Shown here: positions 1 through 64,000 of the stretch, piece after piece
How the letters are laid out: each line of letters starts with the position of its first letter
Numbering within the stretch: position 1 is the stretch's first letter
From: Bosea sp. 124
Lineage (GTDB): Bacteria > Pseudomonadota > Alphaproteobacteria > Rhizobiales > Beijerinckiaceae
Reading direction: 5' to 3'
Assembly (NCBI RefSeq): GCF_003046175.1
Contig: NZ_PZZM01000001.1
Coordinates: 1,373,001 to 1,437,000, forward strand
Length of the DNA: 64,000 nucleotides
Made by a program: the position numbers and the translations under genes
The notes under the pieces: model-generated
Database searches by the model: none
What the model was told of the DNA's origin: nothing
The model's input: the letters and a program-made list of their open reading frames with translations, nothing else

Positions 1-414
1 CCGATGGCCCTGCCGGAGGTGTTCACGGCGCTGCAACAGGGCGTCGTCGACGGGCAGGAGAACCCGATCGGCGCGATCCTCAACAACAAGTTCGGCCAGG
101 TGCAGAAATACCTGACCATCACCAACCATGCCTTCACCCCGGTCGGCTTCGTGATGGCTCCGCGCGCCTTCGAGGCACTTTCGCCCGAGGATCAGAAGCT
201 GTTCGTCGAGGCGGGGCGCCGCGCCATGGTGATCTGCAAGGACGAGGTCGGCAAGGTCGAGAAGACCGGCGTCGACGAATTGCGCAAGCTTGGCCTTCAG
301 GTCGTCGAGAAGGTCGACACCGCGAAGTTCCAAGATCTGCTGAAGCCGGCCTTTGCCGAACTCGGCAAGCGCTTCGGCGAGGCGACCATCGCGCGTATCA
401 AGGACCAGAAGTGA
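1..414 (+). CDS. TRAP transporter substrate-binding protein, DctP family (5' end outside window)
   Basis: This is the C-terminal 137 codons of a periplasmic solute receptor; the frame is open to the window edge, so the true start and signal peptide lie upstream. The stretch EVFTALQQGVVDGQENP is the conserved DctP element between the two lobes, in which the solute carboxylate is normally held. Family members are about 330 residues, so roughly 60 percent is missing. The stop overlaps the GTG of the small permease by 4 bases, and the large permease follows, so this is the receptor of a P-Q-M TRAP operon. Substrate cannot be read from the fragment. Confidence 0.9.
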   Translation, partial: PMALPEVFTALQQGVVDGQENPIGAILNNKFGQVQKYLTITNHAFTPVGFVMAPRAFEALSPEDQKLFVEAGRRAMVICKDEVGKVEKTGVDELRKLGLQVVEKVDTAKFQDLLKPAFAELGKRFGEATIARIKDQK

Positions 415-923
415 GCGCGCAGCCGAACCGGGGCGTCGCGCTCCTGCTCGCGACCGAGCGCCTCGTCACCGGGGCGTCTCTGGCGCTGGGCTGCGCCGCC
501 ATGACGATTGCAGCCTGCGCCGGGCTGTTCCAGGTCCTGACCCGCTTCATCCTGCAAGAGCCGGCGACCTGGTCGGAGCCGCTGATCCGGATGATGCTGA
601 TCTGGATGGCATATCTCGGCCTGGCGGCGGCGGTGCGGGCGGGTTCGCTCGTCTCGGTCGATCTGCTCTATCGCCTCGCGACGGGTCGTAGCCGTCGCTT
701 GCTCCAGGGCGTGATCGCACTGGCGACGCTGACACTGCTCGGCATCCTGTTCTGGTTCGGCCTCGACTTGACCCAGCGGGTTCGCTTCCAGAATCTTGCC
801 GGGCTCGAAATCCCGGTAAGCTATGCCTATGCCGCGATTCCGACCGGAGCGCTGGTCTCGATGCTCGCCGTGCTCGCGCATTTCTTCGATCCGCGGCGCG
901 AAGAACTCGAAACTGCGGTCTGA
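411..923 (+). CDS. TRAP transporter small permease, DctQ family
   Basis: 170-residue inner-membrane protein with four hydrophobic helices, the usual size and topology of DctQ, which pairs with the large DctM subunit in Na+-driven uptake. The motif QVLTRFILQEPATWSEPL after helix 1 is the typical DctQ family segment (R-F-x-x-x-x-P-x-x-W-x-E). The start is GTG at 411, inside the stop of the upstream receptor gene (GTGA overlap), which implies translational coupling. It is followed after 12 bases by the DctM gene. Confidence 0.92.
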   Translation: MSAQPNRGVALLLATERLVTGASLALGCAAMTIAACAGLFQVLTRFILQEPATWSEPLIRMMLIWMAYLGLAAAVRAGSLVSVDLLYRLATGRSRRLLQGVIALATLTLLGILFWFGLDLTQRVRFQNLAGLEIPVSYAYAAIPTGALVSMLAVLAHFFDPRREELETAV

Positions 924-935
924 AGGACCATCATC

Positions 936-2213
936 ATGACCGCCACCATGCTCGTCACGATGTGCGTGCTGTTCCTGTGCTCGGTGCCCGTGGCGATCGC
1001 GGTCGGCCTGGCAGCGGTTGCAGGCCTCGGCCTGTTCACCTCGCTGCCTCTCGTGCTGGTCGCGCAGCAGGCCTTCGCCTCGCTCGACAAGTTCCCGCTG
1101 GCGGCCGTGCCGTTCTTCATTCTCGCCGGCAATCTGATGGGCGAGGGCGGGATTTCGCGCCGCCTGGTCGATTTCGCCAAGAGCCTGGTCGGCGGCGTCC
1201 AGGGCGGGCTCGCCTGCACCTGCATCCTGACCTGCATGATCTTCGCCGCCGTCTCCGGTTCGAGTGTCGCGACGACCTTTGCCATCGGCGCGATCCTGAT
1301 CCCCGCCATGGTCAAGCATGGCTATCCCATCACTTTCGCTGCGTCCCTCCAAGCGAGCGCCGCCGAACTTGGGGTGATCATTCCGCCCTCGATCCCGATG
1401 ATCCTCTATGGCGTCGCAGCAGAGGTCTCGATCGGCGAGCTCTTCGTTGCGGGGTTCGGCCCCGGCCTGCTGATCGCTGCGGCGCTGATGCTGTCGGTCC
1501 TGGTCTGGTGTCGCCTGCGCGGCTACGGCAAGAACGACCGCGAGGGGCGGCTTTCGCCCTGGCCCGCGACGAAGGCGGCGGGCCTTGCCCTGATGATGCC
1601 GGTGATCATTCTGGGCGGCATCTATGGCGGCGTGTTCACGCCGACGGAGGCCTCGATCGTCGCGGTGTTCTACGCGCTGGTGGTCAGTTGCTTCATCTAT
1701 CGCGAACTCGATCTGACCGGCGTCGTCGCGATCCTGCGCAAATCGGTGGTGTCGTCCTCGGTGATCATGCTGATCATCGCGATGGCCGGGTTGTTCAGCT
1801 TCCTGCTGACGCGCGCCGGCGTGCCTGCCCAGATCGGCGCCTATATCACGGCGACCTTCGACAGTGGCTGGTCCTTCCTGCTTGCGGTCAACCTGTTTCT
1901 GTTCGTGATCGGCATGTTCATCGAGACATCGGCTGCGATCATCGTGCTGGCGCCGATCCTGGCTCCGGTCGCAGCGCGCTTCGGCATCGACCCGGTGCAT
2001 TTCGGCATGGTCATGGTAGTCAATCTGGCGCTGGGCATGATCACGCCGCCCTTCGGCGTCAACCTCTTCGCCGCCTGCGCGGTCGCCAGGATTTCGCTCG
2101 ACCGGATGACCAAGTCGCTGCTGCCCTTCATCGGCGTGGTCTTCGCCTGCCTGATGCTGATCACCTACATGCCCTGGATTTCGCTCGCCTTGCGGGATCT
2201 CGTCTATCGCTGA
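936..2213 (+). CDS. TRAP transporter large permease, DctM family
   Basis: 425 residues, about twelve membrane helices, the transport-catalysing subunit. Family landmarks are visible: PFFILAGNLMGEGGIS near residue 55, the SGSSVATTFAIG segment near 105, the IIPPSIPMILYG re-entrant hairpin near 150, the FTPTEAS element near 235 and a second hairpin with MITPPFGVNLF near 370. Length matches unfused DctM proteins. The ATG at 936 follows AAGGA by a good Shine-Dalgarno distance. It completes the first P-Q-M TRAP set; a second complete TRAP set starts only 71 bases downstream. Confidence 0.95.
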   Translation: MTATMLVTMCVLFLCSVPVAIAVGLAAVAGLGLFTSLPLVLVAQQAFASLDKFPLAAVPFFILAGNLMGEGGISRRLVDFAKSLVGGVQGGLACTCILTCMIFAAVSGSSVATTFAIGAILIPAMVKHGYPITFAASLQASAAELGVIIPPSIPMILYGVAAEVSIGELFVAGFGPGLLIAAALMLSVLVWCRLRGYGKNDREGRLSPWPATKAAGLALMMPVIILGGIYGGVFTPTEASIVAVFYALVVSCFIYRELDLTGVVAILRKSVVSSSVIMLIIAMAGLFSFLLTRAGVPAQIGAYITATFDSGWSFLLAVNLFLFVIGMFIETSAAIIVLAPILAPVAARFGIDPVHFGMVMVVNLALGMITPPFGVNLFAACAVARISLDRMTKSLLPFIGVVFACLMLITYMPWISLALRDLVYR

Positions 2214-2284
2214 CCTATGCCGCCGAGAGGCGGTTCACGAACAATGACCGCGAATGCGGCATCAACCATCCTTGGGAGGATACC

Positions 2285-3274
2285 ATGCGTCTCATCACTT
2301 TGACTGCGCTCGCAGCGCTTGCCACCTCCATGACCGCCGCCCGGGCTGCGGATGTGGAGTGGAAATTCTACACCTACTTCGCCGCCAACGATAAGCCGAC
2401 CCTGCTGCACAAGGCCTTCGCCGAGGATATCGGCAAGGCCAGCGGCGGACGCTTCAAGATCAACGTCTTCGCCTCCGGCGAACTGCCCTACAAGGCGGCC
2501 GACGTGCTCCGCGTCGTCGCGCAGAACCAGGTCGAGATGGGCGATGTCGCCTTTGGCTTCGTCGCTGGCGACGTGCCTGCGCTGAATGCCCTGTCGATGC
2601 CGTTCTCCTGCACCTCGATGGACAAGTTCTACGACAAGGTCGCTCCTGCCATCGCGCCTGCGATCGACGATGAACTCGGCAAGCGCTTCAAGGTCCACAG
2701 CGCCATGCAATGGGTAATGCCGCCGCAGCAGCTCTGGCTGACCAAGCCGGTGGAAACGCTCGACGCCTTCAAGAACCTGAAGGCCCGTTCCTGGAATCGC
2801 GAGCAGAGTGAGATGATGCGGCTGCTTGGCGGCTCCGGCGTGTCGATCACGCCTGCCGAAGTGATTCCGGCCCTGCAGCGCAAGGTCGTCGACGGTGCCT
2901 TCACGGCGGCCGTGCCAGCGCTCGACTGGAAGTTCAACGAGGTCACGCCCTATGCGCTGATGCTGAACCTGACGCTGGCGCACCAGATCGTGGCGGTGAA
3001 CCAGGCGGCGCTCGACAAGCTGCCGGCCGATCTCAAGCAGCTCCTGCAGGCCAAGTCGCAGGAATGGGCCGGCCGCTACCGCACGGAGCTGATCCAGGCC
3101 GACAAGGATGCGCGCAAGACCCTGGCCGAGAAGGGCGTGAAGCTGCGCGAGGTCACCGCGGCGGAAAACACCCAGCTCCAGCAGACGGTCAAGCCGATCT
3201 GGCAGGAATGGACCGACAAGAACGGCGCGCCGGCCAAGGCGATGCTCGACGTCGCCGTGGCTGCCTGCAACTGA
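2285..3274 (+). CDS. TRAP transporter substrate-binding protein, DctP family
   Basis: 329 residues. I chose ATG 2285 because it follows a strong GGGAGGA ribosome-binding site and begins a clear Sec signal peptide (short basic start, hydrophobic core, cleavage after AARA near residue 22). The open frame extends far upstream, but that part is antisense-like shadow inside the preceding dctM. The segment EVIPALQRKVVDGAFTAAVP near residue 200 corresponds to the DctP solute-contacting element; the usual acidic-amide pair there is changed (DGAFTA rather than DGQENP), so the ligand may differ from that of the neighbouring receptor. First gene of the second TRAP operon. Confidence 0.93.
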   Translation: MRLITLTALAALATSMTAARAADVEWKFYTYFAANDKPTLLHKAFAEDIGKASGGRFKINVFASGELPYKAADVLRVVAQNQVEMGDVAFGFVAGDVPALNALSMPFSCTSMDKFYDKVAPAIAPAIDDELGKRFKVHSAMQWVMPPQQLWLTKPVETLDAFKNLKARSWNREQSEMMRLLGGSGVSITPAEVIPALQRKVVDGAFTAAVPALDWKFNEVTPYALMLNLTLAHQIVAVNQAALDKLPADLKQLLQAKSQEWAGRYRTELIQADKDARKTLAEKGVKLREVTAAENTQLQQTVKPIWQEWTDKNGAPAKAMLDVAVAACN

Positions 3275-3306
3275 GGGGAGCGCTGCCTCGGCGGCGAGCA
3301 ACGGTC

Positions 3307-3810
3307 ATGCTGACCCGGTTTTTCGACCAGCTTGACCGCTGGCTCATCGCCGTGGCCGCGATCATTCTGATCGGGCTCGGCACCCTGATGAATCTCGAAG
3401 TCGGGGCGCGCACGCTGCTGTCGCGCTCGACCCAGGTATCCGACGAATTCTCCGGATACGGGCTTTGCGCGATCACCATGCTCTGCCTGGTTCCCGCGAT
3501 GCGGCGCGAGCGCTTCCTGCGCGTCGACGGCATCGTCGAACGGTTGAGTCTGCCGCTCCAGCGCGCCGCCGAAACCTTTGGTGCGCTGATCGGGCTCGCG
3601 GTCAGCGCGGTGCTGTGCTGGGCGACCGGGAAACTGGCCTGGACGAGCTTTCAGTTCGACTCGCGCTCGATCGAGATGTCGCAAACGCCGCTCGCCTGGC
3701 CCCAGGCCTTGATGCCGCTCGGCTTCGCGCTGCTGGCGCTGGCCTTCGCCGAAACCGCCTGGCGCAAGTTGCGCGGCACAGCGGCCAGCCGCGCCGAGGA
3801 GCGGTCATGA
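3307..3810 (+). CDS. TRAP transporter small permease, DctQ family
   Basis: 167-residue membrane protein with four predicted helices and the DctQ hallmark of a polar, charged segment after helix 1 (EVGARTLLSRSTQVSDEFSG). The ATG at 3307 lies 32 bases after the receptor stop. The frame is open upstream, but no signal or ribosome site supports a longer protein. Its last codon overlaps the next gene by ATGA, so translation of the small and large permeases is probably coupled. Partner of the DctM encoded from 3807. Confidence 0.9.
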   Translation: MLTRFFDQLDRWLIAVAAIILIGLGTLMNLEVGARTLLSRSTQVSDEFSGYGLCAITMLCLVPAMRRERFLRVDGIVERLSLPLQRAAETFGALIGLAVSAVLCWATGKLAWTSFQFDSRSIEMSQTPLAWPQALMPLGFALLALAFAETAWRKLRGTAASRAEERS

Positions 3811-5105
3811 ACTGGACTGATCTGCTGCTGATCTACCTGGCTCTGCTCGGGGGCTGCCTCGTCGGCGGCGCCAGCATCGGCGCGGCAATGGGCTTCGTCG
3901 GCATCGTCGGCGTCTCGCTGGCGTCAGGCACCATGCTCTGGCCGAGCTTCGGCGACATCATCTGGAACACTGCGACGAATTTCACGCTGGTCTCGATCCC
4001 GCTCTTCATTCTGATGGGCGAACTCATCCTTCAGGGCGGCATCGCGACGCGCTTCTACACCGGCATCGCGCCGCTGTTTCGGCGCATTCCAGGCGGGCTT
4101 GCCCAGACCAACATCTTCGGCTGCGCGATTTTCTCGGCGATCGCCGGCTCGTCGGTGGCGACGGCGCTGACAGTCGGCACGGTGGCCGTCGGCGAAATGC
4201 GCGCGCGCGGCTACGATGATCGGCTCACGCTCGGCACTCTGACGGCCGGCGGCTGCCTCGGCATCCTGATCCCGCCCAGCATTCCGCTGATCGTCTACGG
4301 CTCGATCACACAGGCCTCGATCGTCGACCTGTTCATGGCCGGCGTCGTACCCGGCATCCTGCTGGCACTGATCTTCTCGGTCTATGTCGCGATCCGCGTG
4401 ACCCTGTCGCCGCAACTGATGCCGAGCCGGGAAGTCGTGGCGGCCGAGGTGGCGGGCCAGCCGATCCGCGATGTGCTGCCGGTGGTGCTGCTGATCTCGG
4501 CCGTCATCGGGGGCATGTATTTCGGCATCGTCACTCCGACCGAGGCCTCGGCTTTCGGCTGCCTAATCGCGCTCGTCATGTCGCTGCTCTATCGCGAACT
4601 CAGCGCGGCCCGCTTCCGCAAGGCCGTGGTCAACGCGCTCCTGACCAGTGCCGTCGTGATGTTCATCACGCTCAACGCGCAACTGCTCAATTTCGCCATC
4701 GTATCGTCCGGCGTGGGGCGCGGTCTCGCCGGCTGGCTGGCTGCGCTGGACGTCCCGGCCTTCGCATTCTTCTGCATTCTGCTGCTGATCTATCTCGTGG
4801 TCGGCATGTTCATCGACGGCCTCTCCATCGTGCTGCTGACGGTGCCGCTGCTCTACCCGGCGCTGCCCGCGCTCGGATACGATATCGTCTGGTTCGGCAT
4901 CATTCTGGTTGTGTTCATCGAACTCGGCGCCCTGACGCCACCGATGGGGCTGAATCTGTTTGCGGTGCAGTCGATCGTGCCGGACCGCAAGCTCTCGGAT
5001 GTGGCCTGGGCGTCGTTGCCCTATTGCTTCCTGATCATCGGTTTCGCCTTCCTGCTCTATTTCTTTCCCGGCATAGCCTTGTGGCTGCCGCAGACGCTGA
5101 AGTGA
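3807..5105 (+). CDS. TRAP transporter large permease, DctM family
   Basis: 432 residues, multi-spanning permease of the second TRAP system. Landmarks: SIPLFILMGELILQGGIATR near residue 60, the GSSVATALTVGTV segment near 115, the ILIPPSIPLIVYGS hairpin near 155, GIVTPTEASAFG near 235 and ALTPPMGLNLFAV near 375. It starts with ATGA overlapping the DctQ stop. The C-terminus ends in the usual hydrophobic helix and FFPGIALWLP. A hydrolase gene follows 6 bases after the stop, suggesting the imported solute is a lactone or its hydrolysis product. Confidence 0.95.
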   Translation: MNWTDLLLIYLALLGGCLVGGASIGAAMGFVGIVGVSLASGTMLWPSFGDIIWNTATNFTLVSIPLFILMGELILQGGIATRFYTGIAPLFRRIPGGLAQTNIFGCAIFSAIAGSSVATALTVGTVAVGEMRARGYDDRLTLGTLTAGGCLGILIPPSIPLIVYGSITQASIVDLFMAGVVPGILLALIFSVYVAIRVTLSPQLMPSREVVAAEVAGQPIRDVLPVVLLISAVIGGMYFGIVTPTEASAFGCLIALVMSLLYRELSAARFRKAVVNALLTSAVVMFITLNAQLLNFAIVSSGVGRGLAGWLAALDVPAFAFFCILLLIYLVVGMFIDGLSIVLLTVPLLYPALPALGYDIVWFGIILVVFIELGALTPPMGLNLFAVQSIVPDRKLSDVAWASLPYCFLIIGFAFLLYFFPGIALWLPQTLK

Positions 5106-5111
5106 GATGAT

Positions 5112-5996
5112 ATGTTCGCCCCGCCAGCCATTGTGACGACACGGCTCATCGCCAGACTGCCCGACCAGTTCCGCAAGCCTGCGGCAACCTCGGAATGGCA
5201 CCAGAGCCAGCCGGGCAATCTCTGGGGCCATTCGCTGCTCGAAGGTCCCGTTCTGGACGGCACAGGCGGGTTGTACTGCGTCGATATTCCATGGGGCCGC
5301 GTCTTCCACGTCGCGGCCGGTGGCGAGTTCAGCCTTGTCGCGGAATACGATGGCGAGCCCAACGGCATGAAGCTTCTGCCGACCGGCGAATTGCTCATCG
5401 CGGACTACAAGAACGGGCTGGTGCGTCTCGACCCAAAGACGGGCGAGATCATTCCCCACCTCAGTCGGGTCAGGTTGGAACGGCTGAAGGCGCTCAACGA
5501 TCTGACCATCTCCCGCAAGGGCGAGGTCTTCTTTACCGACCAGGGTTTGACCGGCCTGCACGATCCGACCGGGCGCGTCTTCCGCCAGCGGGCGGATGGC
5601 CATGTCGACTGCCTGATCGACAACGGGCCAAGCCCAAACGGCCTGGTGCTCTCGCCGGATGAGAGCGTGCTCTATGTCGCGATGACGCGCGCGAACGCCG
5701 TCTGGCGTGTGCCCCTGATGGCCGACGGTACCGTCGCGAAAGTCGGGGTCTACGTCCAGCTCTCCGGTGGAGGCGGCCCCGATGGCCTCGCGATCGACAG
5801 CAAGGGCCGGCTCGCCATCGCGCATATCGGGCTGGGTGTCGTCTGGCTCATGAGCGCGCGCGGCGAACCGCTCTATCGCATCGAGTCCTGCGTCGGGACC
5901 CATACGACCAACATGGTCTTCTCGGCGGACGAGAAGCAGCTCTTCATCACCGAATCCGAGACAGGCTCGATCCTCGTGGCGGATATTCCTGACTGA
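5112..5996 (+). CDS. SMP-30/gluconolactonase/LRE family protein
   Basis: 294 residues with the six-bladed beta-propeller pattern of SMP-30 lactonases. Expected metal ligands are in place: the Glu in LLEGPVLDG near residue 43, the Asn of LNDLTISRKG near 133 and the Asp of GGPDGLAIDSKG near 220. These enzymes open sugar-acid lactones using one divalent cation; no signal peptide is visible, so it is probably cytoplasmic. The gene begins 6 bases after dctM and is likely the last gene of that TRAP operon. Substrate is inferred only as an aldonolactone-like compound. Confidence 0.85.
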   Translation: MFAPPAIVTTRLIARLPDQFRKPAATSEWHQSQPGNLWGHSLLEGPVLDGTGGLYCVDIPWGRVFHVAAGGEFSLVAEYDGEPNGMKLLPTGELLIADYKNGLVRLDPKTGEIIPHLSRVRLERLKALNDLTISRKGEVFFTDQGLTGLHDPTGRVFRQRADGHVDCLIDNGPSPNGLVLSPDESVLYVAMTRANAVWRVPLMADGTVAKVGVYVQLSGGGGPDGLAIDSKGRLAIAHIGLGVVWLMSARGEPLYRIESCVGTHTTNMVFSADEKQLFITESETGSILVADIPD

Positions 5997-6279
5997 GCGA
6001 TGCTCGGGCCGCATTGCTATAGGCGCGGGTGTCGGGTGGGATCCCGGTCGGAGCGCTGCGTGGCAAGGACCTGCTTCCCTCATTTGTCTCCGGCGACTGG
6101 AACGCGAGCTGCGGGTTGAACCGAACTTGCGCCAGAATGCTCATCTCGATGGAATTCCATCTCTGATCCTGCCGGAATCGGCCAGCGCCTGGAGCTTCTG
6201 GAACGAGGTGCACTTTGCGGAATCCGTACTCATCGAGGCCGACGGCGGGGACGCCCTCGTGTCCGCCGTCAGCGCTCGC
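5997..6279. other. Unassigned stub between TRAP operon and IS3 element
   Basis: Non-coding or broken DNA between the lactonase stop and the left end of the IS3-family element. On the minus strand a frame stays open across it and reads like the edge of a disrupted gene, but I recognise no family and it has no credible start or stop of its own. It is most simply the left shoulder of the mobile-element pile-up, whose original right-hand partner has been lost. Confidence 0.4.
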
Positions 6280-6344
6280 GAGACCATTTAGGGGTTTTCG
6301 GGAAGGGAGGATTTCTGGATCATCGCAGCCATTCAGGAGCGCAG

Positions 6345-6719
6345 ATGAGACAGAAATCCGGGCCGGAGAAAGCACCGGCAGAGCAGGTCGTGAAGGATAT
6401 CCGGCGAGCGACGCGCCGGCAGTTCTCGGCCGAAGAGAAGATCCGCATCGTGCTGGAAGGCGTACGCGGCGAGGAGAGCATCGCCGAGCTGTGCCGGCGC
6501 GAGGGGATCGCCTCGTCGATGTATTACGGCTGGTCGAAGGAGTTCCTCGACGCCGGCAAGCGCCGTCTCGCCGGTGACACGGCCCGCTCGGCGACGTCGG
6601 ACGAGGTGAAGGAACTGCGTCGCGAGGCGCAGGCACTGAAGGAGGCCGTGGCCGATCTGACCCTGGAAAACCGCCTGCTCAAAAAAAGCATGCTGGCGGA
6701 TGGGGAAGACGACACATGA
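6345..6719 (+). CDS. IS3-family transposase OrfA (helix-turn-helix)
   Basis: 124 residues. The N-terminal part (around residues 23-75) is a transposase_8-type helix-turn-helix (RRQFSAEEKIRIVLEG ... CRREGIASSMYYGWSKEFL). It is followed by a leucine-zipper-like coiled coil (residues 85-115, ELRREAQALKEAVADLTLENRLLKK) for dimerisation. Near its end lies a run of seven A at 6681-6687; a -1 slip there joins the OrfB frame with no intervening stop, so an OrfAB fusion is possible. The stop overlaps the OrfB ATG (ATGA). Confidence 0.9.
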   Translation: MRQKSGPEKAPAEQVVKDIRRATRRQFSAEEKIRIVLEGVRGEESIAELCRREGIASSMYYGWSKEFLDAGKRRLAGDTARSATSDEVKELRREAQALKEAVADLTLENRLLKKSMLADGEDDT

Positions 6720-7696
6720 GATACCCCGCATCCGAGAAGGCCGAGACCATTCGCCTGGTCGAGGCCTCGCATCTGCCGGCGCGACGCACGCTGGACAAGC
6801 TTGGCATTCCCCGCGCCACGTTCTATCGCTGGTACGATCGCTATCTCACCGGTGGGATCGAGGCGCTCGCCGATCATCGCTCTCGGCCCGACCGTGTCTG
6901 GAACCGGATTCCTGACCCAATCCGGGCCGAGATCGTCGAACTGGCGCTACGCGAGACGGAACTCAGCCCGCGCGAGCTGGCAGTGCGCTTCACCGACGAG
7001 AAGAGGTACTTCGTCTCGGAGGCGTCGGTGTATCGGCTGCTGAAGGCGCGTGATCTGCTCACCAGCCCGGCTTACATCGTCATCAAGGCGGCTTCCGAGT
7101 TCAAGGACAAGACGACGGCGCCGAACCAACTCTGGCAGACCGACTTCACCTATCTGAAGATCACCGGATGGGGCTGGTACTATCTCTCGACCGTACTGGA
7201 CGACTTCTCCCGCTTCATCGTCGCCTGGAAGCTCTGCGCCACGATGCGGGCAGACGACGCCACCGCCACGCTTGATCTCGCGCTGGCCGCATCGGGGCTC
7301 GACCAGATCACGGTCGCCCACCGGCCGAGGCTGTTGAACGACAACGGCTCGTCCTACATCTCGGCCGACCTCGCCGCCTGGCTCGACGGCAAGGGCATGC
7401 AGCACATTCGCGGCGCGCCCTACCATCCCCAGACGCAGGGCAAGATCGAGCGCTGGCACCAGACCCTGAAGAACCGCATCCTGCTGGAAAACTACTATCT
7501 GCCCGGCGACCTCGAACGGCAGGTCGCCGCCTTCATCGAGCACTACAATCACGGCCGCTATCACGAAAGCATCGAGAATCTCACCCCGGCCGACGTCTAC
7601 TTCGGCCGCGACCAGGCCATCCTCCTCGAACGCGAAAGGATCAAACGCCAGACCCTGCAGCAGCGCCGCTTGCAGCACCACGCCAAGGCCGCCTAA
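6716..7696 (+). CDS. IS3-family transposase OrfB (DDE integrase core)
   Basis: 326 residues. The retroviral-integrase fold carries the catalytic triad: D143 in QTDFTYLK, D209 in LLNDNGSSY and E245 in QGKIERWHQT, with exactly 35 residues between the last two (D-35-E). The N-terminal region holds a second helix-turn-helix. Length is normal for IS3 OrfB proteins and no internal stop is present. It is translated by ATGA re-initiation or as a -1 frameshift fusion with OrfA. Confidence 0.93.
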   Translation: MRYPASEKAETIRLVEASHLPARRTLDKLGIPRATFYRWYDRYLTGGIEALADHRSRPDRVWNRIPDPIRAEIVELALRETELSPRELAVRFTDEKRYFVSEASVYRLLKARDLLTSPAYIVIKAASEFKDKTTAPNQLWQTDFTYLKITGWGWYYLSTVLDDFSRFIVAWKLCATMRADDATATLDLALAASGLDQITVAHRPRLLNDNGSSYISADLAAWLDGKGMQHIRGAPYHPQTQGKIERWHQTLKNRILLENYYLPGDLERQVAAFIEHYNHGRYHESIENLTPADVYFGRDQAILLERERIKRQTLQQRRLQHHAKAA

Positions 7697-7750
7697 CCTC
7701 AAACCAAGATGAGCCAGAACCTCCGTTCCTGAGAAACCCAAACGGTCTCA

Positions 7751-7905
7751 AACCATCTGACGACGAACAGTCTGCCAGAGGGCATCAATCGCATCCGAAA
7801 CAGGCATTGAGTAATCGGGATCAAGATCCCTCGCCTCTTCGAGCTTCTCAGTCATTTTCAAGCGCAATAGGTTGGCGGGTGTGAAATGAAACAGGTCGAA
7901 TCCCA
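7751..7905. other. Stub of host DNA between two insertion sequences
   Basis: About 155 bases lying between the right end of the intact IS3 element and the end of the degraded one. On the minus strand a frame remains open and reads like a piece of a soluble protein (LEEARDLDPDYSMPVSDAID), ending exactly at the TGA supplied by the IS terminus. I cannot assign a family; it is best read as leftover of a gene hit twice by insertion sequences. Confidence 0.4.
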
Positions 7906-9052
7906 AGAGAGCTGGCTCGGTTTGTCTGAACATTTTGCGGGCTGTTGCTAAGTGGATTTCGGCCTTGGTCATGCTGCCACCGGGATTGTCTGCAGCGCGT
8001 TGAAGTAGGCTTGGTCGGGCGTCTGCCGTCCCAGACTCTGGTGAGGCCTCCTGCCGTTGTAAAAGGCGAGATATCGTCCGATCGAGGCGCGCGCGTCGGA
8101 CACGCTGGTGTAGGCGCGCAGGTAGACCTCCTCGTATTTGACGGATTTCCAGATGCGCTCGACGAAGACGTTGTCGCGCCAGGCACCCTTGCCATCCATG
8201 CTGATCTGAATGCCCGCGCCGATCAGCAGGCCGGTGAACTCACGGCTGGTGAACTGCGAGCCCTGGTCCGTATTGAAGATATCCGGCTTGCCGAAGCGGG
8301 CCATCGCCTCCTCGACGGCCTCGATGCAGAAGGCGACGTCCATCGTGATCGAGAGCCGCCAGGCCAGAACCTTGCGGCTGAACCAGTCTACGACGGCCGT
8401 CAGATAGACGAAGCCCCGCGCCATTGGGATGTAGGTGAGGTCCATCGTCCAGACCTGATTGGGACGCGTCACCGGCAGCTTGCGCAGCAGGTAGGGGAAG
8501 ATCTTGTGCCCCGGCGCCGGCTTCGAGGTGTTCGGCCGGCGGTAAAGCGCCTCGATCCCCATGCGCTTCATCAGCGTCGCGACGTGAAGACGTCCAGCCT
8601 AATGACCATCGGCCCCGAGAAGCCCCTGCAGCATGCGGCTGCCGGCGAAGGGATATTCCAGATGCAGCGCGTCGATCGCACGCATCAACGCCAGGTCGGC
8701 GGCAGGAACCGCGCGGGGCAGATAATAGACGCTGCCCCGGCTGATCCCGAGCACCTTCGCCTGCCGGTTGAGCGGCAGATCGTGCAAGCGGTCGATCATC
8801 GCTTTGCGCTCAGAAGGCCGGCCTTCGCCCAAGCGCGCCGGACAAAAAATCATTCTCCAGCGCCAGCTCCCCGATCTTCGCATGCAGCGTCTTCACGTCG
8901 ATCACGGGCGTGGTGGCTTCCGACTTCCCATCGGACCCGAAGACGCCGGCAGCCCCGTCAAGAAGTTGGCTGCGCCACTGCGTAATCTGGTTCGGGTGGA
9001 CGTCGAACTTGTGCAGGGCGGTGACAAAACCATCCAATGAAGCGCCGTCGTT
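7905..9052 (-). mobile_element. Degraded IS3-family insertion sequence, truncated at its 5' end
   Basis: Minus-strand IS3-type element carrying orfA and orfB remnants. Its terminal region (GAAATCCACTTAGCAACAGC onward, minus strand) matches the usual tail after OrfB in this subgroup, placing the end near 7905. The other end is missing: OrfA similarity begins abruptly at FDVHPNQITQW (about 9020), and the IS21 element starts shortly after. The exact limit is uncertain by some tens of bases. Confidence 0.7.
7969..8883 (-). pseudogene. IS3-family transposase OrfB with an in-frame amber codon
   Basis: Read as one minus-strand frame, this encodes an IS3 OrfB: HTH_21-type segment, then an integrase core with WTMDLTYIP (first Asp), IFNTDQGSQFTS (second Asp) and WRDNVFVERIWKSVKYEEV (Glu). 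The frame is broken only by a TAG at 8599-8601, after GLLGADGH, and resumes AGRLHVATLMKRMGIEALYRR in the same frame. The lesion is therefore a single nonsense codon, not a frameshift. The upstream part overlaps orfA as expected for -1 frameshifting. It should not make full-length transposase unless the amber codon is suppressed. Confidence 0.85.
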
Positions 9053-9085
9053 TGTGCTGGCGCGGGCGGCGTAAAAGCCATCCAT
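8810..9085 (-). pseudogene. IS3-family transposase OrfA, N-terminally truncated
   Basis: Only the C-terminal two thirds look like OrfA: KFDVHPNQITQWRSQLLDGA, a helix-turn-helix remnant, then a short leucine-rich tail (LHAKIGELALENDFLSGALG) typical of the OrfA/OrfB junction. The first 25 or so codons do not resemble the family and appear to come from the neighbouring junction, so the natural start has been lost. Together with the amber codon in OrfB this marks the element as dead. Confidence 0.75.
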
Positions 9086-9119
9086 TTGGATAGGCTGATC
9101 CCTTTTGGGGTTGGCGGGG

Positions 9120-10619
9120 ATGTTCGCGGTGGAGGTCTACGCGGCGGTTCGGCAGTTCGTGTTCAATCAGGGGAAGAGCCGCCGGGAGGCGGCGCGTGTT
9201 TTTGGTCTGAGCCGCGAGACGATTGCGAAGATGTGCCGGTTCTCGCTGCCGCCGGGGTACACGCGAACGAAGCCTGCCGGGAAGCCGAAGTTGGGTCCGT
9301 TGCTGCCGGTGATCGACGCAATCCTGGAGGCTGACCGGAGCGCGCCGGTGAAGCAGCGCCATACGGCCAAGCGGATCTTCGAGCGCCTGCGCGACGAGCA
9401 TGGTTTCGCTGGCGGCTACACGGTGGTGAAGGATTACGTGCGGATCGGCCGGGCGCGTGGGCGCGAGACCTTCGTGCCGCTGGCGCATCCGCCGGGACAC
9501 GCCCAGGTGGATTTCGGCGAGGCGATCGCGGTGATTGGCGGGGTTCGGCAGAAGATCCATTTCTTCTGCATGGACCTGCCGCAGTCGGACGCCTGCTTCG
9601 TGAAGGCCTATCCCCGCGAGACGACGGAAGCGTTCCTGGACGGCCATGTCTCGGCCTTCGGCTTCTTCGAAGGGGTGCCGCTGTCGATCCTGTACGACAA
9701 CACGCGCATCGCGGTGGCGAAGATCTGCGGCGACGGCAAGCGCGAGCGAACCCGCGCCTTCACCGAGCTGGTCAGCCATTATCTGTTCCGGGATCGCTTC
9801 GGCCGTCCAGGCAAGGGCAACGACAAGGGCAAGGTCGAGGGCCTGGTGAAGTACGCCCGCTCCAACTTCATGACGCCGATCCCGGTGGTGGCAAGCTTTG
9901 AGGCGCTGAACGCCAGGCTGGCTGAGCGTTGCCGTCTCCGGCAGGGGGAACGAGCCGGGCGGCATGCCGGGACGATCGGAGAACGGCTTGTCGCCGATCT
10001 GGCGGCGTTGCGCGACCTGCCGGCCGTGCCGCTGGAGCCGTGCGAGAAGCGCAGCGCGCGGGTCTCCTCGACCGCATTGGTGCGCTACCGCTCAAACGAT
10101 TACTCCGTGCCCACAGCTTACGGCTTTCAGGATGTCGTGGTGAAGGGCTTCGTCGATGCGGTCGTGATCCTGTGCGGTGGCGCCGAGATTGCCCGTCACC
10201 CGCGCTGCTATGGCGAAGGCGTGTTCGTCTCCAACCCACTGCATTATCTCGCCCTGATCGAGACCAAGCCCAATGCGCTCGACCAGGCGGCGGCGCTCCA
10301 GGGCTGGGATCTGCCCGAGGCCTTCCAGCACCTGCGCCATCTGCTGGAGGCGCGCATGGGCAACCGTGGCAAGCGCGAGTTCATCCAGGTGCTGCGGCTG
10401 ATGGAGGCGATGCCGCGAGATATGGTGACCTTCGCGGTGACCGAGGCGATCCGCCTCGGTGCCATCGGCTTCGACGCGGTCAAGCTGATCGCGCTGGCGC
10501 GGATCGAGCGCAGGCCCGCCCGTCTCGACCTGTCGGCCTATCCCCATCTGCCGAGGACGACGGTCAGGACAACCGCGGCCGCCGACTATGCCGTGCTCCT
10601 GCCGGAGGAAGCGGCATGA
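9120..10619 (+). CDS. istA: IS21-family transposase IstA
   Basis: 499 residues from ATG 9120; an in-frame TTG at 9105 would add five residues, but IstA proteins usually begin MFAVEVY. The N-terminal helix-turn-helix (KSRREAARVFGLSRETIAKM) is followed by an integrase core with Asp in HAQVDFGEA, Asp in ILYDNTRIAV and Glu in NDKGKVEGLVKYAR. A C-terminal Mu-transposase-like beta domain follows (RYRSNDYSVPTAYGFQDV). The stop overlaps istB by ATGA, the standard IS21 arrangement. No disruption is visible. Confidence 0.95.
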   Translation: MFAVEVYAAVRQFVFNQGKSRREAARVFGLSRETIAKMCRFSLPPGYTRTKPAGKPKLGPLLPVIDAILEADRSAPVKQRHTAKRIFERLRDEHGFAGGYTVVKDYVRIGRARGRETFVPLAHPPGHAQVDFGEAIAVIGGVRQKIHFFCMDLPQSDACFVKAYPRETTEAFLDGHVSAFGFFEGVPLSILYDNTRIAVAKICGDGKRERTRAFTELVSHYLFRDRFGRPGKGNDKGKVEGLVKYARSNFMTPIPVVASFEALNARLAERCRLRQGERAGRHAGTIGERLVADLAALRDLPAVPLEPCEKRSARVSSTALVRYRSNDYSVPTAYGFQDVVVKGFVDAVVILCGGAEIARHPRCYGEGVFVSNPLHYLALIETKPNALDQAAALQGWDLPEAFQHLRHLLEARMGNRGKREFIQVLRLMEAMPRDMVTFAVTEAIRLGAIGFDAVKLIALARIERRPARLDLSAYPHLPRTTVRTTAAADYAVLLPEEAA

Positions 10620-11482
10620 CCAGTAACACCAGCGACGCGATGCCGGCGGGAACGACCAGCGGCACGCCGCAGGTCCTGCTGGCGCATCATCTCAAGCAGC
10701 TGAAGCTGCCGACGGTGCTGCGCGAGTACGACAAGGTCGCCCGCGAATGCGCGCGCGATGGCGTCGATCATCCGCGCTATCTGCTGCGCCTGATCGAGCT
10801 CGAACTGATCGACCGCGAGCGCCGCACGGTCGAGCGGCGCATCCGGGCGGCGCGCTTCCCGGCGGTGAAGAGCTTCGACACCTTCGACTTCGCCGCCATC
10901 CCCGACCTCAACAAGATGCTCGTCCTGGAGCTGGCACGCTGCGGTTATCTCCTGCGCCGGGAGAACATCATCGCGCTCGGCAATAGCGGCACCGGCAAGA
11001 CCCATGTCGCGCTCGCACTTGGCCTGGCGGCTTGCCAGAAAGGCTTCTCCGTCACGTTCACGACGGCGGCTTCTCTGGTCAACCAGTTGCTGGAGGCCCG
11101 CGACGAGCGCCGCCTGCTCAAGCTTCAGCGCGATCTGCAGGCGGTCAAGCTGCTCATCGTCGACGAACTTGGCTACGTGCCGTTGTCGCCGACCGGAGCC
11201 GAGCTCTTGTTCGAGACCTTCTCGCAACGCTACGAGCGCGGCTCGACCATCGTCACCTCGAACCTGCCCTTCGAGGACTGGACCTCGGTCCTGGGATCGG
11301 AGCGTCTCACCGGCGCACTGCTCGACCGGCTCACCCACCACGTCAGCATCCTGGCCATGAACGGCGACAGCTACCGGCTCAAACAATCCGCCGGCCGACG
11401 CCGCGCTATCGCCGCGGCGGAGCAAAACCAGGCCACCGTCGAGCACATCGATCCAAACACCGGCGAGATCACCGAAAGCTGA
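10616..11482 (+). CDS. istB: IS21-family helper ATPase IstB
   Basis: 288 residues, AAA+/DnaC-like ATPase that assists IstA in target choice. Walker A is GNSGTGKTH at residues 122-130, Walker B is KLLIVDELGYVPL near 178, and the sensor region STIVTSNLPFEDW is present. The ATG overlaps the istA stop. The reading frame is intact. Fifteen bases after the stop lies a long perfect palindrome, then the IS right end. Confidence 0.95.
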   Translation: MTSNTSDAMPAGTTSGTPQVLLAHHLKQLKLPTVLREYDKVARECARDGVDHPRYLLRLIELELIDRERRTVERRIRAARFPAVKSFDTFDFAAIPDLNKMLVLELARCGYLLRRENIIALGNSGTGKTHVALALGLAACQKGFSVTFTTAASLVNQLLEARDERRLLKLQRDLQAVKLLIVDELGYVPLSPTGAELLFETFSQRYERGSTIVTSNLPFEDWTSVLGSERLTGALLDRLTHHVSILAMNGDSYRLKQSAGRRRAIAAAEQNQATVEHIDPNTGEITES

Positions 11483-11496
11483 TCAGAAACGAACGC

Positions 11497-11540
11497 GACG
11501 ATAAGCCAAGGGCCCCGATCGGGGCCCTTGGCTTATCGTC
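11497..11540. terminator. 44-bp perfect palindrome inside the IS21 right end
   Basis: Left arm GACGATAAGCCAAGGGCCCC (11497-11516), centre GATC, right arm its exact reverse complement (11521-11540). Because GATC is itself palindromic the whole 44 bases are self-complementary. There is no T-run on either side, so it is not a classical intrinsic terminator. As a very stable cruciform or hairpin after istB it could block readthrough or protect the transcript 3' end. The minus-strand stop codon of the truncated binding protein falls inside it. Confidence 0.8.
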
Positions 11541-12690
11541 CTCCGGCGCCATCGCTGGCCTGGTTTTGCTCCGCCACGCTGGCCTGGAAACCGACCGCCG
11601 TTGACACTACAAGATCCAACGTCAACCCGCCGGCATAGCCGGCCTCGGCCAGCAGTCGTTTGGCGGCCGCCGGATCATAGGCGATCTGCGAAACGTCCTG
11701 GCTGCAGCCGAATTGCGTGCGAAAGCACGGCGCCTTCACCAGGCTCGACCCCTCGCCAATGATGTGCTTGACGATCGTTTCGCGGTCGATGGCATGTGCG
11801 ATCGCCCGCCGCACCCTGATATCCTTGACCGGATTGTTGCCAGCCATGTCACGCATGTTGAACGACAGGAAGCTGATGCGCATCGTCTCGTCGGCGCGCA
11901 CGGTCAGCCGGCGCAATGCCTTCAGCCGGACAGCCTGATCGGGCGGCACATACCAGATCCAGTCCAATCCACCGCTGAGCAGCTCCGCCATCTGGGTGGA
12001 TGGATCCGGGATCGTGCGGTAGCGAATTTTCTGGATGGCGGGTTGCCCTTTCGGGCCGCCGCCAAAGTAGCCGTCGAAGCGCTCGACGTCGATCGATGCG
12101 CCCGGTGCAAAGGCGGTCAATCGGTAAGGTCCTGTGCCGACAAGGCGACCATTGCCCCCGGCGACCCCACCTGCACCATAGAAATCCTTTGGCAAGATCG
12201 CCAGCAGGCTGGCGAAGTATTCCAGCGCCGGCGGGAATGGCGCTTTGAGATGCACGATAAACGAATATGGACCGGTCTTCTCGGCGCTCTTGATCCAGTT
12301 AACGTTGCTCTGGACGTTTATCTTGTTGTCTGGATTGGAAATATAATTGAACGTATAGACCGCGTCGTCGGCGGTAAGTCCGATTCCGTCATGGAATTTC
12401 ACATCGTCTCGCAGTACGAATTCGATCGTGACATTGTCCTTCCATTGCCACGACTTGGCAAGGAGCGGCACGTAGTCGGCGCTTTCGGGATCGCGATAGA
12501 CGAGCGTGTCCCAGACAAGCTGACCGTTGAGGATGATCGCCTCCCGGTGCGCGTTGTAATAAGGGTCGACCGCGGTGATCGACTGAATACTGGCGCAGCG
12601 CAGCATGTTTTGGCTCTTCTGCGCCCATGCAGGGGCAGCCATCATGGTTGCGCCCATCGCCGCTAACCCCAGGAATTCCCTCTTCAACAT
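11533..12690 (-). pseudogene. ABC transporter substrate-binding protein, family 5 (DppA/OppA type), 3' end replaced by IS21
   Basis: 385 codons against a family norm of about 520. The N-terminus is a good secretion signal (MLKREFLGLAAMGATMMAAPAWAQ). The body has SBP_bac_5 features: LAKSWQWKDNVTIEFVLRDD, VKFHDGIGLTADDAVYTF and LVGTGPYRLTAFAPG. Genuine similarity runs to about LTLDLV (codon ending near 11607); the last 25 or so residues are encoded by the IS21 terminus. The missing C-terminal lobe and any downstream permease genes are not found on the other side of the insertion-sequence cluster, so a deletion accompanied the insertion. The product is unlikely to bind ligand. Confidence 0.88.
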
Positions 12691-13110
12691 TGCGGTCGTC
12701 CCTTCTCTGCCTTGAAGCGCTATCCGTGACGTTCAATTTGATCTTGTCGCGCCGGGAACCGACGCGCTTGCGCCAGTCTCCGATGCCAGAGCCGAGTCTT
12801 TCGCCGTTCCGACGCCATCGCCCTGTCGTGAATTCCGCAGCAATGCAGTGCCCAATCCTGGCCTGTCTCAAGCTCACCCTTGCCTCCCCGATGGCTCCAG
12901 CCCCTAGCCTCAAGGGGTCGACGCAGCCGGCGGGACGTGCAAGAGCAGTCGCTGTCAACACAGTCTCGATCACTCGCCGCTTGAGATTGATGCAGGGAGC
13001 GAGACGCTGACAATATCCCCAAGGGGCTATGGAATCGGTGCTTGGTGACGCCGGCGGGCACACCTACGCATGTGCGTTTTCGCAAGGCTTCAGGACGGAA
13101 GGCAGGTGGC
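12691..13110. other. Divergent intergenic region, no gene seen
   Basis: 420 bases between the minus-strand binding-protein gene and the plus-strand LuxR-type regulator. Frames on both strands are short shadows without ribosome sites or family resemblance. It must hold the two divergent promoters, but I see no clean -35/-10 pair or convincing operator dyad. Confidence 0.5.
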
Positions 13111-13977
13111 ATGACGCATGGTTCCCGGCCCGATGGCCTGCCTGACATGGAGCGCCTGGCGACATGGCATGAGGATGCAGCCGACATCATGGCTCACCTC
13201 GATTCCCCCGAACTTACCGGAGTCCTCGATAGCGCGCTGCAACGCCTGGTCCCTTTCGATCTCAGCGTCATCTTCGCCTATCCTGCCGAAGCCCGTCCTC
13301 TCTATCTGTTCAACGGTTTTCGCAGCCACAACCCTGGCGATGCGCTCGACAACTATCTGAACGGTGCATATCTACTTGATCCATTCTACACCGCCTGTGC
13401 CGACAGAATCCGGCCAGATCTCTATCGGATGCGGGATTTGGCACCCGACGAGTTCTTTACCAGCGACTACGTTGACAGCTGGGAAGTGCACCCATGCATC
13501 TCGATGCAATCGGGTTCGCTCGCCGAGGAAATTGGCTATCTTCTTGAATTGCCAGGCGGATTAATGGCGATTTACTCACTCATGAGGAGCAATGGCCGCT
13601 CGCCTTTCTCGGACGCCGAACTTGCGCGACTGCGGCTGGTCCAGCCTATCGTCCGTCAAGCTTTGCGTCATCATTGGCGCCAGTTGCAGACACCGGCAAC
13701 CAGCCGGTCCGCCCCCGCTCCCGCTCCCCAGGAGCCAGACGGCGATGTCATGGAGCGGGCATTCCGGCGCTTTGGCAGCGACGTCTTGTCTCTGCGTGAA
13801 CGCATGGTCGCCCAATTAATCTTGCGTGGCCATTCAGCCGGGTCGATCGCGTCAAAATTAGATATAACAGAAGGGACCGTCAAGAACCACCGCAAGAGTA
13901 TTTATGCAAAACTCTCGATATCGAGTCAACAGGAATTATTTTCAATGTTTATATCTATAATAATAGGATATAAGTAG
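13111..13977 (+). CDS. LuxR-family transcriptional regulator
   Basis: 288 residues from ATG 13111, chosen for the AGGTGG just upstream; an in-frame TTG at 13042 would add 23 residues. The C-terminal LuxR helix-turn-helix is clear (LSLRERMVAQLILRGHSAGSIA, then ITEGTVKNHRKSIYAKL). The N-terminal 200 residues contain hydrophobic and aromatic segments (LVPFDLSVIFAYP, ELPGGLMAIYSLM) like a ligand-sensing domain, but not a clear autoinducer-binding signature. It is divergent from the truncated binding-protein gene and probably once controlled it. Its last 60 bases are already AT-rich, merging into the low-GC patch. Confidence 0.85.
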   Translation: MTHGSRPDGLPDMERLATWHEDAADIMAHLDSPELTGVLDSALQRLVPFDLSVIFAYPAEARPLYLFNGFRSHNPGDALDNYLNGAYLLDPFYTACADRIRPDLYRMRDLAPDEFFTSDYVDSWEVHPCISMQSGSLAEEIGYLLELPGGLMAIYSLMRSNGRSPFSDAELARLRLVQPIVRQALRHHWRQLQTPATSRSAPAPAPQEPDGDVMERAFRRFGSDVLSLRERMVAQLILRGHSAGSIASKLDITEGTVKNHRKSIYAKLSISSQQELFSMFISIIIGYK

Positions 13978-14352
13978 AATAATATTACGTACATATACGT
14001 ATTTTATTAATATTTATCTAAATATCTTGTTTATTTATGAATATAAATATTGCATTAATTTTACATCGAACAGACTCGATCTACAGATAATCGCGAACAT
14101 AATATCAAGCTCAAAGCTATCTCATTGCCGAGTCCGCGCAGAGACCGGCCGCAAAATGATGGCAGGGCGGCCGATCCTCTGCCCCCCTCGCAACCCGTCA
14201 AACCGGGCGATTGCGCCGCGTTGCTTGGACTTCCAAGCTCTCGCCTTAGCCGGGTTTCCCGCACGTTTGGGCCTCGGCGACCGCCAGCCAGAATGCACGA
14301 GCGCAGCACGTGGGCCTCTCCAACGAGTCAATCCAAAAATTAAATCGCGATT
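13978..14352. other. AT-rich patch and gene-free stretch
   Basis: The first 140 bases are extremely AT-rich in an otherwise GC-rich window, with two TACGTA hexamers (13986-13991 and 13996-14001). From about 14120 composition returns toward normal. No gene, tRNA or clear repeat array is seen. It borders phage debris and is most simply a foreign insertion scar. Confidence 0.55.
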
Positions 14353-14634
14353 TCAATGCAGTACGTGTTCGCAGTTTTGTCCTGAATGGCGCGCCAATTT
14401 CTCAATAAAACAATAAGTTGAACGTGTCTGGCCGATACCCTGACGCGACAATGCGGTGTTGGTTCGCTTCATCTTGGCCGCGTCAATCGCTGCCAAGACT
14501 TGTGGCCTCTTCCGTAGTTGCGCACCCTGTTCATTCGCAGTGTGACCGCGGCATCCCGCGCGCAATTCCGCCTTGGCCGCGTTCAGATCAACGAGATATT
14601 CGCTGACAAAGCCATGCTGTTTCGGCGTGAGCAT
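14353..14634 (-). pseudogene. Phage small terminase fragment
   Basis: The first 55 codons read as a terminase_2-type small subunit N-terminus: LTPKQHGFVSEYLVDLNAAKAELRAG, then TANEQGAQLRKRPQVLAAIDAA, matching the helix-turn-helix DNA-recognition region of phage packaging proteins. Family members are about 150-180 residues; here resemblance fades after AAKMKRT and the frame ends at 93 codons. No large terminase or portal gene is next to it. It is a remnant of a decayed prophage. Confidence 0.7.
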
Positions 14635-14903
14635 TGAATGATGTGGCCATTTTTACGCGAAACCGAATTTCGCGAAGTCACGGCCGCAATGGTTGCTGGC
14701 CCCACCACATCGGAAAATGGACGCACGCAGACATTCAGAGCTTTGCTCTACCTGCCATGGCCCGGCAGATGACGCAGAGACGCGGAAGCGCTTGCTAGGA
14801 CCGCTTAATCAACCCCTGTGCTACCTCAGCGTTCGCGTGAGATAGTTCTAGTCAAATATCAATTTCGGTGCTGATATCAGCAAACAGACAGGAAATTAAA
14901 TCC

Positions 14904-15215
14904 ATGAAAAGACTGAGTTTGATTTTTTTGATATGGACACTCGCGGCAGATACCGGGCTCGCTTCTACAGTTTGCAACACTAGCGGCGTCGGGGCCGAGC
15001 GTTCGAAATTCAGTCTGCCAAACTGTGAAGGTTCTCTCGAAACTCAGGAAGCTATAGACTGCGTAAATCGCATGGCTACGGAGGTAACAAAACAACGCCA
15101 GCGAGCGGCGAGAGCATTGGTTCAGGCGGAATGCCTCTGCAAAGCGCTCAATGAGGCTGCAGGAGGCCTCGGCCGTTATGATCGGGTCAACGGAAGGTGT
15201 TCTGTCGAGAAATAG
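14904..15215 (+). CDS. Small secreted six-cysteine protein, unknown function
   Basis: 103 residues from ATG 14904 (AGGAAATTAAATCC just upstream). The start is a Sec signal peptide (MKRLSLIFLIWTLAADTGLA), with cleavage likely after residue 20. The mature part has six cysteines (VCNTS, NCEGS, DCVNR, ECLC, GRCS), enough for three disulfides, and a central helical, basic stretch. GC content is visibly lower than in surrounding operons. I recognise no family. It sits between two phage fragments, so it may be phage cargo, or an orphan gene carried with them. Confidence 0.6.
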   Translation: MKRLSLIFLIWTLAADTGLASTVCNTSGVGAERSKFSLPNCEGSLETQEAIDCVNRMATEVTKQRQRAARALVQAECLCKALNEAAGGLGRYDRVNGRCSVEK

Positions 15216-15248
15216 GCGCGAGCATGGGGCTGATGACGCCAGCAGGAG

Positions 15249-15515
15249 AATTGCGCCATCCGGTTCGTGCAGACGACCTGCTTGGACATGGACGACGACA
15301 AGCGCCTCCTTATCGCGCTGATCAGCGACACCGGGCTACGGCTGGCCGAAGCTCTGGAACTGGCGAAGACAGACATGACGCTGCTCGCGACCGTTCCACA
15401 CATCGACTTGAAGCCGCGTCCATGGCGGTTGCTCAAGACTGCTTCGAGCACTCGGACCGTGCCGCTGGCCGGAGCGTCCTTGTTGGGAGCACAGCGCCTT
15501 GACCCATTCGTCGTC
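15249..15515 (+). pseudogene. Tyrosine recombinase/phage integrase fragment
   Basis: A single frame shows the start of the catalytic domain of a tyrosine recombinase: DDDKRLLIALISDTGLRLAEAL contains the conserved Arg context (G-L-R-L-A-E), followed by VPHIDLKPRPWRLLKTASSTRTVPLAG. This is the pattern of integrases with an extended, proline-rich beta region. The N-terminal arm-binding part is absent, and the later H-x-x-R and Tyr motifs are not found before resemblance ends near 15500. It is a broken copy and cannot be active. Confidence 0.75.
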
Positions 15516-15842
15516 TTGCTCGTCATAGCCCCATCCTCTCAGCAGCTGGAGCTGCCGACAAAACCGGAGCGGTTCAAGGCCGAACCTCGCCGGTCGGATA
15601 CGCCACGTCCAGACATTCCGCTCGGCTCCGAAAGCGGAGGCCGCGCTGCCGTGACGAACACAATTCGCCCGTCATCTACGAAACGGGCAGATGCGCAAAC
15701 TATGGCGTGTTCATGCGGAGCATTTGCCCGTGCGCGTCTTGCGCGCTTTATTTCGGGCGCCCTAGGATCGGTCGGCTGACATCGCGGCGACGCTGGGGCA
15801 CCCCGCGACCATTCCATCTGCTCGAACGGAAGGTCTCAAGGC
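15516..15842. other. Gene-free stretch upstream of the binding-protein gene
   Basis: No frame here has a credible start, ribosome site or family resemblance. It joins the integrase debris to the next operon and should contain the promoter for the gene starting at 15843, but no strong consensus hexamers are visible. Confidence 0.45.
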
Positions 15843-17423
15843 ATGAAGCGTCGTACATTTCTGGGCGTTGCGGCTGGCGCCGCCGCATCCGCGATCGCCA
15901 GGCCCAGCCTCGCGCAGCCCGCAAAGGTCCTGAAATTCGTTCCCGAGGCGGATGTCGCGATCGTCGATCCGGTCTGGACGACGGCGACGGTGACCCGCAA
16001 TCATGGCTATCTCGTCTTCGATACGCTCTACGGACAAAACGCCGACTATGGCTTCGAGCCGCAGATGGTGGCCGGCCATACCATTGAGGATGACAGCAAG
16101 ACCTGGCGGCTGACGCTGCGCGAGGGCCTGCGTTTCCACGATGGCGAGCCGGTGCGGGCGCAGGATGTCGTGCCGAGCATTCGTCGCTTTTCCGCCCGCG
16201 ATGCCTTCGGCCGCGCGCTGATGGATGCGACGGACGAATTGTCGGCCGAATCCGACCGTGTCGTGAAATTCCGCCTGAAGCGGCCCTTCCCGCTGCTGCC
16301 GGCGGCGCTCGGCAAGACCGGAACCTCGATGCCCTGCATCATGCCGGAACGTCTGGCTGTCACCGATCCCAACAAGCAGGTGACGGAGATGGTCGGCTCG
16401 GGTCCGTTCCGCTTCAAGACCGACGAGCGGGTGCCCGGCGCATTGACGGTCTATGAGAAGTTCGCGGGCTATGTTCCGCGGCCGGATGGCTCCGCGACCT
16501 TTACCGCCGGCCCCAAGAACGTTTTCTTCGACCGTATCGAATGGCGCATCATGCCCGACCCTTCGACGGCGGCCAACGCGCTCAGTGCCGGCGAGGTCGA
16601 CTGGTGGCAGAGCCCGACACCGGATCTGCAGGGTATCCTGAAGGCCAAGGCGGGACTGAAGGTCGAAGGGCTCGATCCCGCCGGCGGCATCGGCTGCCTT
16701 CGCTTCAACAGCCTCCACCCCCCCTTCGACAATCCCGCGATCCGGCGTGCTCTGCTCGGCGCCATCGACCAGATCGAGTTCATGACTGCGGTCGCCGGCG
16801 ACGAACGCTCGCTGTGGAAAGACCATGTCGGCGTGTTCAGCCCGGACACACCGCTGGCGACGATGGCCGGAACCGAGGTTCTGGTCGGCAAGCGCGATTT
16901 CGCGGCGGTGAAGCGAGAGCTCGCGGCAGCCGGCTACAAGGGCGAGCGCATCGTGCTGCTCGATCCGACCGATTACCCCTCGACGCATGCGCTGGCGATG
17001 GTCGCGGCGGATGCGCTGCAGAAATGCGGGATGAACGTGGATCTCGTCTCGACCGACTGGGGCACCGTCGTCCAGCGTCGCGCGAGCAAGCAGCCCAACG
17101 ACAAGGGCGGCTGGAACATCTTCTTCACCTATCTGAACGGCACCAACAATTTCGATCCCGCAAGCCAGCTCGGTATCCGCGGCAATGGCGATCAGGCCTG
17201 GTTCGGCTGGCCGAAATCGCCGCGCCTGGAAGAGCTGCGCCTCGACTGGTTCTCGGCCAAGGACATCGCCGCGCAGAAGGCGATCTGTGCCGAAATCCAG
17301 AAGCAGTTCTTCGTCGACGTGCCCTATATCCCGCTCGGTGCCTATTACGAGAAGACGGCCTATCGCGGCTTGACCGGCATGCGCATCGGCTTCTCGCAGT
17401 TCTACGATGTGAAGCGAGCGTAA
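15843..17423 (+). CDS. ABC transporter substrate-binding protein, family 5
   Basis: 526 residues, normal length for DppA/OppA-like receptors. It begins with a Tat-type signal (KRRTFLGVAAGAAASAIA). Family motifs: TWRLTLREGLRFHDGEPVRAQDV near residue 90, MVGSGPFRF near 180, IMPDPSTAANALSAGEVDWW near 235 and NPAIRRALLGAIDQ near 300. Such receptors bind peptides, opines, glycosides or other medium-size solutes. No permease or ATPase gene is adjacent; the next gene, overlapping by one base, encodes an M81 metallopeptidase. Partner permeases must be elsewhere. Confidence 0.93.
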   Translation: MKRRTFLGVAAGAAASAIARPSLAQPAKVLKFVPEADVAIVDPVWTTATVTRNHGYLVFDTLYGQNADYGFEPQMVAGHTIEDDSKTWRLTLREGLRFHDGEPVRAQDVVPSIRRFSARDAFGRALMDATDELSAESDRVVKFRLKRPFPLLPAALGKTGTSMPCIMPERLAVTDPNKQVTEMVGSGPFRFKTDERVPGALTVYEKFAGYVPRPDGSATFTAGPKNVFFDRIEWRIMPDPSTAANALSAGEVDWWQSPTPDLQGILKAKAGLKVEGLDPAGGIGCLRFNSLHPPFDNPAIRRALLGAIDQIEFMTAVAGDERSLWKDHVGVFSPDTPLATMAGTEVLVGKRDFAAVKRELAAAGYKGERIVLLDPTDYPSTHALAMVAADALQKCGMNVDLVSTDWGTVVQRRASKQPNDKGGWNIFFTYLNGTNNFDPASQLGIRGNGDQAWFGWPKSPRLEELRLDWFSAKDIAAQKAICAEIQKQFFVDVPYIPLGAYYEKTAYRGLTGMRIGFSQFYDVKRA

Positions 17424-18940
17424 TGAGCCAGACGATCCGTATCGCCGTCCTTCAGTTCGCTCATGAGACGGTGACCTTCCTGCCCAACGACACCACGCGG
17501 CGGGACTTCATCTATCCGGGTTCGCCTGCCAGCGGCGAGGCCCTGCTCGCGACCGACCCGAAGGGCTATATGGGCGGCTTCGTTCAGGTCGCGCGCGAAT
17601 ATGACGATGTCGAGTTGATCGGCATCACCTCTCCGCTTTGGCCGCTCACCGGCACGGGGTCCGGCTGGATCACGCAGGATGCCTACGAGCACTTCCTCGG
17701 CATCATGATCGCGGAACTGAGGGCGCAGCCAAGGCTCGACGGCGTCTATCTGGCGCTTCACGGCGCGCTGGCGGTGCGCGGCGTGCCGCGCCCCGAGGCC
17801 GACATCGCGCGGCGCGTCCGCGAGATCGTGGGCAGCAACGTCTTCATCTCGTCGACCTTCGATCCGCATGGCAACGAGGACGAGGCCTTTCTCCAGCAGG
17901 CCGACATGGCCTTCTGCGTCAAGTACTTCCCCCATTACGACATGCACCTGCAGGGCGAGCGCGCGGCGCGCATGCTGGTCAGGGCGATCCGCGGCAGCTT
18001 TCGGCCCGTGCATCGGACGCTGCGGATTCCGATCATCGCTCCGACGGTCGTGATGTGGACCGGCGCCTCGCCCTGGTCCGACCTGATCCAGCGCGCACTG
18101 ATCTGGGAGGCGCGCGAGCCGGATGTCTTCGTCAATGTCTTCTTTGGCTTTCCCTGGTCGGACGTTCCCGATGCCGGGATGGGATTGCAGGTCCTGACCC
18201 ATGACGACCCGGAACTGGCCGAGCGCGTGATCCGCGACATGGCCGAGTGGATCTGGCGGCGGCGCGAGGCGCTCCTCAACACCGTCAGGATCCACCCGAT
18301 GCAGCAGGGCGTCGCGCTGGCACGTGAGGCGGTGGAGGCCGGCGCGTCGCCGGTCCTGCTCGCCGACTACAGCGATCGCTCGGGCTACGCCACCTGGCTG
18401 CTGCAGGAGATCGTCGCGCAGAAGCTCGAACGCACCCTGATCGCCACCATCGCCTCGCCCGACGCCATCCGTGCCGTGTCGGCGGCCGGGGCGCGGCCGG
18501 GCGATGCGTTCGACGCTGAGGTCGGCGGGCTGTTCGATGAATCGGCCGGGGAGGCCGTGCGCATCGTCGGCACGATCCGCGATATCGGTGCGGCCACGAC
18601 CGCACGCGGCCAAGGCAACGAGTGGATTTGCGTCAACTTCGGCAGCGGCAATGTGCTGGTGCTCAGCCCCTATCTGGTCCAGATCATCGAGCCATCGGAA
18701 CTCTGGCAGCTCGGCCTCAAGCCCGAGGAGTTCGACGTGATCGCGATCAAGTCTCGCGCCCATTTCCGCCGAGGCTTCGACGACAGTGGCTTTGCGCCGA
18801 CGATCCTCCTGGTCGAGCCGCCGCAGCCGTTCATGGGCACGGTGCATCTCGAAGCGCTGCCCTACGCCAATCTCACGCTGACGGACTACTATCCGTACGG
18901 CAGCCCGCGCTTTCAGCCGGAGACGAGCGGACATCTCTGA
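17423..18940 (+). CDS. M81 family metallopeptidase, MlrC-like
   Basis: 505 residues; ATG 17423 overlaps the previous TAA by one base. Features of MlrC (microcystinase C family) are present: FAHETVTFLP near residue 13 (Glu ligand of the HET motif), YLALHGALAVRG near 110 and STFDPHGNEDEA near 145, likely Zn ligands. A C-terminal MlrC_C domain contains VLLADYSDRSGYATWLLQEI. Homologues cleave peptides or amide-like compounds. Coupling to a family 5 receptor suggests hydrolysis of the imported compound in the cytoplasm. No signal peptide is seen. Confidence 0.88.
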   Translation: MSQTIRIAVLQFAHETVTFLPNDTTRRDFIYPGSPASGEALLATDPKGYMGGFVQVAREYDDVELIGITSPLWPLTGTGSGWITQDAYEHFLGIMIAELRAQPRLDGVYLALHGALAVRGVPRPEADIARRVREIVGSNVFISSTFDPHGNEDEAFLQQADMAFCVKYFPHYDMHLQGERAARMLVRAIRGSFRPVHRTLRIPIIAPTVVMWTGASPWSDLIQRALIWEAREPDVFVNVFFGFPWSDVPDAGMGLQVLTHDDPELAERVIRDMAEWIWRRREALLNTVRIHPMQQGVALAREAVEAGASPVLLADYSDRSGYATWLLQEIVAQKLERTLIATIASPDAIRAVSAAGARPGDAFDAEVGGLFDESAGEAVRIVGTIRDIGAATTARGQGNEWICVNFGSGNVLVLSPYLVQIIEPSELWQLGLKPEEFDVIAIKSRAHFRRGFDDSGFAPTILLVEPPQPFMGTVHLEALPYANLTLTDYYPYGSPRFQPETSGHL

Positions 18941-19195
18941 GCGTCATCTCGGAGTCCATGCCGGATCGATGACCGCCGGCGGGCACGGACGTCCTGGACG
19001 CTCCGCGCCGGACGCCGGCCCTGGCTGACCACCGACAGACGAATAAGCCGGCGGATTCTCGAACCCGCCCGCATGGCAAGGCTTGGCGCATCGTCGTCAC
19101 ACTGCCCGCCGTCAGCACAGCCGGTTCAATTTCGACGAATCCGGACGCAAGTCCCTGAACCCATCTTCCGCCGTAGGTCACCGGCACCGGCGCGC
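18941..19195. other. Intergenic, no gene seen
   Basis: Together with the promoter/operator that follows it, this is a 338-base gap between the MlrC gene and the next TRAP operon. I see no coding frame with a ribosome site and no strong hairpin with a T-run. The regulatory part is confined to the last 85 bases. Confidence 0.5.
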
Positions 19196-19224
19196 TTGAC
19201 ATCAGTGTAACGTTTTAGTGTAAG
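19196..19224 (+). promoter_or_regulatory. Sigma-70-type promoter of the TRAP/LacI operon
   Basis: A perfect -35 TTGACA (19196-19201) is followed by exactly 17 bases and a -10-like TGTAAG (19219-19224, four of six matches to TATAAT). The TRAP receptor ATG is 54 bases further. The -10 is embedded in the dyad at 19216-19233, so repressor binding would occlude RNA polymerase. Confidence 0.65.
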
Positions 19225-19233
19225 GTTTCACTA
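19216..19233. promoter_or_regulatory. Candidate LacI-family operator
   Basis: An 18-base imperfect dyad, TAGTGTAAGGTTTCACTA, with TAGTG/CACTA arms. A direct copy of its left arm (AGTGTAA) lies 13 bases upstream at 19204-19210. It overlaps the promoter -10. The obvious ligand is the LacI protein encoded by the third gene of the same operon (22274), giving autoregulation. The dyad is read directly; the regulator assignment is inference. Confidence 0.55.
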
Positions 19234-19278
19234 GCCGCATCAAAGACGGTCGCTGATAAAATTCGGGAAGGAACGTCC

Positions 19279-20301
19279 ATGATCATTTCACGCCGCGCCC
19301 TGTTGGGTGGCGCCGTCGGCGGCGTCGCCACGGCTATCGCCAGCCCCTCGATCCTGCGGGCCCAGGCCCCCGTCGCCTTTCGCGTCTCGTCGTCGATGCC
19401 GGCCGACAGGAACGCGGCCCATTTTGTCTGGTTCGAACGCTTCCAGGCGCTGGTGAAGGAGCGTGTCGGCGACAAGGTGAAGCTCGACTATTTCGCCAAC
19501 AGCCAGCTCGGCCGCGAGGCCGATGTGGTGCAGCAGGTCGTGCTCGGCTCGACCGACATCATGATCACCGGCTCGTCGATCTGGGCGACCTCGGTGGCCG
19601 AATGGGGCATGCTCGATCTCGGCTATGTCTTCGACAGCCAGGACCATGCCGTGAAGGCGATCGATGCCGGGCTCGGCGATGCGCTGGGCAAATTGCTGCT
19701 CGAGCGTCGCGGCGCCGAGGTGCTGGGCTGGGGTTTCCATTTCGGCGCCCGCAACGTCTACACCAAGGCCAATGTGAAGAGCCTGGCAGATCTGAAGGGC
19801 GTCAAGCTGCGGGTGCTGCCGGCGCCGGCCTTCATCGAAACCTTCAAGATCATGGGCGCCGTGCCGGTGCCGATCCCGTTCAACGAGCTTTACACCGCGC
19901 TGCAGACCGGCGTAGTCGACGGCTTCGAGCATGACGCCGCCAGCGTCATCGCCAACCGGCTCTACGAAGTCACCAAGCATTGCTACCAGACCGACCATCT
20001 GTTCAGCCCGATGGTCGCCGTGATCGGCAAGCGCGGCATGAGCAAGGTCCCCGCCGAGGTCAAGGCCGCCTTCCTCGCCTGCGCGCAGGAGGCGACGACG
20101 TTCCAACGCGCCGAGGCCGCGTCGAGGGGCGCCGGCGCGATCCAGGAATTGAAGGGGCTGGGCATCTCCTTCACGCCGATGCCGAAGGAAGAGCGGGCCG
20201 CCATCCTGCAGCCGATGTCGGAGAAGCTCTATGCCGACTTCGCCAAGCAGTATCCGCCGACCAAGGCGCTGTTCGACATGGTCGCCAAGGCACGCGGCTG
20301 A
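19279..20301 (+). CDS. TRAP transporter substrate-binding protein, DctP family
   Basis: 340 residues with a twin-arginine-like leader (SRRALLGGAVGGVATAIA) ending near residue 30. DctP body: KLDYFANSQLGREADVVQQV near 65, the arginine-bearing strand LKGVKLRVLPAPAFIETFKI near 175 and ELYTALQTGVVDGFEHDAAS near 205, the ligand-contact element. AAGGAACG upstream of ATG 19279 is the ribosome site. First gene of the operon receptor - fused permease - LacI - dehydrogenase - amidohydrolase. A strong hairpin separates it from the permease gene. Confidence 0.94.
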   Translation: MIISRRALLGGAVGGVATAIASPSILRAQAPVAFRVSSSMPADRNAAHFVWFERFQALVKERVGDKVKLDYFANSQLGREADVVQQVVLGSTDIMITGSSIWATSVAEWGMLDLGYVFDSQDHAVKAIDAGLGDALGKLLLERRGAEVLGWGFHFGARNVYTKANVKSLADLKGVKLRVLPAPAFIETFKIMGAVPVPIPFNELYTALQTGVVDGFEHDAASVIANRLYEVTKHCYQTDHLFSPMVAVIGKRGMSKVPAEVKAAFLACAQEATTFQRAEAASRGAGAIQELKGLGISFTPMPKEERAAILQPMSEKLYADFAKQYPPTKALFDMVAKARG

Positions 20302-20320
20302 GGTCTGACACTGCACTCGG

Positions 20321-20351
20321 GCAGCCGGCCGCCGCGCGCGGCGCCGGCTGC
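20321..20351 (+). promoter_or_regulatory. Intra-operon hairpin between receptor and permease genes
   Basis: Arms GCAGCCGGC (20321-20329) and GCCGGCTGC (20343-20351) pair perfectly, with an inner GCCGC/GCGGC extension. No T-run follows, so it is unlikely to terminate. Such structures after a receptor gene commonly stabilise the upstream message, giving more receptor than permease; that role is inferred here. Confidence 0.6.
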
Positions 20352-20378
20352 AGGCCCTCCTGCTCGCGGTCACAATCA

Positions 20379-22259
20379 ATGCATGCTTCAAATGCGGGCG
20401 TCGCGCCCATGCTCTACCCCGGCTTCGGCTCGACCGGCCGGACCTTGCGCGGAATGCTCCACATCATGGAGGCGCTTGCCGCCTTCGCGCTGGCTGTCAA
20501 CGTGCTCGTGGTCTTCGTCTCGGTGATCTTCCGCTATGCGCTGCACGAGCCGCTGGAATGGGCCGAGGAGATCGCGCGCGCCATCATGGTGCTGCTGGTC
20601 TTCTTCGGTGCCGGCACGGTGCTCGGCCGGGGGCGGCATGCCGGCGTCGACGTCGTGCGCGGGCTGCTGCCCGTGCATTGGCGGCCGGCTCTGGTGCAGA
20701 TGTGCTGCTGGGTCATCGTCACTGTGGCGCTGGCCTTGTGCTTCACCTCGGTCGGCCTGACGATCGAGACCAGTGACCAGACCACGCCACTGGGCCTGCC
20801 GCAGGCGATCTATCTCTGGCCCGTGGTCGCGGGCAGCCTGTTCATCGCGATCTTCGGCGTCGCGAATGCCTTGGAGGGGCCGCCCCGCCTGGTCTGGGGC
20901 ACGCTTGCTGCGGGGCTCGCCATCGTCGCGGCGGTCTATGCCTGGAACCATCTGCTGATGCCGGGGCTGGCGTTGACGCCGCTCTGGCTCCTGATGCTGT
21001 CCTTCGTCGGCAGCGTCGTGATCGGCGTGCCGATCGCCTTTGCACTGGCCTTCGCGGCACTGATCTACTTCCTCAACGATCCCTCGCTGCCGCTGGTGAT
21101 CTATGCCCAGCAGATGGCGTCGGGCGCCGACCATTTCGTGCTGCTCGCGATCCCGTTCTTCGTCGTCGCGGGGCTGGCGATGGAGGCCAATGGCATGTCC
21201 GTGCGGCTGATCGAACTGCTGCTGCGCATGATGGGGCGGCTGAAGGGCGGCCTCAACCTGATCAGCATCGTCGCGACCGCGCTGTTTTCCGGCATCTCCG
21301 GCTCGAAACTCGCCGATATCGCAGCGGTCAGCGGGATCATCATGCCGGCCGTGCGCAAGACCAAGCAGGACCCCAACGAGGCAGCGGGGCTGCTCGCCTG
21401 CACGGCGGTGATGTCCGAAACCATCCCGCCCTGCGTCAACATGATCATCTTCGCCTTCGTCGCGAACATATCCGTCGGGGGGCTGTTCATGGCCGGCCTC
21501 GTCCCGGCCGGCGTGCTGGCGCTCTGCCTCGCGGCCGTGGCGATCTGGTTCGGCAACAGGATCGACCCCTCGGATGTGACCAGCGGGCGGACCCTGGCGC
21601 AGCTCATCGGCGGTTCGCTGATCGCGCTCGTGATGGTCTTCATGATCGGACGCGGCGTGACCTCCGGCGTCGCGACCTCGACCGAGATCTCGGCCTTCGC
21701 CGTGGTCTATGCGATCGTCATCGGCGGGCTCGCCTTCCGCGAATTGACGCTGCGCTCCGTCGTCGCGCTGTTCGTGCAGTCGGCCTCGATGGCGGGCGGC
21801 ATCCTGTTCATCGTCGCCGCCGCCTCGAACTTCGCCTTTGCCCTGACCATCGAGCAGATTCCCGCCGCGCTGTCGCATTCGCTGGTCGCGTTCGGGCAGG
21901 CCTATGGCAGCGTGATGTTCATCGCGCTGGCGGCCGTATTGATGGTGTTCTTCGGCGCCGTGCTCGAAGGCGCGCCGGCGCTGATCATCTTCGGGCCGCT
22001 GCTGACGCCGATCGCCCTGCAGCTCGGGGTCAACCCGCTGCATTTCGGCACGATCATGGTGATCGCAATGGGGCTCGGCCTGTTCGCGCCGCCAGTCGGG
22101 CTCGGCCTCTTTGCGACCTGCGCCATGACAGGTACCAGGATGGAAGATGTCGCGCGCCCGATGGCGAAATATCTGGCGGTGCTGGTGCTTGGCCTTATCC
22201 TGCTGATCCTGTTCCCGTCGCTATCGCTGTGGCTGCCGACGCGCCTCGGCCTGAATTGA
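20379..22259 (+). CDS. TRAP transporter fused permease (DctQ-DctM)
   Basis: 626 residues from ATG 20379; ATG 20409 is an alternative that removes ten residues, and neither has a strong ribosome site. Residues 20-185 form a DctQ domain (VIFRYALHEPLEWAEEIARA). From about residue 200 a DctM domain follows: IPFFVVAGLAMEANGMS, the ISGSKLADIAAVSG segment, SETIPPCVNMIIF in place of the usual IPPS hairpin, and LFAPPVGLGLFATC. Fusion of the two subunits is a known TRAP variant; it occurs twice in this window, while the first two TRAP systems are unfused. Confidence 0.93.
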   Translation: MHASNAGVAPMLYPGFGSTGRTLRGMLHIMEALAAFALAVNVLVVFVSVIFRYALHEPLEWAEEIARAIMVLLVFFGAGTVLGRGRHAGVDVVRGLLPVHWRPALVQMCCWVIVTVALALCFTSVGLTIETSDQTTPLGLPQAIYLWPVVAGSLFIAIFGVANALEGPPRLVWGTLAAGLAIVAAVYAWNHLLMPGLALTPLWLLMLSFVGSVVIGVPIAFALAFAALIYFLNDPSLPLVIYAQQMASGADHFVLLAIPFFVVAGLAMEANGMSVRLIELLLRMMGRLKGGLNLISIVATALFSGISGSKLADIAAVSGIIMPAVRKTKQDPNEAAGLLACTAVMSETIPPCVNMIIFAFVANISVGGLFMAGLVPAGVLALCLAAVAIWFGNRIDPSDVTSGRTLAQLIGGSLIALVMVFMIGRGVTSGVATSTEISAFAVVYAIVIGGLAFRELTLRSVVALFVQSASMAGGILFIVAAASNFAFALTIEQIPAALSHSLVAFGQAYGSVMFIALAAVLMVFFGAVLEGAPALIIFGPLLTPIALQLGVNPLHFGTIMVIAMGLGLFAPPVGLGLFATCAMTGTRMEDVARPMAKYLAVLVLGLILLILFPSLSLWLPTRLGLN

Positions 22260-22273
22260 GTTCAAGAGAGATC

Positions 22274-23347
22274 GTGTCGACCATCATCGACGTCGCAAGG
22301 CTGGCCGGAGTTTCGATCACGACCGTGTCGAACGTGCTGAACGGGCGCGCCGACCGGATGAAGAAAGATACCCTGTCGCGCGTCGAGCGGGCCATGGCGG
22401 AGCTCGGCTTCCAGCCCAACCGCGCGGCACGCCAGCTCAAGACGGGGCAGGCCGAACTCTTCGGCCTGCTCGTGCCCTCGCTGGCCAATCCGAGCTACGG
22501 CATGCTGGCGCGCGAGATCGAGGCCGCGGCGCGCGCGACCTATGGCTATCGCGTCATCGTCGCCAACACCTATCGCGACCCGGAGCAGGAGCGTGCCTTC
22601 CTCGACGATCTCTGGTCGCATGGCGCGAGGGGTGCGATCGTGGTCTCCTCGCTGGCCGATGAACGCCATTTCGAGGAGCCGATCGCGCGCGGCATGGTCG
22701 TGGTCAGCTATGACAGCCATGCCAAGCGCGGCGCGCTGCCGATCCTCGACTATGTCTCGGTCGACAACGCCGCCGCCGCCGATCTTGCCACCGAGCACCT
22801 GATCGCGCTCGGGCATCGTACCATCGCCTTCGTCACGCCCTCCGGCTGGACCTTCAGCCGCGCCGCCAAGCGTCAGGGCTTTCTCGACGCCGCCGCAAAG
22901 CACGGCGTCGAGACCGTCATCATCGAAGGCGCGACGGCCTCGATCTATTCCGACGCGGAGATGGCCGAGCTTGGTCAGGCGCTGGCTGGCGAGATCATCC
23001 AGCATCCGGCCAAGCCGACGGCCGCAGTCACGATCAACGACATGATGGCGATCGGGTTGATCGCGGGGTTGCGCGAGGCCGGTCTCGCCGCGCCTGACGA
23101 CATGTCGGTCGTCGGCTTCGACGCCCTGACGCTGGGCGCCTATATCGCACCGGCCCTTACCACGATTCGCACCCCGCTGACCGCCATGGCCCAGACGATG
23201 GTGAACCGCATCGTCACTCGGCTCGAAGTGCCCGGCACGCCGCTGGGCGAATTCCGCTTCGCCCCCGAACTTCTCATCCGCGGTTCGACATCCGCAGCCC
23301 CTCGCGACCACGGCGCCGCGCAAGCGCGGGTACAGCAGCAGATATGA
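22274..23347 (+). CDS. LacI-family transcriptional regulator
   Basis: 357 residues from GTG 22274, which follows GAGAG; GTG 22229 would overlap the permease gene and add 15 unfamily-like residues. The N-terminal helix-turn-helix and hinge are textbook (TIIDVARLAGVSITTVSNVLNG, then NRAARQLKTGQ). The rest is a periplasmic-binding-protein-like sensor ending in SVVGFDALTLGAYIAPALTTIR. It lies within the operon it probably controls through the 19216 dyad. Its stop overlaps the next ATG (ATGA). Confidence 0.9.
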   Translation: MSTIIDVARLAGVSITTVSNVLNGRADRMKKDTLSRVERAMAELGFQPNRAARQLKTGQAELFGLLVPSLANPSYGMLAREIEAAARATYGYRVIVANTYRDPEQERAFLDDLWSHGARGAIVVSSLADERHFEEPIARGMVVVSYDSHAKRGALPILDYVSVDNAAAADLATEHLIALGHRTIAFVTPSGWTFSRAAKRQGFLDAAAKHGVETVIIEGATASIYSDAEMAELGQALAGEIIQHPAKPTAAVTINDMMAIGLIAGLREAGLAAPDDMSVVGFDALTLGAYIAPALTTIRTPLTAMAQTMVNRIVTRLEVPGTPLGEFRFAPELLIRGSTSAAPRDHGAAQARVQQQI

Positions 23348-24345
23348 CGATGCGCGTATTCCTGACGCACACTCCGCATATGCGCGCGAACTATTACGGC
23401 GAGGCGGCGCTCGCGGGCCTGCGCGAATTGGCCGAGGTCCGGCTCTACCAGAGCGAGACGCCGCTCGACACCGCCGCCCTGATCGCGCAGGCCAAAGGCT
23501 GCGACATCATCATCTCCGACCGCCAGACAGCCGGTGAGGCGGCGCTGTTCGAGGCGTTGCCGGATCTCGTCGCCTTCCTGCGCTGCGCGATGGACATCCG
23601 CTCCGTCGATGTGCCTGCGGCGAGCCGTGCCGGCGTTCTCGTCACCCGCGCGACAGCGGGCTTCGTCGACGCCGTCGCCGAACTCGCCGTCGGCTTCATG
23701 GTCGACCTGTCGCGCGGGGTTGGTCGTGCTGCCGCGTCCTACCGGGCAGGCGTGTCGCCCGCGATCGAGATGGGCGTGCAATTATCGACAGCGACCGTCG
23801 GCATCATCGGTTTCGGCGCAATCGGCCGGCGTGTCGGGATCGTTTCCGCTGCGCTGGGTATGCGCGTACTCGCCAGCGATCCCGCACCGATCGCGCAGCC
23901 GGGCGTCGAGCAGGTCGGCATGACCGAGCTGCTGGGCCACTCCGATTTCGTGATCTGCCTCGCACCGGCCACGCCCGTCACCGAAAACCTGATGAACGCG
24001 CAGACTTTTGCCGCGATGCGCAAAGGCAGCTTCTTCATCAACCTGGCCCGCGGCGAACTTGTCGACGAGGCGAGCCTGATTGCGGCGCTCGACAGCGGCC
24101 ATCTGCGCGGCGCAGCGCTCGATGTCGGCCGAGCGCCGGACCAGATGCCGTCACCCCTGCTGGCCGGGAGACCCGACGTGATCGCGACGCCGCATATCGG
24201 CGGGCTGACGCCGCAGGCGACCCAGCATCAGGCCTTCGACACGGTCGAGCAGGTCGCGGCGCTGGTGCAGGGCCGTCTCCCGCCCGGCACCGTCAACGCG
24301 GACCATGGCGCAAGGTTCGAGCGCCTGCTGAAGAGGGCTTCATGA
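23344..24345 (+). CDS. D-isomer-specific 2-hydroxyacid dehydrogenase family protein
   Basis: 333 residues. The Rossmann motif GIIGFGAIGRRVG starts near residue 153. Catalytic Arg is R236 (INLARGELVDE) and catalytic His is H284 (ATPHIGG). The usual Glu of the Arg-Glu-His relay (in D-V-F-x-x-E-P) is not in place: the sequence reads LDVGRAPDQMP, with Pro at the Glu position and Asp one residue on. Activity may therefore be weak or altered. Probable role: NAD(P)H-linked conversion between a 2-oxo and a 2-hydroxy acid imported by the upstream TRAP system. Confidence 0.88.
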   Translation: MTMRVFLTHTPHMRANYYGEAALAGLRELAEVRLYQSETPLDTAALIAQAKGCDIIISDRQTAGEAALFEALPDLVAFLRCAMDIRSVDVPAASRAGVLVTRATAGFVDAVAELAVGFMVDLSRGVGRAAASYRAGVSPAIEMGVQLSTATVGIIGFGAIGRRVGIVSAALGMRVLASDPAPIAQPGVEQVGMTELLGHSDFVICLAPATPVTENLMNAQTFAAMRKGSFFINLARGELVDEASLIAALDSGHLRGAALDVGRAPDQMPSPLLAGRPDVIATPHIGGLTPQATQHQAFDTVEQVAALVQGRLPPGTVNADHGARFERLLKRAS

Positions 24346-25169
24346 TGCATAGTCTCGTGCCGCGCGGCGCCTGCGACTGCCATGTCCACATCTTCGATCC
24401 CGCTCACCCCTTGCCGGGCCGCCCGCCTCGGGAGACGCCTGATGCCACTCTGGCGGCGTATCGCGCTGTCCAGCACGCGACCGGGCTCGAGCGTGTCATC
24501 CTTGTCCAGGCCAACGGCTATGGCAGCGATAATCGCTGCATGCTGGAGGCGCTCGCCGCGCTCGGGAAAAGCACGGCGCGAGGCGTCGCGGTGGTGGCGC
24601 CCGATGCGCCGCGCGAGCTCCTCGTCGAACTCGACGCGCAAGGCGTCTGCGGCATTCGCTTCCATCTGCTGCCCGGCGGCCTGCTCGGCCGGGAGGCATT
24701 GCCGCGATTGTCGCGGCTCGCTGCCGATCTGGGCTGGCATGTCCAGGTCCAATGCGACGGCCGTTTGCTGGCGGAGCATGCGGAACTGCTGGCCGGGCTG
24801 CCCTGCCCCATCGTGATCGACCATATCGGCAAATTTCTGGAGCCGGTGCCGGTCTCGCATACGGGTTTCGTCAGCCTGCTCAGTCTGCTGGAGCGCGGCG
24901 ATGTCTGGGTGAAATTGTCGGCGCCCTACGAAGTTTCCCGCTCGGGTCCGCCCGATTATGCCGATGTCAGCGTCCTGGCGCGCGCTTTAGCCGATGCCGC
25001 TCCCGAGCGCATGGTCTGGGCGAGCAACTGGCCTCACCCATGGTTCGCTTCGCCGCCAAGCGAAGCCGCACTGATCGCGTTGCTGGCGGCATGGGTGCCC
25101 GACGAGAGCCGCCGGCGGGCGATCCTCGTCGACAATCCGGCCCGTCTTTACGGCTTTGACGCGGGCTGA
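24342..25169 (+). CDS. Amidohydrolase family protein (COG3618, 2-pyrone-4,6-dicarboxylate lactonase-like)
   Basis: 275 residues, ATG overlapping the dehydrogenase stop. TIM-barrel amidohydrolase motifs: CDCHVHIFDP at residue 10 (HxH on strand 1), CPIVIDHIGKF near 160 and MVWASNWPHPW near 225. In most relatives the last motif is W/F-G-[ST]-D-W-P with a catalytic Asp; here it is Asn. Relatives hydrolyse lactones such as 2-pyrone-4,6-dicarboxylate or sugar lactones. Last gene of the TRAP/LacI operon, so it likely acts on the imported acid or its lactone. Confidence 0.87.
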   Translation: MMHSLVPRGACDCHVHIFDPAHPLPGRPPRETPDATLAAYRAVQHATGLERVILVQANGYGSDNRCMLEALAALGKSTARGVAVVAPDAPRELLVELDAQGVCGIRFHLLPGGLLGREALPRLSRLAADLGWHVQVQCDGRLLAEHAELLAGLPCPIVIDHIGKFLEPVPVSHTGFVSLLSLLERGDVWVKLSAPYEVSRSGPPDYADVSVLARALADAAPERMVWASNWPHPWFASPPSEAALIALLAAWVPDESRRRAILVDNPARLYGFDAG

Positions 25170-25277
25170 GCACAGCACATGTTCGCGATGATGAAGCGGC
25201 GCGCAGCTTGACCCGTCCAATCCGGCGGCGATCGAGCACCTGATGGCCGCATCGAACGACTGCACTGCTTTGGGCAG

Positions 25278-25346
25278 TCACAATGCGAGTGCGGGGAACC
25301 ACATCAGGAGAATGACCGCGAGAAGATAGACCAAGACGAACGGCAT
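25278..25346 (-). CDS. 22-residue single-helix membrane microprotein (candidate)
   Basis: On the minus strand a GGGAGG ribosome site stands eight bases before ATG 25346. The frame encodes one hydrophobic helix (MPFVLVYLLAVILLMWFPAL then two more residues) and TGA at 25278. It lies 64 bases downstream of, and on the same strand as, the LacI gene at 25411. The sequence resembles the last helix of DctM permeases, so it may be a remnant; however the codons before the ATG do not continue DctM similarity. Existence as a translated gene is unproven. Confidence 0.4.
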   Translation of the reverse strand: MPFVLVYLLAVILLMWFPALAL

Positions 25347-25410
25347 GGGTTCATCCTCCCGGGCACAGCCGTGGTTTGGCGGCGCGGCTGTCGTCGTGGA
25401 CAGGCGGCCG

Positions 25411-26469
25411 TCAGGGCAGGTTTTCCCGCAGCACGATCTCCGTTCGCGGTCGCTCGACCCCTTGCGATGCGGGTCGGCCAGCGCGCAGATTGGCGAAGAT
25501 CGAGACGCAATCCATCATCGCGGCCTGGGGGTTCTGGGTGATCACCGCATCCATCGCGCCCTCGACCAGCAGGCTGCGCGTATCGGGCGTCAGGCCATGG
25601 CCGACGAAGACGACGTCGTGCTGGCGCCCGGCCTCCTTCAGCGCCCGCGCGATGCCTTCCGGACCGCCGCCGATATTATAGATGCCGGCGAGGTCGGGAT
25701 GCTGCGCCAGCAGCGTCTTGGTCTGGCGGTAGTTCCGCGCTTCCTCGTCATGACCTTCGCGCAGGCCCACCACCTGGATCGCCGGAAACAGGTCCTCGAA
25801 CAGATGCAGGAAACCCATCTCGCGCTCTTCATGGGCGCGGTAGCTCAGGCTGCCGGCGATCATCGCGACCTTGGCGGGCTTCGGACCGATGAACCGCGCC
25901 AGCAGATAGCCGGCCGTACGCCCCGCCGAACGATTGTCGAGCCCGACATAGGCGACGCGTTTCGTGTTCGCGATGTCGGAGATCAGGGTCACCGCCGGCA
26001 CGCCCCGCTCGGCAAGCCAGTCCACGGCCTCGCGCACCGTTGGATGTTCCAGCGCCATGAAGGCGATGCCGTCGATATCCCGCCCGGCCTTCTTGAGGTG
26101 CTGCGCGAGGAGCTCCGGCTTGAAGCTTTCGATGGTGTCGACCCGCGCCCGCATGTTGAACGAGGCGAGCTGCGCCTGCGAGCCGCCGATCAACCGCCCC
26201 AGCATGCCGAGAAAGCGGTTTCCGCCCGCCGGCAGCAGGAAGGCCAGACGCAGGGGCCGAAGCGCGCTTGCAGGCTGCGTGTCGTCGATCACATAGCCGA
26301 TCTCGCTGGCCGCCTTCAGCACGCGCTGGACCGTGACCGCGCGCACACCGGGCCGCCCGTTCAGCACGCGGTCCACGGTTGCGGTTGAGACGCCGGCGCG
26401 CTCGGCGACATCGTCGATCCGTGTCGAGCGGCGGCGGGCGGGGCGGCTCTCAGGCTTGTCCAGCATCAA
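25411..26469 (-). CDS. LacI-family transcriptional regulator
   Basis: 352 residues. The DNA-binding head is clear (RIDDVAERAGVSTATVDRVLNGRPGV). The TVDRVLNGR form of the recognition helix, instead of TVSRVLN, is the subclass often seen with sugar-alcohol and sugar-acid clusters. The sensor domain has LRLAFLLPAGGNRFLGML and ends DAVITQNPQAAM. It is transcribed away from a TRAP operon that starts 107 bases off, the standard layout for a repressor that controls both directions. Start: tandem ATGs at 26469 and 26466. Confidence 0.92.
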   Translation of the reverse strand: MMLDKPESRPARRRSTRIDDVAERAGVSTATVDRVLNGRPGVRAVTVQRVLKAASEIGYVIDDTQPASALRPLRLAFLLPAGGNRFLGMLGRLIGGSQAQLASFNMRARVDTIESFKPELLAQHLKKAGRDIDGIAFMALEHPTVREAVDWLAERGVPAVTLISDIANTKRVAYVGLDNRSAGRTAGYLLARFIGPKPAKVAMIAGSLSYRAHEEREMGFLHLFEDLFPAIQVVGLREGHDEEARNYRQTKTLLAQHPDLAGIYNIGGGPEGIARALKEAGRQHDVVFVGHGLTPDTRSLLVEGAMDAVITQNPQAAMMDCVSIFANLRAGRPASQGVERPRTEIVLRENLP

Positions 26470-26492
26470 TCGAAAACCATCAATAAATGAGT

Positions 26493-26522
26493 TTGACGCC
26501 CATCATGCCTGCTTCCTATCGT
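26493..26522 (+). promoter_or_regulatory. Possible promoter of the second fused-TRAP operon
   Basis: TTGACG (26493-26498) and, after 18 bases, TATCGT (26517-26522) form a plausible sigma-70 pair 54 bases before the receptor ATG. An imperfect dyad, AAACCAT-N5-AATGAGTTT, lies just upstream at 26474-26494 and could be the LacI operator. Both are weak. Confidence 0.35.
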
Positions 26523-26576
26523 CAAGGGAAGAACACCACAATCAATCAGATCGCATAGCGATCCAGGGAGGTAGAG

Positions 26577-27593
26577 ATGACCGTTCTAACCCGCCGCACG
26601 GTGCTGCGCACCCTTGCCGCCACGCCTGCCATTTCGCTGATCGGCATGCCGCATATCGCCCGCGCGGCCGAGTTCGAGCTGAAATACGGCAACAACCTGC
26701 CACTCAGCCACCCGCTCAACGTGCGCGCCCAGGAGGCGGCCGAGCGCGTCGCCAAGGAAAGCAACGGCCGGGTCGAGATCAAGATCTTCCCGAACAACCA
26801 GCTCGGCGGCGACACCGACATGCTGAGCCAGGTCCGCAATGGCGGCATCACCTTCTTCACCCCCTCGGCGCTGGTCATCGCGACGCTGGTGCCGGTCGCC
26901 GCGATCAACGCCGTGGGCTTTGCCTTCGCCGATTACGATCAGGTCTGGAAGGCGATGGACGGCAAGCTCGGCGCCCATGTCCGCGAGGCGATCTCCAAGG
27001 TGAACCTCTTCGCCTTCGAAAAGATGTGGGACAACGGCTTCCGCCAGATGACGACCTCGGGCAAGCCGATCGAGCAGGCCAAGGACATGGCCGGCCTCAA
27101 GATCCGCGTGCCGGTCAGCCCGCTCTCGATCTCGATGTTCAAGGCGCTCGACGCCGCCCCGGCCAGCCTGCAGTTCTCGGAAGTCTATTCCGCGCTGCAG
27201 ACCCGGGTCGTCGACGCGCAGGAGAATCCGCTGCCGATCATCCAGGTCGCCAAGCTGTTCGAGGTGCAGAAGAACTGCGCCATCTCGAACCACATCTGGG
27301 ACGGCTTCTGGTTCATCGCCAACGGCCGCGCCTGGCGCGGCCTGCCGGCCGACATCCAGAAGATCGTCGGCGACGCCATCAACGACGCCGGCGTCAAGCA
27401 GCGCGGCGACATCAAGGCGCTGAACGAGACCGTCCAGGCCGACCTGCAGTCCAAGGGGCTCGCCTTCAACAAGACCAACCCCGAGACCTTCCGCGCCAAG
27501 CTCCGCGACGCCGGTTTCTACAAGGAGTGGCAGGAGCGTTTTGGCGCCGAGGCCTGGGGCCTGCTCGAAGGGGCGGTCGGCAAGCTCGCCTGA
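26577..27593 (+). CDS. TRAP transporter substrate-binding protein, DctP family
   Basis: 338 residues, with a twin-arginine-type leader (LTRRTVLRTLAATPAISLIG) cleaved near residue 29. DctP features: FPNNQLGGDTDMLSQVRNG near 70, LKIRVPVSPLSISMFKALDA near 180 (conserved ligand-binding Arg) and YSALQTRVVDAQENPLPI near 205, with the canonical D-x-Q-E-N-P pair. GGGAGGTAGAG precedes the ATG. First gene of the operon with the fused permease, VOC protein, RuBisCO-like protein and kinase. Confidence 0.95.
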   Translation: MTVLTRRTVLRTLAATPAISLIGMPHIARAAEFELKYGNNLPLSHPLNVRAQEAAERVAKESNGRVEIKIFPNNQLGGDTDMLSQVRNGGITFFTPSALVIATLVPVAAINAVGFAFADYDQVWKAMDGKLGAHVREAISKVNLFAFEKMWDNGFRQMTTSGKPIEQAKDMAGLKIRVPVSPLSISMFKALDAAPASLQFSEVYSALQTRVVDAQENPLPIIQVAKLFEVQKNCAISNHIWDGFWFIANGRAWRGLPADIQKIVGDAINDAGVKQRGDIKALNETVQADLQSKGLAFNKTNPETFRAKLRDAGFYKEWQERFGAEAWGLLEGAVGKLA

Positions 27594-27648
27594 GCGGCCT
27601 TTCGAGCCTACACGGCGCAAAGACCCATCACGAGAAAGCGCCGTAGCC

Positions 27649-29535
27649 ATGGACGCCCACACCGCGACACTGGATGCCACCCCGCCGGTTCCGACAACCG
27701 GGATCGGCCGGATGGCGAACCGTCTCGACCACGTCGTCGGCACCGGCGTCGAGGCCATTGCGGCGGCGCTCGTGCTCGTCGAAATCTGCATCCTCGCGGC
27801 GGGCGTCACCGCTCGCTACGTCTTCCACGCCCCGCTGGTCTGGTCGGACGAACTGGCCTCGATCCTGTTCCTCTGGCTCTCGATGCTGGGGGCGGTCGTC
27901 GCGCTCCGGCGTGGCGAGCACATGCGCATGACCGGCCTCGTCAGCCGCGTCTCGCCGGCCACGCGCGCCCTGCTGGAGGCGCTGGCGATCACCGCCGCCA
28001 TCGCCTTCCTGCTGCTCATCCTGCCGCACGCCTTCGAATATGCCGAGGAAGAGAGCTTCATCGTCACCCCGGCGCTCGAGATCACCAATGCCTGGCGCGC
28101 GGCGGCGATTCCCGTCGGCATGGGACTGATGCTGCTGGCCGCGAGCTTCCGGCTGCTGCGCTTCGGCTCGCTCAAGCCCGTCCTGCTCGCCATCGGCATC
28201 ACAGCGGCGCTCGTCCTGCTGTTCTGGCTCGCAGGCCCCGCGCTCAAGCCGCTCGGCAAGCTCAACCTGATCGTCTTCTTCGTCGGCGTCGTCGCACTCA
28301 ACGTCTTCTCCGGGGTGCCGATCGCGTTTTCCTTCGCGCTCGCGACCTTCGGCTATCTCGCCTGCACGACGACGACGCCGATGATCGTGATGGTCGGCCG
28401 GCTCGACGAGGGCATGAGCCATCTCATCCTGCTCGCCGTGCCGCTGTTCATCTTCCTCGGCGCGCTGATCGAGATGACCGGCATGGCCAAGGCGATGATC
28501 CAGTTCCTCGCCTCGCTGCTCGGCCATGTCCGCGGCGGCCTGTCCTATGTGCTGGTCGGCGCGATGTATCTGGTCTCGGGCATTTCCGGCTCGAAGATCG
28601 CCGACATGGCCGCCATCGCCCCGGTGCTGTTTCCCGAGATGAAGAAGCGCGGCGCCAAGCCGGGCGATCTCGTCGCCCTGCTTGCGGCCACCGGCGCGCA
28701 GACCGAAACGATCCCTCCCTCGATCGTGCTGATCACCATCGGCTCGGTCACGGGCGTCTCGATCGCGGCGCTGTTCACCGGCGGCATGGTGCCGGCACTC
28801 GTGCTCGGCATCGCGCTCTGCTTCGTCATCTGGTGGCGCAATCGCGGCGAAGATCTTGGCCATGTCATCAGGCAGTCCTGGCGCGATATCGGCAAGCTCA
28901 GCCTGATCGCGCTGCCGGCCATCGCCCTGCCCTTCGTCATCCGGGCCGCCGTCGTCGAGGGTATCGCCACGGCGACCGAGGTCTCGACCATCGGCATCGC
29001 CTATTCCGTGCTGGCGGGCCTCTTGCTCTACCGTCAGTTCGACTGGCGCCGCCTGCCTCGGATGCTGGCCGACACCGCCTCGCTGACCGGCGCGATCATC
29101 TTCATCGTCGGCTGCGCCACGGCCATGGCCTGGGGCCTGACGCAATCGGGCTTCTCGCAGGATCTCGCCCGCGCCATGGCGGCCGTGCCCGGCGGCACCT
29201 GGGGCTTCCTGGCGATCTCGATCGTCGCCTTCGTCATCCTCGGCAGCGTGCTCGAAGGCATCCCGGCCATCGTTCTGTTCGGCCCGCTGCTGTTCCCGAT
29301 CGCCAAGCAGATCGGCGTGCACGAGGTCCACTACGCCATGGTCGTGGTCTTCGCGATGGGCATTGGCCTCTTCGCTCCGCCCTTCGGCGTCGGCTATTAC
29401 GGCGCCTGCGCGATCAGCAAGGTCAATCCCGACGAGGGCCTGAAATACATCGGCGGCTACATGCTGGCGCTGTTCCTGGGGCTGCTCGTCGTCGCCGCCG
29501 TGCCGTGGTTCTCCACCGGCTTCCTGAAATTCTGA
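27649..29535 (+). CDS. TRAP transporter fused permease (DctQ-DctM)
   Basis: 628 residues from ATG 27649, 55 bases after the receptor stop. N-terminal DctQ domain (residues 25-180: GVTARYVFHAPLVWSDELAS), then a DctM domain from about 200: AVPLFIFLGALIEMTGMAK, SGISGSKIADMAAIAP, TETIPPSIVLITIG (first hairpin), ATATEVSTIGIAY and LFAPPFGVGYYGAC (second hairpin). It shares the fused architecture with the permease at 20379, though the two are clearly diverged. Confidence 0.94.
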   Translation: MDAHTATLDATPPVPTTGIGRMANRLDHVVGTGVEAIAAALVLVEICILAAGVTARYVFHAPLVWSDELASILFLWLSMLGAVVALRRGEHMRMTGLVSRVSPATRALLEALAITAAIAFLLLILPHAFEYAEEESFIVTPALEITNAWRAAAIPVGMGLMLLAASFRLLRFGSLKPVLLAIGITAALVLLFWLAGPALKPLGKLNLIVFFVGVVALNVFSGVPIAFSFALATFGYLACTTTTPMIVMVGRLDEGMSHLILLAVPLFIFLGALIEMTGMAKAMIQFLASLLGHVRGGLSYVLVGAMYLVSGISGSKIADMAAIAPVLFPEMKKRGAKPGDLVALLAATGAQTETIPPSIVLITIGSVTGVSIAALFTGGMVPALVLGIALCFVIWWRNRGEDLGHVIRQSWRDIGKLSLIALPAIALPFVIRAAVVEGIATATEVSTIGIAYSVLAGLLLYRQFDWRRLPRMLADTASLTGAIIFIVGCATAMAWGLTQSGFSQDLARAMAAVPGGTWGFLAISIVAFVILGSVLEGIPAIVLFGPLLFPIAKQIGVHEVHYAMVVVFAMGIGLFAPPFGVGYYGACAISKVNPDEGLKYIGGYMLALFLGLLVVAAVPWFSTGFLKF

Positions 29536-29569
29536 CCTCCCAGCAACCGACCATCACAAGGGTATTCCC

Positions 29570-30109
29570 ATGAGCCGCTTCTTCGGCCAGATCCGCCAGG
29601 CGGGCTATGTCGTCCCCGACATCGAGGCGGCGATGGATTACTGGAGCCGCGTGCTCGGCGTCGGGCCGTTCTTCTACAATCCGAGGGTCCCGATCAAAAA
29701 CTACCGCTACAGGGGCGAAGCCTACGAGCCGCATAATTCGGTGGCGCTGGCCAATTCGGGCCCGCTCCAGATCGAGCTGATCCAGTGCCGCAACGCGGTG
29801 CCGTCGATGTACAAGGACTTCACCGACGCCGGCCATAGCGGCCTGCAGCACGTCGCCTACTGGACCTCGGACTATGACGCCGATCTCGAGCGGCTGACGA
29901 AGCAGGGCTTCAAGGCGGTGATGTCGGGCGAGGTCGGCGAGCGCGGCCGCTTCGTCTATTTCGATACGCATTATCATCCCGGCACCGTGATCGAGCTGTC
30001 CGAGGTCGCCGGCCCCAAGGGCGAGATGTTCCGCCTGATCCGCGAGGCGTCCGAGACCTGGGACGGCAGCGACCCGGTGCGACCCTTCCCGGATCTCAGC
30101 AAGCTGTGA
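29570..30109 (+). CDS. VOC (glyoxalase/bleomycin resistance) superfamily protein
   Basis: 179 residues. Opening IRQAGYVVPDIEAAMDYWSRVLGVGPF is the first beta-alpha-beta-beta-beta module; candidate metal ligands are the His in SGLQHVAYWT near 95 and the Glu in TVIELSEV near 146, with another Glu in LQIELIQ. VOC proteins act as dioxygenases, epimerases, isomerases or lyases. In this operon an isomerase or epimerase acting before the kinase or RuBisCO-like step is a reasonable guess. AAGGG precedes ATG 29570. Confidence 0.82.
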   Translation: MSRFFGQIRQAGYVVPDIEAAMDYWSRVLGVGPFFYNPRVPIKNYRYRGEAYEPHNSVALANSGPLQIELIQCRNAVPSMYKDFTDAGHSGLQHVAYWTSDYDADLERLTKQGFKAVMSGEVGERGRFVYFDTHYHPGTVIELSEVAGPKGEMFRLIREASETWDGSDPVRPFPDLSKL

Positions 30110-30127
30110 TCTTGTTCTAGGCGCGTC

Positions 30128-30154
30128 ATGGTCGGGCTTGGCCCGACCATTTTT
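30128..30154 (+). terminator. Hairpin with T-run between VOC and RuBisCO-like genes
   Basis: Perfect ten-base arms ATGGTCGGGC and GCCCGACCAT with a TTG loop, followed by TTTT. This has the form of an intrinsic terminator. A second, weaker hairpin (TTCTCGGG ACGA CCCGGGAA region, 30181-30201) follows, and TTGACA at 30153-30158 could be the -35 of a fresh promoter. The pair also looks like an extragenic palindromic repeat. It may partly separate expression of the last two genes. Confidence 0.65.
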
Positions 30155-30233
30155 GACATCAGCGCCTTACGGTCATGAGATTCTCGGGACGAGCCCGGGA
30201 ATGACGCCGCACACGCGGCCAGGACGAAGACAG

Positions 30234-31523
30234 ATGACCCCAGACCGCTTCGAGGCCACCTATCTGATCGAGACCCCGCTCGCTCCGGCGAAGGTGGCGG
30301 AGGTCATGGCGGGCGAACAATCGAGCGGCACCTTCACCCGCGTCGCGGGCGAGACCGACGAGTTGCGCAGCCGCACACGCGCGGTCGTGACCGCCGTCGA
30401 AGAACTGGAGGCCGTTGCCGCGCCCAGCCTGCCCAATGCTTGGCTGGCGAAGAAGGGCGTCTCCGGTCCATGGCGCCGGGCCCGCATCGCCATCTCCTTC
30501 CCCGTCGACAATGTCGGCGCCAACCTCGCGACGCTGGCCTCGATCGTCGCCGGCAACCTTTACGATCTCGGCGAGGTCACGGGCCTGCGACTGGACACGA
30601 TCACCCTGCCCGCTGCATTCCGCAGCCGGTTCCAGATGCCGCGCCAGGGCATCGCCGGAACGCGCGCGCTGACCGGCGTGACGGAAGGCCCGATGGTCGG
30701 CTCGATCATCAAGCCCAATGTCGGCCTGAGCCCGCAGGAAACAGCAGCACTGGTCACCACGCTCTGCGAAGCTGGGCTCGACTTCATCAAGGATGACGAG
30801 ATTTCCGCCGATCCGGTGCACGCGCCGCTCGCGCAGCGCGTGCCGGCCGTGATGGCGGCGGTGCGGCGTCATCAGGATCGCACCGGCAAGGCAGTGATGA
30901 TCGCCTTCAACATCACCGACGAGACCGATGCCATGAAGCGTCACGCCGATCTGGTGGCGCGCGAAGGCGGGACCTGCGTGATGGCGAGCCTGAACTGGTG
31001 CGGCTTTTCCGCCGTCGAGACGCTGCGGCGCTCGACCGATCTCGCCTTGCACGGCCACCGCAACGGATTCGGGGCGCTTTCGCGCCATCCGATGCTCGGC
31101 ATTTCCTTCCAAGCCTATCAGACCCTCTGGCGCCTTGCCGGCGTCGACCACATGCATGTGCACGGCTTGCAGGGGAAGTTCGCGCAGGAGGACGCGGAGG
31201 TCGTCTCTTCGGCCAAGGATTGCGTCACGCCGCTGAGCCAAGGCCTCGTCGAGGAAGGCATCGACGACCGGGTTCTGCCGGCCTTCTCGTCCGGCCAATG
31301 GGCCGGCACCGCCCAGCCGACCTGGGACGCCATTGGACATGCGGACCTGCTGTTCATGGCCGGCGGCGGCATCCTCGCCCATCCCGGCGGCCCGGCCGCC
31401 GGTGTCGCCAGCATCCGCCAGGCCTGGGCGGCCGTCGCCGCCGGCCAATCGCTGACGAATGCAGCAACGACGCATCTTGAACTGCGCCAGGCGCTCGATT
31501 TCTTCGGCAAGGTCGCGGGATGA
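30234..31523 (+). CDS. RuBisCO-like protein (form IV, OiaX-like candidate)
   Basis: 429 residues, RuBisCO large-subunit fold; AGGA precedes ATG 30234. Active-site positions of true RuBisCO can be followed: K160 in GSIIKPNVGLS (catalytic Lys175), K186-D187-D188-E189 in FIKDDE (carbamylated Lys201, Asp203, Glu204), H308 and H310 in HMHVHG, K315 in loop 6 (LQGKFAQ) and SSGQWAG near 352. Metal-binding residues being intact, it is probably an enolising enzyme. It overlaps by four bases a DUF1537-type kinase. That pair is known from apiose catabolism, where RuBisCO-like proteins decarboxylate or transcarboxylate 3-oxo-isoapionate 4-phosphate. A methionine-salvage enolase is less likely, since no salvage genes are nearby. 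Confidence 0.88.
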   Translation: MTPDRFEATYLIETPLAPAKVAEVMAGEQSSGTFTRVAGETDELRSRTRAVVTAVEELEAVAAPSLPNAWLAKKGVSGPWRRARIAISFPVDNVGANLATLASIVAGNLYDLGEVTGLRLDTITLPAAFRSRFQMPRQGIAGTRALTGVTEGPMVGSIIKPNVGLSPQETAALVTTLCEAGLDFIKDDEISADPVHAPLAQRVPAVMAAVRRHQDRTGKAVMIAFNITDETDAMKRHADLVAREGGTCVMASLNWCGFSAVETLRRSTDLALHGHRNGFGALSRHPMLGISFQAYQTLWRLAGVDHMHVHGLQGKFAQEDAEVVSSAKDCVTPLSQGLVEEGIDDRVLPAFSSGQWAGTAQPTWDAIGHADLLFMAGGGILAHPGGPAAGVASIRQAWAAVAAGQSLTNAATTHLELRQALDFFGKVAG

Positions 31524-32824
31524 CCCCGGCCATGGCGGCGACCAGCCCCTTCTATGGCTGGTATGGCGACGACTTCACCGGCGCGACCGATACCCTCGCC
31601 TCGCTGGCGGAGCGTGACATCCCGGCGCTGCTCTTCCTGCGCATCCCGACGCCAGAGCAACTTGCGGCCGCCGGCCCGCTCGACGCGATCGGGATCGCTG
31701 GCGCGACCCGCTCGATGGCGCCGGACGCCATGACGAGGGAACTGGCCGTCATCGGTCGCTTCTTCGCCGAGACCGGCGTCGACATCCTCCACTACAAATG
31801 CTGTTCGACCTTCGACAGCGCACCGCATGTCGGCAGCATCGGCGCGGCCCTGCAGGCACTGCGTCCGGATTTCCCGAATCCGTTCCTGCCTATCGTCGGT
31901 GGGCAGCCCAATCTCGGGCGCTACTGCCTGTTCGGCCATCTCTTCGCTGCGGCCGGCAGCGGCGGCCCGGTCCACCGCATCGACCGCCATCCCACCATGA
32001 GCGTCCATCCGGTGACGCCGATGGCCGAGTCCGATCTGCGCCGGCATCTGGCCGCTCAGGGACTGGAGCGCATCGATCTGGTCGATTACCGCAGCTATGA
32101 AGGCGCGGAGACGCAAGATGCTCTCGCTGCCCGTCTCGAATCCGATCCGGGCGTGGTTCTTCTCGATGTGGCGCGAACCGACGACCTCGCCGTCATCGGC
32201 CGATTGATGCGGCGGCAGATGGAGAATGGCGCCATGCTCGCCATCGGCCCGAGCAGCGTGGCCCAGGCGCTGGCGACGTCATGGCCGGTCGCACACCGAG
32301 CGCCCGCCATCCCGGCACCGGCCACGCCGCGTCGCGGCCCGGTCCTCGCCCTCGTCGGCAGCCTCTCGCCCGTGACGCGGGCGCAGGTCGAGGCGTCATC
32401 GGGCTATGAGCGCATCGGCATCGACACGGCGAGCCTCCTCTCCGAGCCGGCCTATGGCGTCGCGCTCGAACAGGATGCCAACATCAGGCTCGCGGCGGGC
32501 CGGCACGTCATGCTCGTCACCGACCGGCCCTCGCAGGCACCGGGCAATGCCGAGAACGTCGCGCTGGCGACCGGCCGGCTGCTGCGCGGCATCATGGGCG
32601 CAGCTCCGGTCCGGCGCCTCGTGGTCGCGGGTGGAGACACTTCGAGCCTCGCGGTCAGGTCACTCGATATCTGGGGGCTGTCCTATCGCGCTGCGCTGGG
32701 TCCCGGTGCCCCGCTCTGCCGCGCGCATAGCGACGACCCGCGCCTCGACGGGCTCGATCTCGTCCTGAAGGGCGGGCAGATGGGCCCGATTGGCTTCTTC
32801 GACGCGGTTTCTGACAGTCCCTGA
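31520..32824 (+). CDS. Four-carbon acid sugar kinase family protein (DUF1537)
   Basis: 434 residues; ATGA overlap with the RuBisCO-like gene. N-terminal substrate domain begins FYGWYGDDFTGATDTLASLA (the D-D-F-T-G-A motif that defines the family); a long middle carries HYKCCSTFDSAPHVGSIG. The C-terminal nucleotide-binding domain has RRLVVAGGDTSSLAVR and LVLKGGQMG. Family members phosphorylate four-carbon and branched sugar acids with ATP (OtnK, DtnK, OiaK). Tight coupling to the RuBisCO-like protein suggests the kinase makes its phosphorylated substrate. Confidence 0.88.
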   Translation: MTPAMAATSPFYGWYGDDFTGATDTLASLAERDIPALLFLRIPTPEQLAAAGPLDAIGIAGATRSMAPDAMTRELAVIGRFFAETGVDILHYKCCSTFDSAPHVGSIGAALQALRPDFPNPFLPIVGGQPNLGRYCLFGHLFAAAGSGGPVHRIDRHPTMSVHPVTPMAESDLRRHLAAQGLERIDLVDYRSYEGAETQDALAARLESDPGVVLLDVARTDDLAVIGRLMRRQMENGAMLAIGPSSVAQALATSWPVAHRAPAIPAPATPRRGPVLALVGSLSPVTRAQVEASSGYERIGIDTASLLSEPAYGVALEQDANIRLAAGRHVMLVTDRPSQAPGNAENVALATGRLLRGIMGAAPVRRLVVAGGDTSSLAVRSLDIWGLSYRAALGPGAPLCRAHSDDPRLDGLDLVLKGGQMGPIGFFDAVSDSP

Positions 32825-32895
32825 CGCGTGACGGCGAGCCCGTCAGCACCGCGCCGGATGCGGGCAGCGGGCCGTTGCCCCAAGAGCGGACAGGC

Positions 32896-34131
32896 TCAAA
32901 GGGGCTGGCGCGAGGCCGTCACCTTGCCCGCCTGCATCACCAGACGGACATCGCGCAGTGCGGCGAGGTCGGCGAGCGGGTCGGCGCTGACCACGAGCAC
33001 ATCCGCCGCCAGGCCGGGCTTCAGGGTGCCGGTCTCGTCCGCGAGGCCGATGACCCTGGCTGCATAGCCGGTGGCGGCAACCAGCGCCTCCATCGTGCTC
33101 ATGCCACCTTCATGCATCATCGCGATCTCGAGCGGCAGGTCGTCGATGCGGGTGAAGCGCCAGCCGGCATCGGTGCCGGCGACGAAGCTGACACCCGCCG
33201 CGCGAAGCTTGCGGAACTGGGCCATGTTGTCGGCCGCCATCTTCTCCCAGCGAGCGAGGAAGGCCTGGTCTGCCGGCGTCAGCACGGTGCGGGCGCGCAT
33301 CTCGCGCAGCACCGCCCCGCCGACAGCCAGCGTCGAGGTGACGGGGATGCCGGATTTCGCCAGCCGCTCGGCCACGGCAGGGTCGTAGACCTGGTTGCCC
33401 TTGCGGTCAGCGATGAACCCGGCATGCTCGATCTGGTCGAAGCCGGCGGCAATGACGTCGTCGATCGACTGGGCGCAGAGGCAGTGCGCGGTGGCGAGCC
33501 GGTCGAAGCGATGCGCCTCGTCGGCCAGAGCATGCAGCTCGCCCGGCGTGAAGGACGGCTTCCAGGACTGGGTGCCGACCGTGCCGCCGCCGCTTGCCAT
33601 CACCTTGATGAAGTCCGCGCCGAGCTTGACCATCTCGCGGACCTTGCGCCGGACTCCGTCCTCCCCGTCGGCCTCGCCGCCGAAATACCAGGTGTGACCG
33701 CCGGTAACGGTGATCGGCTGGCCGCAGGCGAGCACGCGCGCACCTTCGCCATGGCCGAGCTGGAGCGCGCGGCGCAGGTCGATCGCTGTGCGTTCATGGG
33801 CGCCGACATCGCGCACCGTGGTGATGCCCGCCGCCAGCGCCTTGCCGACCGCAAAGGTCGAGGTCGCCATCAGCACGCCCGGCGTCTCGCGCATCGCCTC
33901 TTCGAGGAGCGTGCCGTCGCCGGGCAGGTTGAGATGGACATGGGTGTCGATCAGCCCGGGCAGGATCGTCGCGCCGGGGCAGTCATGGATCTCGGCGTCT
34001 GCAAATTCGGCAGGCACCGTGCCGGACAGGATGGCTTCGACCTTGCCGCCGGCGATGACCAGGATCGGGTCCTTGACCGGGGCTGCGCCCGTTCCATCGA
34101 TCAGTCGGGCGGCTTTGATCAGCGTCTTCAC
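32896..34131 (-). CDS. Metal-dependent amidohydrolase family protein
   Basis: 411 residues from GTG 34131, preceded by GGGAG; the open frame upstream is not family-like. Motifs: LPGLIDTHVHLNLPG near residue 60 (HxH metal site), GADFIKVMASGGG near 165 (metal-bridging Lys), ATAHCLCAQ near 215 (His), IEHAGFI near 235 (His) and FVAGTDAGWRF near 310 (catalytic Asp). The family includes imidazolonepropionase-like and Xaa-Pro-type dipeptidases. It follows, on the same strand, a DppA/B/C transporter operon, so cleavage of the imported peptide or amide is likely. Confidence 0.88.
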   Translation of the reverse strand: MKTLIKAARLIDGTGAAPVKDPILVIAGGKVEAILSGTVPAEFADAEIHDCPGATILPGLIDTHVHLNLPGDGTLLEEAMRETPGVLMATSTFAVGKALAAGITTVRDVGAHERTAIDLRRALQLGHGEGARVLACGQPITVTGGHTWYFGGEADGEDGVRRKVREMVKLGADFIKVMASGGGTVGTQSWKPSFTPGELHALADEAHRFDRLATAHCLCAQSIDDVIAAGFDQIEHAGFIADRKGNQVYDPAVAERLAKSGIPVTSTLAVGGAVLREMRARTVLTPADQAFLARWEKMAADNMAQFRKLRAAGVSFVAGTDAGWRFTRIDDLPLEIAMMHEGGMSTMEALVAATGYAARVIGLADETGTLKPGLAADVLVVSADPLADLAALRDVRLVMQAGKVTASRQPL

Positions 34132-34213
34132 GGCATGGCTCCCGCAGCATCGTATCGAATCTGGAAGGAAATCCGGAGGGAAGCGGAGCCGCCCGGGCGG
34201 CTCCGCCGGGTCG

Positions 34214-35791
34214 TCAGTCGGCGAGCGAGGCCGCGCCGAGATATTCGAAGCCGCCACCGGAATAGGTCACGCCGGTCAGCTTCTTCGAGGTCATCACGAG
34301 ATCGATGTTCTGGCGGATCGGCAGCATGACCGCCTCATCCATCAGGAGCTTCTGGATCTCGTGATAGATCGGCAGACGCTTGGCCGCGTCGGTCTCCTCG
34401 CGGCCCTGCTTGAAGAGCGCGTCGAGCTTCGGGTTCGAATAGTGGCTCCAGTTGAAGTACTGGCCCGCGGTGAACCAGCCCGAGAGCGCGTCGGCATCGA
34501 CACCGATGTACTGCAGCGGTGTCAGCGACATGTCGCCATTGATGTTGGCGGCAAGCCAGGCCGGCGAGGCGAGCTGCTGGACATTCACCTCCATGCCGAT
34601 CTTCTGGAGGTAGTTCTGCATCGCCTGGGCGAGCAGCGGATAGGAGGTCGAGGTCGAGATCGCGGTGATCGTCAGGGTGAGGCGCTTGCCGTCCTTCTCC
34701 CAGAAGCCGTCTTTCTTGGTCCAGCCGCCGTCCTTGAGCGTCGCCTCGGCCTTGGCCGGATCATAGGGGTACATCGCCTCGAGCGACTTGTCGTAGGCCG
34801 TCATCGACGGCTGCAGCGGCGTCAGGCTGGGCGGAATCGCGCCGGCCTCGGCCAGTTGCACCACGCCCTTCTTGTCGACGGCGTACTGGATCGCGCGACG
34901 CACGGCGATGTCGTCGGTCGGGAATTTCTTGGCGTTGACCGGCGCGAAGATGCCGAGCCCGGTGATCGGCACGGGAAGCGCGGTGAAGCGATCCATCTTC
35001 TGCATCGCGTTCCAGTGCACGCCCGGAGTCTGCTGCATCATCTGCGACTGGCCGCTCTGGAACTGGCTGACCCGAGCCTGCGCATTCGGGACGATCTGGA
35101 ACTTGATCTCGGCAATGTTCGGCGGGCCCTTATGGCCGACGGATGCCGGGTTCCAGGCATAAGCCTCGTTGCGCTTGACCACGAGGCTCTGGTTCGGCTC
35201 GTAGCTGACGAAGGCATAAGGGCCGGTGCCGGTCGGATGCAGGCCGAGATCCTTGCCGTATTCGGCGATGGCCTTGGGCGACTGGATGCCGAGATAAGGC
35301 ACCCCGAGCTGGGTCAGCAGCGGCGCGTAAGGCGTCGCGCATTTGAGATCGACCGTGTACTTGCCCGTCGCCACGGCCTCCTTGCAGGGGCCGAGCAGCG
35401 CGATCGAGACCTTGGCCGGGGTCTCCTTGTCGGTGATGTACTTGACGTTGGCGACGACGGCCTCGGCATCGAAATCGGTGCCGTCGTGGAACTTCACATC
35501 ATCGCGCAGGACGAAGCTGTAGGTCTTGCCGTCCGGAGCGACGCTCCAGGACTTCGCCAGAAGGGGCTCGACCTTGAAGTCCGGCGTCAGCCAGACCAGC
35601 GTGTCGAAGATGTTGACCAGCAGCGGGCCCTGGTTGCGCGCGCCGGTTGTGGCGGGGTTGAGCGTGTCGATCGGCTCGGCCCAGCCGACCGTCAGCTTGG
35701 CCTGCTTGTTGGGCGCCTGCGCCTGTGCGCCCGCGATCGCGAGGGCCGAGAGGGCCGTCGCTGCCAGCAATCCACGAAAGGTTACGTTCAT
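34214..35791 (-). CDS. ABC transporter substrate-binding protein, family 5
   Basis: 525 residues with a Sec signal peptide (cleavage after AGAQA, near residue 24). SBP_bac_5 landmarks: TVGWAEPIDTLNPATTGARN, LLAKSWSVAPDGKTYSFVLR, DDVKFHDGTDFDAEAVVANV, GTGPYAFVSYEPNQSL, VRRAIQYAVDKKGVVQLA and QKLLMDEAVMLPI. Third gene in the operon, behind two DppB/C-type permeases. Downstream is the amidohydrolase. Ligand unknown; peptide-like or glycoside compounds are typical. Confidence 0.94.
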   Translation of the reverse strand: MNVTFRGLLAATALSALAIAGAQAQAPNKQAKLTVGWAEPIDTLNPATTGARNQGPLLVNIFDTLVWLTPDFKVEPLLAKSWSVAPDGKTYSFVLRDDVKFHDGTDFDAEAVVANVKYITDKETPAKVSIALLGPCKEAVATGKYTVDLKCATPYAPLLTQLGVPYLGIQSPKAIAEYGKDLGLHPTGTGPYAFVSYEPNQSLVVKRNEAYAWNPASVGHKGPPNIAEIKFQIVPNAQARVSQFQSGQSQMMQQTPGVHWNAMQKMDRFTALPVPITGLGIFAPVNAKKFPTDDIAVRRAIQYAVDKKGVVQLAEAGAIPPSLTPLQPSMTAYDKSLEAMYPYDPAKAEATLKDGGWTKKDGFWEKDGKRLTLTITAISTSTSYPLLAQAMQNYLQKIGMEVNVQQLASPAWLAANINGDMSLTPLQYIGVDADALSGWFTAGQYFNWSHYSNPKLDALFKQGREETDAAKRLPIYHEIQKLLMDEAVMLPIRQNIDLVMTSKKLTGVTYSGGGFEYLGAASLAD

Positions 35792-35818
35792 CGCCTTGTC
35801 CCTCTGTTCTGAGCGGCT

Positions 35819-36730
35819 TCAGCCGCGGTTGAGTGTCGGATCGAGCTCGTCCCGCAAGCCATCGCCGACCAGATTCACGCCGACGACGAAGAGGGAGAGG
35901 AAGAGGCCCGGGAACACGGTGATCCACCAGGCGAGCGTGATGTAGTTCTGGCCGTCGTTCAGGATCGCGCCGAGTTCCGGCGTCGGCGGCTGCACGCCGA
36001 GCCCGATGAAGCCGAGTGCCGTGATCCAGAGCGCGGCGATGCCGAGCCAGGTCGTGGTCAGGACGATGATGCCGGACATCACATTCGGCAGGATGTAACG
36101 CAGGATGATCCGCGCCTGCGAGGCGCCGGCGCAGCGGGCTGCCTCGACATAAGGCAGGTTGCGCACCTCGACGGTCGCGCCTTCCACCAGCCGTGCGAAG
36201 ACCGGCACCAGGATCGCGGCGATGGCGAAGACGCCGTTGACGAGACCGGGGCCGAGGATCGCGGTGACGGTGAGCGCCAGCAGGATGCCGGGGAAGGCGA
36301 GCAGCAGGTCGATCAGGCGCATGATGCCGAAGCCGAGAGCGCCGCCGAAATAGCCGGCGACCAGCCCGACGGCCGTGCCGACGACCGCGCCGAGCACGAC
36401 CACGGACAGGCTGGCCAATATCGTGGTGCGCGCGCCGATCAGGACGCGGGCCAGCAGGTCCCGCCCGAAGGCGTCCGTGCCCATGAGATGCGTGGCGGTC
36501 GGCGGCGAGAAGGTCGCCATCGGATCCTGCGCGATCGGATCGACCGGCATGACAAGTGGCAGGACGAAGGCGAGCAGCGCCAGTACGAGGCAAATGACAA
36601 GGCCGAGCGAGAGGCTGCGATGGCGGAGCGCGCGCAGCAGGGCGCGACGGCGCGACCACTGCCGCGACGCGACGACGGCAGGGTCGGGCTCGACTGCGAA
36701 GACAGCCGGAAGGGGGGCGTTCGCCGTCAT
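35819..36730 (-). CDS. ABC transporter permease, DppC type
   Basis: 303 residues, six membrane helices with the N-terminal OppC-type helix (SLGLVICLVLALLAFVLPLV) and the MTANAPL start. The EAA-loop region reads EVRNLPYVEAARCAGASQAR, contacting the ATPase. It contains HLMGTDAFGRDLLARVLIGA, characteristic of DppC/OppC. Its ATG overlaps the DppB stop. The partner ATPases (DppD/DppF) are not encoded in this operon. Confidence 0.94.
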   Translation of the reverse strand: MTANAPLPAVFAVEPDPAVVASRQWSRRRALLRALRHRSLSLGLVICLVLALLAFVLPLVMPVDPIAQDPMATFSPPTATHLMGTDAFGRDLLARVLIGARTTILASLSVVVLGAVVGTAVGLVAGYFGGALGFGIMRLIDLLLAFPGILLALTVTAILGPGLVNGVFAIAAILVPVFARLVEGATVEVRNLPYVEAARCAGASQARIILRYILPNVMSGIIVLTTTWLGIAALWITALGFIGLGVQPPTPELGAILNDGQNYITLAWWITVFPGLFLSLFVVGVNLVGDGLRDELDPTLNRG

Positions 36731-37647
36731 CGTGCGATCCGGGGGTCGAGCACGGGGTAGAGGATGTCGACGATGAAGTTCGACAGCGCATAGATCAGCG
36801 CGATCATCATGATCAGCGCCTGCACCGTCATGTAGTCCTTGGCGAGGATCGCCTGGATCAGCAGGCGCCCGATGCCCGGCCGCGAGAACACCGTCTCGAC
36901 GATGACCGAGCCGGAGAGGAGCTGGCCAATCTGGAGGCCGGCGATGGTCAGGATCGGCAGCAGCGCGTTGCGCATGACATGCCAGGCGAAGAGCCTGACC
37001 TCAGGCACGCCCTTGGCGCGCGCGGTGACGACATGCTGCTGCGTCAGGGCGGCGATGACACTCGAACGGATGAAGCGGGCATTGAAGCCCATCGTGCCCA
37101 GCGCCAGCGTGACGGCCGGCAGGACGAGACCCTTCAGCCCGGTTCCACCGACGACGTCGAAGATCGGCCAGGTCACCGCGAATGCAAGGATCAGGAGCAG
37201 GCCGAGCCAGAAGCTCGGGATCGACATGCAGATCAGCGCGAAGCCCATCCCGAGCGTGTCGGCCGCCCGGTTGCGGCGGAGCGCCGCGACGATGCCGATG
37301 GCCGAGCCGAGGACCAGCGAGATCGCCAGCGCCGCCAGTGTCAACTGGGCGGTGGCGGGAAAGCTCGACGCGATCAGCGAGCTGACCGGCTGCTGGTTGG
37401 CATAGGAATAGCCGAAGTCGCCGCGCAGCACATGGCCGATCCAGACGAAATACTGCTCATGCAGCGGCCGCATCAGGCCGAGCTGCTCGCGCAGCCGCGC
37501 GATCATCTCCTTGTCGCCCGCCCCGGTGCCGAGCATTGCGATGACCGGATCGCCGGGGATCAGGCGGATGATCAGAAAGGCGACGACGGTGATGCCGAAG
37601 GTCAGGGCTATGATCGCGACCAGGCGCTTGAGGACATAGCCGCCCAT
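36727..37647 (-). CDS. ABC transporter permease, DppB type
   Basis: 306 residues. Begins GGYVLKRLVAIIALTFGITV, then LIPGDPVIAMLGTGAGDKEM (periplasmic loop typical of DppB), six helices and an EAA-like loop (VVTARAKGVPEVRLFAWHVM). First gene of the minus-strand operon DppB - DppC - DppA - amidohydrolase, divergent from a GntR-type regulator with 214 bases between them. Confidence 0.94.
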   Translation of the reverse strand: MGGYVLKRLVAIIALTFGITVVAFLIIRLIPGDPVIAMLGTGAGDKEMIARLREQLGLMRPLHEQYFVWIGHVLRGDFGYSYANQQPVSSLIASSFPATAQLTLAALAISLVLGSAIGIVAALRRNRAADTLGMGFALICMSIPSFWLGLLLILAFAVTWPIFDVVGGTGLKGLVLPAVTLALGTMGFNARFIRSSVIAALTQQHVVTARAKGVPEVRLFAWHVMRNALLPILTIAGLQIGQLLSGSVIVETVFSRPGIGRLLIQAILAKDYMTVQALIMMIALIYALSNFIVDILYPVLDPRIAR

Positions 37648-37725
37648 GGTCAGGCCACCCCGGACGCGCGGCGGGAGGCCGCCGCGACACAGGTCAAGCT
37701 TGAGGCTGCGATCTCGAAGTGTACC

Positions 37726-37735
37726 ATAGCGCTAT
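37726..37735. promoter_or_regulatory. Palindromic operator candidate between dppB-like gene and GntR regulator
   Basis: ATAGCGCTAT is a perfect ten-base palindrome in AT-richer surroundings (CC before it, AACAG after it). It sits between two divergent transcription units and is the only clear dyad there. The adjacent GntR-type protein is the natural ligand. Site read directly, role inferred. Confidence 0.45.
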
Positions 37736-37861
37736 AACAGTCTCACGCGTTGCGGCCAGCGTCAATCGGTTCCATACGGGACGACTTCCCAGCCTGGACG
37801 GATGGCGAGCATCGCATGGGCAGGTTGGGGCGATAGGACGGTCTTTTCGAGGACGCATGGC

Positions 37862-38818
37862 ATGGACTTCACGATCGACAGGGCCCTGCCCGTCCCGATC
37901 CGGCGGCAGCTCAAGGGCCTGATCGAGTACGCCGTGGCCTGCGGCGACCTTGCCCCCGGAGAGGCCCTGCCCTCGGTGCGCGATCTCGCGCTGGCGCTCG
38001 GCGTGGCGCCGATGACCGTGAGCCAGGTCTATGCCGACCTGAAAGGTCTCGGGCTGATCGAGACCCGCGCCGGCTCCGGCACCTTCGTCGCGGAAAACAG
38101 CGCCGATCACGCGCGCTCGCAACAGGATTTTTCCGCCCTTCACGACCGGATCGACGCTCTGATCGACGAAGGCTTGTCGCTTGGCCTGCGCACCTCGGAC
38201 CTGGCTTCGCTGATCCATGCGCGCCTGGCATCGCGGGCTCGGCATGGTCGCCGGAAGAGCGTCGCCATCGTGGGGCTGTTCCAGCGTACCACCGCCCGCT
38301 ACGCCCGCCTGATCGCGGAGCAGATCGGGCGGGGGGCCACCGTCGAACCGGCAACGATCGACGCCATCCAGCGCGACGCTGCCGTCAGGGCCAGGATCGC
38401 TTCAGCGGACCTCGTCGTGACCTTCGTGAACCGGCAGCGCGAGGTTGCAAGTCTGCTGCCAGGGGCCCGGGTGACCTCGATCCGCTTCGTTCCGGCGGAG
38501 GAGACGCGGCATGCGCTCGGGGCGGTCGAACCGGGAGCCCGGCTGCTGCTGGTCGCTCGCGTGCCGGAGTTCCTGCCGATCATGAAGGCAGGCGTCGCGC
38601 GTTTCGCGGCCCATGCGGGCCCGCTCCACTCCACGGCGGGGAATCCGCGCGAAATCGCCGATCTCGCGGCGGAGTCCGATGCGGTGGTCTACGCGTCGGG
38701 CACAGAAGACAGCCTCATCGACATTCCCCCGACGCTGCCGATGATCGAATACACCCATATCCCCGATCCCGCCGATATCCAGCGCAGGATTGCGCCCCTG
38801 CTCAAGAAGGGAAGCTAG
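37862..38818 (+). CDS. GntR-family transcriptional regulator
   Basis: 318 residues from ATG 37862. The winged helix-turn-helix is at residues 15-75 (PSVRDLALALGVAPMTVSQVYADLKGLGLIETRAGSGTFV in outline). The C-terminal 200 residues form a second domain (VAIVGLFQRTTARYARLIAE, ADLVVTFVNRQREVASLLPG) that looks like a periplasmic-binding-protein-type or phosphosugar-type sensor rather than FadR or UTRA; I cannot name it. Divergent to the DppB/C/A operon, which it probably controls. Confidence 0.87.
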   Translation: MDFTIDRALPVPIRRQLKGLIEYAVACGDLAPGEALPSVRDLALALGVAPMTVSQVYADLKGLGLIETRAGSGTFVAENSADHARSQQDFSALHDRIDALIDEGLSLGLRTSDLASLIHARLASRARHGRRKSVAIVGLFQRTTARYARLIAEQIGRGATVEPATIDAIQRDAAVRARIASADLVVTFVNRQREVASLLPGARVTSIRFVPAEETRHALGAVEPGARLLLVARVPEFLPIMKAGVARFAAHAGPLHSTAGNPREIADLAAESDAVVYASGTEDSLIDIPPTLPMIEYTHIPDPADIQRRIAPLLKKGS

Positions 38819-39149
38819 AACCGGCCTTCGCTGGATCGGATCAGGCCCTGAAGCGTCCGGTTGCAGGCCCATGCCGCTGGTCGTCGCCCGGAGATCAGCC
38901 AAGCCCCAGCATCCGGCGCGCCAAGGGCGGATCGCCCCCACCGGCGAAATCGTCGAAGGCGTGATCGGCGACGCGGCGCGAGGAACATGCTCCAGGGCAC
39001 GGCAGCGGCAGAGGTAAATTCTAAAAAGCGATTGGCATAGCTGAATATTGTTCTCTTTACTTCATGATGCCCGGTTTTAGGTTGTACTCAGGGGCCAAGC
39101 CCCATCAAGTAGTCGGCTCAGACCGACGTTTACTGGGGATCGAAACGCC
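38819..39149. other. Intergenic region upstream of the NMT1-type ABC operon
   Basis: 331 bases with no credible gene. From about 39015 composition drops in GC (TAAATTCTAAAAAGCGATTG and TGAATATTGTTC follow), as expected of a promoter. I cannot point to a clean hexamer pair or operator. Confidence 0.45.
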
Positions 39150-40154
39150 ATGATCGTGAATCGCCGGACGCTGCTGGCTGGTGCCGCGGCATCGCTTACC
39201 CTTCCCGCACCCGCCGTTTGGGCCCAAACCAAACCGATCACTTTTGCGATCCAATATGGCCTCCCATACCTGAATTTTATCGTTGCGGAGCGCCTCGGCC
39301 TGTTCACCAAGGCGGCCGAAAAAGCCGGCGTACGCGACCCCAAGATCAACATCGTGCGCCTGAGCGGGCCCACCGCGATCTCCGAAGGCCTGATCAGCGG
39401 CAATGTGCAGATCGGCGCGCTCGGCACGCTGGGCCTGCTGATCGCCCATGAGAAGACACGGCGCGCCTATGATCTCGGCGGCCTCAGCGCCTACTGGAAG
39501 GGCGTCTATACGCTCTATGCCAACGATCCCGCGATCAAGTCGCTCAAGGACATCCGGCCCACAGACAAGATCGCGACGCCGGGGCCGACAAGCTCGCAGG
39601 CGATGATCCTGCGCCGCGCGGCCGAACAGATCTTCGGACCGGGCCAGGCCCTTCGTTTCGACAAGCAGATCGTCTCCCTGCCCCATCCCGACGCGGTCGC
39701 CGCGCTCACGACCGGCAACATCGTGCAAGTCTACTTCGCGCTGTCGCCCTTCTCCGAGTATCTCGCACGGCAGCCGAACGTGCATGTGATCGGCACGACG
39801 ACCGAGTACAACCCGCCCAACATGACCAACGGCGTGGTCGGCGTGCTCAGGAAGTTCGTCGAGGAGAACAAGGAGCTCTCCGCTGCGGTGGTCGCGGCGC
39901 TCGACGAGGCCGGACGCTTCATCCAGAGCGAGATCAAGGAAACCGCCAAGATCTACACGGCGGCAGAGCCGAGCAAGCTCTCGGACGAGGAGATGATCAA
40001 GGTCATCGAGAACAACCGCCTCCAATACACGACCGAGCCGAACGGCATCATCGATACCGCCAACTTCATGGTCAAGCTGGGCCAACTGAAGGCCGCGCCG
40101 GCCCGCTGGCAGGATGTGTTCTTCCCGCCCGTGAACCAGGGCGCCGGCAGCTAG
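39150..40154 (+). CDS. ABC transporter substrate-binding protein, NMT1/TauA type
   Basis: 334 residues with a twin-arginine leader (VNRRTLLAGAAASLTLPAPA) cut near residue 26. The mature start TFAIQYGLPYLNFIVAERLGLF and the later VQIGALGTLGLLIAHEK are typical of the nitrate/sulfonate/pyrimidine-precursor receptor family. It is followed by the matching ATPase and permease, giving a complete three-gene importer. The ligand is probably a small anionic organic compound processed by the downstream RraA-rich operon. Confidence 0.92.
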   Translation: MIVNRRTLLAGAAASLTLPAPAVWAQTKPITFAIQYGLPYLNFIVAERLGLFTKAAEKAGVRDPKINIVRLSGPTAISEGLISGNVQIGALGTLGLLIAHEKTRRAYDLGGLSAYWKGVYTLYANDPAIKSLKDIRPTDKIATPGPTSSQAMILRRAAEQIFGPGQALRFDKQIVSLPHPDAVAALTTGNIVQVYFALSPFSEYLARQPNVHVIGTTTEYNPPNMTNGVVGVLRKFVEENKELSAAVVAALDEAGRFIQSEIKETAKIYTAAEPSKLSDEEMIKVIENNRLQYTTEPNGIIDTANFMVKLGQLKAAPARWQDVFFPPVNQGAGS

Positions 40155-40158
40155 CGCC

Positions 40159-40983
40159 ATGGCTCTGGCAATGGCGCGCGAGGTGATGGACGCGGAGCTG
40201 CAACAGGTCGTCACCCCCCTGCTGAGCGTCCGTGACGTCACGCTGCAGTATCAGACGCGGCGGCAGATCGTCACGGCGACCTACCGGGTCTCCTTCGACG
40301 TCAGGCGGCACGATCGTTTCGTGCTGCTCGGACCATCGGGTTGCGGAAAGTCGACGCTGCTCAAGGGCATCGGCGGGTTCATTACTCCGGTCGAGGGCGA
40401 GATCAACCTCGGCAGCCGGCAGATCACCGGCCCCGGCGCCGATCGGATGATGGTTTTCCAGGAGTTCGACCAGCTCCTGCCCTGGCAGACCGTGCTCGGC
40501 AACGTCATGTTCCCGATGCGCAAGACCGGTCGTTTCCCGCGCTCGGAATGGAAGGACCGTGCGATGCGCGCGGTCGAGAAGGTTGGGCTCGCGAAGTTCG
40601 CCGACAGCCATCCCCATACCCTGTCGGGCGGCATGAAGCAGCGCGTCGCCATCGCACGCGCGCTCGCCATGGAGCCGGACATCCTGCTGATGGACGAGCC
40701 CTTCGCGGCACTCGACGCGCTGACCCGCCGGCGCATGCAAGACGAGCTGCTCGAGCTCTGGAACGACATCCGCTTCACTCTCGTCTTCGTGACGCACTCG
40801 ATCCAGGAAGCGATCATCATCGGCAGCCGGATCGTGGTGATGACCCCCCATCCCGGCCAGATCCGCGCCGAACTCGATGCCACGCCGTTCAAGCAGGAGA
40901 ATGCCGGCAGCGAGGACTTCATGGCGTTCAACCGCAAGATCAACGGCATGCTCTTCGGCGAGGAGAAGATCGCACATGGGTAG
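40159..40983 (+). CDS. ABC transporter ATP-binding protein, TauB/SsuB type
   Basis: 274 residues. Walker A LLGPSGCGKST (about residues 56-66), Q-loop VFQEFDQLLPWQT, signature LSGGMKQRVAIARALAMEP, Walker B ILLMDEPFAALD and switch His in VFVTHSIQEA. It starts four bases after the receptor stop. It powers the NMT1-type importer. Confidence 0.95.
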   Translation: MALAMAREVMDAELQQVVTPLLSVRDVTLQYQTRRQIVTATYRVSFDVRRHDRFVLLGPSGCGKSTLLKGIGGFITPVEGEINLGSRQITGPGADRMMVFQEFDQLLPWQTVLGNVMFPMRKTGRFPRSEWKDRAMRAVEKVGLAKFADSHPHTLSGGMKQRVAIARALAMEPDILLMDEPFAALDALTRRRMQDELLELWNDIRFTLVFVTHSIQEAIIIGSRIVVMTPHPGQIRAELDATPFKQENAGSEDFMAFNRKINGMLFGEEKIAHG

Positions 40984-40991
40984 TCAGATCG

Positions 40992-41897
40992 ATGGCTGAC
41001 GCGATGCACCCCACGCGAGCCCGCACCCGCTTCACCGAATTGCCGGGGCGCCCGAGCATCGAGCACAAGACGCTCGACGCCGCCTCCATCGGCGAAATCG
41101 TGCGCGATGTCGGGCTCTGGCAACGCGCCCTGGCGCATACGCCGCTGCGCCGCGGGCTGGTGCTGATCGCGCTCGGCATCCTATGGGAAGTCTACGCCCG
41201 CTTTGCCGACAATCCGCTGATGTTTCCCTCGCTCAGCGAGACGCTCACGGCCTGGGCCACCGACATGTCGAGCGGCGTCCTGCTCTCGGCCGTCGGAAAT
41301 TCAGTGCGCGTGCTGCTGATCGGCTACGGCACAGCCGTGCTGCTAGCCGCCGTGCTGACCACGCTTGCGATCTCGACACGGATCGGGACGGACCTGCTGG
41401 CGACTCTGACGGCGATGTTCAACCCATTGCCGGCGATCGCGATCCTGCCGCTGGCGCTGCTGTGGTTCGGCCTCGGGATCGAGAGCCTGATCTTCGTGAT
41501 CGTCCATTCGGTGCTGTGGGCGGTCTCGCTCAACGCCTTCACGGGCTTCCTCTCGGTGAGCCAGACGCAGCGCATGGTCGGCCGCAATTACGGGCTGGGC
41601 GGCGTGCGCATGGTGATCGCGATCCTGATACCGGCGGCGTTTCCCTCGATTCTCGCCGGGCTGAAGATCGGCTGGGCCTTCGCGTGGCGCACGCTGATCG
41701 CGGCCGAACTCGTCTTCGGCGTATCCGGCAGCTCGGCCGGTCTCGGCTGGTACATCTTCCAGAACCGCAACGCGCTGGAAACCGCGCATGTCTTCGCCGG
41801 CCTCTTCACGGTGATCGTTATCGGACTGATCGTCGAGGGGGTGGTTTTCCGGAGCATTGAGGCGGCCACGATCCGGCGCTGGGGCATGCAGGCCTAG
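40992..41897 (+). CDS. ABC transporter permease, TauC/SsuC type
   Basis: 301 residues from ATG 40992. Six helices and the BPD_transp_1 EAA loop (VSQTQRMVGRNYGLGGVRMV). The cytoplasmic N-terminus of about 50 residues is long for the family. It ends four bases before the Bug-type receptor gene. The reading frame is open far upstream inside the ATPase gene, but that part is out of frame with any family resemblance. Confidence 0.93.
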   Translation: MADAMHPTRARTRFTELPGRPSIEHKTLDAASIGEIVRDVGLWQRALAHTPLRRGLVLIALGILWEVYARFADNPLMFPSLSETLTAWATDMSSGVLLSAVGNSVRVLLIGYGTAVLLAAVLTTLAISTRIGTDLLATLTAMFNPLPAIAILPLALLWFGLGIESLIFVIVHSVLWAVSLNAFTGFLSVSQTQRMVGRNYGLGGVRMVIAILIPAAFPSILAGLKIGWAFAWRTLIAAELVFGVSGSSAGLGWYIFQNRNALETAHVFAGLFTVIVIGLIVEGVVFRSIEAATIRRWGMQA

Positions 41898-41900
41898 GCG

Positions 41901-42923
41901 ATGACGGAGCTTCCCGCCAAATCCCGCCAAGAGTCAGAAAGGACCGATATTTTGGACAGGCGAACCTTCCTCGGCGGCATGACCACCGCATGCGCGGTGC
42001 TGAGCCACGGGCTCGCGCAGGCGCAGGACTATCCCGCTCGCCCGGTCACCATCCTCGTTCCGTTCGCAGCGGGCGGCGGCCAGGACATCTTCATGCGCCT
42101 GATCTCCCAGGGCGTCAGCGACGCGCTCAAGCAGCCGCTCGTCATCGATAACCGCGTCGGCGGGGCCGGCAACATCGCGGCAGGCGCCGTCGCGCGCGCC
42201 GCGCCGGACGGATACACCCTCCTGCTGGGCACCGCCGCAACCCACGGCATGAACCAGGCGCTCTACAAGACGCTCAATTTCGACGCGCAGACGAGTTTCG
42301 AACCCGTCGCCATGCTGGCGGAGGTGCCTCTCGTCCTCGTCGTCAACCGCGATGTTCCCGCCAAGGCGGTCGCCGAGCTCGTCGCCTATCTCAAAGCCAA
42401 TCCAGGCAAGATCAACTACGGCTCCTCCGGCGTCGGCGGGCCGCTGCATCTCGCCGGCGAGCTGTTCAAGACGGCGGCCGGGGTCGAGGCCGTGCATGTG
42501 CCGTTCCGCGGGTCGGCGCCGGCGATTACGGAGCTGCTCGCCGGACGCCTGACCTTCATGTTTGATACCTTCGCTGCCACCGAACCCTATATCCCGGACG
42601 GCAGCCTGCGGCGCCTGGCGGTCGCGTCCGGAACGCGCGCCTCCAACGCGCCGGACCTGCCGACCATGGCCGAGGCCGGCACTCCGGTGGAGGCCTATTC
42701 CTGGAGCGGCGTCTTTGCGCCGGCAGCAACCCCGAAGCCGATCGTCGAGCAACTTCGCAAGGCCTTCAGCGACGCCGTGGCGAATCCGGCGCTGAGGTCG
42801 CGCCTGTTCGAGATCGGCTTCCTGCCCACGCCCGGCAATCCCGACAGCCTGCGCGCACGGGTCGGCACCGAACTCGTCAAATGGAAGCACGCGGCCGAGA
42901 CGGCCGGGCTCAAGCCCCAGTAG
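41901..42923 (+). CDS. Bug/TctC-family periplasmic binding protein
   Basis: 340 residues with a Tat-type leader (LDRRTFLGGMTTACAVLSHG) after a 17-residue N-tail. Bug family hallmarks: YPARPVTILVPFAAGGGQDI, VIDNRVGGAGNIAAGAVARA, YTLLLGTAATHGMNQALY, INYGSSGVGGPLHLAGELFK and LPTMAEAGTPVEAYSW. Bug proteins normally serve tripartite tricarboxylate transporters, but no TctA/TctB is in the window. Placed directly after an ABC importer, it may be an alternative receptor or a sensor. Confidence 0.92.
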   Translation: MTELPAKSRQESERTDILDRRTFLGGMTTACAVLSHGLAQAQDYPARPVTILVPFAAGGGQDIFMRLISQGVSDALKQPLVIDNRVGGAGNIAAGAVARAAPDGYTLLLGTAATHGMNQALYKTLNFDAQTSFEPVAMLAEVPLVLVVNRDVPAKAVAELVAYLKANPGKINYGSSGVGGPLHLAGELFKTAAGVEAVHVPFRGSAPAITELLAGRLTFMFDTFAATEPYIPDGSLRRLAVASGTRASNAPDLPTMAEAGTPVEAYSWSGVFAPAATPKPIVEQLRKAFSDAVANPALRSRLFEIGFLPTPGNPDSLRARVGTELVKWKHAAETAGLKPQ

Positions 42924-43017
42924 CGCGAGAGCCAGGCCTCCCCCGAGGACTGCTCTTCAAACGCAATGCGAAAATCCGGACCAGCATCGGCCGGACCATG
43001 ATGCCCAGGAGATAGCG

Positions 43018-43701
43018 ATGTCGTCATCCCATCCAGCGCTCGATCCCGAGCTCGTCCCGTTCGAACACCACCAGGTCTCGACGCTGTCGGACGCGATGTT
43101 CGCGCTCGGCCTCAAGGACACCGCACTCGGGCCGACCGTGCGCCTGCTCGTCGGCAAGCGCATTCTAGGCCGGGCGCGGACGATCGGTCGTGTGCCCCTG
43201 CCCTCGAATGGCGGCCAGCAGGAGATCAAGCCCGAGTTCTCGCTGGCGATCCAGGAGGTAATCGACGGTTGCGGGCCGGGCTCAATCATGGTGATCGCGA
43301 CCCAGGGCATCGCCACGCATGCGAACTGGGGCGGCAACATGGCGACGCGGGCGAAAGCCGTCGGGGCGCTCGGACTCATCACCGACGGTGCGATCCGCGA
43401 CCTCGAGGAGATGGAGCCGCTGGGCATGACGATCTTCGCCCAGGGTACCTCCCCGCGCGCCGGTCATTTCCGCTTCGCCACCGCGATCAGCAACGAGCCG
43501 GTGATCTGCGCGGGTGTGCTGATCCGCCCCGGCGACATCATCGTCGGCGACGCGGACGGCGTCATCGTCATCGATCCGGCCCAGGCCAGCGCGATCGCGG
43601 CAAAGGCCGGCGAACTCGTCAAGATCGAGGAGGAAATGCAGGCCTTCATGCGCACGGGCGCCCAGCTTCAGGAAGCTGTGCGCCGGTACAAGGTGCGCTG
43701 A
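43018..43701 (+). CDS. RraA/HMG-aldolase family protein, paralogue 1
   Basis: 227 residues. RraA fold with the metal/substrate motif ITDGAIRD, giving R127 and D128, the Arg-Asp pair needed by HMG/CHA aldolases; upstream HANWGGNMATRAKAVGALGL is the G-rich loop. The C-terminal GVLIRPGDIIVGDADGVIVI is the family strand. HMG/CHA aldolases split 4-hydroxy-2-oxo acids to pyruvate plus a keto acid. The most divergent of four paralogues in this cluster. It closes the ABC/Bug operon and converges on the LysR gene. Confidence 0.87.
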   Translation: MSSSHPALDPELVPFEHHQVSTLSDAMFALGLKDTALGPTVRLLVGKRILGRARTIGRVPLPSNGGQQEIKPEFSLAIQEVIDGCGPGSIMVIATQGIATHANWGGNMATRAKAVGALGLITDGAIRDLEEMEPLGMTIFAQGTSPRAGHFRFATAISNEPVICAGVLIRPGDIIVGDADGVIVIDPAQASAIAAKAGELVKIEEEMQAFMRTGAQLQEAVRRYKVR

Positions 43702-43711
43702 AAATGACCCT

Positions 43712-44644
43712 TCAGCGCGCGCGGGGCGGGGACGGCGCGGGCTCATCCTGCCGGCGCCAGCGGGGAAGCCCGAAGTCGCAGGCTTCGCGCGCCAGTTCGG
43801 CGATCCGGCGGCTGACGGCATCATTGCGATGAACGGCAAGATACGCGAGCGGTGGCAGAACGAGGTTGGTCCGGACCGGCCTCAGATAGCCCTCCTCCTG
43901 ATAGGAGGAGAAATAGGCCGTCGGCAGGTAGGTGATGCCGAGCCCGGCGCTGGCCATCTCCGCAAGGGCGATCATGCTGTTGCAGGTGATGGTGTTAGCC
44001 GGCTTGATTCCGATCGCGGCCAGCGCCTGCAGCAAGTTGAGGTGCAGCAAGGAGCCCTCGGCATAGGTGAGCAGCGGCAGTTCCATCAGGCGCTCGATCG
44101 ACACGATCTCTCGCGACGATCTGATCAGCGCGGGATTGCACATCCACTCCGACTCCAGGAAGTCGAGCTGAACCGTCGGGAAGGCGTTGTCGCTCTTCGG
44201 AGCGGGGCAGATCACCATGTCGAGGCGATGGGTGACCATCTGCTGGCGCAGATTGATCGTGAGGTCGATCTTCGGCTCGAGGATGATGTCCGGGTAGAGG
44301 TGCTTGATCTCGGCGATCAGCGCCGGCAGCCAGGTCAGCGCAACCATCTCCGTCACGCCGAAACGGAAGCGGCCGGCGTAGGAAACGTCGCTGCCGACGC
44401 GGCGCACCACGTTCTGCTGCAGATCGAGCATCTGGACGAAATCGTCGATCAGCTCCCGCCCCTTGATGGTAAGCTGGGTCGTCTTGTTGCTCCGGTCGAA
44501 GATCTCGATCGACAGATACTTCTCGAGCTCGGCGATCCGCTTGGAGACCGTCGACTGGGTCGTGTTGAGCCGCTTCGCCGCAGCGTGGAAGCTGCCCAGC
44601 TTGCTGATCCAGTAGGCGGCTTCGATCTGCTTGAAGGTCAACAT
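43712..44644 (-). CDS. LysR-family transcriptional regulator
   Basis: 310 residues. N-terminal LysR helix-turn-helix: LTFKQIEAAYWISKLGSFHAAA and RLNTTQSTVSKRIAELEKYL. Effector domain follows (FRFGVTEMVALTWLPALIAE). Minus-strand start 44644 faces a 263-base region containing two dyads, upstream of the second RraA paralogue, so it likely activates that operon in response to an intermediate. It is flanked on both sides by RraA-type genes. Confidence 0.93.
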   Translation of the reverse strand: MLTFKQIEAAYWISKLGSFHAAAKRLNTTQSTVSKRIAELEKYLSIEIFDRSNKTTQLTIKGRELIDDFVQMLDLQQNVVRRVGSDVSYAGRFRFGVTEMVALTWLPALIAEIKHLYPDIILEPKIDLTINLRQQMVTHRLDMVICPAPKSDNAFPTVQLDFLESEWMCNPALIRSSREIVSIERLMELPLLTYAEGSLLHLNLLQALAAIGIKPANTITCNSMIALAEMASAGLGITYLPTAYFSSYQEEGYLRPVRTNLVLPPLAYLAVHRNDAVSRRIAELAREACDFGLPRWRRQDEPAPSPPRAR

Positions 44645-44810
44645 GGCCAGTCCCTTTTTACCCCGCGCCGGTCGAATAGAAAAAGCAATCGATCAAGTCA
44701 ATTTCGTTTGCGTTTTCGAGCGCGCTTCGTGGGCCACATGGCTTCGTTTTATCGATTTATGAGCCAGATTACAGAGCCAAGGACCAAGAATCCGCAAGCG
44801 CTTTCATCAT

Positions 44811-44820
44811 GCAAATTTGC
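44811..44820. promoter_or_regulatory. Perfect 10-bp palindrome in LysR/RraA intergenic region
   Basis: GCAAATTTGC lies between the divergent LysR gene and the RraA operon, 88 bases before ATG 44908. GATAAT (44825-44830) just after it could be a -10 hexamer. It could be a LysR recognition half or an accessory site. Confidence 0.4.
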
Positions 44821-44848
44821 GATCGATAATCCTGAATTAAATTCCCTT

Positions 44849-44873
44849 TATGACATGCAACCGGCATGTCATA
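44849..44873. promoter_or_regulatory. Strong operator candidate: 25-bp inverted repeat
   Basis: Arms TATGACATGC and GCATGTCATA are exact reverse complements separated by AACCG. The repeat ends 34 bases before the ATG of the second RraA paralogue, in a position suited to transcriptional control. It is the best dyad in the whole cluster. Ligand unknown: the LysR protein is the nearest candidate, but the form also suits a GntR/FCD-type dimer encoded elsewhere. Confidence 0.7.
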
Positions 44874-44907
44874 GACCGGTCCACCCAATCAAGGCGTTCC
44901 TGGCGGC

Positions 44908-45687
44908 ATGACATCCACGATCGAGACGGAACTCGCCGCCTATGAGGGGCGGCTCCTGGGGACGATCCCCGTCGATCGCATCCACGCGATCGCGTTCGAG
45001 CGGCCCTCGGCGGATCTGGTGGCGCGCTTCCGGAGTCTGCCCGACCTGACCTCCGCAATCGCCGACATTCTCGATGAATACGGCGTCGATTCGGCGATCC
45101 CGACAACGGCTCTGCCGCCGATCGCGGCCGGTCAGCGCATGGTCGGCCCTGCCGTCACCGTCAAGCATGGCGCGGCCAGGCTGACGAGCGGCTACAATAT
45201 CGCGAACAAGACCTCCCCCCGCCTCGGTGCGCTGGATGCCGTGACGCTGTCGCAGCCCGGGGACGTCATGGTGATCGACGGCAGTGCGTGCCCTGCCGCC
45301 TCGAACATCGGTGGCATCATGGCGACCGCTGTGGCCGCGAACGGTTTTGCCGGCGTCGTCGTCGACGGCTGCGTCCGCGACACCGACACCATGCGCCGCA
45401 TGGGCCTTCCGGTGTGGGCCCGCGGCGCGACGCCGCGCACCGGCAAGCACCGCTTCGAACTGCTTGCCTTCAACGGCGTCGTCGAGATCGCCGGCGTCCA
45501 GATCCGTCCCGGCGACCTGATGCTCGGCGATTCAGACGGCGTCATCGTCGTGCCGCTCGCGATCGCCGCCGATGTCCTGGCGCGGGCGGAAGAGGTTGCG
45601 GCGAAGGAGAAATCGCTGATCGACGCGCTCAGCACCGGCGCCTCGGCCGCAGAGACGGCCGCCATCGTGGCGCCAGAGAAATGGTGA
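44908..45687 (+). CDS. RraA/HMG-aldolase family protein, paralogue 2
   Basis: 259 residues, about 35 longer at the N-terminus than its neighbours (SADLVARFRSLPDLTSAIAD). The catalytic signature is VVDGCVRD with R157 and D158. The loop ASNIGGIMATAVAANGFAGV and strand GVQIRPGDLMLGDSDGVIVV confirm the family. First gene of the main operon, behind the 44849 inverted repeat. Its stop overlaps the next gene by seven bases. Confidence 0.86.
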   Translation: MTSTIETELAAYEGRLLGTIPVDRIHAIAFERPSADLVARFRSLPDLTSAIADILDEYGVDSAIPTTALPPIAAGQRMVGPAVTVKHGAARLTSGYNIANKTSPRLGALDAVTLSQPGDVMVIDGSACPAASNIGGIMATAVAANGFAGVVVDGCVRDTDTMRRMGLPVWARGATPRTGKHRFELLAFNGVVEIAGVQIRPGDLMLGDSDGVIVVPLAIAADVLARAEEVAAKEKSLIDALSTGASAAETAAIVAPEKW

Positions 45688-46607
45688 GCGCGGCAGGCTC
45701 CGGTTACCGGCTCGGCTTCGTCGGCTTCGGCGAGGCGGCCTTCTCGATCGCGAGCGGGCTGCGCGAGGCGGGCCTCGACGGCATGGCGGCCTTCGATGTG
45801 GCAGCAGACCGCGAGCCTTTCCGGACGCGCATACACCAGCGCGCGAACGAGGCCGGGGTCACGCTTCTCGATGGACCCGAGGGCCTCGCCAGGGCCGAGA
45901 CGGTGTTCGTGCTAGTGCAGCCCTCGGCTGCGATGGCGGTGGCGCGAAGCTGCGCAGCCCATGTCGGGCCGGAAGCGCTCTATGTCGATCTGACCTCGCT
46001 TGGGCCGACCGACAAAGCGGCCGTCGGCGCGCATGTGACCGCTGCCGGCCGCCGCTTCGTCGATGCCGCCATCCTCGGCTCGGCACCGGCCTCGCGCCAC
46101 CGCGTGCCGATCGTCGCGGCCGGGCCGCAGGCGGAGGAATTCGCCCGCCGCTTTGCTCCCTACGGCATGGATATCTCGCCGGTCGGCGAGCGCTTCGGCG
46201 CTGCCGCCGGGATCAAGATCGTCCGCAGCGTGCTCGCGAAGGGGCTCGAGGCTCTCTATGTCGAAGCGCTGATCGCCGCCCGGCGCATGGGTGTCGAAAC
46301 CGAAGTCCTGCAGAGCTTCTGCGCCTTTCTCGATGCCCGTCCCGCGCTCGACACCGCCGCGATGCTGGTTCGCTCGCATGTCCCCCATGCCGGCCGCCGT
46401 GCCGACGAGATGCGCATGTCGCGCGCTGCCGTCATCGAGGCGGGGCTCGACCCGCTGATGACCGACGCCATCGTCCGGCTGATGGAGCGGACGGCCGCTA
46501 CCGGTGTCGTCGAGAGCAGCGGCGGGAACCAGCCGCCGACCCTCGACGCCGCGCTCGACATTCTCGACGCGGCCCTCGTTTCCGCGACCAAGCCTTCCGT
46601 TTCCTGA
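45681..46607 (+). CDS. NAD(P)-binding dehydrogenase with DUF1932 domain (6PGDH/HIBADH superfamily)
   Basis: 308 residues from ATG 45681 (GTG 45684 is also possible). N-terminal Rossmann motif YRLGFVGFGEAAFSIASGL; hydroxyacid-dehydrogenase-like VDAAILGSAPASRHRVPIVA and the helix with the catalytic-Lys position (GAAAGIKIVRSVLAKGLEAL, Lys in GIKIVR). DUF1932 C-terminal helices follow. Relatives oxidise beta-hydroxy or L-threonate-type acids. Between two RraA paralogues it probably generates the oxo acid that an aldolase or decarboxylase then uses. Confidence 0.85.
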   Translation: MVSAAGSGYRLGFVGFGEAAFSIASGLREAGLDGMAAFDVAADREPFRTRIHQRANEAGVTLLDGPEGLARAETVFVLVQPSAAMAVARSCAAHVGPEALYVDLTSLGPTDKAAVGAHVTAAGRRFVDAAILGSAPASRHRVPIVAAGPQAEEFARRFAPYGMDISPVGERFGAAAGIKIVRSVLAKGLEALYVEALIAARRMGVETEVLQSFCAFLDARPALDTAAMLVRSHVPHAGRRADEMRMSRAAVIEAGLDPLMTDAIVRLMERTAATGVVESSGGNQPPTLDAALDILDAALVSATKPSVS

Positions 46608-46627
46608 CGCCACTGCGAGAGCCACTC

Positions 46628-47302
46628 ATGTCCACATCCGCTCCCCTCCCTCGCCGCGTCTCCCAGGAGACCTGCCAGGCGTTGCTCGCCTATGGCTCCG
46701 CCACCGTTTTCGAGGCTCAGGGGCGCCGCGGCGCCTTCGCCTCGGGGATCAAGCCGGTCGACGACGCCATGACGATCGCCGGAACCGCCTTCACCTGCGA
46801 GTGCCCGCCGAACGACAACCTCACCCTGCACGCCGCCCTCAAGATGGCGCAGCCTGGCGACGTGCTCGTCTGCGATGCGCATGGCTGCACCGAGCAAGGC
46901 ATGTTCGGCGACGTGATGGGGAGTTGCGCCGTGGGCGCCAAGCTCGCCGGCCTCGTCACCGACGGCGGCGTGCGCGACTCGGCCACGATCTGCGAGGTCG
47001 GCTTTCCGGTCTTCGCCGGCGGCATCTGCATCAAGGGCACGATCAAGGAGACGCTCGGCACGCTCAGCCAGCCGATCGTGCTTGGCGGCGTGCTGGTCCG
47101 GCCGGGCGACGTGATCATCGGCGATGGCGACGGACTGGTGGTGGTGCCGTTCGAGACGGTCGATGCCGTGCTCGTGGCCTGCAAGGCGCGGGCCGACAAG
47201 GAAGCCGCGATGAAGCAGCGCTTCGCCTCGGGCGAGACGCCCTGGGATGTCTACGCCCTTGGTGACCTGGTGACGCGCAAGGGGCTCTCCTCCCCGGTCT
47301 GA
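46628..47302 (+). CDS. RraA/HMG-aldolase family protein, paralogue 3
   Basis: 224 residues. Catalytic pair R116-D117 in VTDGGVRD; conserved upstream block FTCECPPNDNLTLHAALKMA and loop EQGMFGDVMGSCAVGAKLAG; C-terminal GGVLVRPGDVIIGDGDGLVV. It is closely similar to paralogue 4, sharing long identical blocks, which points to a recent duplication. The extended C-terminus after the family core (TPWDVYALGDLVTRKG) matches PMD/LigK-type aldolases better than E. coli RraA. Confidence 0.88.
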   Translation: MSTSAPLPRRVSQETCQALLAYGSATVFEAQGRRGAFASGIKPVDDAMTIAGTAFTCECPPNDNLTLHAALKMAQPGDVLVCDAHGCTEQGMFGDVMGSCAVGAKLAGLVTDGGVRDSATICEVGFPVFAGGICIKGTIKETLGTLSQPIVLGGVLVRPGDVIIGDGDGLVVVPFETVDAVLVACKARADKEAAMKQRFASGETPWDVYALGDLVTRKGLSSPV

Positions 47303-47316
47303 CCGCCCCTCAGAGC

Positions 47317-47340
47317 CGCCGTCCGGCGCTGCCGGCGGCG
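47317..47340 (+). promoter_or_regulatory. GC-rich hairpin within the operon
   Basis: CGCCG-T-CCGGC pairs with GCCGGCGGCG across a GCT loop, with one bulged T. No T-run follows. It lies between the third RraA paralogue and the quinone oxidoreductase gene and may be a message-processing or stabilising structure. Confidence 0.4.
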
Positions 47341-47369
47341 ATAGATCCGAAACGAATGAAGGACTGGAC

Positions 47370-48344
47370 ATGAGCGGGGCCATCATCCTGCGGCAGCACG
47401 GCGGACCGGAGGTGCTCGAATGGGTCGCACTCGACCCCGGCCGGCCCGGCGAAGGCCAGGTTCTGCTTCGCCATACCGCGATCGGTCTGAACTTCATCGA
47501 CATCTATGTGCGCACGGGTCTCTACAAGATGGGCACGATGCCCTGCTCGCCGGGCATGGAAGCGGCCGGTGTGGTCGAGGCAGTCGGGCCGGGCGTCACC
47601 GGCCTGGGCGTCGGCGACAGGGTGGCCTATGTCACCGGAGCGCCGGGCGCCTATGTCGAGCGCCGGGTGATGAGCGCGGCCGCGCTGGTGAAATTACCCG
47701 ACGACATCTCGGAGGACCAGGCTGCCGCTCTGATGCTCAAGGGCATGACGGCCGAGATGCTCCTGTTCCGGATGACGCAGGCCAAAGCGGGCGATGCCGT
47801 TCTGATCCACGCTGTCGCCGGCGGGGTCGGTCTTCTGCTCGCCGCCTGGGCGAAGTCGCTCGGCTGCCAGGTGATAGGCGCAGCGTCGAGCGACGAGAAG
47901 GCGGCCAAGGCACGTGCCGCCGGCGCCGACCATGTCATCGTCACCAGCCGGGAAGATGTCGCGACCCGCGTGCAGGAGCTGACTGGCGGCCGCGGCTGCC
48001 GCTGTGTCTATGACGGCGTCGGCAAGGACACGTTCGAGACCTCGCTCGCAGCAGTCGCGGAATTCGGCCATGTCGTCAGCTACGGCAATGCATCGGGGCC
48101 GGTCCCGCCATTCGCCATCGCCGGACTTGCGCCGAAATGCGCGACGCTGTCACGGCCCTCGATCTTTCCCTTCATCAAGGACCGGGCGCGGCTCGACGCT
48201 ATGTCCGGCAATCTTTTCCAGGCGATGCGGCAAGGCGTGATCAAGGCGGAGATCGACCAGGTCTTCGCCCTGAAGGACGCCGCCGCCGCCCAGTCGGCAC
48301 TCGAAAGCCGGCAGACCACCGGTCAGACGATCCTGCGACCCTGA
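47370..48344 (+). CDS. Zinc-independent quinone oxidoreductase (MDR superfamily)
   Basis: 324 residues. Family signature VLLRHTAIGLNFIDIYVRTG near 35, then the NADPH-binding VLIHAVAGGVGLLLAAWAKS near 145 (A-x-x-G-x-x-G) and a Rossmann continuation. No structural zinc cysteines are present, as in QOR/CurA-type enzymes. GAAGGA precedes the ATG. Possible roles are reduction of an enone or an aldehyde generated in the pathway. Confidence 0.92.
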   Translation: MSGAIILRQHGGPEVLEWVALDPGRPGEGQVLLRHTAIGLNFIDIYVRTGLYKMGTMPCSPGMEAAGVVEAVGPGVTGLGVGDRVAYVTGAPGAYVERRVMSAAALVKLPDDISEDQAAALMLKGMTAEMLLFRMTQAKAGDAVLIHAVAGGVGLLLAAWAKSLGCQVIGAASSDEKAAKARAAGADHVIVTSREDVATRVQELTGGRGCRCVYDGVGKDTFETSLAAVAEFGHVVSYGNASGPVPPFAIAGLAPKCATLSRPSIFPFIKDRARLDAMSGNLFQAMRQGVIKAEIDQVFALKDAAAAQSALESRQTTGQTILRP

Positions 48345-48364
48345 TACCCAATACGGAGCTGGCG

Positions 48365-49555
48365 ATGAAGATCGCGCGTATCGAAACCTTCTTCTTCCAT
48401 CCAGGCAGCGGCAAGAACCTGCTGTTCTGCCGCATCGAGACCGATGACGGGCTCTATGGCTGGGGCGAATCCTATGTCGGCGTCAAGAAGGAGAAGGTCG
48501 TCGACGACTATATCCGTGCCATGGCGCCCTACTTGATCGGGCGCAGCCCGCATAATATCCGCCATGCCGCGCAGGTGATGTTCGACGACTTCGCCATCCG
48601 GCGTTCCTCGGTCGACTTCTTCTGCGCCTGGAGCGCGATCGAACTGGCGATGTGGGACATCGTCGGCAAGAAGGCCGGGCTGCCTCTCTACAACCTGCTC
48701 GGCGGCGCCTCGCGCGAAAAGGTCCGCGTCTACGCCAATGGCTGGTGGTACGGCGTGACCAATATCGAAACGACGGTGGAGCGGGCGCTCCAGGTCAAGG
48801 AGATGGGCTACACCGCGCTGAAATGGGACCCGTTCCCCGGGCCGTGGCGCACCTTCATCACCCGCGAGGAAGAAGATTACGCGGTCGCCAACGTCAAGGC
48901 GATGCGCGAGGCGCTCGGCCCCGACATGGACCTGCTGATCGACGCCCATCGCCGCGTCGCTCCGCATCACTCCATCCGGGTCGCAAAGCGGCTCGAGGAG
49001 TACGGCATCTTCTGCTATGAGGAGCCCTGCCTCTCCGACAATCTCGACCTCGTCGCGGAAGTCCGCCGCTCGATTTCAACACCCGTCGTCACCGGCGAAA
49101 CCCTCTACACCAAGGAGGATTTCGCACGGGTCTTCGAGAAGCGCGCGGCCGATATCCTCAATCCGGACATTTGCGCCGTCGGCGGCCTCCAGCAGATGCT
49201 CGACATCGCGGCGATGGCGCAGCCGCATGCGATCGCAATCAGCCCGCACAACTACAACAGCACCATCGTCGGGCTGGCTGCGACGGTGCATCTCTCGGCG
49301 ATCATCCCGAACTTTCTCATCGCCGAGTGCTTCATCAACCTGACCGAGGCCTGCGACGAGATCGGCTCGCCCGGCCTGACCGTGAAGGACGGCTGGGTCG
49401 ACCTGCCGACAGCCCCCGGGCTGGGGGTCGACATCGATGTCGAGCGCCTGCGCAAGCGACCCTACAAGGATTTCCCGCACAAGGACATGCGCCAGTACTG
49501 GGAAGAATTCCCGCGCAAGAACTACGTCTGGGGCACCGCCAACGTCACCCGATGA
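48365..49555 (+). CDS. Enolase-superfamily sugar-acid dehydratase (mandelate racemase/GalD-type)
   Basis: 396 residues from ATG 48365. Metal ligands D193 (LIDAHRR), E219 (CYEEP) and E245 (TGETLY) are in place. H195 forms the D-x-H motif of galactonate and mannonate dehydratases, and H295 (SPHNYNS) is the C-terminal acid; the second strand has K153-x-D155. These point to acid-sugar dehydration yielding a 2-oxo-3-deoxy acid. Exact substrate is uncertain. The product class is what an RraA-type aldolase could cleave. Confidence 0.9.
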   Translation: MKIARIETFFFHPGSGKNLLFCRIETDDGLYGWGESYVGVKKEKVVDDYIRAMAPYLIGRSPHNIRHAAQVMFDDFAIRRSSVDFFCAWSAIELAMWDIVGKKAGLPLYNLLGGASREKVRVYANGWWYGVTNIETTVERALQVKEMGYTALKWDPFPGPWRTFITREEEDYAVANVKAMREALGPDMDLLIDAHRRVAPHHSIRVAKRLEEYGIFCYEEPCLSDNLDLVAEVRRSISTPVVTGETLYTKEDFARVFEKRAADILNPDICAVGGLQQMLDIAAMAQPHAIAISPHNYNSTIVGLAATVHLSAIIPNFLIAECFINLTEACDEIGSPGLTVKDGWVDLPTAPGLGVDIDVERLRKRPYKDFPHKDMRQYWEEFPRKNYVWGTANVTR

Positions 49556-49573
49556 ACCTTCTCTTACCGGACA

Positions 49574-50227
49574 ATGACCATGACAAATCTCAGCTATCTT
49601 GAAGATTACGCCTCCGTGGCTTCCGCCACCGCCCATGAGGCCATGGAGCGCCGCGGTGCGCTCGATTCCGCCATCAAGCCCGTCCGGCGCGGCATGAGGG
49701 TGCTGGGACCGGCCTTCACCTGCGTCTGCCCGCCGGGCGACAACCTGACCTTGCACGCCGCGCTGAAGATGGCGAAGGCGGGCGACGTCATCGTCTGCGC
49801 CTCGGCAGGCTTCACCGAGCAGGGCCTGTTCGGCGACGTGATGGCGAGCTGCGCCAAGGGCAAGCAGATCGCCGGCCTGGTGGTGGACGGCGGCGTGCGC
49901 GACGGCGCGACCATCGCCGAGATCGGCTTTCCGGTCTTCGCGCGCGCGCTCTCGATCAAGGGCTCGGTCAAGGAAACGCTGGGCGCGCTGAACAAGCCGA
50001 TCGTTGCCGGCGGGATGCTCGTGGAACCGGGCGATCTCGTCATCGGCGACGACGACGGCGTCGTGATCGTGCCGCAGGCGGAGATCGCGGCCATCGCCGT
50101 GGCATCCAAGACGCGCGAGGAGAAGGAGGCCCGTTTCCGCCGCGAACTGCTGCAGGGCAAGACCACCTGGGACATGCTCAACCTGAGCGAGCTGCTCCGC
50201 AAGAAGGGCATCCAGCTCGACATCTGA
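49574..50227 (+). CDS. RraA/HMG-aldolase family protein, paralogue 4
   Basis: 217 residues. R109-D110 in VVDGGVRD; FTCVCPPGDNLTLHAALKMA and EQGLFGDVMASCAKGKQIAG are near-identical to the blocks of paralogue 3. It ends with KTTWDMLNLSELLRKKG. ATG 49574 is followed two codons later by a second ATG at 49580, so the start is uncertain by two residues. Confidence 0.88.
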   Translation: MTMTNLSYLEDYASVASATAHEAMERRGALDSAIKPVRRGMRVLGPAFTCVCPPGDNLTLHAALKMAKAGDVIVCASAGFTEQGLFGDVMASCAKGKQIAGLVVDGGVRDGATIAEIGFPVFARALSIKGSVKETLGALNKPIVAGGMLVEPGDLVIGDDDGVVIVPQAEIAAIAVASKTREEKEARFRRELLQGKTTWDMLNLSELLRKKGIQLDI

Positions 50228-50276
50228 CGCGGCCCAGCGCCGCCCGACCTTGCCGCGACTGCACCGGAGACAAGCC

Positions 50277-50669
50277 ATGAGCCGACTGAAGCCGATCGAA
50301 TACGCCGATGCCTCGGCGGCCGTCCGCGCGGTCTATGACGACATCAAGACCTCGCGGAACCTCAAGGACGTGAACAATTTCTGGAAATACCTGGCGCATG
50401 ATCCGGCCACGTTGCGCCGGACCTGGGAGAGCGTGAAGGAGGTGATGGCTCCGGGCGCGCTCGACCCGCTGGTCAAGGAAATGATCTATGTCGCGGTCAG
50501 CACGACCAATAGCTGCGCCTATTGCATCGCCAGCCATACCGCCGCCGCCCGCAACGCCGGAATGACGGACGCGATGTTCGGCGAGGTCATGGCGGTGGTC
50601 GGCATGGCCAACGAGACCAATCGCCTCGTCAACGGCTACCGTGTGCCGATCGACGCGTCACTCGAGTGA
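50277..50669 (+). CDS. Carboxymuconolactone decarboxylase/AhpD-like protein
   Basis: 130 residues from ATG 50277 (GGAG upstream). All-helical AhpD-like fold with the redox motif NSCAYCIASH (C-x-x-C-x-x-x-H) near residue 81. Proteins with this motif are usually alkylhydroperoxidase-like thiol enzymes rather than true decarboxylases. It may protect the downstream flavin and molybdenum enzymes or act on a peroxide, but no substrate can be read. Confidence 0.85.
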   Translation: MSRLKPIEYADASAAVRAVYDDIKTSRNLKDVNNFWKYLAHDPATLRRTWESVKEVMAPGALDPLVKEMIYVAVSTTNSCAYCIASHTAAARNAGMTDAMFGEVMAVVGMANETNRLVNGYRVPIDASLE

Positions 50670-50757
50670 ACGGCTTCGCGCGAGTGAAGGCATTTTCGAC
50701 CGCCGTCCCCGTCGCGCGAGCGCCCGGGGCGGCAATGCCGGCGGATGGATTGCGATC

Positions 50758-52149
50758 ATGAGCTATGGCGACACCGCGACCGTCGTCCAGGATCTCCGCG
50801 CGCATTTCGGCGAGCGGATCTCGACGGCGGAAGCGATCCGCCGGCATCATGGCGAGGATCTCTCCTATCTGCCGACGATGCTTCCGGATGCCGTCGTCTT
50901 CGTGGAATCGACCGCAGAGGTGCAGCGCGTCGTCGCTGCCTGCGCCAAGGCGCGGGTGCCGATCGTGCCCTACGGCGTCGGCAGCTCGATGGAAGGGCAA
51001 ATCCTCGCCGCTGCCGGTGGCGTCAGCCTCGACATGTCGCGGATGACCCGGATCGTCGCCGTGCACGAGAGCGATTTCGACGTGGTGGTCGAGCCCGGCG
51101 TGACGCGCAAGAGCCTCAACGAACATCTGCGGCATACCGGCCTGACCTTCCCGGTCGACCCCGGCGCCGACGCCTCGATCGGCGGCATGGCATCGACGCG
51201 CGCCAGCGGAACCAATGCGGTGCGCTACGGGACGATGCGCGAGAACGTGCTGGCGCTGGAAGTGGTGCTCGCCAATGGCGAGATCCTGCGCACCGGCAGC
51301 CGCGCGCGCAAATCCTCGATGGGCTACGACCTCACCAAGCTCTTCGTCGGCGCCGAGGGTACGCTGGGCGTGCTGACCGAAATCACCCTCCGGCTCCACC
51401 CGGTGCCGGCGGCCATTTCCGCAGCGGTCTGCCCGTTCGACAGCCTCAACGGCGCCGTCGATACCTGCATCGCCACGATCCAGAGTGGCGTGCCGATCGC
51501 CCGGATCGAATTCCTCGACGACATCGCGATCCAGGCCTCGAACAGCTATTCGAAGATGAACCTCGTCGTCGCGCCGACCCTGTTCCTGGAGTTCCACGGC
51601 ACGGAAGCCGGCATCCGCGAGCAGGCCGAGATCGTCGAGGCCATCGCGGCGGAAAACGGCGGGCGCGGCTTCCAGTGGGCGACGCAGCGCGAGGAGCGCG
51701 AGCGCCTGTGGAAGGCGCGCCACGACTCGAACCCGGCGACGCGCGCGATGCGTCCAGGCGCAGCCATGTTCGTGACCGATGCCTGCGTCCCGATCTCGGC
51801 GCTGGCGGACAATATGGCCGCGGCGCGCGCCGATGCCGACGCCTCGTTCCTGAAATTCAAGATCAACGGCCATGTCGGGGACGGGAACTTCCACGTCGCC
51901 TATCTCGTGATGCCCGATGCGCAGGACGAGATTGCCGAAGCGAAACGCCTGGCCGAGAATGTCGTGATGCGGGCTCTGGAATCGGGTGGAACCGCGAGCG
52001 GGGAACATGGCGTCGGGCTGGGCAAACTCAAATACATGCGCCGCGAACATGGCTATGGTGTCGAGGTCATGCGCAGCTTGAAACAGGCGCTCGACCCCCA
52101 CGCCATTATGAACCCGGGCAAACTCGGCATGAGCGCCGAGGCTGCCTGA
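50758..52149 (+). CDS. FAD-linked 2-hydroxyacid oxidase/dehydrogenase, GlcD-like
   Basis: 463 residues from ATG 50758. FAD-PCMH domain (PDAVVFVESTAEVQRVVAAC, VPYGVGSSMEGQILA, FPVDPGADASIGGMASTRAS) and FAD-oxidase C-terminal domain (FKINGHVGDGNFHVAYLV, SGEHGVGLGKLKYM). Acts on D-2-hydroxy acids such as glycolate or lactate and passes electrons to quinone or another acceptor. It is followed 16 bases later by the molybdoenzyme gene. Confidence 0.92.
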   Translation: MSYGDTATVVQDLRAHFGERISTAEAIRRHHGEDLSYLPTMLPDAVVFVESTAEVQRVVAACAKARVPIVPYGVGSSMEGQILAAAGGVSLDMSRMTRIVAVHESDFDVVVEPGVTRKSLNEHLRHTGLTFPVDPGADASIGGMASTRASGTNAVRYGTMRENVLALEVVLANGEILRTGSRARKSSMGYDLTKLFVGAEGTLGVLTEITLRLHPVPAAISAAVCPFDSLNGAVDTCIATIQSGVPIARIEFLDDIAIQASNSYSKMNLVVAPTLFLEFHGTEAGIREQAEIVEAIAAENGGRGFQWATQREERERLWKARHDSNPATRAMRPGAAMFVTDACVPISALADNMAAARADADASFLKFKINGHVGDGNFHVAYLVMPDAQDEIAEAKRLAENVVMRALESGGTASGEHGVGLGKLKYMRREHGYGVEVMRSLKQALDPHAIMNPGKLGMSAEAA

Positions 52150-52165
52150 CGGAAACGAGACCATC

Positions 52166-54523
52166 ATGCTGATCACGCCCGAGCAGCCGACCGTCACCAC
52201 GCATTGGGGCGTCTATCGCGCCCGGATGAAGGATGGATCGGCGGTCGCGCTCGAGCCCTATGAGCACGATCCCGACCCCTCTCCACTGGGCGGCGCGATG
52301 ATCGGCGCGCTCGACGATGGCTGCCGGATTAGGCGACCTTCGGTCCGGGCCTCCTTTCTTGCAAAGGGCGCGGCGGCCGGCGGCGCCGGGCGGGGCGGTG
52401 AAGCCTTTGTCGAGATCGACTGGCCGCAGGCGCTCGACCTTGTCGCGCGCGAGGTCGCACGCGTTCGCTCGACCCATGGCAATGGCGCGATCTTCGGTGG
52501 CTCCTATGGCTGGTCGAGCGCCGGCCGCTTCCACCATGCGCAGAGCCAGGTTCATCGCTTCCTGAACACTGTCGGCGGCTATGTTCGTTCGATCTCCAAT
52601 TACAGCTTCGCCGCCGCCGACGCGATCCTGCCGCATGTGCTCGGCGACAAGCGGGGCCTGGACGCCGGGCACACCACCTGGCGCATGCTCGCCGGCCATG
52701 CCGAGCTGATCGTCATGTTCGGCGGGACGCCGCATAAGAACGCCCAGGTCGGCTCGGGCGGCATCAGCCGCCATCTGCTGCGCGAGGGCATGACCGCCTG
52801 TCGGGACAAGGGGGCCTCCTTCGTCTGCATCAGCCCGATCCGCGACGATGCCATGGCGGAACTCGAGGCGCGCTGGATCGCGCCGCGCCCCAACTCGGAC
52901 GTCGCGCTGATGCTGGCCCTGGCGCATACCATGATCGCGGAAGGCCTGCAGGACAGTAAATTCCTGGCGCGGTACACGACGGGCTTCGAGCGATTTGCCG
53001 GCTATGTAACCGGCGCTACCGACGGCTTGCCGAAGACGGCCGAATGGGCGGAGGCCATCTCGGGCATCCCCGCACAGACGATCCGCTCGCTGGCGCGCGA
53101 GATGGCGAAGCGACGCACGATGATCATGATGTCATGGTCGCTGCAGCGGGCGGAGCATGGCGAGCAGCCTTACTGGATGGCGATCGCTCTGGCGGCGATG
53201 ATCGGCCAGATCGGCCTGCCCGGAGGCGGCTTCGGGTTCGGCTATGCTTCGGCCAACGGTGTCGGCAATGCCGTCTATCCGTTGTCCTGGCCAACCCTGC
53301 CGCAAGGCAGCAACGCCATCGCCGACTCGATCCCGGTCGCACGGATCGCGGACGCGCTGCTGCATCCAGGCGCGCCCTACGACTTCAACGGCGAGACGCG
53401 GCGCTACCCCGACATCAAGCTGGTCTACTGGGCCGGCGGCAATCCGTTCCACCACCATCAGGACATCAACCGGCTGATCGGGGCCTGGCGACGGCCCGAG
53501 ACCGTGATCGTCCACGAATCCTGGTGGAACGCCACGGCGCGGCATGCCGACATCGTCCTGCCCGCCAGCACCGCCATGGAGCGCAACGACATCGCAAGCT
53601 CGGCGCGCGACCGCATGATCGCGGCCTGCCATCCGATCAGCGCGCCGATCGGCGAGTCACGCAGCGACTACGACATCTTCGCCGACCTCGCCGACCGGCT
53701 GGGCAAGCGCGAAATCTTCACCGAAGGCCGCGACGAGGAGGGCTGGATCCGCCATTTCTACACGGTCGCGCGCCAGCGCGTTGCCGAGTACGGCATGGAA
53801 CTGCCGGATTTCGAGAGCTTCTGGAAAGCCGGCATCGTCACGCTGCCGGAACCGCCGGAGCAGCAGCCGCTCCTCGCCGACTTCATCGCCGATCCGCAGG
53901 CCCACCCGCTGAAGACGCCGTCCGGCCGGATCGAGCTCTTCTCGCAGACGATCGCCGATTTCGGCTATGATGACTGCCCCGGCCATCCGAGCTGGCTTGA
54001 GCCGCGAGAATGGCTCGGGGCGCCGCTCGCCAACCGCTTTCCGCTGCATCTGATTTCCAACCAGCCGGCAAGCAAGCTGCACAGCCAGTACGATAATGGC
54101 GCGCTGTCCCGCTCGACCAAGATCGAGGGTCGCGAGCCGCTGCGCATCCATCCTGACGACGCCCGGGCGCGAGGCCTGCGCGACGGCGACATCGTCCGGG
54201 TGTTCAACACGCGCGGCGCCTGCCTCGCCGGAGTGATCGTGTCGGATGCGATGATGTGCGGCGTGGTGCAGATGGCCACGGGCGCCTGGTACGACCCGCT
54301 GGAGCCGGGCCTCGTCGGCTCGCTCGACAAGCACGGCAATCCCAATGTGCTGACTCAGGACCGAGGCTCGTCGCGGCTCGGCCAGGCGACGATTGCGCAT
54401 TCCTGCCTCGTCGAGGTCGCCAAATACGACGCAGAACTGCCGCCGATCACCTGCTACGCGCAACCGCCACTGCTGCCGACCCCTGTGAAGCCAGGCGTCA
54501 TCGCCAAGACCGGCCTCGAATGA
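52166..54523 (+). CDS. Molybdopterin-dependent oxidoreductase, biotin sulfoxide/DMSO reductase family
   Basis: 785 residues. SYGWSSAGRFHHAQSQVHRF near residue 112 carries the Ser expected to bind molybdenum in DMSO/TMAO/biotin-sulfoxide reductases. bis-MGD-binding segments include FGGTPHKNAQVGSGG, GGNPFHHHQDINRL and VIVHESWWNATARHADIVLP. There is no N-terminal Fe-S cysteine motif and no Tat leader, so this is a cytoplasmic BisC-like enzyme. Placement in a catabolic operon behind a flavin dehydrogenase is unusual; it may reduce a sulfoxide or N-oxide substrate of the pathway. Confidence 0.92.
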   Translation: MLITPEQPTVTTHWGVYRARMKDGSAVALEPYEHDPDPSPLGGAMIGALDDGCRIRRPSVRASFLAKGAAAGGAGRGGEAFVEIDWPQALDLVAREVARVRSTHGNGAIFGGSYGWSSAGRFHHAQSQVHRFLNTVGGYVRSISNYSFAAADAILPHVLGDKRGLDAGHTTWRMLAGHAELIVMFGGTPHKNAQVGSGGISRHLLREGMTACRDKGASFVCISPIRDDAMAELEARWIAPRPNSDVALMLALAHTMIAEGLQDSKFLARYTTGFERFAGYVTGATDGLPKTAEWAEAISGIPAQTIRSLAREMAKRRTMIMMSWSLQRAEHGEQPYWMAIALAAMIGQIGLPGGGFGFGYASANGVGNAVYPLSWPTLPQGSNAIADSIPVARIADALLHPGAPYDFNGETRRYPDIKLVYWAGGNPFHHHQDINRLIGAWRRPETVIVHESWWNATARHADIVLPASTAMERNDIASSARDRMIAACHPISAPIGESRSDYDIFADLADRLGKREIFTEGRDEEGWIRHFYTVARQRVAEYGMELPDFESFWKAGIVTLPEPPEQQPLLADFIADPQAHPLKTPSGRIELFSQTIADFGYDDCPGHPSWLEPREWLGAPLANRFPLHLISNQPASKLHSQYDNGALSRSTKIEGREPLRIHPDDARARGLRDGDIVRVFNTRGACLAGVIVSDAMMCGVVQMATGAWYDPLEPGLVGSLDKHGNPNVLTQDRGSSRLGQATIAHSCLVEVAKYDAELPPITCYAQPPLLPTPVKPGVIAKTGLE

Positions 54524-54567
54524 ACCGCTGACGGGCTCTGGAGAGCCGGCTCGGGAAAACACGGCAG

Positions 54568-54591
54568 CTCGGATACGCATATGCGTCCGAG
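54568..54591. terminator. Bidirectional hairpin between convergent genes
   Basis: CTCGGATACGCA pairs with TGCGTCCGAG across a minimal loop, with a two-base bulge; its core ACGCATATGCGT is a perfect 12-base palindrome (54575-54586). It lies between the molybdoenzyme gene and the convergent MocR gene. No T-run follows, so terminator function is only probable. Confidence 0.45.
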
Positions 54592-54651
54592 GCATCCGGC
54601 CCGGAGCTAGATCGCGCGCGTTGATCGGCCAAGGCCTGCCGGACGCGGCCG

Positions 54652-56121
54652 TCAACGCAGACCGGCCAGGACGCTCGCCAGCAACGCGACGCCGCGCCGC
54701 AAGGTATCGCTGTCGAGCGCGGCGTAGCCGAGGATGAAGCCTGCCGTCTCTGGCTTGGGAGCCTCCGGATCATAGAGCGGCGACACGGGGTGGAGACCGA
54801 GCCCGGCCGACCGTGCCGCCTCGACGATCTCGATCTCGCGGTCCGCCGCGACGCCGTTGATCCAGACGACGACATGCAGGCCGGTGTCGGCTCCCTCGAC
54901 GGACACGGACGCACCGCACCGCGCCGACAGGGCCTGAAGCAACACCCCGCGGCGCTCCGCGTTCTTCCGGCGAATGCTACGGACGTGGCGCTCATAGGCG
55001 CCGCTGGCCAGCAGATCGGCCAGCGCCTCCTGCTCCAGCAGCGGCGCATGCCGATCCGTGACGCGCTTCGCCTCGGCGAACACCCGGGCGAGGCCAGCGG
55101 GCAGGACGAGATAGCCCAGCCGCAGCGTCGGCGACAGCGTCTTCGAGACCGTACCGACATAGATCACGGATTGCGGGCCAAGCGTCTGCAAGGGTGGGAT
55201 CGGGGCAATGTCGTGCCGATACTCGCCATCATAATCGTCCTCGACGACATGGGCCCCGGAGGCCACCGCCCAGGCCAGAAGCGCGCGCCGCCGCGTGGCG
55301 GAAAGGACGCCGCCGAGCGGAAACTGGTGGGACGGCGTGACGTAGACGAGGCGGCCCGGGGGCATGGCGTCGGTGCACAGACCGTCGGCGTCGACGGGAA
55401 TGGGCACAGCCCTCCCACCGGCCGCGACGAAAGCGTGCCGCGCCAGCGTGTATCCCGGGTTCTCCATCAGGAACGGATCGCCGGGATCGAGCAGCAGCCG
55501 CGCGCAGAGGTCGAGCCCCTGCTGGGAGCCGTTGACGATGACGATGTCCTCCGGCGAGCACAGGATGCCACGTGCCCGCCAGAGATAGCCCTGCAGGGCC
55601 GCGCGGAGGTCGAGAGCCCCTTGCGGATCGCCATAGCGCAGCCGCTCCCTTCGGCTGAGCGTGACCCTGGTCAGGGCGCGCCGCCAGGGCTGAACAGGAA
55701 AGTCGGCGCCGGCGAGGTCGCCATAGCGTAAGTCGGCGACCTTGAACGAGCGTAACGGCGCCGGTGGCGGCAGATCGAGCAGACGCCGCGCGAAACCGGA
55801 GAGCCGATGGACCGCTGCGACCGGCGCCGGCGTCGATGTTCCCCTAACCGACAGACCATGCGCCACGACCGGACGGGCCCCGGCCCGCGTGACCAGATAG
55901 CCCTCGGCGATGAGCTGGCCATAAGCGGCTGTGACGGTCGTGCGGGACGCGCCCCATTCCGCCGCGAAGGCACGGGTCGATGGCAGGCGATCCCCCGGCT
56001 GATAGGCGCCGCTGTGGATCTGCTCCTTGATCGCCGCGATAATCCGGCGTCCGACGCCTTCCAACTGGACCACATCAATCTCGTAAAACTGGCTATTCCC
56101 TGCAAGCCAGATTGCCGGCAT
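54652..56121 (-). CDS. MocR/PdxR-family regulator (GntR head, aminotransferase-like body)
   Basis: 489 residues from ATG 56121; the frame runs further upstream but the extra part is not family-like and overlaps the divergent gene. N-terminal GntR wing (RLPSTRAFAAEWGASRTTVTAAYGQL). Body is a fold-type I aminotransferase: SQQGLDLCARLLLDPGDPFLMENPGY, VYVTPSHQFPLGGVLSATRR, and PLP-binding Lys in YVGTVSKTLSPTLRLGYL. Divergent, 28 bases away, from a PaiB-type FMN-binding gene, a combination seen often. Confidence 0.92.
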   Translation of the reverse strand: MPAIWLAGNSQFYEIDVVQLEGVGRRIIAAIKEQIHSGAYQPGDRLPSTRAFAAEWGASRTTVTAAYGQLIAEGYLVTRAGARPVVAHGLSVRGTSTPAPVAAVHRLSGFARRLLDLPPPAPLRSFKVADLRYGDLAGADFPVQPWRRALTRVTLSRRERLRYGDPQGALDLRAALQGYLWRARGILCSPEDIVIVNGSQQGLDLCARLLLDPGDPFLMENPGYTLARHAFVAAGGRAVPIPVDADGLCTDAMPPGRLVYVTPSHQFPLGGVLSATRRRALLAWAVASGAHVVEDDYDGEYRHDIAPIPPLQTLGPQSVIYVGTVSKTLSPTLRLGYLVLPAGLARVFAEAKRVTDRHAPLLEQEALADLLASGAYERHVRSIRRKNAERRGVLLQALSARCGASVSVEGADTGLHVVVWINGVAADREIEIVEAARSAGLGLHPVSPLYDPEAPKPETAGFILGYAALDSDTLRRGVALLASVLAGLR

Positions 56122-56149
56122 TGATCCCGCAAACGCAAGGAGATCCGCG

Positions 56150-56776
56150 ATGTACACGCCGCCCGCCTTCCGCGACGACGACAGGGACAGCGTCCTGGCG
56201 ACGATCCGTGCAGCGCGTCTCGCCCATTTCGTCACGACCACTCAAGACGGCGTGCTGGCCACGCCGCTACCGCTCTACATCGACGCGAACGAGGGCGAGC
56301 ATGGCGTGCTTTACGGCCATCTCGCCAAGGCCAACCCGCAATGGCGGACGCCCGCCATTGCGGACGGGCTGGCGATCTTCATGGGGCCGGACGCCTATAT
56401 CACGCCGTCCTGGTACCAGACCAAGCAGGAGACCGGGAAGGTCGTGCCAACCTGGAACTATGTCGCGGTGCATGCCTATGGCCCGGTCGAGTTCTTCGAC
56501 GACGCCGCCCGGCTGCTGGAGGCAGTGGCGCGGCTGACCGGCATCCATGAGGGCGAGCGCGCAGCGCCCTGGGCGGTGTCCGATGCGCCTGCCGATTTCA
56601 TTCAGGCCCAGCTTCGCGGCATCGTCGGGCTGCGCATGCCGATCAAGCGGCTGGAGGGCAAGCGCAAGATGAGCCAGAACCGGCCCGCCGGCGACCGCGC
56701 CAATGTCGCCGCCGGCCTCGCTGGGAGTTCGCGGCCGACGGAGCGGGATGCCGCGTCACTCATCCCGATCGACTGA
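56150..56776 (+). CDS. FMN-binding negative transcriptional regulator, PaiB family
   Basis: 208 residues. MYTPPAFRDDDRDSVLATIR and HFVTTTQDGVLATPLPLYID open the split-barrel FMN domain; YITPSWYQTKQETGKVVPTWNYVAVHAYGPVEF in outline is the PaiB core. The last 30 residues are not conserved. ATG 56150 has AAGGAG seven bases upstream. Divergent from the MocR gene. Confidence 0.9.
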   Translation: MYTPPAFRDDDRDSVLATIRAARLAHFVTTTQDGVLATPLPLYIDANEGEHGVLYGHLAKANPQWRTPAIADGLAIFMGPDAYITPSWYQTKQETGKVVPTWNYVAVHAYGPVEFFDDAARLLEAVARLTGIHEGERAAPWAVSDAPADFIQAQLRGIVGLRMPIKRLEGKRKMSQNRPAGDRANVAAGLAGSSRPTERDAASLIPID

Positions 56777-56816
56777 TCCACTCGTCGGTATCCATTCCCT
56801 TCCCCGGTCAGGTCCC

Positions 56817-57464
56817 ATGCCCGATTTCGCCCAGCTCGCCTTGTATATCGCCGCGGCCCTCCTCCTCGCGGTCACGCCCGGCCCCGGCATCTTCTACGTC
56901 GCGGCCCGCACGCTTGCCGGCGGTCGCGGCGAGGGCATCGCCTCCAGCTTCGGCACCGGGCTGGGCGGCATGGTCCATGTCCTTGCCGGCAGCCTCGGCG
57001 TCTCCGCAATCGTGCTGGCGAGCGCGGAGCTCTTCACCGCGCTCAAGCTGGTCGGGGCCGCCTATCTGGTCTGGCTCGGGTTCCGCACCTTGCAGGCGGC
57101 CCGGCGCGATGCGGCGAACACCTTGAGCGACGGCATGGTCGAGCCACCCATCGGACCCCGGAAGGCGTTTCGCGAAGGCGGCGTCGTCGAGGCGCTGAAC
57201 CCGAAGACCGCGGCCTTCTTCCTTGCCTTCATTCCCCAGTTCGTCGACCCCACGGGCAGCGTGGCGTTGCAGTTCGTGGTGCTTGGCTTCATCTCCGTCC
57301 TGCTCAACACCCTGGCCGATGTCGTGGTCGCCATCGCGGCGAGCAGCATCCGCGATGGTGCGTCCGCCCGCCCCGGCCTCGTCAAGCGCCTGCGCGAGGC
57401 CTCGGGCGGCGCGATGATCGCGCTGGGCGTCGGCCTGGCCCTGGCAAAGCGGCCCGGCGCCTAA
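56817..57464 (+). CDS. LysE family amino-acid exporter (RhtB type)
   Basis: 215 residues from ATG 56817. Six helices; PGPGIFYVAARTLAGGRGEG is the LysE/RhtB motif near residue 21, LVGAAYLVWLGFRTLQAAR ends helix 3, and EALNPKTAAFFLAFIPQFVD is the second conserved block. The frame is open upstream inside the PaiB gene without support. Likely exports an amino acid or analogue, perhaps under the MocR control nearby. Confidence 0.92.
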   Translation: MPDFAQLALYIAAALLLAVTPGPGIFYVAARTLAGGRGEGIASSFGTGLGGMVHVLAGSLGVSAIVLASAELFTALKLVGAAYLVWLGFRTLQAARRDAANTLSDGMVEPPIGPRKAFREGGVVEALNPKTAAFFLAFIPQFVDPTGSVALQFVVLGFISVLLNTLADVVVAIAASSIRDGASARPGLVKRLREASGGAMIALGVGLALAKRPGA

Positions 57465-57522
57465 GCGCGAAGACCGCCCGCACGCCCCCACCCGTGTTAC
57501 TGCGAGCCCAAGCCGTTTGCGC

Positions 57523-57563
57523 GACTTCCATCGTCTATGAGACTTCCATCGTCTGTGAGACTT
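57523..57563 (+). repeat. 18-bp tandem repeat, two and a third copies
   Basis: GACTTCCATCGTCTATGA (57523-57540) is followed directly by GACTTCCATCGTCTGTGA (57541-57558), one mismatch, then GACTT. It lies upstream of the HEAGH protein gene. No spacer structure like a CRISPR is present. Confidence 0.75.
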
Positions 57564-57599
57564 GCGGCGAGGCGTCGATCACATGATCGTTCGCTCTCA

Positions 57600-57624
57600 C
57601 TCGTGAAGGATTCGCCCTCACGAG
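57600..57624. promoter_or_regulatory. Hairpin/dyad upstream of the HEAGH-protein gene
   Basis: CTCGTGAAGG and CCCTCACGAG pair with one mismatch across ATTCG. The halves also read as a direct repeat of TTCGCYCTCAC. It stands 55 bases before ATG 57680 and may be an operator. Confidence 0.4.
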
Positions 57625-57679
57625 GGGTTCGCGGTTGCGGGCCGGCGTCGCGGCGCCGGCAGGAGGCGCCGGAGACGAG

Positions 57680-58213
57680 ATGAGACCGCACGCCGCTCTC
57701 GACGCCATCCCCGTCCCGATCCGCCGGGCCGCCTGTGCCTTTCACGAGGCCGGCCACATTCTCGTCGGCTGGCATCACAGGCGATACATCACGCATGCCT
57801 GGCTGCGGCCACCTTACGGCTTCAGCGGCGAGACCTGTTTTGTGCCCTATCACAGGGGGTTCGCGACAGAACGGAAGGACGATCTCGCCCGCGCCGAGGT
57901 GGAGGTCACGATCCTCTCTGCCGGATATTGCGGGGAGATGATCTACTGGAACGAAGGCGAAGGCCTGAAATGGTATCCGGGCGAGATCAACTCCCATGAT
58001 GACGACCTGCAGCAGATGCTGCCCTATATCCGCTTCCTGCGCCCGCAGGACGAAGCAGCTTTTCGCCAGCGCTGCGCCCGGGCCGCGACTGCGATCCTGT
58101 ACGATTCCCGCATGATCGCGGCACAGAAGGCCATCGCCGGGGTGCTGTGCGAAAGACGGCGCATCGAGCCCGACGACGTCGACGACATCATCGGGCGCGG
58201 GAGCGCGGGCTGA
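57680..58213 (+). CDS. Stand-alone HEAGH metallopeptidase, FtsH peptidase (M41)-like
   Basis: 177 residues from ATG 57680, with GGAGACGAG upstream. FHEAGHILVGW gives H22-E23-x-x-H26, the zinc site. EINSHDDDLQQM near residue 102 fits the family's third ligand, D109 before Leu, and AGYCGEMIY matches the alanine-rich helix of FtsH-type peptidases. There is no AAA ATPase domain and no membrane helix, so this is the peptidase half on its own. Role unknown. Confidence 0.75.
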   Translation: MRPHAALDAIPVPIRRAACAFHEAGHILVGWHHRRYITHAWLRPPYGFSGETCFVPYHRGFATERKDDLARAEVEVTILSAGYCGEMIYWNEGEGLKWYPGEINSHDDDLQQMLPYIRFLRPQDEAAFRQRCARAATAILYDSRMIAAQKAIAGVLCERRRIEPDDVDDIIGRGSAG

Positions 58214-58328
58214 AGGCCGACCGCGCGGACGCGATGCGGCGCTGGTTCACGCTCACGGCAAGCCCGTATCCAGCTCGCCCGAAAAGGCTCTAGAACGGAT
58301 GCGAATCGACAGGACCGAGGAACACGAC

Positions 58329-59030
58329 ATGACCAGGAAAGTGGCGATCGTCACGGCCGGCGGCAGCGGCATGGGAGCGGCGACGGCGCGCCGCCTCGCG
58401 AAGGACGGCTACGAGGTCGCGATCCTGTCCTCCTCGGGCAAGGGCGAGGCGCTGGCGAAGGAACTCGGCGGCATCGGCTTGACCGGCTCGAATCTGTCGC
58501 AGGACGACGTCATGCGCCTGGTCGAGCTGACGGTCGCGCGCTGGGGCCGCGTCGATGCGCTTGTCAACAGCGCCGGTCATGGGCCGAGGGCGCCGATCCT
58601 CGACATCACCGACGAGGACTGGCATCGCGGCCTCGACGTCTATTTCCTGAGCGCCGTGCGCGCGATCCGGCTGGTGACGCCGATCATGCAGGCGCAGAAA
58701 TCAGGCGCGATCGTCAACATCTCGACCGCCTGGGCCTTCGAGCCTGATGCAATGTTTCCAACCTCGGCGATGGCACGGGCGGGGCTCGCGGCCTTCACCA
58801 AGATCTTCGTCGACAAATATGCGCCCGACAACATCCGGATGAACAATGTCCAGCCGGGCTGGATCGACAGCCTGCCGGCGACCGACGAACGGCGCCAGCG
58901 CGTGCCGATGCAGCGCTACGGCACCAGCGACGAGATCGCCGGCACGATCGCCTTCCTGCTCTCGCCCGACGCCGGCTACATCACCGGGCAGAACATCCGC
59001 GTCGATGGCGGCATCACGCGCTCGATCTGA
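58329..59030 (+). CDS. SDR family protein lacking the canonical catalytic Tyr/Lys
   Basis: 233 residues from ATG 58329. Cofactor site TAGGSGMGAATA at residues 9-20, NSAG at 80-83 and NNVQPGWIDS near 162. The catalytic Ser is present (S132, NISTAW), but the Y-x-x-x-K motif reads S146-A-M-A-R150 (FPTSAMARAGLAAF). The Lys that positions cofactor is Arg and the Tyr acid is Ser. It could be a reductase with altered chemistry or a non-catalytic binder. No obvious partner genes. Confidence 0.85.
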   Translation: MTRKVAIVTAGGSGMGAATARRLAKDGYEVAILSSSGKGEALAKELGGIGLTGSNLSQDDVMRLVELTVARWGRVDALVNSAGHGPRAPILDITDEDWHRGLDVYFLSAVRAIRLVTPIMQAQKSGAIVNISTAWAFEPDAMFPTSAMARAGLAAFTKIFVDKYAPDNIRMNNVQPGWIDSLPATDERRQRVPMQRYGTSDEIAGTIAFLLSPDAGYITGQNIRVDGGITRSI

Positions 59031-59070
59031 GCGGACGATTCCTCGCCAGCGGCCATGACAGGCCGTTGGC

Positions 59071-59343
59071 ATGGCTTTGGCTTGTCACGAGCGGAGCAGA
59101 ACCGGAGCGCAGGCCTTGGCGACGATCTCTCGACGTTACTCGCATGTGGTCTTCGGCGTCATCCAGGCCGGCCTGACCTCCGCCATCGCATCGGGCGTGG
59201 CCGTCATGTCCGGCCCGGAATCGAATGCCTCGCTGCTGCGCTGGGCCTCGTCATGGCTGCTGTCCTGGGGACTGATGCTGCCTGTCGTCATCTTCGCGGC
59301 TCCGTTCATCCGGCGCGCGGTTGTAGCCATGACCGGCGAATGA
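59071..59343 (+). CDS. DUF2798-type small membrane protein
   Basis: 90 residues from ATG 59071; TTG 59116 with GGAG upstream is an alternative that trims 15 atypical residues. Two membrane helices (HVVFGVIQAGLTSAIASG and WLLSWGLMLPVVIFAAPF), with R-R after the second, fit DUF2798. Function unknown. Confidence 0.65.
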   Translation: MALACHERSRTGAQALATISRRYSHVVFGVIQAGLTSAIASGVAVMSGPESNASLLRWASSWLLSWGLMLPVVIFAAPFIRRAVVAMTGE

Positions 59344-59383
59344 GCGGCCGCTCTGCCCAGCGTCCCGACAGCGCGCGGCACGC

Positions 59384-60169
59384 TCAGCCCGGCTTGCGGG
59401 CCGAGACGATGAAGCGGTCCTGACTCGCCCGCTCGAGCCGCTGGTAGAGCGGCATGAAGCGGCCCTGGGCCCGGTGGATGGCGCCGAGATCGCGATCGAT
59501 CACCACGTCGACGAAGCCGGCTTCGGTCAGCAGCCGCGCGATCTCCTCCGGCCGGCAGCCTTGCGAGAAATAGACGCGCGAGACGATCTCCTCATGGGCG
59601 GCGGCATAGGCGGGCGCAGGCTTCGGCGTCGACAGGCGCCTGACGAGCTTCGCCAGAAGGCGCAGCGCCCGGCCGTTGCCGGGGCGCGGATTGGTCATGT
59701 CGACATCGACGATGCCGACGCGGCCGCCGGGCTTCAGCACCCGGTGCCACTCGCGAAAGGCGGCCGGCGGATCGGGCAGCGTCCAGACCAGATGGCGCGT
59801 CGCCACGACATCGTAGCTGCCCGCCTCCTCCAGCGTGTCCTCGGCATCGCCGGCATAGAGCCTGATCGGCTTGCCCGCCGTCTTGGCGCGGGCGCGGGCG
59901 AGCATCGCCTCCGAGAGATCGAGCCCGGTGACACCATAGCCGAGTTCGGCCAGCAGGAGCGAGATCACGCCGGTGCCGCTGGCGAGATCGAGGGCCTTTG
60001 CACCGGGAGCCGCGGCGCCGAGATGGCGGGCGAACAGCGCCAGCCAGCCCTGCCGCTCCTCGGGAGAGAAGATTTCGTGCCCGGGCTGGGTGTCGAAGGT
60101 TTCCGAGCGCATCGACCAGAAGTCGCGGATCTCGTCCTTGAGGCTGAGATTGTGGTGCAGGGCTGTCAT
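59384..60169 (-). CDS. Class I SAM-dependent methyltransferase
   Basis: 261 residues from ATG 60169; the open frame continues upstream without family resemblance. Motif I ALDLASGTGVISLLLAELGY near residue 60, motif II/post I VTGLDLSEAMLARAR, then YDVVATRHLVWTLPDP and VLKPGGRVGIVDVDM. Divergent, 225 bases, from a FecBCD-type importer; such methyltransferases occur with metallophore loci, but the link here is only positional. Confidence 0.9.
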   Translation of the reverse strand: MTALHHNLSLKDEIRDFWSMRSETFDTQPGHEIFSPEERQGWLALFARHLGAAAPGAKALDLASGTGVISLLLAELGYGVTGLDLSEAMLARARAKTAGKPIRLYAGDAEDTLEEAGSYDVVATRHLVWTLPDPPAAFREWHRVLKPGGRVGIVDVDMTNPRPGNGRALRLLAKLVRRLSTPKPAPAYAAAHEEIVSRVYFSQGCRPEEIARLLTEAGFVDVVIDRDLGAIHRAQGRFMPLYQRLERASQDRFIVSARKPG

Positions 60170-60313
60170 GGCTGGGGAACACCTTGGCCGGGCGGCTTCT
60201 GGTTGGGGTGAGGCGGAGTCGAGAACCACGGAATCCGAACGGAAAGCAAGAGGCGCCACGCATCAACGGACGCCACGAAGGCAAGATGATGGCGAGGCAT
60301 GTCCTTGTTTTTG

Positions 60314-60331
60314 TTTACAATAATTCCAGAA
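60314..60331 (+). promoter_or_regulatory. AT-rich promoter element, possible iron-response (Irr-like) box
   Basis: TTTACAATAATTCCAGAA lies 64 bases before the binding-protein ATG. It includes TACAAT, a good -10 hexamer (five of six). It also loosely resembles the dyad TTTAGAA...TTCTAAA recognised by Irr in Hyphomicrobiales, with three mismatches. The iron-box reading is speculative. Confidence 0.3.
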
Positions 60332-60394
60332 CATAAACCTTGACCACCCACGGGGCCGGACCTACGAGCCAGCGACTTCGTCCGGAGGTCCATC

Positions 60395-61534
60395 ATGCAG
60401 TTCCTGCGCGCCATCCTCGGCACGGCCATGCTCGCGGCGTCGCTCCTTGCAGCGTCGCTCCCCGCTTTTGCCGAAAAAGTCTCGGTCACCGATGTGCTCG
60501 GCCGCAATGTCGAGGTCGAGGCACCGGTCCAGCGCGTCATCCTCGGAGAAGGCCGGCAGATGTATTTTGTCGCCGCGCTCGACAAGGACGATCCCTTCAA
60601 ACGCGTCGTCGGCTGGCGCGACGATCTGCCCAAGGCCGACCCCGACAGCTACAAGCAATATCTCGCCCGCTATCCGCAGATCGCCAAGCTGCCGAGCTTC
60701 GGCGGCATGAAGGAAGGCGCCTTCGACATCGAGCAGGCGATCGCGCTGAAGCCTGACGTGCTCTTTCTCAATGTCGAGGCGAAGGTCGCCAGCGACGAGG
60801 CGAGCCTGGTCGAGAAGCTCGCAAGCGTCGGCATCCCGGTCGTCTATGTCGATTTCCGTGAGAAGCCGTTCCAGAATACCGAGCCGTCGATGCGGCTGAT
60901 CGGCAAGCTCTTCGGCAAGGAGAAGCTCGCCGAGGACTTCATCACCTTCCGCGCCAACGAGATCGCCCGCGTCACCGACCGGCTCGCCAAGGTCCCGAAT
61001 CTGAAGCGCCCGCTCGTCATGCTGGAGCGCGCCGGCGGCTATTCCGACGATTGCTGCATGTCCTTCGGCAACGAGAATTTCGGCAAGATGGTCGAGATCG
61101 CCGGCGGCAAGAACTTCGCGTCGGACCTGATCCCCGGCACCTTCGGCACGGTCAATCCCGAAGCCATCGTCGCCGCCAATCCCGATGTCGTCATCATCAC
61201 CGGCGGCAACTGGGGTGCCTATGTCCCCGGCGGTGCCTGGGTCGGGCTCGGGCCCGGAACCGACATGGTCGAAGCGCGCCGCAAGCTGACCGGGCTCGCC
61301 GCGCGGCCAGCCTTCAGCCAGACGCAGGCCGTCAGGAACGGCCGCGTCCATGCGATCTGGCATCAGTTCTACAACAGCCCCTATCAGTTCGTGGCGATCC
61401 AGGAGATCGCGAAATGGCTGCATCCGGAGCTGTTTGCCGATCTCGACGCCGACGCCACGCTGAAGACGCTGCATGAGCGGTTCCTGCCACTGCCCTACGA
61501 GCCCGGCTATTGGGTCACGGTCGCGCGCAAGTGA
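60395..61534 (+). CDS. Iron-complex-type ABC transporter substrate-binding protein (FecB/BtuF class)
   Basis: 379 residues with a Sec signal peptide (cleaved after PAFA, near residue 25). Domain start VSVTDVLGRNVEVEAPVQRV, then LKPDVLFLNVEAKVAS and VYVDFREKPFQNTEPSMRLI, typical of periplasmic class III receptors; NPDVVIITGGNWG follows. AGGAGG-like site (GGAGGTCC) before the ATG. It feeds the permease and ATPase directly downstream. Ligand: ferric siderophore, haem or another metal chelate. Confidence 0.92.
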   Translation: MQFLRAILGTAMLAASLLAASLPAFAEKVSVTDVLGRNVEVEAPVQRVILGEGRQMYFVAALDKDDPFKRVVGWRDDLPKADPDSYKQYLARYPQIAKLPSFGGMKEGAFDIEQAIALKPDVLFLNVEAKVASDEASLVEKLASVGIPVVYVDFREKPFQNTEPSMRLIGKLFGKEKLAEDFITFRANEIARVTDRLAKVPNLKRPLVMLERAGGYSDDCCMSFGNENFGKMVEIAGGKNFASDLIPGTFGTVNPEAIVAANPDVVIITGGNWGAYVPGGAWVGLGPGTDMVEARRKLTGLAARPAFSQTQAVRNGRVHAIWHQFYNSPYQFVAIQEIAKWLHPELFADLDADATLKTLHERFLPLPYEPGYWVTVARK

Positions 61535-61559
61535 CTCAGCAAGAGCATGTGAGCCGGCA

Positions 61560-62624
61560 ATGACCGCCACGGCGACCCGCGAGGCACTGCCAGGCCGTCT
61601 GGCCTATCGCTCGCTGACACTGCGGCGGCGGCTGATTCTGCTCGGCATGTTCGGCCTGCTGCTCGCCAGCCTCGTCGTCGACATGATGCTGGGGCCGGCG
61701 CGCTACGATGTCGGCCAGGTGCTGCGGACACTGCTGAATCCGTCGGAGGCGCCGGCCGCGCTGCGCGTCGTGATCTGGGACATCCGCCTGCCCATCGCGC
61801 TGATGGCGGTCGTCACCGGCGCCTCGCTCGCGGTCGCGGGCGCGCAGATGCAGACGATCCTGAACAACCCGCTGGCCAGCCCGTTCACGCTCGGCATCTC
61901 GGCGGCGGCGAGCTTCGGGGCGGCGCTGGCGCTGGTCTTCGGCGTCGGTCTCCTGCCGGTCGCCGCCGACTATATCGTCCCGATCAACGCCTTCATCATG
62001 GCGATGGGCGCGGCCATGCTGATCCATCTGCTCAGCCAGTCGCGCGGCGTCACCACCGAGACGGTGATCCTGCTCGGCATCGCGTTGGTCTTCACCTTCA
62101 ACGCGCTGCTGGCGCTGCTGCAGTTCTTCGCTTCCGAACAGGCGCTGGGCGCCGTGGTATTCTGGACGATGGGCTCGCTGACCAAGGCAAGCTGGCAGAA
62201 GCTCGCGATCACCACCGCCGTGCTCGCCTTCACCCTGCCCTTCTTCCTGCGCCGGGCCTGGGCGCTGACGACGCTGCGGCTGGGCGACGACAAGGCGGCG
62301 AGCTTCGGCATCAACGTCAGGAAGCTGCGGCTCGAGATCATGCTGCTGGTCAGCCTGCTCGCGGCCGTGCCGGTCTCCTTCGTCGGCACGATCGGCTTCA
62401 TCGGCCTCGTCGGCCCGCATATCGCGCGCATGGTCATCGGCGAGGACCAGCGCTTCTTCGTGCCGGCCTCGGCGCTGGCGGGCGCCGCGATCCTCTCGGC
62501 CTCCTCGGTGGTCTCGAAGTCGCTGATCCCCGGCCTGATCTTCCCGATCAGCATCGTCACCGCGCTGATCGGCGTGCCCTTCTTCTTCAGCCTGATCATG
62601 ACGAGCCGGAAGCGCTCATGGTGA
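61560..62624 (+). CDS. FecCD-family ABC permease
   Basis: 354 residues from ATG 61560. About ten helices; VIWDIRLPIALMAVVTGASLAVAG near residue 80 in outline, QMQTILNNPLASPFTLGISA near 100 and the ATPase-contact loop FIGLVGPHIARMVIGEDQRF near 280 are the FecCD signatures. A single permease gene implies a homodimer. Overlaps the ATPase gene by seven bases. Confidence 0.95.
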   Translation: MTATATREALPGRLAYRSLTLRRRLILLGMFGLLLASLVVDMMLGPARYDVGQVLRTLLNPSEAPAALRVVIWDIRLPIALMAVVTGASLAVAGAQMQTILNNPLASPFTLGISAAASFGAALALVFGVGLLPVAADYIVPINAFIMAMGAAMLIHLLSQSRGVTTETVILLGIALVFTFNALLALLQFFASEQALGAVVFWTMGSLTKASWQKLAITTAVLAFTLPFFLRRAWALTTLRLGDDKAASFGINVRKLRLEIMLLVSLLAAVPVSFVGTIGFIGLVGPHIARMVIGEDQRFFVPASALAGAAILSASSVVSKSLIPGLIFPISIVTALIGVPFFFSLIMTSRKRSW

Positions 62625-63394
62625 AGCTCGGCTTGGCCGGCGTCGGCGTCGCCTATGGCCGGCGACGCGTGCTTGAAGACGTCAATGCCGCAGAGCTTCG
62701 CGGCGGCGAGGTCGTGGCCGTGATCGGCGCGAATGCAGCCGGCAAGTCGAGCCTGTTTCGCCGCATCGCGGGGCTCGCCTCCGGCGACGGCCAGATCACC
62801 ATGACCGGGGAGAGCCGGATCGCCGGCCGGGCCACACCGCGCTGCTGCTACCTGCCGCAGGACACGGCGGTGAATGCCGTGCTGACCGTCTATGAATCGA
62901 TCCTGCTCGCGCTCAAGCAGGGCGGTTCCTGGTCGGTCAGCGACGACGAACTCCACCGTATCGACCTCGTCCTGCGCGATCTCGAAATCGAGGATCTCGC
63001 TTTCCGAGGTCTCGGCGAACTCTCGGGCGGACAGCGGCAGCTCGTCTCGATCGCGCAGACGCTGGCCCGCGAGCCCGACATCCTGCTGCTCGACGAGCCG
63101 ACCAGCGCGCTCGACCTGCACCGCCAATTCGAGGTGCTCTCGCTCGTCCGCCGGCTGGCGCGCGAGCGCGGCATGCTGGTGCTGATCTCGATCCACGACC
63201 TCAACCAGGCGCTGCGCTTCGCCGACCGGGTGATGGTGCTGGCGCATGCGCGCCTCGTCGCGCTCGGCGATCCGCGCCTGATCGTGACGCCCGCCCTGCT
63301 CGACGAGGTCTATGGCGTCCGCGCCCGCGTCGAGACGCTGGCGGGTGGAGAGCCTTTCGTCCTCGTCGAAGGATCGAGCCGGCAGATCGTCTGA
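62618..63394 (+). CDS. FecE-type ABC transporter ATP-binding protein
   Basis: 258 residues. Walker A VIGANAAGKSS near 37, signature GELSGGQRQLVSIAQTLARE, Walker B ILLLDEPTSALDLHRQ and switch ISIHDLNQALRFADR. The Q-loop is YLPQDTAVNA. Last gene of the metal-chelate import operon. It converges on the dehydratase gene, with only eight bases between. Confidence 0.95.
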   Translation: MVKLGLAGVGVAYGRRRVLEDVNAAELRGGEVVAVIGANAAGKSSLFRRIAGLASGDGQITMTGESRIAGRATPRCCYLPQDTAVNAVLTVYESILLALKQGGSWSVSDDELHRIDLVLRDLEIEDLAFRGLGELSGGQRQLVSIAQTLAREPDILLLDEPTSALDLHRQFEVLSLVRRLARERGMLVLISIHDLNQALRFADRVMVLAHARLVALGDPRLIVTPALLDEVYGVRARVETLAGGEPFVLVEGSSRQIV

Positions 63395-63402
63395 GCGGCG
63401 GT

Positions 63403-64000
63403 TCAGGCGGCGAGGCTGCGCATTTCCTTGATCAGGTCGGACTTGCCCTCGAAGCCGATACCGGCCAAGTCCGGCATGACGATATGGCCGGCTTCGACCC
63501 TGACGCCGTCGGGGAAGCCGCCATAGGGCTGGAACAGGTCGGGATAGGATTCGTTGCCGCCGAGCCCGAGCCCTGCCGCAATGTTCAGCGACATCTGGTG
63601 GCCGCCATGCGGGATGCAGCGGCGCCAGGACCAGCCGTTTTCCTTCAGCATTTCCAGCGTCCGGAGATACTCGACGAGGCCATAGCTCAGCGCGCAATCG
63701 AATTGCAGCCAGTCGCGGTCCGGGCGCATGCCGCCATAGCGGATCAGATTTCGGGCATCCTGCATCGAGAACAGGTTCTCGCCGGTCGCCATCGGGCCGG
63801 GATAATGCTCGGCAAGCCTCGCCTGGAGGTCGTAGTCGAGTGGATCGCCCGCCTCCTCGTACCAGAACAGATCATATTGCCGCAGCGCCTTGGCGTAGGC
63901 GATCGCGGTCTCCAGATCGAAGCGGCCATTGGCGTCGACCGCGAGCTGGCAGCCGGCCGGCAGCAGCTTCAGCACCGTCTCGATGCGCTTGCAGTCGTCT
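63403..64000 (-). CDS. tarD: Enolase-superfamily dehydratase, D-tartrate dehydratase-like (5' end outside window)
   Basis: C-terminal 199 codons, including stop; the start lies beyond the window. AVDANGRFDL (Asp), FWYEEAGDPLDYDLQ (Glu), MATGENLFSMQDARN (Glu) and RCIPHGGHQMSLN (His) give the metal and acid residues of the mandelate-racemase subgroup. The segments around GENLFS and PHGGH strongly recall D-tartrate dehydratase of Bradyrhizobium. Substrate assignment is therefore probable but not tested; the N-terminal specificity loop is missing. Confidence 0.8.
   Translation of the reverse strand, partial: DDCKRIETVLKLLPAGCQLAVDANGRFDLETAIAYAKALRQYDLFWYEEAGDPLDYDLQARLAEHYPGPMATGENLFSMQDARNLIRYGGMRPDRDWLQFDCALSYGLVEYLRTLEMLKENGWSWRRCIPHGGHQMSLNIAAGLGLGGNESYPDLFQPYGGFPDGVRVEAGHIVMPDLAGIGFEGKSDLIKEMRSLAA

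What the first reader, a model, noticed from the sequence alone, without database searches (positions are those of the whole stretch)
39150..54523. Four RraA/HMG-aldolase paralogues interleaved in one catabolic cluster
Genes at 43018, 44908, 46628 and 49574 all keep the D-G-x-x-R-D pair needed for aldolase action. They alternate with a DUF1932 dehydrogenase, a QOR-type oxidoreductase, an enolase-superfamily dehydratase, an AhpD-like protein, a GlcD-like flavoprotein and a BisC-like molybdoenzyme, behind an ABC importer and a Bug receptor. One aldolase is normal; four in about 7 kb suggests a pathway with several successive 4-hydroxy-2-oxo acids, or a hetero-oligomeric aldolase. I know of no described pathway with this gene set.
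Basis: partly seen in the sequence, partly recalled or inferred. Interest (0 to 1): 0.85.

Follow-up and report, generated by a model that had tools for sequence, protein, structure and literature searches.

The report
Conserved acid-breakdown cluster with four RraA genes
A bacterium that fits the genus Bosea carries a rare but conserved gene cluster, probably for using an unidentified hydroxylated acid, that holds four related RraA genes of which two look like ordinary pyruvate-releasing aldolases and one looks like something different.

Summary
The four RraA genes are real and at the stated places. A LysR gene (43712-44644, minus) was missed; it splits RraA1 from the nine-gene operon RraA2-DUF1932-RraA3-QOR-dehydratase-RraA4-AhpD-GlcD-BisC. 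A second Bosea keeps all 15 genes in order (87-96% identity, dN/dS 0.06-0.14). Shinella megaplasmids keep all four RraA genes (62-74%), Siculibacillus three. 'All four keep the aldolase residues' is wrong as stated: RraA3 keeps all and RraA4 all but one of 11 checked HMG/CHA-aldolase positions, RraA1 fits an alternative motif, RraA2 fits neither, yet RraA2 overlaps the DUF1932 dehydrogenase gene. Elsewhere 8 of 17 sampled DUF1932 genes have an RraA gene within 5 kb. Best reading: breakdown of a polyhydroxylated acid by 'dehydrate then cleave' (dehydratase with RraA3/RraA4) and 'oxidise then cleave or decarboxylate' (DUF1932 with RraA2). Substrate unknown. Nine searches of open-licence papers showed no pathway with this gene set; one paper proposes a dehydratase-annotated enzyme working as a hydratase with an RraA-type aldolase in lignin-dimer breakdown. 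New variant of a known kind, moderate interest.

The parts
39150..40154 (+). Substrate-binding protein, NMT1/SsuA-like, of an ABC importer
   Evidence: PF13379 30.0 bits; SsuA family TIGR01728 57.8 bits, under its cut-off 163.5; 90% identical in a second Bosea, 63% in Shinella
40159..40983 (+). ABC transporter ATPase
   Evidence: PF00005 110 bits
40992..41897 (+). ABC transporter permease (start codon uncertain)
   Evidence: PF00528 40.3 bits in 40974-41897
41901..42923 (+). Bug/TctC periplasmic receptor (no match in the Shinella and Siculibacillus stretches)
   Evidence: PF03401 234.8 bits
43018..43701 (+). RraA1: RraA-fold protein, motif G-X20-R-D-X2-E; last gene of the transporter row here, directly after BisC in Shinella
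   Evidence: PF03737; residues; Shinella orthologue 64% at L093 18780-19436; no orthologue in Siculibacillus
43712..44644 (-).
   Evidence: PF03466 and PF00126; 91% in second Bosea, 48% in Shinella
44908..45687 (+). RraA2: non-canonical RraA-fold protein (G at 102, no acidic residue at 127, conserved C-terminal Trp), first gene of the main row
   Evidence: PF03737; model pLDDT 94.5 and PDB fold matches 3k4i, 5ir2, 3noj, 5x15
45681..46607 (+). DUF1932 beta-hydroxyacid-dehydrogenase-type NAD(P) enzyme; its ATG overlaps the stop of RraA2 by 7 nt
   Evidence: PF09130, PF03807, PF03446; overlap read; Lys aligned with Lys170 of E. coli GarR
46628..47302 (+). RraA3: HMG/CHA-aldolase-type, keeps all 11 checked active-site positions
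   Evidence: NF006731 202.3 bits over cut-off 179; residues
47370..48344 (+). QOR-type zinc-binding-dehydrogenase-family oxidoreductase (no match in the Shinella and Siculibacillus stretches)
   Evidence: PF00107, PF08240
48365..49555 (+). Enolase-superfamily protein of the galactonate-dehydratase type
   Evidence: PF13378, PF02746; keeps D183, H185, E209, E235, H285 of E. coli DgoD; 85% in Shinella, 81% in Siculibacillus, 62% in Azospirillum
49574..50227 (+). RraA4: HMG/CHA-aldolase-type, T145 replaced by S (A in Shinella and Siculibacillus)
   Evidence: NF006731 220.2 bits over cut-off 179; residues
50277..50669 (+). AhpD/CMD-family protein
   Evidence: PF02627 68.3 bits in 50250-50669
50758..52149 (+). 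FAD-linked D-2-hydroxyacid dehydrogenase, D-lactate-dehydrogenase (LDHD)-like
   Evidence: PF01565, PF02913; closest solved chain 8jdc D-lactate dehydrogenase E 4.8e-147
52166..54523 (+). BisC/DMSO-reductase-family molybdoenzyme, last gene of the row
   Evidence: TIGR00509 999.7 bits, just under the cut-off 1017.55; closest solved chain DMSO reductase 1eu1; 61% in Shinella and Siculibacillus

Best explanation
A conserved catabolic cluster for a polyhydroxylated carboxylic acid, apparently spread by horizontal transfer (patchy, on plasmids, in two classes; not tested by a tree of the cluster). The ABC importer (and Bug receptor) take the acid up. The enolase-superfamily enzyme removes water from a 2,3-dihydroxy acid to give a 4-hydroxy-2-oxo (2-keto-3-deoxy) acid. 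RraA3 and RraA4, class II pyruvate aldolases, cleave such acids to pyruvate plus a second carbonyl compound, with different substrate or isomer preferences. The DUF1932 enzyme, whose gene overlaps RraA2, oxidises a hydroxy acid to an oxo acid that RraA2 then handles, most likely by decarboxylation or another C-C or C-O cleavage rather than the ordinary metal-dependent aldol reaction. The LDHD-like flavoprotein oxidises a D-2-hydroxy acid intermediate. QOR, AhpD and BisC are accessory or unassigned. Shown: gene content, conservation, active-site residues, RraA3/RraA4 orthology, purifying selection. Inferred: every reaction, the order of steps, the substrate class.
For: Close gene spacing, including a 7-nt RraA2/DUF1932 overlap. 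Gene order conserved at 87-96% in a second Bosea, and in Shinella and Siculibacillus. In 72,556 plasmid records the dehydratase (E<=1e-80), RraA3 (E<=1e-50) and RraA4 (E<=1e-50) searches return the same 7 records, and RraA2 over 50% identity lies in those 7; in the 3 Azospirillum records RraA3 and RraA4 hit one and the same gene. RraA3 keeps all 11 checked aldolase positions, RraA4 all but T145. The dehydratase keeps all five E. coli DgoD catalytic residues (roles recalled). The DUF1932 protein keeps the Lys aligned with GarR Lys170 (catalytic role recalled). Beyond this cluster, 8 of 17 sampled DUF1932 genes have an RraA gene within 5 kb (about 0.08 expected from RraA density). RraA genes also sit next to or near other 2-hydroxyacid-dehydrogenase-type genes: ketopantoate reductase family in Azospirillum, D-2-hydroxyacid dehydrogenase in Rhizobium, FAD/Fe-S type in Methylobacterium. 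Precedent for non-aldolase chemistry in the family: FlDet, an RraA-family 2-keto-3-deoxy-hexarate dehydratase/decarboxylase (PMC8563752, passages and section 7).
Against: No member of this cluster is known here to have been assayed. The dehydratase is below the cut-off of all 15 NCBI families it hit. A published proposal has a mannonate-dehydratase-annotated enzyme add water, not remove it, before an RraA-type HMG aldolase (PMC12673573, passages), so the direction is open. D102 is lost in two rows of otherwise canonical groups (E in Siculibacillus RraA4, G in one of two aligned Shinella RraA3). Both DUF1932-RraA places that I looked into among the 8 are protocatechuate/gallate-type clusters, where I know of no job for such a dehydrogenase, and the 8 come from 6 genera, not 8. 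BisC, QOR and AhpD fit no step. QOR, Bug, AhpD and RraA1 are missing in some versions.
Confidence: 0.43

Rival explanations
1. Isozyme model (not exclusive with the best explanation): RraA3 and RraA4, and perhaps RraA1, act on the same kind of compound but on different stereoisomers or successive intermediates, so the pathway has two or three retro-aldol steps.
For: RraA3 and RraA4 form two separate orthologue groups (support 100/99 and 99/94), so their split predates that of the Bosea, Shinella and Siculibacillus clusters. They differ at position 145: T in 5 of 5 RraA3; S or A in 5 of 5 RraA4 and in G061's RraA4-like row. Both are under purifying selection.
Against: G061 and Azospirillum have a single RraA3/4-type gene beside the same dehydratase, though they may use a different acid; the Azospirillum gene has T145. 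No chemistry was tested.
Confidence: 0.35
2. Hetero-oligomer model: RraA2, lacking the usual motif, is a helper subunit that forms a mixed ring with RraA3/RraA4 and completes or regulates their active sites.
For: RraA2 is conserved (dN/dS 0.08) although it meets neither motif. E199 is kept in every row. Its C-terminal Trp is present in 53 of 59 family rows, the other 6 being gapped there.
Against: RraA2 sits next to DUF1932 also where only one RraA3/4-type gene exists (Azospirillum, G061). It keeps R123 and D124 in 58 of 59 rows, as an active enzyme would. Identity to RraA3/RraA4 is only 31-33%. No complex was predicted.
Confidence: 0.12
3. The cluster serves a side branch of aromatic or lignin-derived breakdown: the enolase-superfamily enzyme acts as a hydratase that makes HMG- or CHA-like acids, and RraA3/RraA4 are the aldolases. 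(Raised from 0.08 to 0.12, and the best explanation lowered from 0.45 to 0.43.)
For: RraA3 and RraA4 score over NCBI's CHA aldolase cut-off NF006731 (202.3 and 220.2 against 179). A proposed pathway for the lignin dimer DDVA pairs adjacent genes for a mannonate-dehydratase-annotated hydratase (UxuA) and an RraA-family HMG aldolase, and says the hydratase gene is strongly upregulated by DDVA (PMC12673573, passages). DUF1932 recurs near LigK-type genes.
Against: The genome has a separate cluster with oxalomesaconate tautomerase, PIG-L gene and a LigK scoring 377 and 367 bits. RraA3/RraA4 fail the stricter TIGR02798 cut-off (178.3 and 202.7 against 304.5) and branch apart from the LigK clade. None of the family-scanned genes in the cluster is a ring-cleavage enzyme.
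Confidence: 0.12

Closest known systems
[quoted passage not shown]
   Same: RraA fold; RraA3 keeps all 11 checked positions R40, N71, H75, D102, R123, D124, G144, T145, K147, R195, E199, RraA4 all but T145
   Different: Separate clade, below the TIGR02798 cut-off; sits with an enolase-superfamily dehydratase and no ring-cleavage gene
Proposed UxuA plus HMG aldolase step of DDVA breakdown in Paenibacillus B2 (PMC12673573, passages)
   Same: Adjacent genes for a dehydratase-annotated enzyme and an RraA-family aldolase
   Different: Proposed to hydrate an aromatic cleavage product; UxuA is not of the enolase superfamily (recalled); one RraA, no DUF1932, LDHD-like or BisC gene named in the passages
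FlDet, RraA-family 2-keto-3-deoxy-hexarate dehydratase/decarboxylase of Flavobacterium UMI-01 (PMC8563752)
   Same: RraA-family enzyme acting on a 2-keto-3-deoxy sugar acid, not by an aldol reaction
E. coli garD-garL-garR (galactarate) and dgoD-dgoA (galactonate) pathways
   Same: Logic of dehydratase, then pyruvate aldolase, then (gar) beta-hydroxyacid dehydrogenase; the dehydratase keeps DgoD's five residues, DUF1932 aligns with GarR
   Different: Aldolase role filled by RraA-fold proteins, no sugar-acid kinase gene among those annotated in the cluster, plus LDHD-like and molybdenum enzymes; GarD is not of the enolase superfamily (recalled)
E. coli RraA, inhibitor of RNase E
   Same: Same fold family
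   Different: E. coli RraA has R-Q where the four have R-D, and Ala at position 102; gene context here is catabolic

Membership tests
HMG/CHA (class II pyruvate) aldolase, D-X20-R-D type: RraA3 and RraA4 | D102-X20-R123-D124 and companion residues | tested here: met
   in the window proteins (RraA4 has S at 145); motif name recalled from Mazurkewich 2014 (not held); R123 role from PMC5065237 passages
HMG/CHA (class II pyruvate) aldolase, D-X20-R-D type: RraA3 and RraA4 | NCBI equivalog cut-offs NF006731 (179) and TIGR02798 (304.5) | tested here: inconclusive
   over the first (202.3, 220.2), under the second (178.3, 202.7)
HMG/CHA (class II pyruvate) aldolase, D-X20-R-D type: RraA3 and RraA4 | metal-dependent pyruvate release from HMG or CHA | not testable with these tools
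   needs an enzyme assay
RraA-like aldolase, G-X20-R-D-X2-E/D type: RraA1 | G at 102, R-D, acid at 127 | tested here: met
   window protein meets it; in its family G102 38, R-D 42 (one row gapped) and E127 39 of 43 rows; motif recalled
RraA-like aldolase, either motif: RraA2 | D at 102, or G at 102 with acid at 127 | tested here: not met
   window protein G102, T127; in the family G at 102 in 55, D at 102 in 1, E at 127 in 2 of 59 rows
RNase E regulator RraA (any of the four) | NCBIfam TIGR01935 (123.8) and NF006875 (136) cut-offs | tested here: not met
   52-71 bits
D-galactonate dehydratase-type enolase superfamily (48365-49555) | metal ligands D183, E209, E235 and acid/base H185, H285 of DgoD | tested here: met
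   alignment with E. coli DgoD; roles of the residues recalled
D-galactonate dehydratase-type enolase superfamily (48365-49555) | equivalog cut-offs NF010624 (311) and NF040790 (750) | tested here: not met
   250 and 263.7 bits: same superfamily group, substrate not assignable
BisC S/N-oxide reductase family (52166-54523) | TIGR00509 cut-off 1017.55 | tested here: not met
   999.7 bits, just under

The most novel reading that the evidence does not exclude
RraA2 and its coupled DUF1932 dehydrogenase form a two-gene 'oxidise, then cleave' unit with an undescribed, non-canonical RraA activity. The cluster would be a new pathway for a polyhydroxylated (perhaps branched or dicarboxylic) acid in which three or four RraA-fold enzymes take successive steps.
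Probability: 0.25. Interest if true: 0.7.

Novelty: new variant of a known kind. Interest (0 to 1): 0.5.

Why it matters
RraA-fold proteins are usually annotated as RNase regulators or HMG/CHA aldolases. A conserved cluster with three or four diverged members, one of them lacking the known motifs, marks a place where new RraA chemistry and an undescribed acid-degradation route may be found. The DUF1932-RraA neighbourhood, 8 of 17 in a phylum sample, gives a testable lead for a domain of unknown function that also occurs in aromatic-degradation clusters.

Tried and rejected
Rejected: one transcription unit for all four here (LysR on the minus strand intervenes; in Shinella all lie in one direction). 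Rejected: recent tandem copies (only RraA3/RraA4 are close, 59%). Rejected: decayed genes (dN/dS 0.060-0.140 for all 15 genes between two Bosea).

Led nowhere: a substrate from the dehydratase's solved relatives (the top five hits carry only general names such as mandelate racemase or putative dehydratase); DUF1932 in the literature (2 papers, unrelated by title and abstract); isosaccharinate, RraA-operon, sugar-acid and protocatechuate searches, except PMC12673573, opened for passages; promoter scan of 43600-45000 (no sigma-70-type site, 2 terminator-like sites against 1.0 in shuffles). Candidate substrates considered only from chemistry, with no sequence support: pentaric or hexaric acids, isosaccharinate, branched tetronates.

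Genus and wider screens were run with one protein each and strict E-values, so the frequencies are lower bounds: RraA3 in 67 genus genomes gave orthologues in the window's genome and G016, plus G061's RraA4-like gene at 56%; dehydratase in 3 of 397 order genomes and 1 of 398 phylum genomes, the window's own counted in both; RraA2 in 1 of 289 class genomes, its own.
Full report
What is there. The window is part of a 5.47 Mb one-contig genome. The RraA genes lie at 43018, 44908, 46628 and 49574 as reported. Annotating both strands adds a LysR gene at 43712-44644 on the minus strand; the plus-strand frame at 43829-44911 matches no Pfam family. This gives two rows of genes: importer-Bug-RraA1 (gaps at most 94 bp) and, after a 263-bp divergent intergenic region, RraA2-DUF1932-RraA3-QOR-dehydratase-RraA4-AhpD-GlcD-BisC with gaps of at most 88 bp. 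The DUF1932 ATG at 45681 overlaps the RraA2 stop.

Conservation. In G016 all 15 genes are found in the same order at 87-96% identity, with dN/dS from 0.060 (dehydratase) to 0.140 (DUF1932), so none looks decayed. In two Shinella megaplasmids checked in detail the order is SBP-ATPase-permease-LysR-RraA2-DUF1932-RraA3-dehydratase-RraA4-GlcD-SBP-BisC-RraA1. RraA1 is annotated there as a hypothetical protein; QOR, AhpD and Bug gave no match in the 25-kb stretches. Two further Shinella records give all four RraA genes and the dehydratase at consistent places. G332, which is Siculibacillus lacustris if its 307,818-base contig is that of P0026 (family Ancalomicrobiaceae), has the importer, LysR, RraA2, DUF1932, RraA3, dehydratase, RraA4, GlcD and BisC. 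Its best match to RraA1 is 38%, at the RraA2 place, so no RraA1 orthologue was found. A divergent Bosea cluster (G061) has dehydratase 81%, one RraA4-like gene 68%, RraA2 54%, two DUF1932 genes, a TctA gene and TctC-type receptors; its BisC (67%) lies further off. Two Azospirillum plasmids read in detail have dehydratase, one RraA4-like gene, a 'peroxidase-related enzyme' (annotation; no match to the window's AhpD), a TctC-type receptor, RraA2, DUF1932, TctB and TctA. G249 has only the dehydratase, 68%, on a 24-kb contig.

Rarity and co-occurrence. Among 5.8 billion proteins, searched through shared short words, RraA1 has 42 and RraA2 58 relatives at E<=1e-40. One is a 669,692-base contig of Allopusillimonas ginsengisoli, a betaproteobacterium, holding RraA1 57%, RraA2 53% and dehydratase 77%. 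In 72,556 plasmid records the dehydratase, RraA3 and RraA4 searches return the same 7 records; the three Azospirillum ones have one gene for both RraA searches. RraA2 gave 16 records at E<=1e-30, of which these 7 are the only ones over 50% identity. RraA1 occurs in 4, all Shinella.

Are they aldolases? The numbering is that of 3NOJ, whose printed residues agree with PMC5065237 (R40, N71, H75, R123, G144, T145, K147, R195 named in the passages read; D102, D124 and E199 recalled). RraA3 keeps all 11 positions checked; RraA4 keeps all but T145. RraA1 has G102 but acid at 127, which fits the second motif (recalled, Mazurkewich 2014; the passage read in PMC5065237 says that most homologues contain one of two motifs). 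RraA2 has G102 and T127; in 59 family rows E127 occurs twice. R123 and D124 stay in 58 of 59, so RraA2 is not simply dead. Its C-terminal Trp is in 53 of 59 rows, 6 being gapped there. Against tidy rules: one of two aligned Shinella RraA3 rows has G102, and Siculibacillus RraA4 has E102. An AlphaFold2 model of RraA2 (46 of the 59 rows given; pLDDT 94.5) matches 3k4i, 5ir2, 3noj and 5x15, so the fold is ordinary.

History. On a 43-row tree RraA3 (5 rows, 100/99) and RraA4 (5 rows, 99/94) are separate groups, apart from the LigK clade that holds 3NOJ and the genome's own LigK. The deepest joins are weak, and the joining of the RraA1 and RraA2 groups was flagged as a meeting of long branches.

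The DUF1932 link. A phylum sample of 150 genomes gave 18 DUF1932 genes in 14 genomes. Leaving out the window's own, 8 of 17 have an RraA gene within 5 kb (in 8 genomes of 6 genera), a ninth at about 8 kb, and 8 do not. The density expectation, from 13 of the genomes, is 0.08, but relatedness and shared aromatic clusters mean the 17 are not independent. I looked into 2 of the 8: the genome's own (tautomerase, PIG-L, LigK) and G844's (LigB, tautomerase, LigK, two amidohydrolases, a GFO/IDH oxidoreductase); both are protocatechuate/gallate-type. Four plasmid cases are DUF1932-RraA operons with no ring-cleavage gene annotated in the 7-8 kb shown on each side; two others have a CHA aldolase and, near it, ring-cleavage-pathway genes.

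Mechanism. The dehydratase keeps DgoD's catalytic residues and stands directly before an RraA4-type gene in each cluster listed above except G249's. That gives 'dehydrate, then cleave'. RraA2-DUF1932 gives 'oxidise, then cleave or decarboxylate'. The LDHD-like flavoprotein suits a D-2-hydroxy acid. This is inference from families; no substrate is assigned. Nine literature searches listed no pathway with this gene set (open-licence papers only, listings). The nearest in print that I saw is the proposed UxuA hydratase and RraA-family HMG aldolase of DDVA breakdown (PMC12673573, passages).

Noticed in passing
L099 2448-8903, L100 4914-9606, L102 6297-9017, L103 6992-8576: Small plasmid operons holding DUF1932 and an RraA gene, in three of the four with an amidohydrolase nearby and in two with an FAD/Fe-S dehydrogenase, in Methylobacterium, Priestia and Rhizobium; possibly a general unknown pathway.
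   Followed up: partly
L043 9732-14130 (own genome, near C1:4484000-4488000): A separate gallate/protocatechuate-type cluster with LigK, PIG-L, oxalomesaconate tautomerase, DUF1932 and a LysR gene; the role of DUF1932 there is unknown.
   Followed up: partly
L095 11273-11953 and L093 11273-11953; L089 17333-18247: Residue 102 varies within canonical groups: G in Shinella oryzae Z-25 RraA3 against D in S. sumterensis, and E in Siculibacillus RraA4.
   Followed up: no
L044 10628-11308 (own genome, about 20 kb beyond BisC): Another RraA-like gene with T instead of R at position 123, so probably not an aldolase of the known kind.
   Followed up: no
window 34214-38818: A family-5 solute-binding protein and two peptide-type permeases on the minus strand, beside a GntR gene on the plus strand, directly upstream of the cluster.
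   Followed up: no
window 54652-56241 and 56703-57464: A GntR-aminotransferase (MocR-type) regulator gene on the minus strand and a LysE-type exporter gene downstream of BisC.
   Followed up: no
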